Source of the DNA: Priapulus caudatus
Lineage: Eukaryota; Priapulida; Priapulimorpha; Priapulimorphida; Priapulidae
Assembly (NCBI RefSeq): GCF_000485595.1
Contig: NW_014577161.1
Coordinates: 437,182 to 463,655 of the forward strand
Direction of reading: 5' to 3'
DNA length: 26,474 bases
Shown here: one piece after another, positions 1-26,474 of the stretch
Layout of the letters: each line of letters opens with the position of its first letter
Numbering within the stretch: the stretch's first letter is position 1
Position numbers and translations under genes: made by a program
The notes under the pieces: model-generated
What the model saw: the letters and a program-made list of their open reading frames with translations, nothing else
Database searches by the model: none
Told to the model about the DNA's origin: nothing

Positions 1-45
<45 letters not shown>

Positions 46-74
46 GGATAGATAGATAGATAGATAGATAGATG
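1..74. repeat. (TAGA)n microsatellite
   Basis: Uninterrupted GATA/TAGA tetranucleotide repeat with two GATGG interruptions. It runs off the left edge of the window. In the CAP gene model it lies in the intron after the exon at 364-293. Confidence 0.97.
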
Positions 75-292
75 GCACAACGATACATTTATTGATTTAC
101 AATCTTAACACCATAAAACTTTTTTTCTATTTTTGAAAAAAAACAATTTTTAAAGGGCACTTTAATCCTAGCAACACATGACTGTGCCTTGTGTCTAGAT
201 TATTAGTGTCTGTGTGCCATTTACTACAACACAGTGCCTTACTGTGAAGACAAAACTGTCAGTGGACGACGGCGGTATAACACCTCACATAC

Positions 293-364
293 CTGAGAAG
301 GCTGTTTCGACTTGGAAGCAATCCTCAAGAATTCCCGCTGAGCCTCAAATGCATCCTTCACGAG
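293..364 (-). CDS. CAP: Adenylyl cyclase-associated protein (CAP), internal exon in the helical folded domain
   Basis: This is the third CAP-homologous exon, 72 nt or exactly 24 codons. On the minus strand it is preceded by the acceptor GGCACAG and followed by the donor CAG|GTATGTG. The peptide contains KDAFEAQREFLRIASKSKQP, which resembles the conserved vertebrate CAP segment reading roughly 'HSAFQAQRAFLLMASQYQQP'. CAP proteins bind G-actin, work with cofilin to recycle actin monomers, and in fungi tether adenylyl cyclase. The encoded helix belongs to the N-terminal helical folded domain. The exon begins and ends in phase 0, which matches the phase-0 end of the exon at 2814-2702. The intron between them (2701-365, 2337 bp) is swollen by nested repeats. 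The remaining CAP exons must lie left of position 1. Identification is by recalled family similarity, not by a database search. Confidence 0.88.
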
Positions 365-1089
365 CTGTGCCTATTAGCCAACAGAGACAACATTTCAGTT
401 GCTAAAGGCAATTGCAGGAGGTACTGGTAGGGACCTTCTTAAATTGACAAACAGCACAAACTCGTATGAATGTGCATACCCAGTATTTCCTTGACATTTA
501 ATGCCATTTTTCACATTTATTTCACACAAAAACTACCGGACATCTTTTTACTCAAAAAACTGAAATATACATTTGTTCCTCATCAGATGCCCAGCTGAAT
601 ACGTTACGTAGCCTGCAAGCTCCTCAGCACTGGTGCGTTAATCTATCACAGACAGCAATGAGAGCTTTACCAGACGAAGGAAGTAAAAGTGAGAAAGAAA
701 TAATAGCAACTACTAATATATCATAATGAAAGTGTCAATGACACTGTAGCTCACCTTGGGTGTGATAGAAGAGGGAGGGGGGATATATAAAGCAAGAGTA
801 TATATGGGAGAACTCCCATTATATAGCATATCTCCCATTATATAGTCTTGATAATGATATGCATATAGGTTTTGATGCGAAAATAAATGTTTCAGATCTG
901 AAAGTCTGAAATCTTGACGAGAGATGGTGCTACGCCTAAATGATCACCATTTTGGTTTTCAAATATCGCGCAAATAAAAACAATAAAATATTCCAGTCAA
1001 ATTACTGTAACGAAGAATCTAAAACACAATATTACACGTATATAGGTATGATTGTAGAGTTGTTAACCAGTTAGACGAAATAAACGTAA
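365..1089. other. CAP intron, mostly featureless
   Basis: AT-rich intron sequence without a recognisable gene. The only structure seen is a short direct repeat, CTCCCATTATATAG, at 813-826 and 832-845. Confidence 0.6.
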
Positions 1090-1580
1090 TAGGACGTTGT
1101 CATCTCTCCCATAGGAGTAACAACTGATTTGGGGCTAGCCTTACACATTCATATACCAAAATTTAACAAAATTGAATGAATCTAGATGGCCATTTTCATT
1201 TTTGCCAAAAAGTGGGCGTGGCTCGAAAGTAGGTCGACTGGCGTGCTCCAAAATAGGACGTTCAAATCTCTCCCATAGGAGTAACAACTGTATGCAATTT
1301 GAAACATGTGGGTCAAACGGTTCTTGAGTTATCGTTGACCGTAAGCAGACACTGAAATGCATAGTGAAATTGCCAAAATCTACCTAATTTGCATAATTTC
1401 AAAAAAATATCAAAACCCGTGTGATAGTCCAGTTCTTATTCATTCACATACCAGAAATGAGCAAAATCCGTTGAACCTGAACTGACTTATGGCCATTTCC
1501 ATTTTTGCCAAAAAGTGGACATGGCTCGAAAGTAGGTCGACTGGCGTGCTCCAAAATAGGACGTTCAAACCTCTCCCATA

Positions 1581-2460
1581 TGGCGCTGTCACACCACCGT
1601 ATGAAAGCCAGCGTATACCGACGTATCAAAATTTCTCTAAAACGCTGGCATACGCTGAACTATCGGTGCTTTTTTTAATTTTGGGCGTATACATGTATAG
1701 CGTATTCATAACGAGTTGGACGTACATACATAACGTATTAGTAACGTATATAGAACGTTTCGATAACTTATAGATAACTTATACCAACGAATGCATAGCG
1801 TGTTGCCGGCGTTCACAACTTATGCCCAACGATAGTCTAACTTAGGCATAGCGCGCGGCAGCGTATACCCGACGATCACGTGTCGTAGCCTATAAAAAGG
1901 CTGCCGCTCGACGATTCAATTCATAACCGCACTAGACATCGCAGTATCAACATCACCGTCGCAGTATCAACATGCCAATACCATTTTTATATACCAATTC
2001 CCCTAAACGCTGCCAATACACCATTATACGGTAGCTGTAAGTTAGAAACACGTTCAGTAAGTTATGTTGTCGTCCGGAACACGTCTACATACGTCAATAT
2101 GCGTTGGAGATAAGTTTGATACAAGTTACACATAGGTTCAAAGCATGTTACTCATAGGTTAGAAATAAGTTTTGTGTACGCTAGACATTACCTCGACGTA
2201 TTTCGACTTATGAGCAAACATTATGGCCCGCGTATGCGGGACATACGTATGGGCATACGCTGGCATACGTCGAAAATTTGTGTGCATGCACAAAATTTTC
2301 CGACGACCTCGCCGTACTACGACGTATACCAGCGTGCTTCAGCGTGCTCCTAACTTATACAAAACTTACCCATAACTTATTCGACGTACGCCAGCGTATT
2401 TGCCAAATTTTCCATACGTCGGCATACGCTGGCTAAATCGTTAAGGTGTGACAGGGCCAA
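1581..2460. mobile_element. 880-bp non-autonomous TA-flanked inverted-repeat transposon (MITE-like)
   Basis: The left end is TGGCGCTGTCACACC and the right end, read inward, is TTGGCCCTGTCACACC. The inverted similarity continues inward for some 60 bp; both arms carry CCAGCGTATRCCGACG followed by an AAAATTT block. The element sits between two TA dinucleotides (1579-1580 and 2461-2462). The undisturbed repeat units next to it read CCCATAGGAG at 1272-1280 and again near 1108-1116, which gives the empty target site directly. A TA duplication fits Tc1/mariner-type transposition. No transposase frame is visible inside. The interior is rich in CGTATAC- and GCATACG-like words and in palindromes, for example an imperfect one at 2273-2301. 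Confidence 0.88.
1877..1973 (+). promoter_or_regulatory. Possible core promoter inside the TA-flanked element
   Basis: An E-box CACGTG (1877-1882) precedes TATAAAAAG (1891-1899). Initiator-like TCAATT and TCATAA lie at 1916-1926, about 27-32 bp after the TATA start, which is the usual metazoan spacing. A direct repeat TCGCAGTATCAACAT follows at 1939-1953 and 1959-1973 with a 20-bp period. No open frame of note follows, so any transcript would be non-coding or would run into the CAP intron antisense to the gene. Functional status is inference. Confidence 0.35.
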
Positions 2461-2618
2461 TAGGAGTAACAACTATATGCAATTTGCAACATGTGGGTCA
2501 AACGGTTCTTGAGTTATTGTTGACCGTAGCCAAATGTTGACGAACGAACGGACGAACGGACGGACGAACGACAACCCATGGCAATAGCTCATTTGGACGA
2601 TGTCAAGGCGAGCTAAAA

Positions 2619-2688
2619 ATTAATAATAATAACGACGATGATAACAATAATAATAACAATAATAATAATAATAATAATAATAATAGTA
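2619..2688. repeat. (AAT)n microsatellite
   Basis: Imperfect TAA/AAT trinucleotide tract with AAC and GAC interruptions. It directly abuts the end of the preceding dispersed repeat, as the tail of a mobile element would. It lies a few bases from the CAP exon donor at 2701. Confidence 0.9.
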
Positions 2689-2701
2689 GATGGTAAAGTA
2701 C

Positions 2702-2814
2702 CTGTTCATTAACGACACCACCAATCTTACTGCTGAGGCTCATGTACTGAGCAAAGGAACCCTGCAGCAACTCATCATAGGCAAGCACACTCGGTTCCAC
2801 CACCTCCTCTGCAA
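2702..2814 (-). CDS. CAP: Adenylyl cyclase-associated protein (CAP), exon at the start of the helical folded domain
   Basis: On the minus strand the acceptor TTTCAG (2820-2815) opens a 113-nt exon that closes at the donor AACAG|GTACTT (2702/2701). With one nucleotide carried over from the upstream exon it reads VAEEVVEPSVLAYDELLQGS and continues to SLSSKIGGVVNEQ. This matches the CAP pattern 'APYVxAFDxLLxGPxAEYLxxSxxIGGDV' recalled from animal CAPs, the first helices of the helical folded domain that promotes cofilin-mediated filament disassembly. Upstream coding from ATG 3456 to 3291 is 166 nt; 166 + 113 = 279 nt = 93 codons, so the exon ends in phase 0 and joins the exon at 364-293 without a shift. 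A second AG six bases downstream (TTGCAG) is an alternative acceptor. Confidence 0.9.
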
Positions 2815-3153
2815 CTGAAACTAATCAAATATTTAACGATTACGATCTTTCCCACAATAGAACCACCTCGCCAGCAAGAGCCTTCAGAAGAATATAGCAC
2901 CAGACAAAATTAAATTATATAGAGTTAAGTCTAAATTCTAACTAGAGATTTAAACTCTTCATGCACTCTTTAACTGCAGTTTACTGCACAACAGCTAACA
3001 ATATACAAACATGTTCACATTCATGTGTTACCTACTTTTAGCTTGACCCCCACCCCCAAAATCAATTCAAAGCAAATAAAAACGAAATTGATTGAACCAT
3101 CACACCACCTGACCTTCCCTGCAATATTTCTCCCATCCTCTCTTTCTACCCAC

Positions 3154-3155
<2 letters not shown>

Positions 3156-3247
<92 letters not shown>

Positions 3248-3260
3248 TTCTTTCTCTCTG
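3156..3260. repeat. (CT)n microsatellite in CAP intron
   Basis: An almost pure CT dinucleotide tract to about 3243, then CTTT-rich sequence. On the CAP sense strand it is a long (GA)n run that begins some 30 nt after the donor at 3290. The long Ser- or Arg/Glu-rich frames across it are microsatellite artefacts. Confidence 0.97.
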
Positions 3261-3290
3261 ACGAACAACCATCTTCTGCGCAAACCTCAC

Positions 3291-3509
3291 CTGGTGCCGC
3301 AGCAGCCCCACCGCCAGGATGACCGACCTGCTGCAGTTGACACGTCGTTGATTCCAACCTAGATAGGTTCTCTTTACCCTGGCTGAACAGTTGCTCAACG
3401 CGCACCGTGGCCGACTCCAGCCTCGTCATCAGTTTCTCCATATCCGCTGCAGACATCTCTTCAACTTCGACAAGAGGGGTAGGAGACACTTTCTCTGAAG
3501 TTGGAGAAT
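3291..3509 (-). CDS. CAP: Adenylyl cyclase-associated protein (CAP), N-terminal RLE coiled-coil exon
   Basis: ATG at 3456-3454 opens MSAADMEKLMTRLESATVRV, which parallels the vertebrate CAP start 'MADMQNLVERLERAVGRLE'. RLESATVRVE fits the conserved RLExAxxRLE motif, the N-terminal coiled coil used for oligomerisation and, in yeast, for adenylyl cyclase binding. A second RLE (SRLESTTCQLQQ) follows, then a Gly/Ala/Pro-rich linker. The exon ends at CACCAG|GTGAGG (3291/3290) in phase 1, matching the next exon. The frame stays open upstream of the ATG to the acceptor TATTCTACTTCAG (exon start 3509); another AG gives a start at 3494, in the same phase. This upstream part, reading SPTSEKVSPTPLVEVEE, may be 5' UTR or may continue the frame from the exon at 7143-6417. 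A less likely donor is CAGG|GTAAAG inside the exon. Confidence 0.87.
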
Positions 3510-3526
3510 CTGAAGTAGAATAAAGC

Positions 3527-3619
3527 TGGGTTTACACTACCGACTTTTTGCAGTGAAATTGACGAATTGTACGAACTTCGCAGTTGTACAACCAACCGAC
3601 AATCGGCAGTGTAAACGCA
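3527..3619. mobile_element. Small hairpin-forming inverted-repeat element (about 90 bp)
   Basis: GTTTACACTACCGA (3530-3543) is the inverted match of TCGGCAGTGTAAAC (3603-3616), with one mismatch. Nested inside are TTGTACGAACT (3567-3577) and AGTTGTACAA (3582-3591), which pair around TCGC. The segment should fold into a long two-part hairpin and resembles a very short MITE. I could not find a convincing target duplication. It sits about 17 bp upstream of the CAP exon acceptor on the minus strand, where the branch point would be expected. Confidence 0.6.
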
Positions 3620-4488
3620 AAAGTCGCGCGAGCAACTGTTTACTAACAACATGCAAATGCTTACAACGTTTTGCATAACATGTCCCCAATGTAGGCCGGT
3701 TTACATAGACTCTATCCGAGGAATGTAATACAATGAAAAATGCACTCGATCAATGGTTAAAGAATGGTCGCACCACAAATTGAAAGTGAATACACATATG
3801 TGTATATGATAATCCATCGTTGAACGTGCATATGTACATATTAACACATCCGTGCCCTTCTTTTGTGCATTGAATTTCACACTGATAAACATCACGTACA
3901 TACATACATGAGTTAAAAGTCCTTTGACATGCAGCCGACCGAATACGAAACTTCCGGTATATTTTCTCCTTCCTATTATACCTACACCTTACAATTATTT
4001 ACTGTAATAACCTAGAGGCGGCCAATAACCACGTAGAAAAAACAACTATGAATAACTCATGAACTACAGCTACAGGCATCATTACGTGCACCGCTTCCAC
4101 ACAGCTTTCCCAATCCGCAGCTAAATGGCAGCATATTTCACTTTCGACTCCAAACACGTTGAGGGTTACTCGCACACGTGCAAGCAACAGTGATCAGACG
4201 TCTTGTAGTTCAACCACTAAGAATCATGGACTGCATCCCTCCCTACACACGCATGCCTTCACATTGAATACACACAGACACCTCATCTTTCACGTGAGTA
4301 ACATCTCTTCGCTGACTCACCCTGACATTGATTGCTTTAACGCAATGCCGGAGATGTCTGGTCTCGAATCTGACCGCGTAGCAACAGAGGCTACAGAGCA
4401 TCGATCAGTACACTGGGGCATGCCCGAGAGTTCACATTCACATACAATGATACATTACAAACACATCTATAGAAATTCTGAATACAAA
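3620..4488. other. Intron sequence without a recognised feature
   Basis: Mixed-composition DNA, intronic if the exon at 7143-6417 belongs to CAP. Short open frames on both strands have no recognisable motifs. Nothing supportable was seen. Confidence 0.5.
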
Positions 4489-4538
4489 TATTATCAAGAG
4501 CGTATAAAGAAGTCCTTCTTTATACGCTCTTGATATTA
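4489..4538. mobile_element. TCARGAG mini-hairpin copy 1, with TSD
   Basis: The element is 4494-4533 (40 bp). The left arm TCAAGAGCGTATAAAGAAG is followed by a 2-nt loop (TC) and the exact reverse complement. It is flanked on both sides by TATTA (4489-4493 and 4534-4538), a perfect 5-bp duplication. See the finding on the five related copies. Confidence 0.75.
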
Positions 4539-4737
4539 TAGTTATACCATACCACTGAATAGGTAAGACTACGGACACTAGACGGATAGCATGATAAATC
4601 ACTTAGACCGTATCTAAACCTTGACAATTCACGTAAACGACGCGTGTGCGGGGATAATAAATAACGACATGTGATCGTGTGATCGTGAATGAAATGCACC
4701 AAGTACCACGTACACACTAATGGTCCTAATTGCACCT

Positions 4738-4870
4738 CTCTCCCTGTCACAGTTTGTCTCTGTCTCCTATCTTATCTCTGTCTCTGTCTCTGGTTCTGTT
4801 TCTGACTCTTGTCTCCCTCGCTCTCTGGGTCTGACTCTGTCTCTCTCCCTCTCTGTGTCTGTCTGTCTCT

Positions 4871-4916
<46 letters not shown>
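4738..4916. repeat. TCTG/CT-rich microsatellite
   Basis: Imperfect TCTCTG hexanucleotide-like sequence passes into a C9 run near 4871-4880 and then a pure (CT)n tract to about 4913. Frames across it are low complexity. Confidence 0.92.
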
Positions 4917-4917
<1 letters not shown>

Positions 4918-5860
4918 ACACACTCCGGCTTTCACGGCAGGCACAGCGAAGAATGAGTAATAACTTCCTTCCATCCATCCATGCCCTCACACATCCTGCT
5001 GCTGCTGCTAGCTCGATGACTCAGCGCGAATAAATTCGACTAGGATAATCCGTATACGTGATGATCACGTTTCGCCTGCCGCTACACCTGCGTCCGTCAT
5101 TCAAACACACGCGCGCGCGGGGGCGCACGCGCACGAAACGACAGCTCAGGTGACAGGTTATTTACGGAAGGTCTGACAGATGACAGGTTTATTGCAGAAT
5201 TCAAACCGGGGGTGGGGACGACAGGACGAGTAAGTCCTAAGAGCATGCGCATTCACGTGCATGTGCTTTTTGGATAATGAACACCAATCTGATGGCTATG
5301 TGCTACGCTCGTCTGCTTATTCACACTAGAATAGCAGGCGTTCCAGCAGATCCAGGGTGACGCATCAGGGACCATGTGCCCACCCTCAAAGAATCAACAC
5401 CAGAAAACGAGGGAGAAAACGTTAAGTAGGAAATTTATAAGCCCTTCAAAACTTTCAATATACATACCGCTTCCCAAATTCAGTGCCCACCAGAGGCCAG
5501 AAATTGCCGATTTGAAGCAATACAGTGCGTGGCTGGACCCCACTGGGGGGAGGTAAAATCGCTCCTCATATATCACCCCCACCCCCTCCCACTTACCCCA
5601 CTGTTAGCTTAACTTTAGATACAGCAATGTTTATTCCCGCACAAAGTTATGACTGAGAGCCGACAAAACCGACCGAGCTTTGAAAAAAAGATGGGAACCT
5701 ATGACCGCGACGACAATGTAAAGGAACGCAATCGTCCTCTCCCTAATGAATGATCGAAGATTTTACTTCGACGAAATCCCCACCTACGAAATCCTTCACA
5801 TATTCTCATGAATACGCAATGCAGTGTTTACGCTAGACACCCCTAGGCCTACATCAGCGT
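4917..5860. other. Intron sequence, no gene recognised
   Basis: Holds short simple tracts only: CCATx3 near 4972-4982, GCTx4 near 4998-5009, a CG-alternating run at 5104-5120 and C/G-rich stretches near 5540-5590. No exon or RNA gene could be supported. Confidence 0.5.
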
Positions 5861-5880
5861 GCGTGCGTGCGTGTGAGTCA

Positions 5881-5916
<36 letters not shown>

Positions 5917-5925
5917 TGTGAGTCA
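5861..5925. repeat. (TGCG)n microsatellite with an internal duplication
   Basis: GTGCGTGCG repeats are broken once by the block GTGAGTCATGCG, which recurs at the end of the tract. The array therefore grew by duplication of a larger segment as well as by unit slippage. Confidence 0.9.
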
Positions 5926-6160
5926 TGCGGTTCGTAAACCAAACCGACAAGCTAAAAGTAGCTAACCGAGCTACAGTCAGTATTTACATCATTGCCGCGT
6001 CACACCCAGCAGAGACGGAGCAGACGCCGAACGTCCATACGCTCAGACGCTACTGCTGCTGTGCGCGCGCGCGGGCAGGTGGGCCTCGTCGCAAATACAA
6101 ATCCACGAAAACCTGTTTGATGTATACCGCGTTCGTTCATAAACGAGCCACGCTTGTGCA

Positions 6161-6215
6161 TGTACATCAAGAGTACATAATAGAGAATCTCTCGAATATG
6201 TACTCTTGATGTACA
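6161..6215. mobile_element. TCARGAG mini-hairpin copy 2, with 6-bp flanking duplication
   Basis: The element is 6167-6209 (43 bp). The outer arm TCAAGAGTACATA has an exact inverted match, and an inner AGAGA/TCTCT stem closes the loop. It is flanked by TGTACA on both sides (6161-6166 and 6210-6215). Because the flank is itself palindromic, the total stem extends to 21 bp (6159-6179 with 6197-6217). Confidence 0.68.
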
Positions 6216-6416
6216 TGAACGTGTATAATGCTGCATAACTCTCTAACTGCAGGCAGCCTCTTTACGCTGCGTGTCCGGTTGAGTGTACGTTCATACTGCG
6301 TAATACCTCGCGCGCGCCCTAACTACAGCTAGCGCTCACGCACATAACGGACCACACTGTGGCTGCTGACCCACTGTCGGCGATGTAGACAGGCAAGCTT
6401 TCGCTAGTCAATTTAC

Positions 6417-7143
6417 CTGCGGTCTGGTTTCTCTCGGCCGCACGGCCGCCTGCAGCTGAGGCAGTGGCGGCTGGTGGAGGAGGAGGAGCGGAGGCGGCGG
6501 CATGCGCCAGCTGCACCTCGCGATATGCTGCCATCCACCCATCCCGCACAGCTGCCACGCTGCGCTCATCGTCGCCCTGCTCCTCAGCGGATGCTGGCTG
6601 CGAAGCCGACTTGTCTGGTTCCGAGCTCGATATGCGAGCATCTTCCGCAGCATCCCTATTGGAAATGCGAGCATGTTCCGAAGCCTCTGTACTGGACGCC
6701 CGAACATCCTCAGCAGCTTCCCTACTGCAAACTCGACCACCTTCCGCAGTTACAGAACTACCGGAAACGCGGGCATCTTCCATAGCTTCCGTACCGGAAA
6801 CGCGGGCATCTTCCACAGCCTCCGCACCGGAAACGCAGGCATCTTCCTCAGCCTCCGTACCAGAAATGCGGGCATCTTCCGCAGCCTCCGTACTGGAAAC
6901 GTGAGCATCTTCCGCAGCCTCCGTACCGGAAACGCGGGCATCTTCCAAAACCTCCGTTACAGAAACACGGGCATCTTCCAAAACCTCCGTTACGGAAACA
7001 CGGGCATCTTCCGCAGCCTCCGTACCACCGGTCGCCACGACGCTGTTCTGCGGAGTCAGCGGCGGACGCTTCTTCGATTTGTCGCGCTTGCCTCGCTTTT
7101 TGTCGTATCCACTCACGTCGTGCTTGCCCTGTTTACCGCCCAT
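6417..7143 (-). CDS. First coding exon of a putative N-myristoylated protein with 11-residue repeats, possibly an alternative 5' exon of CAP
   Basis: ATG at 7143-7141 lies in a strong Kozak context (ACGATGG). The protein opens MGGKQGK, so Gly2 is a candidate N-myristoylation site, followed by a polybasic stretch KKRGKRDKSKKR (about residues 14-25). Residues 41-173 are eleven 11-residue repeats (consensus TEAAEDARVSG) and one 12-residue repeat, acidic and probably helical. A Pro/Ala-rich tail follows, with PPPPPAATAS. The frame would run on to 6319, but a strong donor, ACCGCAG|GTAAAT, ends the exon at 6417 in phase 1. The next exon on this strand, the CAP exon beginning at 3509 or 3494, accepts exactly this phase and is open throughout. 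A CAP with a membrane-targeting extension is therefore possible; an independent gene is the alternative. The start at ATG was chosen because further upstream only GTG is in frame. Confidence 0.62.
6625..7023 (-). repeat. Coding 33-bp minisatellite (12 units)
   Basis: Units of 33 nt encode TEAAEDARVSG-like 11-mers. Eleven units are in perfect register and one (SSVTAEGGRVCS) is 12 codons long. Frame is kept in all of them, and changes are mostly conservative (VSG/ISG/VSS, AA/VL/EE/AV/AM), which suggests selection on the protein. Confidence 0.9.
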
Positions 7144-7460
7144 CGTAGGGGTAAGGCGTACACGCCGTTCGACGACAACGCTTAACAATCCCGTCACACT
7201 ATATAATAGACGTTCTGCTCGCGGTCCACCAGGCTAGGCTGGCAGGCAGCCGAGCCGACGACAGCCGGGCGCGATCAACAAATATCCTACTACGTAGATA
7301 TACACACGCTAGCGCGCACGCGACAAATGCGCCGATTCCACTGACGTCGTTCGCATTGATGTGAATTGCGATGGCTCCGCGTGCACCTATGCTGCACACA
7401 GCGGTGACTGCAGGCCTACGCGCGCAGCACACCTGACTGCAGTGGCTGGCCACCTCCACC
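7144..7460 (-). promoter_or_regulatory. CpG-rich upstream region, likely promoter of the 7143-6417 exon
   Basis: GC- and CpG-rich sequence lies immediately upstream of the strong ATG. A TATA-like ATTATATAG on the minus strand (7207-7199) lies 56 nt before the ATG, which would leave a very short 5' UTR. No transcription start can be fixed from sequence alone. Confidence 0.35.
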
Positions 7461-8110
7461 CAACCAAGAAATCAAATTCCATGCAGCGAGTAGACTGTCC
7501 CATCACATTACCGATCAACGTTCGACTTCATTATGCCCATGCATGAGAACTTAACACACTAGCGCAACCCATCTACGAGCACCTCTGTATATTTATACGC
7601 ACAGCTATTTGTCAATTGTCGGCAGTGCGTGTAAAGCGAAACGGTACTACACCTGCTAGATTTTAGACGATGTTATCAATTTACATCCCCTCTGATACAC
7701 TGAACCTTTCGAAGGAAAGAAACGCAACTTGATGATTAAACGAATACTAACCTGGCAATACGGGTTATTCACTAAGCAGTTCGCCTTTCTTTACCCAAAG
7801 ATTATTGTGGGTGCGTGGGTACACTTACGATGCTGTTTACTTTATAGCAACATGTACATTTGAGTAGGTAATCATAAGGTATGAACAAGGCAATATTTCA
7901 TGTTATAAAACAATGATTATTTTTTTCCGTTTGCTAGTTCAGTTTGCAATGCTTTGCCACTTAAGAAATGAATGAGTGCTGGCTGTACTACCAATCACCC
8001 TCGCTACAGAAACCAAATATACTATCCACAGCACGATAAGGAACTATGACATTGACACCTTTATTTAAACAGCAACTGATTACGACGCAAATAAACTATC
8101 TTCATTTATA
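7461..8110. other. Intergenic, nothing recognised
   Basis: AT-rich, no exon-like frame, repeat or RNA gene seen. Confidence 0.5.
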
Positions 8111-8575
8111 CAGAGAAGAGAGGGGGAGAGAATAATAAAGCGACGTGAGAGAGGAGGCGAGAGAGAGGTAAATGAGAGTCTGTGCCTAGAAAGAATCACT
8201 GTCTAGTCACCGTCGAGAGAGAGAGGAGAGTCACTACCTAGAGTCAATCCCCACAGAAAGAGTCGCTGCCCGCAGTCATTGTCTAAAGAACGACCCACTG
8301 CCTAGAAAGTCACTACTTGAAGAGAGTGACTACTTAGAGAAAAAGTAGCTGTCTACAGTCACTGCCTTAGAGTCACTGCCTGGCGAGTCACCGCCTAGAG
8401 AATGACTGCCTAGAGATTCACAGCCTAAAGAAAGTGACTTCGTAAAGAAAGAGACATTGCCTATAGAGTCACTGCCTAAATAGTAAATGCCTAGATTATC
8501 ACTGGCCTAAAGTCAGTGCCTAGAGCGAGTCACTGCCTCAAGAGAACAGCTGGCTCACTAGAAAGAGTCGCTGCT

Positions 8576-8577
<2 letters not shown>
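8111..8577. repeat. Degenerate minisatellite, GCCTAGAG...AGTCACT
   Basis: About twenty loosely spaced copies of GCCTAGAG and AGTCACTG words alternate with GAGAGA spacers; the nominal unit is about 16-20 bp. It grades rightwards into the pure (GA)n tract. Unit spacing is irregular, so this is an old or fast-decaying array. Confidence 0.8.
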
Positions 8578-8627
<50 letters not shown>

Positions 8628-8720
8628 AAGAGAATGAGAGAGAGAGGGGGAGGGAGGGAGGGGGGAGGCAGGGAGGGAGCGAGAGAGAGAGGGGGATATA
8701 GAGATAGAGAGAGCATCGCT
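8578..8720. repeat. (GA)n and GGGA-rich microsatellite
   Basis: A pure GA run to about 8640 is followed by GGGAGG-rich purine sequence and GATA/GAGA to about 8712. The plus strand is almost entirely purine for 140 bp. Confidence 0.95.
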
Positions 8721-8852
8721 TCCTACATAACATTGCTACATACAATAACTCTTCGTAGGAAGCCAACGAAGCGTGATCCCACGTGTGAAGCTCAGCCTCG
8801 TCGCAGCTCTCGCACGAGGAAGCGTGGAGATTTCCCGTCACAGATTCCGAAT

Positions 8853-9113
8853 CTAATCTAGCACGTTGCACACACAGACGTGTCTAGCCGCCGACTCAGT
8901 GCCATCGTCACCTACATTCAGATCGAACCCAATGCAGACAGGCAACGCCGACGACCGAGATTCGATCCAATTACTGCCAACTGCGAAATCTCGAAGCACC
9001 CGCGAACCGAAATTTTCGACCTCCTCGAGAGTCGACCACGCCACACGTAAATGTTTGATGACGAGCAGTGCTGATGATTGCTGGCTTCTACGTTGTCGCG
9101 TGGCAGCCGCCAT
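8853..9113 (-). CDS. Unassigned open frame in a CpG-rich patch
   Basis: An 86-codon frame opens at an ATG with good context (GGAATGGCGG) and reads MAAATRQRRSQQSSALLV onward. The surrounding 8.75-9.2 kb is CpG-rich, unlike its AT-rich neighbours, and the opposite strand is also open, so composition alone could explain the frame. A possible donor, AAT|GTAGGT, lies near its 3' end. It could be a first exon of the same minus-strand transcript as the CAP exons, a non-coding promoter-associated transcript, or chance. I do not recognise the protein. Confidence 0.2.
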   Translation of the reverse strand: MAAATRQRRSQQSSALLVIKHLRVAWSTLEEVENFGSRVLRDFAVGSNWIESRSSALPVCIGFDLNVGDDGTESAARHVCVCNVLD

Positions 9114-9372
9114 TCCCCTACCCCTGACGTACCTGCACGTTGTACGGCACCCTCACACGTGGCCGCTAAACACGGTGCGTTAGCGATCGAACATTCGCTA
9201 AAACTCCAATCGCAAACGTATACATGCGAAGCGTGTCAGAGCGTGCATGCGAAACACGACAGTGGTGATATTGATCATAAATAGGGGGTTAACAGCTGTT
9301 GTTACATTGACAAAGAAGAAGAGCCGGTGCGTGTGCTGACTTATGCACCACCAATAGGTACATAAATGAAGC

Positions 9373-10156
9373 ATAATAATTAGTGGTGTTCCGATTAATT
9401 GAGTTTGTCGATTATTACTCGTTTGGGCTGCCGAGTTGATTAATCGAGTAGAAAATCGGACGACCGAGTACAACTCAAACTTTTTATATATTTTTTAATA
9501 TTTTTTTTATATTTCCAGATTTGACACAAGTACATACATTTACACATATATACTAGTAAACACGGTGCGGTGTAAATTTTCAAGGAACTAAACGACTTTG
9601 TTTCCTGAAAATCAAGCCTAATCCTAAATTTTCCTACATCTTTTCAACTTATTTCCTAAATTAAAGCATTTAAAAAAAATTCCAGGGACAATTTTTTTGT
9701 TCATATTATGAACAACTTATATGGTTAAAAGCTTAGGTCCCAACTCTGCTGTTTCTGAGAAATAACAAAAAACTAATTTTTGTATAAATTCACAATTTTT
9801 GCCGTCACTTAATTAGCGATGAAATAAAAAAATTTCATCGATAGCATAGAGAGGCATCTCTCTTATGTAATTAATATATGAGTTTGATTGAATTTGATGA
9901 GCAGTTATGTTGCAATGCCCTTTAGAGTCTTACCCGTCTGTAACCCTAACAGTATCCTTAATTACCATTAAATACTAGCTACATATACAATAATGTCAAT
10001 ATTCCTTCGCAATACACCGGTTGTGTCGACGATGACGCGGCGTCACTGCGTCGTCGCTGCAATCTAAAATGATCGATGATTAATCGATCATCGGTCGTTT
10101 TGTAAAACTGATGATCGATCATGAAATTTGGACCGATCTCCAACACTAATAATAAT
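9373..10156. mobile_element. 768-bp non-autonomous hAT-type element with 8-bp TSD
   Basis: The element is 9381-10148. It starts TAGTGGTGTTCCGAT and its other end read inward is TAGTGTTGGAGATCGG, fitting the hAT terminal pattern YARNG. It is flanked by exact ATAATAAT on both sides (9373-9380 and 10149-10156), the 8-bp duplication expected for hAT. Subterminal regions are rich in GATTAATCGA and ATCGATCAT words on both sides, like the subterminal transposase-binding repeats of hAT elements. The interior is AT-rich with no transposase frame. Confidence 0.85.
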
Positions 10157-10957
10157 GTATCATAAACAAGATTGGTTAGCAGGTACGCAGTATGTGTTTG
10201 CGGCCTGGCTACTAGTGACATATAGTTTCAGATTGCATTTTCAGTGTTCCACATTTTCCAGCATATGTGGTAACTAACTCTACTTGCTAACAAGTATCAT
10301 AACAAACACACAATAGACAGCAGTAAATTATAGTCCAACGTTAGTGAAACGTTGATCCTCTGTTGGCAAGGCTTTTTATTCCTTCAGCACAATACCGTTG
10401 CCACACAAGCTACCACTTAACAGTTATATGATAATGTTCAGGAAAAGGAAACGGATAGGAAAATTGCATCTGTAAAACCTCTTCTAAAATTCACCCAGTC
10501 AGTATAATGCACACACTAGCGATTAGACTAGGCAAGTTGCATACGCCGACTTTAAAAAAAAAACCATTCCCTGAACTACTGCATCGTAAATCACTCAAAG
10601 CAAATATGGAAATTGAGCCAGCAATTTGAACTGTCATTGGAAATTCATAATTCATTTGAACCTGCATCAAGGCACTCATTCAGAACCATTACTCGTTCAC
10701 ATTCACTAATTATTCGTAATCACTAATTTTAAGTCATTGCCAATTAATAGGTACTTTTTGCAATATTATTGACTCTTACTGCTTTAGCTTTCAGAAATAC
10801 AAATTAATATTGAAAGAATAAATGGCAGATATTTGTGCACAGGCTGCAACCTTCAATTCATACACTCACTGCTACAAACTCTACATGTTCCAATGTTTTA
10901 AAAGGATATAAGGCCTTCATAGAAACGTGTGCATGTGAACATGTATAGATGTCTCAA
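10157..10957. other. Intergenic, nothing recognised
   Basis: AT-rich sequence without an exon-like frame, repeat or RNA gene that I can support. Confidence 0.5.
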
Positions 10958-10959
10958 TA

Positions 10960-11296
10960 TTTATAAAGTGTTTCCCCTGGCCAAAAAGGTCTGTCAGATG
11001 GTTTTGTTTTTTTGGGGGAGTTGCCCAGTTCCAAGGTCCAACAAAACCAACAACGCAAGGGCCCCCCCAACCAAAGGCATCCAGGGGCATGCCCCCCCAA
11101 ATTTTTTTGAAAAAATTGTCCAATTTGGTGCATTCTAAATCTAAGCGTCTTTGGTGAAGTATAAGCACTGTTCTATGGAAGAACATTGATTTTCGTCAGC
11201 GAGGCGGTGTTTTGGAAAAATTTCTGTGTGGCGGCTGAGAATTAGAGCGAGGCGGCCCGCCTCGCTTGTGTCTATGCAGGGGAAACACTGTTTATA
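10960..11296. mobile_element. hAT-like non-autonomous element (about 325 bp)
   Basis: The right end read inward is CAGTGTTTCCCCTGCATAG and the left end is AAGTGTTTCCCCTGG, a typical hAT-style CAGTGTTTCCCC terminus with one change. The body is 10966-11290. The same 6 bp, TTTATA, lies on each side (10960-10965 and 11291-11296); hAT usually makes 8 bp, so two flanking bases may have mutated or the boundary is off. Inside are GGGGCATGCCCC (11084-11095) and a palindrome AGCGAGGCGG/CCGCCTCGCT with a 1-nt centre near 11246-11266. No coding frame. Confidence 0.7.
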
Positions 11297-12378
11297 GACA
11301 CTGTTACAGAGGTATTTGGCATTTGGATGCCATGTATCTCCAAGTGAGGAAGAGGAAGTGTCATGTCCGGTGCCAGTCAACCACCATAACACACACATGT
11401 GTATTTATATACCGGACACAACTTACAAGCATCATCAGTCTCCATACAACTAGAACATTCTTCAGTGTTATTTAACTGAAGCAGGTTTCCAAAACCACCT
11501 ATTTAACATGCTCCATATTGCTATAACATATTTGTGAAATTTTATGCTTATTTATAGTACTTGTAATTTTAACAATGAATTGGAAATTCATGACATTACA
11601 CAGAGTATGAATAGGAAGGAGTATAATATATACATATTAATGATGATATTATGTAGGTAACAATGAGTGTTAAAGAATAATGCTGACATAGATTTCAACA
11701 ATATATTCATATCTTCATTTACACAGGTTTTAATTATCCTTATGTAATGATATTATCATAGATTTTTGGTGACAATCGGTGCATGTGATAAAAGAGATTT
11801 GAATATCAAAACTAATCACATTTGTCCTGCATGGCACTCAAATATTGTAAATATACTATAGGTTGAACATGTTACCCAGGTGTATGATTATAGCTTAAAA
11901 TTAAACCTTTTATCAATGTCCCTGACAACTATGTCCTATACATAGCCTGTGTACGGGGCTCGTAGCCATGTCAGTGCTAATCTATACATTTCCAAAACAT
12001 TTTCCAAACAAGTTTTCTATAACTTAAAGAGTCCACTTCCTATAACCACAAGGTTTTAGCTAAATACGATCAAGTATGTACATTGCTTCATCATCTAATC
12101 AGTAAAAAATGTTAATGAAGCCAATTTGATTGCCTCTCTGACAAGATAAACATGAGCTTGATCATCAAAACACAATATTAGCCTATTTTCTAGTATGATC
12201 GAGCACAACAACTCGTTTCTCATGTGGCTTTCATCACGTAAAAAGTGGCATGTTTAAAATTTCAAGACATTTTGCAGGTTTTCCATGACCAAAACTAACC
12301 ACAAGTGCCTCTGGTGTACCACTAGTGGTGAGTGGCCACCCACACATAGGGTGTATGGGTGTATATAGCCCATACATA
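11297..12378. other. Intergenic, nothing recognised
   Basis: AT-rich sequence. A short palindrome, ACCACTAGTGGT, lies near 12316-12327. No gene or mobile element could be supported. Confidence 0.5.
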
Positions 12379-12634
12379 GAAAGATGGCGCCACCCGGAAC
12401 AACAGGGATTGCTGGTGCTCTTCATATTCACTCAATTATTCTAACCGCTTCTAGTCTTCTACTCGTTTCGACACGGAAAAGATACTAAAAGTTACAGGAA
12501 GTACCAGAGACATCATATATGGTACTCACAACGACAAACACGAAACGAAGTGGCAAAGACATGATGTTGTTTTTAAAAACTTTTGCAAAAATGAATCAGC
12601 CTCGTTCCCGAGCCGGAATCCAAGATGGCGGCGC
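12379..12634 (+). promoter_or_regulatory. Two AAGATGGCG (YY1-like) motifs upstream of the LINE frame
   Basis: AAGATGGCGCC begins near 12380 and CAAGATGGCGGCGCC near 12621. AAGATGGCGGC is the classic YY1 consensus, and a YY1 site lies in the 5' UTR of mammalian L1, where it positions transcription starts. The second copy overlaps the ATG at 12625, which is not in the 2A/PHD frame. Whether the first copy lies inside the element is unknown. Confidence 0.35.
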
Positions 12635-12637
12635 CCA

Positions 12638-13222
12638 GTGAAAACTCTAAATTTCTTCACTGTGCTGACACTTCTATTATCCAGAGACCTAGAACTGAAC
12701 CCAGGACCCCCAGTATACCCTTGTGGGCTGTGCGAGAAAACGGTCCGATCGAACCAAAATGGTATTCAGTGTGAAAAATGTGATGCATGGTTCCACTGTC
12801 GTTGCATTGGCATGGACTTAAAACTTTACAAAAAACACCAAACAGATGAATCCCTTGAGTTATTCTGCCCGAGCTGCGCACCACCGCCGCAGATGGAAGA
12901 AGACAGTGAAAATACAAACTACCTTCAAGAACTTTCCGAACTGCGCAAGAGTAACCCGAGAAACATTATTCTAGCGCAACTCAACATAAAAAGCATGAAA
13001 ACAAAATATGTTATTTTAAATGATATGCTGTACCAAAAACTTGTAGATGTGCTAGTCATTGGTGAATCGAAAATCGATGACTCGTACACCGACGCCATGT
13101 TCAATGTAGATGGCTACTATTTGTACAGAAGAGACCGAAACTCTAGAGGTGGTATCATGGTATATGTGAGATCAGATATACCATCTCGTAGACGACCCGA
13201 ACTAAAATCTATGCAAATCTAA
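12638..13222 (+). pseudogene. LINE N-terminus: 2A-like peptide, PHD finger, start of APE endonuclease
   Basis: The frame enters without an ATG; the codon at 12638 is GTG, and the frame is open back to a stop at 12452-12454. A hydrophobic run, FFTVLTLLLSR, precedes DLELNPGP (12686-12709). This matches the 2A consensus DxExNPGP, at which ribosomes skip the Gly-Pro bond. A PHD-type zinc finger follows, with C29, C32, C45, C48, H53, C56, C77 and C80 (counting from 12638; spacing Cx2C-x12-Cx2C-x4-Hx2C-x20-Cx2C). From about residue 108 the APE endonuclease begins (LAQLNIKS with catalytic-type Asn, VIGESKIDDS with the metal-binding Glu, RRDRNSRGGIMVYVRSDIP). It stops at TAA 13220-13222. The sense continues in the same frame, so the stop is a nonsense mutation. 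Confidence 0.88.
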
Positions 13223-13903
13223 ACAATCGGCATCGAACTTCAGATTAAAGATGCGAAATGGCTGATGTTGGCAAGCTATAGACCGCTATAATTGTCACCA
13301 AAAACCTTCACGGAGGACACGATGAAAACTCTGAATGTTATATTCTCAAAATACGAGAATGTAATTCTCCTCGGTGATTTAAATTTCGATATGCTCTGTA
13401 AAGAGAAATGTGCTCCCCTTACCAACCTATGCGATATTTTCGATCTAGTAAACCTCGTTCGTGAACCAACATGTTTCACAAAAAACAGCGACCCCTCGTT
13501 AAATGATCTCACGCTGACAAACAAACCAAAAAGTTTCCACCGATCACTCGTCACTGACACAGGCCTTAGTGATGTGCACCAACTTGTTGCCCGTGTGATG
13601 AAATCGAATCTTCAGACTCAGCAACGTGGAAAGCTACAATATCGTTGCTTCAAAAATCTCGACGAGACTAAACTAAAACATGATGTTGCATCCATACCGA
13701 TTCATGTAGCGGACAACTTCGATAATATCGACGACGTCTGCTGGATGAAAGATAGACTACTGTCAGACATCATCGACAAACATATTCCATTTAAAGAACG
13801 TAAACCTAAGAGGGCCAAAGCCCCCTTCATGAACGGCAAACTGCGAAGAAACATCAACTACAAAAAGAAACTCCGCAGAATATTTGAAAACTGTAGAATG
13901 TAG
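13223..13903 (+). pseudogene. LINE APE endonuclease, C-terminal half
   Basis: Same reading frame as the preceding segment. It runs through a second nonsense codon (TAA just before 13292, in the context SYRPL-stop-LSPKTF) and then on to a TAG at 13901-13903. Endonuclease motifs GDLNFDML and GLSDVHQLV (the catalytic Asp/His region) are readable. A basic linker with KERKPKRAKAP and NYKKKLRRIFE follows. The frame changes by +1 around 13885-13903, where sense continues in the next segment. CR1-type endonucleases nick the target DNA to prime reverse transcription; this copy could not make the full enzyme. Confidence 0.85.
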
Positions 13904-14450
13904 AACCAAGGAAAGCTTTGACAAATTTAGGAAGCAACGAAACAAAGTGACCTCGATGAAGAGAGCATCAATACGGAACTACTTCCTTGAGAGATGTGCT
14001 GGTGGACCCACATCCAAAGACTTTTGGCCGACAATCAAACCCTTCCTCAGTAAAAACTCTTGCAGCACGCAGGATATAATCCTGCTCGAAAATGGAAATG
14101 TGATCACTGACCAGAAACAGATCTGCGATATTTTTAATGAACATTTCTCTAAGGTAGCCAATGATATTGGCCGAGATCTAGATAACGGATCATGAGGTAA
14201 ATGATCACCCTAGTGTTAATAACATTAAGAACTTTGCCCAAACATCTGAACATTTTGTTTTTAAACCGGTCTCATCAAAACAGGTTGATAAATATTTACA
14301 GTCGATTGGCAATAAGAAAGCCACGGGTTTAGATAATATTTCTGTCAAAATTTAAAAAATTATCAGACCTTCCATGTTGGAAAATCTAAAAATTGATGTA
14401 AATAGGATGTTCACCGAGAGTAAATTCCCGAGTACTATAAAGACAGCCCG
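13884..14450 (+). pseudogene. LINE linker and N-terminal RT region, broken
   Basis: The first part (to TGA 14193-14195) reads CRTKESFDKFRKQRNKVTSM and later KDFWPTIKPFLS and ICDIFNEHFSKVANDIG, the usual pre-RT region of CR1-like elements. After a frame change the sense resumes at 14200 with NDHPSVNNIKNFAQTSEHFV and GNKKATGLDNISVKI. A nonsense codon TAA is at 14353-14355. The text continues to KFPSTIK, where another shift near 14440-14450 leads into the RT core. Confidence 0.82.
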
Positions 14451-15407
14451 GCCCGGGTCACCCCAATCTTTAAAAAAGATGACCCGCTTCACAAGAAGAA
14501 CTATCGCCCCGTAAGTGTCCTATCAATTCAGTCAAAGATCTTTGAGAGAGCCATGGTGGACCAAATGAGTGGCCACTTTCAGTCCCTCTTCCATCCATTC
14601 TTGTCAGCGTACCAAAAGGGCTACAGCTGTCAGTCTGTACTTTTAACCCTGACGGAGGAATGGAGGAGGGCACTTGAGGGTGGCCATTTTGTTGGTGCCA
14701 TACCAATGGACCTTTCGAAGGCCTTCGACTGCCTCCCCCATAATTTACTGTTGCGGAAACTGCGAGCTTATAATGTATCAGAAGAAGCTGTTAACTTGTT
14801 AGACAGTTATCTTTCTGACAGAAAGCAATGCGTTAGAGTTGGAAATACCCAAAGTATGTTCCTCCCATTGACAAAAGGCGTTCCGCAGGGTTCAATTGCA
14901 GGACCCATACTTTTTAACATCTTTATCAATGATATTTTCTACTGTATCAAAAATTCTACACTTGTAAATTATGCTGATGATAACACAATCACATATGCAA
15001 ACAAAAGCTGTGATGTCATGAAACAGACTCTGGAGACTGAGGGTAGTTTTCTTGTTGACTGGTTTACAGAAAACCAAATGGAAGCAAACCCAGGGAAGTT
15101 CCAAGGTCTTGCAGTAGGCAAGAAAACCCACAGCAAGAATCCTACCTTCAGGATCCAGGGTACTGATATCAAATGCACCGATGACGTTAAATGGCTTGGT
15201 GTAACTTTTGACTTTCTACTGAGTTTTGATACTCACATTTCAAACTTATGTAAGAAAGTAGCAAGACAAATAAATGTGCTTAGACGTATAGGAAGATATA
15301 TGCCAATAAGTTGCAGAAAGGTATATACACATCCTTCATTCAATCAAATTTCAACTTCTGCCCAATCATTTGGCACTTCTGTAGTGAAGCCAACAACAAA
15401 AAGTTAG
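14451..15407 (+). pseudogene. LINE reverse transcriptase core
   Basis: The frame is open from 14451 (ARVTPIFKKDD, NYRPVSVL) through the canonical RT blocks: DLSKAFDCLPH, GVPQGSIAGPILFNIFINDI and the catalytic YADD at 14970-14981, then KWLGVTFD. The catalytic aspartates are intact. The sense leaves this frame near 15320; the last 30 codons to 15407 are out of frame. The enzyme copies the element's RNA at the nicked target. This is the best preserved part of the element. Confidence 0.92.
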
Positions 15408-15812
15408 AGAAACTAAATTATCATGCTCTACGACGTGTGTATCACGACTATGAAAGCAGCTACGAGGCACTTCTCTCCAAAGACCAGTCTGTCTCATTAA
15501 ACCTCATGAGGCAGCAACAAATTGCTGAAGTGGTCTATAAAATTTTAAATAAACTGTTTAACAAAGCCCTTCATACCCGTTTGATTTATTCTCATACAGG
15601 GAAACTGGTCACGACTTGCGTGGCAGCAGCTTAAAACTCCAGAACTGCCGCACAGTAGCATACGGAAAAAAAGTCTACGTTACCATGGTGCTAGTCTCTG
15701 GAATCAGCTTCCACTCTGTTTGAAAGATGCTACCGATTTAATTTCTTTTAACAAAATGATAAATACATGGATGGGCAAGAAATGCATGTGTGCAATGTGT
15801 AGGTTCAGGTGA
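15311..15812 (+). pseudogene. LINE C-terminal domain, three frames
   Basis: The sense reads YTSFIQSNFNFCPIIWHFCS and LEKLNYHALRRVYHDYESSY to about 15605. It then shifts to HDLRGSSLKLQNCRTVAYGK and, after a one-base loss in an A7 run at 15666-15672, to SLRYHGASLWNQLPLCLKD, ending at TGA 15810-15812. This is the conserved C-terminus of CR1/L2-type polymerases ('RSFRYxGAxLWNxLP'). Confidence 0.85.
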
Positions 15813-16015
15813 TGTGCAATTATATTCAACAGCAACATGAAATGTAATTGCAATTGCATTTTCATTGATCATATACATTGCCCACAGCCCAAACAGTAAC
15901 ATGTCCTTACTTTATATTTTATCATACCCATACCTGTATCTCAAACTTGTATATCTTTAATGAAATGATATGTTGTTATAACTGTTTTTTATACATTTGT
16001 TAGATATCGATTAAA

Positions 16016-16093
16016 GAGCTTTCCAGCTCATGTTCACTGTTTTAAATGTACCGATGAAAATAAAGATTATCTACTACATCTACATCATCTACA
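16016..16093 (+). other. LINE 3' end: hairpin, AATAAA and short-repeat tail
   Basis: GAGCT-TTCC-AGCTC (16016-16029) forms a small stem-loop of the type expected near CR1/L2 3' ends, where the reverse transcriptase recognises the RNA. AATAAA lies at 16059-16064, followed by repeats of CTACAT/CATCTACA to 16093. CR1 elements end in short direct repeats rather than poly(A). Confidence 0.65.
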
Positions 16094-16102
16094 GCCATTG
16101 GA

Positions 16103-16148
16103 CATAATCAGGAGTCTATCAATGAATATTGATAAACTCCTGACATAA
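16103..16148. mobile_element. TCARGAG mini-hairpin copy 3, with TSD
   Basis: The element is 16108-16143 (36 bp). The arm TCAGGAGTCTATCAAT has an inverted match with one mismatch and a 4-nt loop. It is flanked by exact CATAA (16103-16107 and 16144-16148). It lies 10 bp after the LINE tail. Confidence 0.72.
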
Positions 16149-18518
16149 TCACATCCCTGGTTGAAAATAACATGTGTGTGCACTCTACCATATGTCATAT
16201 TACAACAAAATTACAGGTTTCACCCGGTCACTGGTCAGTGTATACATTTCAAGATAGGTACCGGTAACAGTCTATAAATATTTGCGCCACGTAACTACGT
16301 GTGCTCGTTTTGTGGGACCGTTTGAACACTCCATTAGCACACGAATCTGAAGATGGTGGGTGCACGTTTGATGTACATCTGCTGTTTTATAGCCTATAGC
16401 AGCACAAATTTGTGGTGGTGATTGTTGTGCCGGAGTAATCAGTAAAAAGTCCACTAATACTACAGTAAATTAATAGGTGAGACCTAATTTGTCTACTAGT
16501 ACTAGTACTACACTTATGCAGTTTTCAATTTATTCGTGAGTTAGGCTGTTTAAAACAAACATGACTGAGTTAGACAGTCAAAGGCCAGTGACAATGACGG
16601 CTCAATCCTGGTTTAGCAGCCCGGATTAGCTTAGCACTTTTGCTAAAACACATTATTTTTGTGGGGTCCCAAACTAGGATCGAGCAACGTGAACGATGCC
16701 AATGGGCCGACACACTCACACATTGTCTTCTGTACTCTAGACTGTAGATGCTGAGTAAGTTTACATAGCTTGGTGAAAATGCCTCGACAAGACGGGAACC
16801 TTATTCCAGGCATTTGGGGCTGACTACATCAAAGTATTTATTTGCATATATGATTATATTCGAGTATTAATATTGCTACATATGATATATTATGAGTGAT
16901 GATGTTCAAACATGGGGGCAGCCATTTTGAATTTGGGCGAACAATTCATAACAACTTAGTAACTGCTTCTGACAGCGACATTTACGCATACTTTATACTT
17001 CTGCGGTTACTTTGAACTATTTCACTTATTGGGTTTCTGATAAGTACTACAATAAAACTAATAATAACGTATAATATATAGAAAAATGTTCGCTTACCGG
17101 TGACTTGCACTGCAGTTCCGGTGCGCAGTTTAGGGTGGGAACTACAGGAAGTTGGCCCCTATAATAGTTTCCCCTGTGGTTTCCCAGCTATATTTTACTT
17201 GCAAGATTTTCTGTTTAACACTTAAATCATATTAGAATATCAATTAAAATAATAATTTGTTTATATTGATATATTTTACCTGGCGACGCAGAACTCAATT
17301 AACTAAAATCTGGGTCTTATTGCTATCGTCAACGTCGCGAAAAAGTGTAATGGCTGTGGCTGTGTATGTGCCTTGGCTTGTCCGTAAGAAATTTTATTTA
17401 TCTAATTCAAGTAAATGGGTATGTATGTACACAAGAATCTTGATGTCACACGTATTAGAAAAAAGTAATGATTACTTCCAACGCATTTCATTAAATTTTC
17501 CAAATAGCACATGCATTTTAATTGGTTGATTTTGAACTTGAGATTTTAGGCAATGTGCAACTTTTTGCATCGTGCCAAAAATTTCAGTCGCGACTCGTGC
17601 ACTATTCCGTTGTCGGCTAATTTTAGAGCAAATTCATTTAAAAAAAGGCGTGCCTTAAGATGCTGGTGTTGTAGGTGACGGTATTGCTGACAGTATTTAC
17701 ATGTTCATGCCTAATAAGAATTTGGTTTACATGAGCCTCAGCAGTTTCAAGCTAATATATTGTGCTACAACGGAGTTGCAGATTTTCGACTTGACTGTTT
17801 CGCAACCTATAGTCGATTTTTAGTGCCAATAATCATAGGTTTGGATTTACGTCCATGAATTTTTCGCATTAGTATTCTGCCAGGCAGTTATGCAAGAATT
17901 CGAGATTTGCGTAGTGTAGGCCTAGTTGGTTTTGGTTATTGCCCGAGATCTAAATAGTAGTGTTATCAACTTATCAGCCTAAATTTGCGCCGTGCAATGA
18001 GCGATCTGGTTTGGTAGCTTGTTCATGTATAGAGTGAAAAGTAGGGGTCGATTATAGACCCGTGAGGGATTCATCTAGAAATGTTCTGAGATGAAAATAA
18101 AGTGGAGCCAAGTTTTTCTCTTGATTTTCTGTTTGTTGGCTATAGTTTGAATTCTGCATTGTGGTTTTGTCACTGAATCATATTTGAAGGGAGTTTCTGG
18201 AGTAAGAGGGTGATGGATTAAGTCAAACGCATTTGAGAGGCCACTGGCTACCACCCCGCCATTTATTTACATAGCCTCACTCAGTAAGGAACAGTCAGAC
18301 AACTGAGGAAAGATATTACCATATTAACGTGATTAAGATTTTTTTATAATCCGACTAAAGCATACGTTCATTACATTCGTGTCAATAGAAATACGAATTT
18401 CAATCAATCTATACTTTTTTATAACAGTTCGCGTCGTAGTTATATATACCTAGATATCTTTTTAGGGAGTGTGCGGTCATATGGTGTGGTCTAGCTTTTC
18501 TTACGTTGACAACTATGC
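16149..18518. other. Intergenic, no gene recognised
   Basis: AT-rich DNA. A short ACTAGT repeat is near 16494-16508. A 90-codon frame at 17257-17529 has no recognisable motif and AT-driven composition. No exon, RNA gene or transposon terminus could be supported. Confidence 0.5.
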
Positions 18519-18720
18519 AGGGGCGTAAATCCATACCGAGGAGTGGGAGGGGGGATAATCGGCGATAGCCGGGGGCGAAATTAACCTTGGCTGCCGCAGG
18601 CAGGCCCGCGTGCCGTAGGCATGCCAGTGCTAGGGGGGTCTGGGGGCATGCCCCCTCATAAAATGTTGAAATATTTAAGCCATTTTCCTGAAATCCGAGG
18701 CATACTGTGGGCCATATTCT
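18515..18720. repeat. Dispersed G-rich repeat fragment sharing GGGGCATGCCCC with the 11-kb element
   Basis: It starts with a hAT-like CAGGGGCGTAAATCC. It contains the perfect palindrome GGGGGCATGCCCCC (18642-18655), preceded by GGGGGGTCT and followed by an A-rich TTGAAA block, an order also seen near 11060-11120. No matching right terminus was found, so it is probably truncated. Confidence 0.5.
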
Positions 18721-19327
18721 CATGTCTGATGACACTATCTCAACCCTAGACTCAACCTTACAAGTTAGGATTCAAAACACTTTTCATGACTTTTCAGAGA
18801 GCGTACACAGTTAGGTTACTATAGTAATAATAAATGTATTAAAACACAAGTAAGAATTGCAATTTCTCACAATTTCCCGCGTGTTTTGGTATGTTTGCAA
18901 CCATACTTTTTGGCTATTCTTTTTTTCTTTCTTTTTGGTTTTGAATTTTAGGGGGGGGGGATATTTGTACAGGCCATACGATGAGAAGGAATACAAATGA
19001 TAGTACGAACCAATATTGAAATTTGATGTTAAGCACAAACCCTTGTGCGCGGAAGGTATGAGTGCAGTTTTCCATAGTCACCGGAACGAACTAGGTGACT
19101 TGCCATTGAGTCATGATGTCTACATTAGCAAATTTCGTTGCCAATCACGGCTCGGTAGTTGAGACTATATTCGTACATCTGACCCTGTGTTATATAATAT
19201 AACTGCGAAGCACAGTATATGGACTAATGTAACTAATCATAGCCTATCCTGCGCCTCACAACCTAGTTCTCATGCTTGACACAATATATATACTACATTT
19301 TACTATGATACAATATAGTATACAATG
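18721..19327. other. Intergenic, nothing recognised
   Basis: AT-rich sequence with a G10 run near 18951-18960. No gene seen. Confidence 0.5.
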
Positions 19328-19329
19328 AT

Positions 19330-19413
19330 ATATCAGGAGTTAATAAAGATAAATTTGTCTTTATTAACTCCTGATATTATGTATAAATAAATAAATAAAT
19401 AAATTTATTTATT
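19330..19413. mobile_element. TCARGAG mini-hairpin copy 4 and adjoining (TAAA)n palindrome
   Basis: The hairpin core is 19333-19374 (42 bp). The perfect 20-bp arms of 19330-19349 and 19358-19377 begin ATATCAGGAGTTAATAAAGA, with loop TAAATTTG. The flanking pentamers (ATATA and TATTA) do not match, so no target duplication is shown. Directly after it, 19383-19413 is (TAAA)n passing into (TTTA)n, a second AT palindrome. Confidence 0.7.
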
Positions 19414-19437
19414 TATATTCTTACAATTTTGTTGCAG

Positions 19438-20044
19438 TGTTAGATCTAGGCGGTGGTATCCGGTGAACGAGCAGTCTCCCGATAATGTACGAAGGATTAT
19501 GAAAATATCGCGTTTATCAGCGAAGGTTTAGCCATGTGAGCACGCTGAACGATCGTATATCAGGTGTATTTTATTGTTTGCTATAAAAAGCCCTTGCATC
19601 TGATATAGTGATACACATGAAGAGGACAAGCATGTAATATTTGATTGTGGGCGTATTACTTGTACACTGTGGCGTGGCCAAAACTATTAACATGAATTCT
19701 GTTTCACGCGCATCGCATGCTGAAATTAAAACGAAGCATGAAAACAACATGACTGTTTCTATTTTTCTAAGAACATTGGAAATTCACAATTATAGCGCGA
19801 CAGGCTTTGATGTAAAAATTGCAACTGGTTCACATGGATCAACAGAACATCTAAAAAAAAACGTTGGCCCGTAAGATTGTTAGCTGCTGATGGTGATGGT
19901 GCTAATTTATTTACGCTGCGATACGCGGCCTAGACTAGCCTATAAATAGGTACAGCAGATATAGCCACAGCTTCCCAGATCGACGCGTCACATAATCATT
20001 ATAACAACTCGTTATGTTACAACTCGTGGCGCCAGTGAACGGTG
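19438..20044 (+). mobile_element. Possible LTR with primer-binding-like site (weak)
   Basis: A segment from TGTTAGATC (19438) to TTACA (20021) has the TG...CA ends of an LTR. It is followed after 5 nt by TGGCGCCAGTGAACGG (20027 on); TGGCGCC is a known primer-binding-site start. TATA-like boxes TATAAAAAG (19582) and TATAAATAGG (about 19940) lie inside. No second LTR, gag or pol is in the window. A frame at 19641-19874 inside it has no recognisable motif. Confidence 0.2.
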
Positions 20045-20979
20045 CTAATGGTGATTTCCTAACCAACAAGATTAGCATCTCGGCACTACTACCATTGCCC
20101 AATTTAGATCCATTTTATTGGAGGATAATTGTTTGGCAAATATGTAGAGTGCTCGGCTGTAAAACCTCCTGTTTCCACTGAGATTCACCGCAAAGATACG
20201 CATAACCACTTTATCCGTGCATGTGGTCGGTCTAAGCACTATATTGCTTAGCGCTGTTTGCACTGTGAAAACTTAACTAAAACGATAATGTTACCGCAAT
20301 TACTTTAATAAAACGAAGTTCTATCGTCGCCGCAAAAATGAGATTATCGCTAACTATACCAGCATGTTCCTGGGTTTCTGTATGAAAATGTGTCTAAAAC
20401 GAACAGCCAAGTAATGTAGTATATATGTAATATTTATATTGTATTTCTGTGATTTCATGTAGCGTGTTAGATTTTTCCGCAACAGTTTAATTCGACCCGA
20501 TAATCAATGATAGTAGTTTATTATGTCGTTATTAATATTTGCACGTTGAACATTACTGCAATGTTGGCTTCTGCGTCCATGCGGTAAATAATGAACGCAG
20601 CCAAGATCATGTTGCTAGACGTGATTGAATTACTGGTTCGAAGCGCCCTCTAGTTCCCATAACCTGCCGTGTAGCGCATTGCTTGGTGTTACGTGGTGAG
20701 AGCTGTATTTGATGTTGCTCCACGTTGCTGCATCGCACTGCTTGTCACACTGCCACGTTGCAACCACCAGAGTACTGATTTAACGCTGTGATCGCATGAA
20801 GATGACAGTTCATATTTTCATAATTTGTAATCTAGTATTACGCTGAATAATTGCTACTCATTACTCAGATGTTGAATACAGTGTACTGTTCTTACTCGAA
20901 CTATTGGCTTAAACCAGAAAAGCGGCAGGGAAAATTATGCATCGACATTCCTTATAATTCAATATTATTGCTAACAACA
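20045..20979. other. Intergenic, nothing recognised
   Basis: No exon-like frame, repeat or RNA gene that I can support. Confidence 0.5.
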
Positions 20980-21029
20980 CACACACGCGCGCACATGAGT
21001 ACACAAACACAAACACACACACGATTGCA
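20980..21029. repeat. (CA)n/(CG)-rich microsatellite
   Basis: Interrupted CA repeats with CGCG words; the Penelope-like coding sequence begins right after it. Confidence 0.85.
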
Positions 21030-21037
21030 CGCGCACA

Positions 21038-21454
21038 GGAGCAACATACCGCCCCTACAGAAAACCAAACGACGAGCCACTCTACATCAACACGAAATCC
21101 AACCACCCACTTACCATAATTAAACAACTACCCGCATCCATCAACCGTAGGATATCAGACATCTCGTGCAGCAAGGAAGCTTTTGACAAAGCTAAGCCTC
21201 CCTACGAAAAAGCTTTAAAAACAAGCGGATTTACCGAAAACCTTACATACGCCAGCCGCAACACATCTGCAACCGCAAGAAAGAATAGGAAAAGGAACCT
21301 AATCTGGTTTAACCCTCCATACGGCCAAAACATCCAAACTAATATCGGCAAAACCTTCCTCAACCTCATCCAGAAGCATTTCCACAAGGAACATAAATTC
21401 CACTCTATCTTCAACAAGAACAACGTAAAAGTTACAGCTGCACGGAAAATATAG
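21038..21454 (+). pseudogene. Penelope-like RT C-terminal region
   Basis: The frame enters as ATYRPYRKPNDEPLYINTKS, then SINRRISDISCSKEAF and RKRNLIWFNPPYGQN, then NIGKTFLNLIQKHF and HKFHSIFNKNNVKV. I recall this order as the conserved region between RT and endonuclease in Penelope-like elements. It ends at TAG 21452-21454 because of a shift near 21434-21437; the sense continues in the frame starting at 21436. No start codon is expected, as the copy is truncated. Except for this break the copy looks recent. Confidence 0.85.
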
Positions 21455-21981
21455 CAACCATAATTAACAAGCACAACAAGAAAATAACCAGCGACAACCC
21501 CACCCCCTCCCAGAACGAATGCAACTGCCGAAAAGAAGAACAATGTCCACTCGACAGTAACTGCCTATCAACCAGCCTAGTCTACAACGCACGCGTAACT
21601 ACAGATGAAGACACCATAAGAAAGAACTACATCGGACTTTCAGAGGAAACATTTAAACAACGACACACTAAACACAAGCTATCACTTCGAAACAGAAAAT
21701 ACGATAACAGCACTAAACTCTCAAAGCACATCTGGAAACTCAAAGACGACAAAAAAAATTATACAATAAATTGGTCAATCATCACTTCAGCAAGCCCATA
21801 CAACAACATCTCCAAAAAATGCAATCTCTGTTTAGCAGAAAAACTTTACATTACTAAAGCCGACAAAACCAGGCTCCTCAACAAAAGATCTGAACTAATT
21901 TCGAAGTGCCGACACGAGAACAAATATTACTTAATGAACACGAAAAGCACAGGAGATGCTGGAAAATCCTCAGCAATTTAA
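21436..21981 (+). pseudogene. Penelope-like GIY-YIG endonuclease domain
   Basis: Open for 181 codons to TAA 21979-21981. A cysteine cluster, CNCRKEEQCPLDSNC, precedes SLVYNARV (the GIY-equivalent strand), NYIGLSEETFKQRHTKH (YIG with the catalytic-type Arg) and STKLSKHIWKLKDD. It closes with CNLCLAEKLYI and RCLL-type residues RLLNKRSELISKCRH. GIY-YIG nucleases of these elements cut the target DNA for integration. The domain appears complete and without stops, but it is separated from its RT by the shift described in the preceding entry. The frame has no initiating ATG of its own, which is why simple ORF finding misses it. Confidence 0.87.
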
Positions 21982-22055
21982 CATACGACCCACGCTACCA
22001 CAGGTGAGCCCGTCGCCTTGACCTGCGTGCACGGACACTGTGGCAAGATCCTCAG

Positions 22056-22180
22056 TCTCGACCCCAGCGAAAAACGTCACACCTGCCGCCGCCGCTGCCA
22101 CGGACAACGGCGTCGACAACGGCTTGCTCTCGCGTCTGACGATGGACGACGGCCAGATCATCACCGGACAGCGACGCACA
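22056..22180 (+). other. CpG-rich exon-like segment between acceptor and donor motifs
   Basis: Preceded by GATCCTCAG and followed by a consensus donor, ACA|GTGAGTG. The plus-strand reading contains TDNGVDNGLLSRLTMDDGQI with GC-ending codons, very different from the A-rich Penelope coding sequence beside it. It could be a host exon, a part of the element, or chance in CpG-rich DNA. I do not recognise the peptide. Confidence 0.25.
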
Positions 22181-22226
22181 GTGAGTGACGACCACCGCCG
22201 CACGTACAGCCACGACAGGAAAAGAG

Positions 22227-22281
22227 GTAACTATGGCCCGCGTACGGTTTCCGCAGGCAACCGTACGCGGGCTATAGTTAC
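22227..22281. repeat. Near-perfect 23-bp inverted repeat
   Basis: The left arm 22227-22249 and the right arm 22259-22281 match with one mismatch over 23 bp around a 9-nt loop; the arms contain CCCGCGTACGGTT. It lies between the CpG-rich block and the Penelope 3' region. Its cap sequence (GTAACTATRG) differs from that of the TCARGAG family. Confidence 0.85.
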
Positions 22282-22380
22282 TAGAGCTATAGAACTACAT
22301 AACAATAGATAACTAAAACAATAGTGCCATTCATGTTTATATAGGTTATGGAATGTATACAAGGTTTATTCTTCATTAAA

Positions 22381-22430
22381 GTTTGTCTGATGATCGCGTA
22401 AGCGTGAAACTCGGAGTAACAGCTAAACGT
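22381..22430 (+). ncRNA. Hammerhead ribozyme core (type I, minimal stem III)
   Basis: CTGATGA (22387-22393) is followed by stem-loop II: CGC (22395-22397), GNRA-type loop GTAA (22398-22401), GCG (22402-22404), with a T-T mismatch at the base. GAAA (22406-22409) comes next. Stem III is ACT-CGG-AGT (22409-22417), which places the cleavage site after A22418 in GTA. ACA (22419-22421) pairs with TGT (22384-22386) to begin stem I, which can extend after an internal loop through GTT/AAC. All conserved core positions are present. The very short stem III and open stem I are typical of hammerheads in retroelements. Self-cleavage would process the element's RNA. Not tested by a covariance model. Confidence 0.72.
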
Positions 22431-22457
22431 GATGTCTTAATTTATCTACAGACTACA

Positions 22458-22481
22458 ATTTATATATATATATATATTAAA
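22458..22481. repeat. (TA)n microsatellite
   Basis: A short TATATATA tract after the Penelope 3' region; possibly the insertion junction. Confidence 0.8.
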
Positions 22482-23510
22482 ATAGCCCGTAATAATTATT
22501 ATGTGCACAATAGGCGGCATAAATTCAAGAAAATGCAGATGCAATTCCGATGATGAAGACATCTGTTGTACCTGGTCGTATATATTATATGCATATCAGC
22601 GCGTGCCGTGGTGGGGATGTCTGACTAATTTAGTACATGTCGGAAGACAGGTGATAGAATAGCCGTAGAAATATTCGACACGCATCGCATAACTGCCGCT
22701 TTTACCTATAGTAATGATTTTTGTATAGGCTTTCGAAATTTTCGGCGAGCTTATTAATCGAACTTTTTACCTCCCGCTGCATGATATTGATTTCGCTGAC
22801 AATGTCAAATTGCGGGCTAGGTATATAAACCCACGAGTAATATAACGAATATACAGTAAACAAAGGTGGCGAGTGCAGTGACAAGCGTGTAAGTGGATGT
22901 CAGGGCAAATGCGACACATGGCTCGGATTTGGAGCGACAGGTGCAATATTGAGCTACACAATACAAACGGTAGTGAAAGCGTGTATTATAAAAGAATATC
23001 AAGTGAAGCGACGGAATCTCCCTTTTTATGACGCAGTTTGACAGTAGCTCGATATACTACCAGGCTGGCTAAGCAGGTGCTTTGCTCAAATAGTCTGTTA
23101 GTACATTGACAAATGTTCAGGTTCGCACGCACGCACACATGGGCGCGTATTTAATAATGTTTTCGGGCTGTTATTGTGGTTTGACCTGAAACTTCCTGGG
23201 AATTGAGCACATGTCTATTGTGTCTGCATTTTGCCACGGGTAATAACAAGTATAAGAAAATATACCCCTGTTGACTGTACGAGATGCAATAACACTTGGA
23301 CCGAGGCAAGACTGGTTGGCCACTAATTGTTCATAGATTGTATTTGACCTAAAACTCGGCATCATGGAAAATTGACCTTCTAATTGTTGGAAGCGTCCTG
23401 GAAAAGACTTCTAGAAATTTTTGCCTTAAATTGTCCGAAGTTAATATTTTAGGTGGAATTGAAAAGATCAGATTATGATTAGCTTGATTAATGTGATCGG
23501 CAGACTCACA
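22482..23510. other. Intergenic, nothing recognised
   Basis: No exon-like frame or repeat that I can support. Confidence 0.5.
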
Positions 23511-23567
23511 TGTGGTCAAGAGCTAATAAATACCGGGGTCTAAGGTGTTTATTAGCTCTTGATGTGG
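23511..23567. mobile_element. TCARGAG mini-hairpin copy 5, with TSD
   Basis: The element is 23516-23562 (47 bp). The arm TCAAGAGCTAATAAATAC matches its partner with one mismatch; the loop is 11 nt. It is flanked by exact TGTGG (23511-23515 and 23563-23567). Confidence 0.74.
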
Positions 23568-23962
23568 TGTAAATACATGAGTATTTGTTTATTCAAAATT
23601 AAAAAAACACGAGCCGTATGTCAAACTATTAGATAACAGGTCCATTAATTGATAATAATTGGCCGAAATTAAGTGATATAGGCCTATAGACGCACAGAGT
23701 GACAAAAAAATTTTTCATTCGTCGCTATTCCTTTTCATTACTGTTTCGAATTGCAATCAAACTTATGAAGTTTATGTTTTATTGTAATTTTCGTTCATCC
23801 CGCATAGTTTCTGTAATATTTTGCGAATAACAACAAACGACAGTAACGCAAATTTAATTGCGGAGGATAACGCCATTGTTGTTCATAATAGTGCAGCTGA
23901 TAAGCACATTCAAATGGGCACATTGTGCACTTTTGGTTTGAATTGTGAAACTTTTATCCACC

Positions 23963-23989
23963 CTACTATAAAAGGGGATACTATAGTAG
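23963..23989 (+). promoter_or_regulatory. TATA box within a small hairpin
   Basis: TATAAAAGGGG (from 23967), a consensus TATA box, lies in CTACTATA...TATAGTAG (23963-23970 and 23982-23989). No gene follows that I can recognise; an 80-codon frame overlapping it (23821-24063) starts upstream of the box. Function is uncertain. Confidence 0.25.
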
Positions 23990-24094
23990 CTCGAACAATG
24001 CTCGCACTCATCGTCCAATATGAGGGCATGCAGACGACAGAACGGTCTGAATGTAAACCCTGAGTAAGCGTCAAAACGATAGCATGTACAGCGA

Positions 24095-24258
24095 AATCAA
24101 CAGCAACAGCAGCAGCAGCTGCAGCATCAACAGCACAGCAGCAACAGCAACAGCAACAATAACAACGACGACGATGACGACGACGACGACGACGACGACG
24201 ACAACAACAAACAACAACATAACTAACAACAATAAAAACAACAAAACGACAACAACAT
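24095..24258. repeat. Compound trinucleotide microsatellite (CAG/CAA/GAC/AAC)
   Basis: Runs of CAG and CAA, then GACGACGAC, then AACAAC words. The cysteine- or arginine-rich frames on the minus strand are by-products. Confidence 0.93.
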
Positions 24259-25619
24259 AAGTGCATAAGATGTGTACTGGCTCTCGCTGAAGTAATTCGT
24301 TAGCCCAAGCGGAATTTAAATATGTCTACGTGACGCAGGCGAGGTCGAGCAGCGTGTGACGCTGCTGCACATGTACGTCATGAATTATGATGAGCATCGG
24401 TTGCATCATCCCCTCGGTAAACACCGCCAAGACATGCATTACTTATTCATTACACTCATGAGACTTGCTCTCACAATCAAGAGTAATGTGTAAACGTAGT
24501 ACGTGTTTTATTGCAGCTGCTGCTAATTCGCCTGACGTGCGTCAACTGAGACAGGCATAATCGTATTCTGTATATGAAATGACAGTATTATCTGTGTGAA
24601 TCACACGTGCGCACGCACAAACGCTTGCGTGCACGCACCTACACGTACATATAACAAAAGGTAAGCGGCGCTTTTGATAATAAACTGCTTTATATTTTTA
24701 TTTTATTCGTTTCAAAATATTTTGTATAATAACAGTTCTAGTCATAATTGATGATAATGATGATGCACCGACAGAGAATTCGAGTTTGGTTCTACAGTCA
24801 TACAGAGTGACATTGGTTACACACGATAGATTACACGTTCACAGATAGTGCCTGGCCGTAGTCTGGCATTATTACATATATACCGTGAAAGATTTCCTGT
24901 ATAAACAATCTAGTAGTGCGTTACTTGTAGACGGAACACAACAAATTCCAAGCTACACTTGGTACCAGTATATATAAGAGTATACAGCTGTAAGTAACAT
25001 CATAACGAGGTAACTGAATTTTATAAAGTGCCACTTCGCAGTTTTAGGCACCATCCTATCTCTAAAGTATACATAACAGTTCAATGTAGCACAACGAATT
25101 CGTATGACTCCTGCGTTCGTTTCAACACAGAAGTTGAGTAGACCTCCCGTAAAACACGTAGCAGATTATATACACATTTAAACTTCATAATTTCAGGCAC
25201 ATGGAGCAGGGACAGTATGTTACTACTGATTGGTGCGCGATGTGCTCGTAGGCACGTACTTTCGCTCAATCGATTATATGAAAAATATGTGTTAATGAAT
25301 GGCGATGAGTGCCGTTTATTAATACAGGATAATACGTAGCCAAACATGTCGCCCTTCACGTGTAGTACTCTTAGATGTATTTATCGTATAAATAAATAAA
25401 TAAATACGACATTAAGAAATAAATATAGATAATAGCGACATACAATTATTAATTATTATGATGAACTATTTAAATTGCACCAATGCCTATAAATTATATA
25501 GATATATAGATATATACGGAACACGGTTCGCGAAATTTCCCTATATTATTTACGAGAGGTTCTTATATCGTAATGGCGTGCAATGTCTACGCATGTACGA
25601 ACACGTCATGATGACTCAT
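24259..25619. other. Intergenic, nothing recognised
   Basis: Includes an imperfect GTGCGCACGCA/TGCGTGCACGCAC inverted repeat near 24606-24638 and short AT-rich tracts near 25388-25410. No gene supported. Confidence 0.5.
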
Positions 25620-25639
25620 CACCGTCAGCTTGCCATTCT

Positions 25640-26225
25640 TCGACGTGAAACGTGGACGTGACGACGCCGACCCGCGATTTTACCGTAAATACGGCAGCAG
25701 CCGATGAGAAATCGAGGCAAATTTACCGGAACCGCCCCGCGCGGACCGTAGTGGGGTGGGGTGGGTGGGCGCATGCATTTCAAGCTGCAGTGGGCCTGCA
25801 GACCTGCGGGTGGGTGTTCAGAGGAGAGCACATGGAAGCGTTTTATTATAATTATGGTTCCGGTTGCGAGAAGAGAGAAAAAACTACCACTATAATAAAA
25901 AAAAGCGCGCGTTCGGCGGAATGAACCTGCGGAAAGATGCGGCAAGCCGGGGTCGCCACGTTTAATTACTAGATGAGGGGAAAACGGTGGGGATTTTACG
26001 AATAATTTTCCGCGCAACTTTTTAAGTGCTGACGAGGGCAAGAAAATTCGTAGCTTAACGACCGGTTTCGCCGCGGCAGCTTAATTAATGGGACACAGGA
26101 AAAAGCCGCGACTGCGTAACAGCGGCCCCCACGCGTGGCCCGGCGGCGCATGTACGCTCTGACGAGACGAAATCGAAATGTGAAAATAAGCCGCAACTTT
26201 AATTAGGCAAAAGCAACGAAACGCA
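25640..26225. promoter_or_regulatory. Candidate regulatory element: CpG-rich with four TAATTA sites
   Basis: This segment is clearly richer in GC and CpG than the DNA to its left but has no convincing coding frame. Homeodomain-type TAATTA occurs at 25849-25854, 25963-25968, 26082-26087 and 26200-26205, with an Nkx-like TTAAGTG near 26021. CGCAACTTT recurs twice. Such mixtures are seen in conserved developmental enhancers; without cross-species alignment this is inference. Confidence 0.3.
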
Positions 26226-26308
26226 TGCTCTCTTTCCGCTGTGTCTCTGTCTTTCATTTTCTCTCGCCTCATTTCACTCTCCTTCGCTCGCTCTCACCTC
26301 TTAACGCG

Positions 26309-26377
<69 letters not shown>

Positions 26378-26388
26378 TCTCTCACACA

Positions 26389-26443
<55 letters not shown>

Positions 26444-26474
26444 TCTCTCACACACACACACACACACACGCGCA
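26309..26474. repeat. Compound (CT)n(CA)n microsatellite with higher-order duplication
   Basis: The pattern (CT)n, (CA)n, CTCTCT, (CA)n occurs twice in succession, the second time running off the window. The order of blocks is the same in both, so a segment of about 65-70 bp was duplicated. Confidence 0.93.

Follow-up and report, generated by a model that had tools for sequence, protein, structure and literature searches.

When a P element is excised, a portion of each inverted repeat stays behind, flanked by the target duplications. In Drosophila, P-element cleavage has a 17-nt stagger and is associated with 8-bp duplications (PMC7776569; PMC10983969). Comparable features are described for other elements: Galileo, a fold-back member of the P superfamily in Drosophila, has a 7-bp palindromic duplication (GTAGTAC) and non-coding fold-back copies whose inverted repeats are long (PMC2775673), and the zebrafish Pdre2/THAP9 P-like element has ends that start with CA (CATACC), 13-bp terminal repeats (CATACCTGTCAAC), an 8-bp duplication and internally deleted copies, with larger flanking deletions reported on excision when the zebrafish protein acts in fly cells (PMC10983969). 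Bacterial REP palindromes, which are RAYT-linked, are short and of high copy number (PMC2817692). Here, we analyze a family of short hairpins in the priapulid Priapulus caudatus, and propose that they are very probably the excision scars of a cut-and-paste DNA transposon family that appears to be P-like.

The hairpin family shares with the Drosophila P element an apparent inset second-strand cut and 8-bp duplications, but its duplications are mostly 7-bp ATNNNAT, its ends are CARGAG, its inner box is different, its arms are 17-19 nt, its scar-like hairpins number in the thousands, and its transposase is presumed, from resemblance, to be of the P type. Galileo is similar in the length and palindromic form of its duplication and in its fold-back copies, but its target and end sequences differ, and the available part of its description (PMC2775673) makes no mention of hairpin scars. 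Pdre2 shares the terminal CA, the 8-bp duplication and the internally deleted copies, and differs in its terminal repeats and in the larger deletions noted above. REP palindromes work differently: here the host is a eukaryote, and the hairpins have target duplications and long parents. By titles and the starts of abstracts, hairpin scars left across a genome by a P-like element are described in none of the open-licence papers listed.

The window analyzed is a 26,474-nt stretch of contig NW_014577161.1 (positions 437,182 to 463,655), in which a sequence-only reading had reported five near-perfect hairpins. All five are confirmed at the reported coordinates, and most likely represent scars of departed larger P-like elements, not independently mobile ultra-short ones. 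Their parts, in window coordinates, are as follows.

4495..4532, no strand: E1, putative scar of 38 bp, an 18-nt end (CAAGAGCGTATAAAGAAG), the centre TC and the same end inverted
4488..4494, forward strand: left target duplication of E1, ATATTAT, 7 bp
4533..4539, forward strand: right target duplication of E1, ATATTAT, 7 bp
6168..6208, no strand: E2, putative scar of 41 bp, end type CAAGAGTACATA..., inner arms imperfect
6160..6167, forward strand: left target duplication of E2, ATGTACAT, 8 bp
6209..6216, forward strand: right target duplication of E2, ATGTACAT, 8 bp
16109..16142, no strand: E3, putative scar of 34 bp, end type CAGGAGTYTATCAAT
16102..16108, forward strand: left target duplication of E3, ACATAAT, 7 bp
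16143..16149, forward strand: right target duplication of E3, ACATAAT, 7 bp
19334..19373, no strand: E4, putative scar of 40 bp, end type CAGGAGTTAATAAAGAYAAA, flanks GATATAT / ATATTAT, without exact duplication
23517..23561, no strand: E5, putative scar of 45 bp, an 18-nt end (CAAGAGCTAATAAAYACC), a 9-bp centre (GGGGTCTAA) and the inverted end
23510..23516, forward strand: left target duplication of E5, ATGTGGT, 7 bp
23562..23568, forward strand: right target duplication of E5, ATGTGGT, 7 bp

The window contains 11 TCARGAGY-type sites, ten of which form the ends of these hairpins. The five score 12-21, and two further window hairpins score at least 12. In 100 dinucleotide shuffles of the window no end-pair appeared, and a hairpin of any kind scoring at least 12 arose in six, the largest at 14. 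The window has no Rfam match at gathering cut-offs and no tRNA was found; we reject both an RNA gene and a tRNA reading of the hairpins.

The hairpins had been described as flanked by 5-bp target duplications, a boundary that we reject. The outermost T and A are part of the duplicated target: the true ends lie one base further in at each side (CARGAG...CTCYTG), and direct repeats of 7 bp (ATNNNAT) or 8 bp (ATGTACAT, the target of E2, found also around L050) flank the hairpins. A fixed T...A beside an end can mask a longer target duplication in this way; where a base other than A stands beside CTCYTG, it equals its left-hand counterpart in all four cases (G at C101:370371, C at C101:430532, and T at both e414 and L079). 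Exact repeats, 19 of 7 bp and two of 8 bp, flank 21 of 26 hairpins, a count reached after a twelfth local candidate with weak arms and no duplication (C101:437973) was left out; for comparison, 512 of 279,032 random local placements give an exact 7-bp repeat. Within the window, four of the five copies are exactly duplicated (three at 7 bp, one at 8 bp), and the reported lack of a repeat around the 19.3-kb copy, E4, holds. The remaining hairpins without an exact duplication are L043, L047 and L049, the last two with a repeat off by one base, and L054, which sits within a tandem repeat and probably does not represent a scar.

Genome-wide, the pattern TCARGAGYN{20,45}RCTCYTGA occurs at 2862 places, compared with five for a reversed-pattern control, placing the window hairpins, as had been suspected, in one family, which has thousands of copies. 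A single-arm search gave 755 plus-strand and 747 minus-strand sites (control, 0 and 3). From the first 100 matches listed we hand-picked 25 facing pairs, 20 of which span 38-74 bp and five 337-2667 bp; the remaining 50 matches had no exact partner within 3 kb. Among 50 matches listed for the paired pattern, perfect arms reach at least 14 bp in 37 and are shorter in 13, and in 34 they measure 16-22 bp counted from the outer T. Centres vary from copy to copy, and arms stop at one place. The E2 end type recurs at C101:365891, that of E3 at three of the 50 matches listed, and that of E4 elsewhere in the genome.

Longer elements with the same termini exist, at 337-2667 bp and in a family of about 780 bp, and those read carry the same arms at both ends and the same 7-8-bp duplications as the hairpins. 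The latter family, comprising e477 (779 bp) and its relatives with hairpin-type ends, consists of large inverted repeats with arms of about 261 bp; 32 of 40 scored genome copies, the query included, span from position 6 or earlier to position 776 or beyond. Both flanks were read for seven long copies. An exact 7- or 8-bp repeat surrounds five, including L077, where it falls within a TA-rich run; L078 shows none, and e477 sits in a TA repeat where a duplication cannot be scored. The 18-nt end of E1 opens the left side of the 2667-bp and 337-bp elements, followed by GAGAGYGTACAACGG, and the end of E5 exists in two forms, found at the right end of the long copy C76 (L080) and at the left end of the long copy e559, which has lost its right arm; there TAGAGTGTACAACG follows. 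For E2, E3 and E4 no long parent was found. The earlier proposal that the hairpins derive from mobile DNA and are little more than terminal inverted repeats is supported.

In the long elements, a conserved inner box, GAGYGTACAACGG, begins about 2 bases past the 17-18-nt terminal arm. It was seen in the long ends read, namely 16 ends of eight copies and four further ends, with one end of the 337-bp element (L084) scrambled, and is common to two end types, CTAATAATACC and CGTATAAAGAAG. To our knowledge, it matches no known family. None of 16 scar ends (eight scars of one end type) enters the box; these ends match the parent from 9 bases short of the CC|TAGAG point to 2 bases past it. Against the scar reading, arms differ in length by class (17 in one, at least 18 in others). 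Since scar arms stop short of the inner box, each hairpin resembles the terminal 17-18 bases of the two element ends plus filler: in the scars examined, a short variable centre joins two ends. Excision scars are a better reading of the hairpins than 36-47-bp mobile elements in their own right.

We propose that a P-type transposase would make staggered cuts. One would fall at the element end, next to CARGAG, and its counterpart on the opposite strand 17-19 nt further in, adjoining the inner box, so that the donor ends would retain 17-19 nt of each terminus. The cell would then end-join the two like overhangs, through self-complementary microhomology (for example a central AATT or GGCC) or with filler, whose templating we judged by eye, to give duplication, end, centre, inverted end and duplication. 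The excised element would insert elsewhere with a new ATNNNAT duplication, and the scars themselves would be inert.

The signature, which had been matched to no named family, resembles the P superfamily in its 7-8-bp duplications around both hairpins and long copies, its termini beginning with CA, in itself a weak criterion, and an inset cut of about 17 nt suggested indirectly by scar arms of 17-18 nt ending beside the inner box. P-element transposase genes are present in the genome: the PF12017 profile has 14 matches there, the strongest at 2.3e-24, and none in 14 control genomes. One match falls in an open frame of 827 aa (C1414:71153-71401); the 2667-bp element (C5:962246-964912) is not among the 14. 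The same scars could be left by a transposase from outside the P superfamily whose second cut likewise falls deep within the element ends, given that the link between CARGAG ends and P transposase is itself drawn from likeness and that the inner box matches no family known to us, but we consider this unlikely, as duplication, terminal CA and inset cut together fit P elements and the genome contains P genes.

The two arms of a hairpin had been said to covary, one perhaps being copied from the other. Covariation is common but not strict: the two variable bases are the same in both ends of 20 of the 25 facing pairs and unlike in five. In eight long copies, arm-arm agreement is 94.6-98.8% in six and 83.3% and 84.2% in two, and between long copies it averages 89.9%, the closest arms of different copies being 99.2% alike; with different copies this similar, arm agreement decides neither for nor against arm copying. 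Covariation in scars needs no such copying, since each scar inherits both ends of one parent, and neither the long-copy agreement nor the unlike pairs support the idea that one arm is always copied from its partner. We can offer, as a rather unlikely extension, that the outermost 17-19 nt are the fast-changing part of the element, single-stranded in both cut products and outside the inner box, and that one end is rewritten from the other by fold-back copying at each transposition. The two ends of a copy would then keep matching each other even as families diversified into many end types, and the thousands of scars would be fossils of this diversification and of break repair in the germline.

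That the 34-60-bp hairpins are instead ultra-short MITEs, excised and inserted by a transposase acting in trans, is quite improbable. Exact target duplications and copies in the thousands would suit it, as would L046, a scar that sits inside the centre of another, older scar and has its own ATAATAT duplication, and all three also count for the scar reading; moreover, one 42-bp sequence is repeated exactly at four of the 50 matches listed, and the two copies with flanks read (L042, L045) have different duplications, so that it could also be a hopping micro-element. However, a MITE would be a constant, complete short sequence with all transposition signals, and the hairpins read lack the inner box of long ends; their variable centres and fixed arm stop fit joins rather than copies of a master, and one transposase complex could hardly synapse both ends of a 40-bp DNA.

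That long fold-back elements instead collapse to short arms when replication slips or the hairpin is cleaved is more improbable still. The inverted-repeat architecture of the ~780-bp parents would favor it, and breaks at such structures are discussed in the available part of PMC2775673, but slippage would give many arm lengths rather than the narrow range observed, the eight compared scars stop beside the inner box, and E1-type scars behave in the same way, with 337- and 2667-bp parents that need not be long palindromes. De novo template-switch hairpins are rejected because end types are shared and target duplications are present.

Similar end-pairs turn up in viral and prokaryote collections, which are not expected to contain this eukaryote. 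In viral contigs, two scans with gapped end-pair patterns hit 10 and 14 loci, including several mutual copies, which we take as chance (in the best, 13 of 17 half-length positions are complementary, fixed ends included). One scan of prokaryote genomes gave 16 loci with several good hairpins, including a perfect one between bacterial open frames (L027); a 6-bp repeat flanks L026, and no repeat of 3-11 bp flanks any of the remaining 15.

One practical caution is that MITE finders may take excision scars for elements. If our reading is correct, a single eukaryotic genome would hold thousands of naturally formed junctions, inherited through the germline, at which one defined type of break was repaired, with flanks, both ends and filler readable at each. 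Germline end joining, including microhomology, templated filler and end loss, could then be measured outside the usual model species, and for a P-like transposon one could compare how many copies have departed with how many survive.

The five near-perfect hairpins that a sequence-only reading placed in the window (26,474 bp, G+C 42%) are present exactly where it put them (E1 to E5, with boundaries corrected as below: 4495..4532, 6168..6208, 16109..16142, 19334..19373 and 23517..23561), and they are among the window's strongest. They score 21, 21, 20, 15 and 12 among 12 non-overlapping window hairpins scoring at least 9, and two further hairpins, outside the five, score 19 and 15. Any hairpin scoring at least 12 appeared in 6 of 100 dinucleotide shuffles of the window, and the end pair in 0 of 100. 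By our reading, with host genes read by eye, the setting is eukaryotic and animal-like. Microsatellites are numerous in the window, which contains no tRNA and has zero Rfam matches at gathering cut-offs. The other features we recognize are as follows.

Features of the window outside the five hairpins
2740-3460, minus strand: exons resembling the N-terminus of cyclase-associated protein, from our reading of the translation
6319-7197, minus strand: 292-aa frame containing about twelve repeats of 33 bp each; match to Pfam Mucin-like slightly below cut-off
12638-16090: LINE-type retroelement with PHD finger, endonuclease (below its curated cut-off) and reverse-transcriptase matches; frames broken
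21050-22000: candidate Penelope-like element, judged by eye, with a GIY-YIG-like reading
22227-22281: 55-nt hairpin of a different kind from the five; score 19; no Rfam match at gathering cut-offs

The LINE-like element has a CTACAT-type tail and stops about 15 bp upstream of E3, and the 55-nt hairpin lies directly downstream of the Penelope-like candidate.

The genome scan that had been proposed shows an excess of such hairpins: in the 385-Mb assembly, where the window occupies C101:437182-463655, TCARGAGYN{20,45}RCTCYTGA matches 2862 places, versus 5 for the backward pattern. Among the 50 places listed, end types recur (AGATAATAGGG, CTATCAAT, CGTATAAAGAAG, CTAATAATACC, TTAATAAAGAC and others) and centres are variable; perfect arms reach at least 14 bp in 37 of the 50, with a median over all 50 of 17 bp counted from the outer T. 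By arithmetic from the genome mean, about 0.2 strict copies would be expected in the window versus the 5 present, a figure that applies to a window picked for looking unusual. On a Campylobacteraceae-labelled contig (L027:6899-6932), a 34-bp hairpin whose CAAGAGCAAATAAAGA arm pairs perfectly lacks a flanking repeat and is probably chance or terminator-like.

The 5-bp target duplications of the sequence-only reading prove to be longer. Counted from TCARGAG, an exact 5-bp repeat flanks 20 of 26 hairpins, and in 20 of 20 the base preceding the left repeat equals the outermost right base; with CARGAG...CTCYTG as the element, the duplication is exactly 7 bp in 19 of the 26 and 8 bp in 2. These 26, taken out of at least 2862, comprise 15 from the genome scan and 11 local copies inside or beside the window; one more local candidate, the twelfth, has weak arms and lacks a repeat, and the count excludes it. 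Exact 7-bp repeats occur at 512 of 279,032 random local placements. Because the finding pattern fixes T and A for most copies, the unbiased boundary test lies in copies with an outer right base other than A, and all four of these match the left flank (C101:370371, G; C101:430532, C; L079, T; the long element e414, T). The 7-bp consensus is A T R W T A T, or ATNNNAT in looser form. Five hairpins have no exact duplication: E4, L043, L054 (within a tandem repeat), L047 and L049, the last two with a single mismatch each.

Longer elements with the same ends, which the earlier reading had suggested looking for, do exist: three lie in the 200 kb around the window (a joined stretch containing 67,985 N), namely e477 (C101:477739-478517, 779 bp), e414 and e559. 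The first two are of the fold-back kind, each arm measuring about 261 bp; in e559 the right arm is lost. Used as a genome-wide query, e477 gave 531 first-look candidates, and 32 of 40 scored copies, query included, span nearly its full length. Directly internal to the terminal 18-19 nt of long copies (17-18 once the boundary is corrected) lies TAGAGTGTACAACG, kept with at most one change at 16 of 16 ends in eight copies. Searching for the single arm TCARGAGYNNATAAAGA gave 755 plus-strand and 747 minus-strand sites (control, 0 and 3). From 100 places listed we chose 25 facing pairs at most 3 kb apart, of which 20 are 38-74 bp long and the other five 337, 707, 710, 853 and 2667 bp; the variable bases of the two ends are unlike in 5 of the 25, and 50 of the 100 places have no exact partner within 3 kb. 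The 337-bp and 2667-bp elements begin with the end of E1 followed by GAGAGYGTACAACGG; their right ends are variants, scrambled in the 337-bp element, and the heptamers on either side of each differ at one base in seven (ATTACAT/ATTAAAT, ATAATAT/ATATTAT). No parents of E2, E3 or E4 were seen among the long elements found.

Compared with their parent, the arms of eight CTAAT-class hairpins, read as excision scars, end where the inner box (the conserved sequence just inside the terminal arm of long elements) starts. Across these 16 ends the match stops between nine bases short of the CC|TAGAG point and two past it, and none reaches into the inner box, which is also absent, at up to 2 mismatches, from the whole window and from stretches L041-L055. 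E1 consists of two 18-nt ends plus TC; in E5, nine bases accompany a pair of 18-nt ends that belong to the C76/e559 type. Judged by eye, some scar centres resemble copied flanking bases and others joins at self-complementary tetramers. At L046:1471-1558 scars are nested, a CAGGAGTGTATCAAAA hairpin with its own duplication, ATAATAT, interrupting an older CAAGAGCTAATAATACC hairpin at its centre.

The matched arms had been taken to suggest copying of one arm from the other. Scars do not need such copying, because both arms of each derive from one parent. Within long copies, the arms agree at 98.5, 98.5, 97.7, 98.8, 94.6 and 97.8% in six copies and at 83.3 and 84.2% in e559 and the C76 copy; arms of different copies agree at 89.9% on average (closest, 99.2%). 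The simplest reading is that matched arms are inherited in young copies and drift in older ones, and active arm-to-arm copying may also occur.

P transposase is described as making an unusually long staggered cut of 17 nt and 8-bp duplications (PMC7776569; PMC10983969), and Galileo, a fold-back element of the P superfamily, as having 7-bp duplications of its own (PMC2775673). After a 17-nt staggered cut the donor DNA would keep 17 nt of each element end, and end joining would then yield the observed scar structure; which enzyme cuts, in what order the strands are cut and how the break is repaired are inferred. The genome carries P transposase genes, with PF12017 matches at 14 places; none of 14 control genomes has any. 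One match, at C1414:71153-71401, lies inside an 827-aa open frame that is a candidate coding P element.
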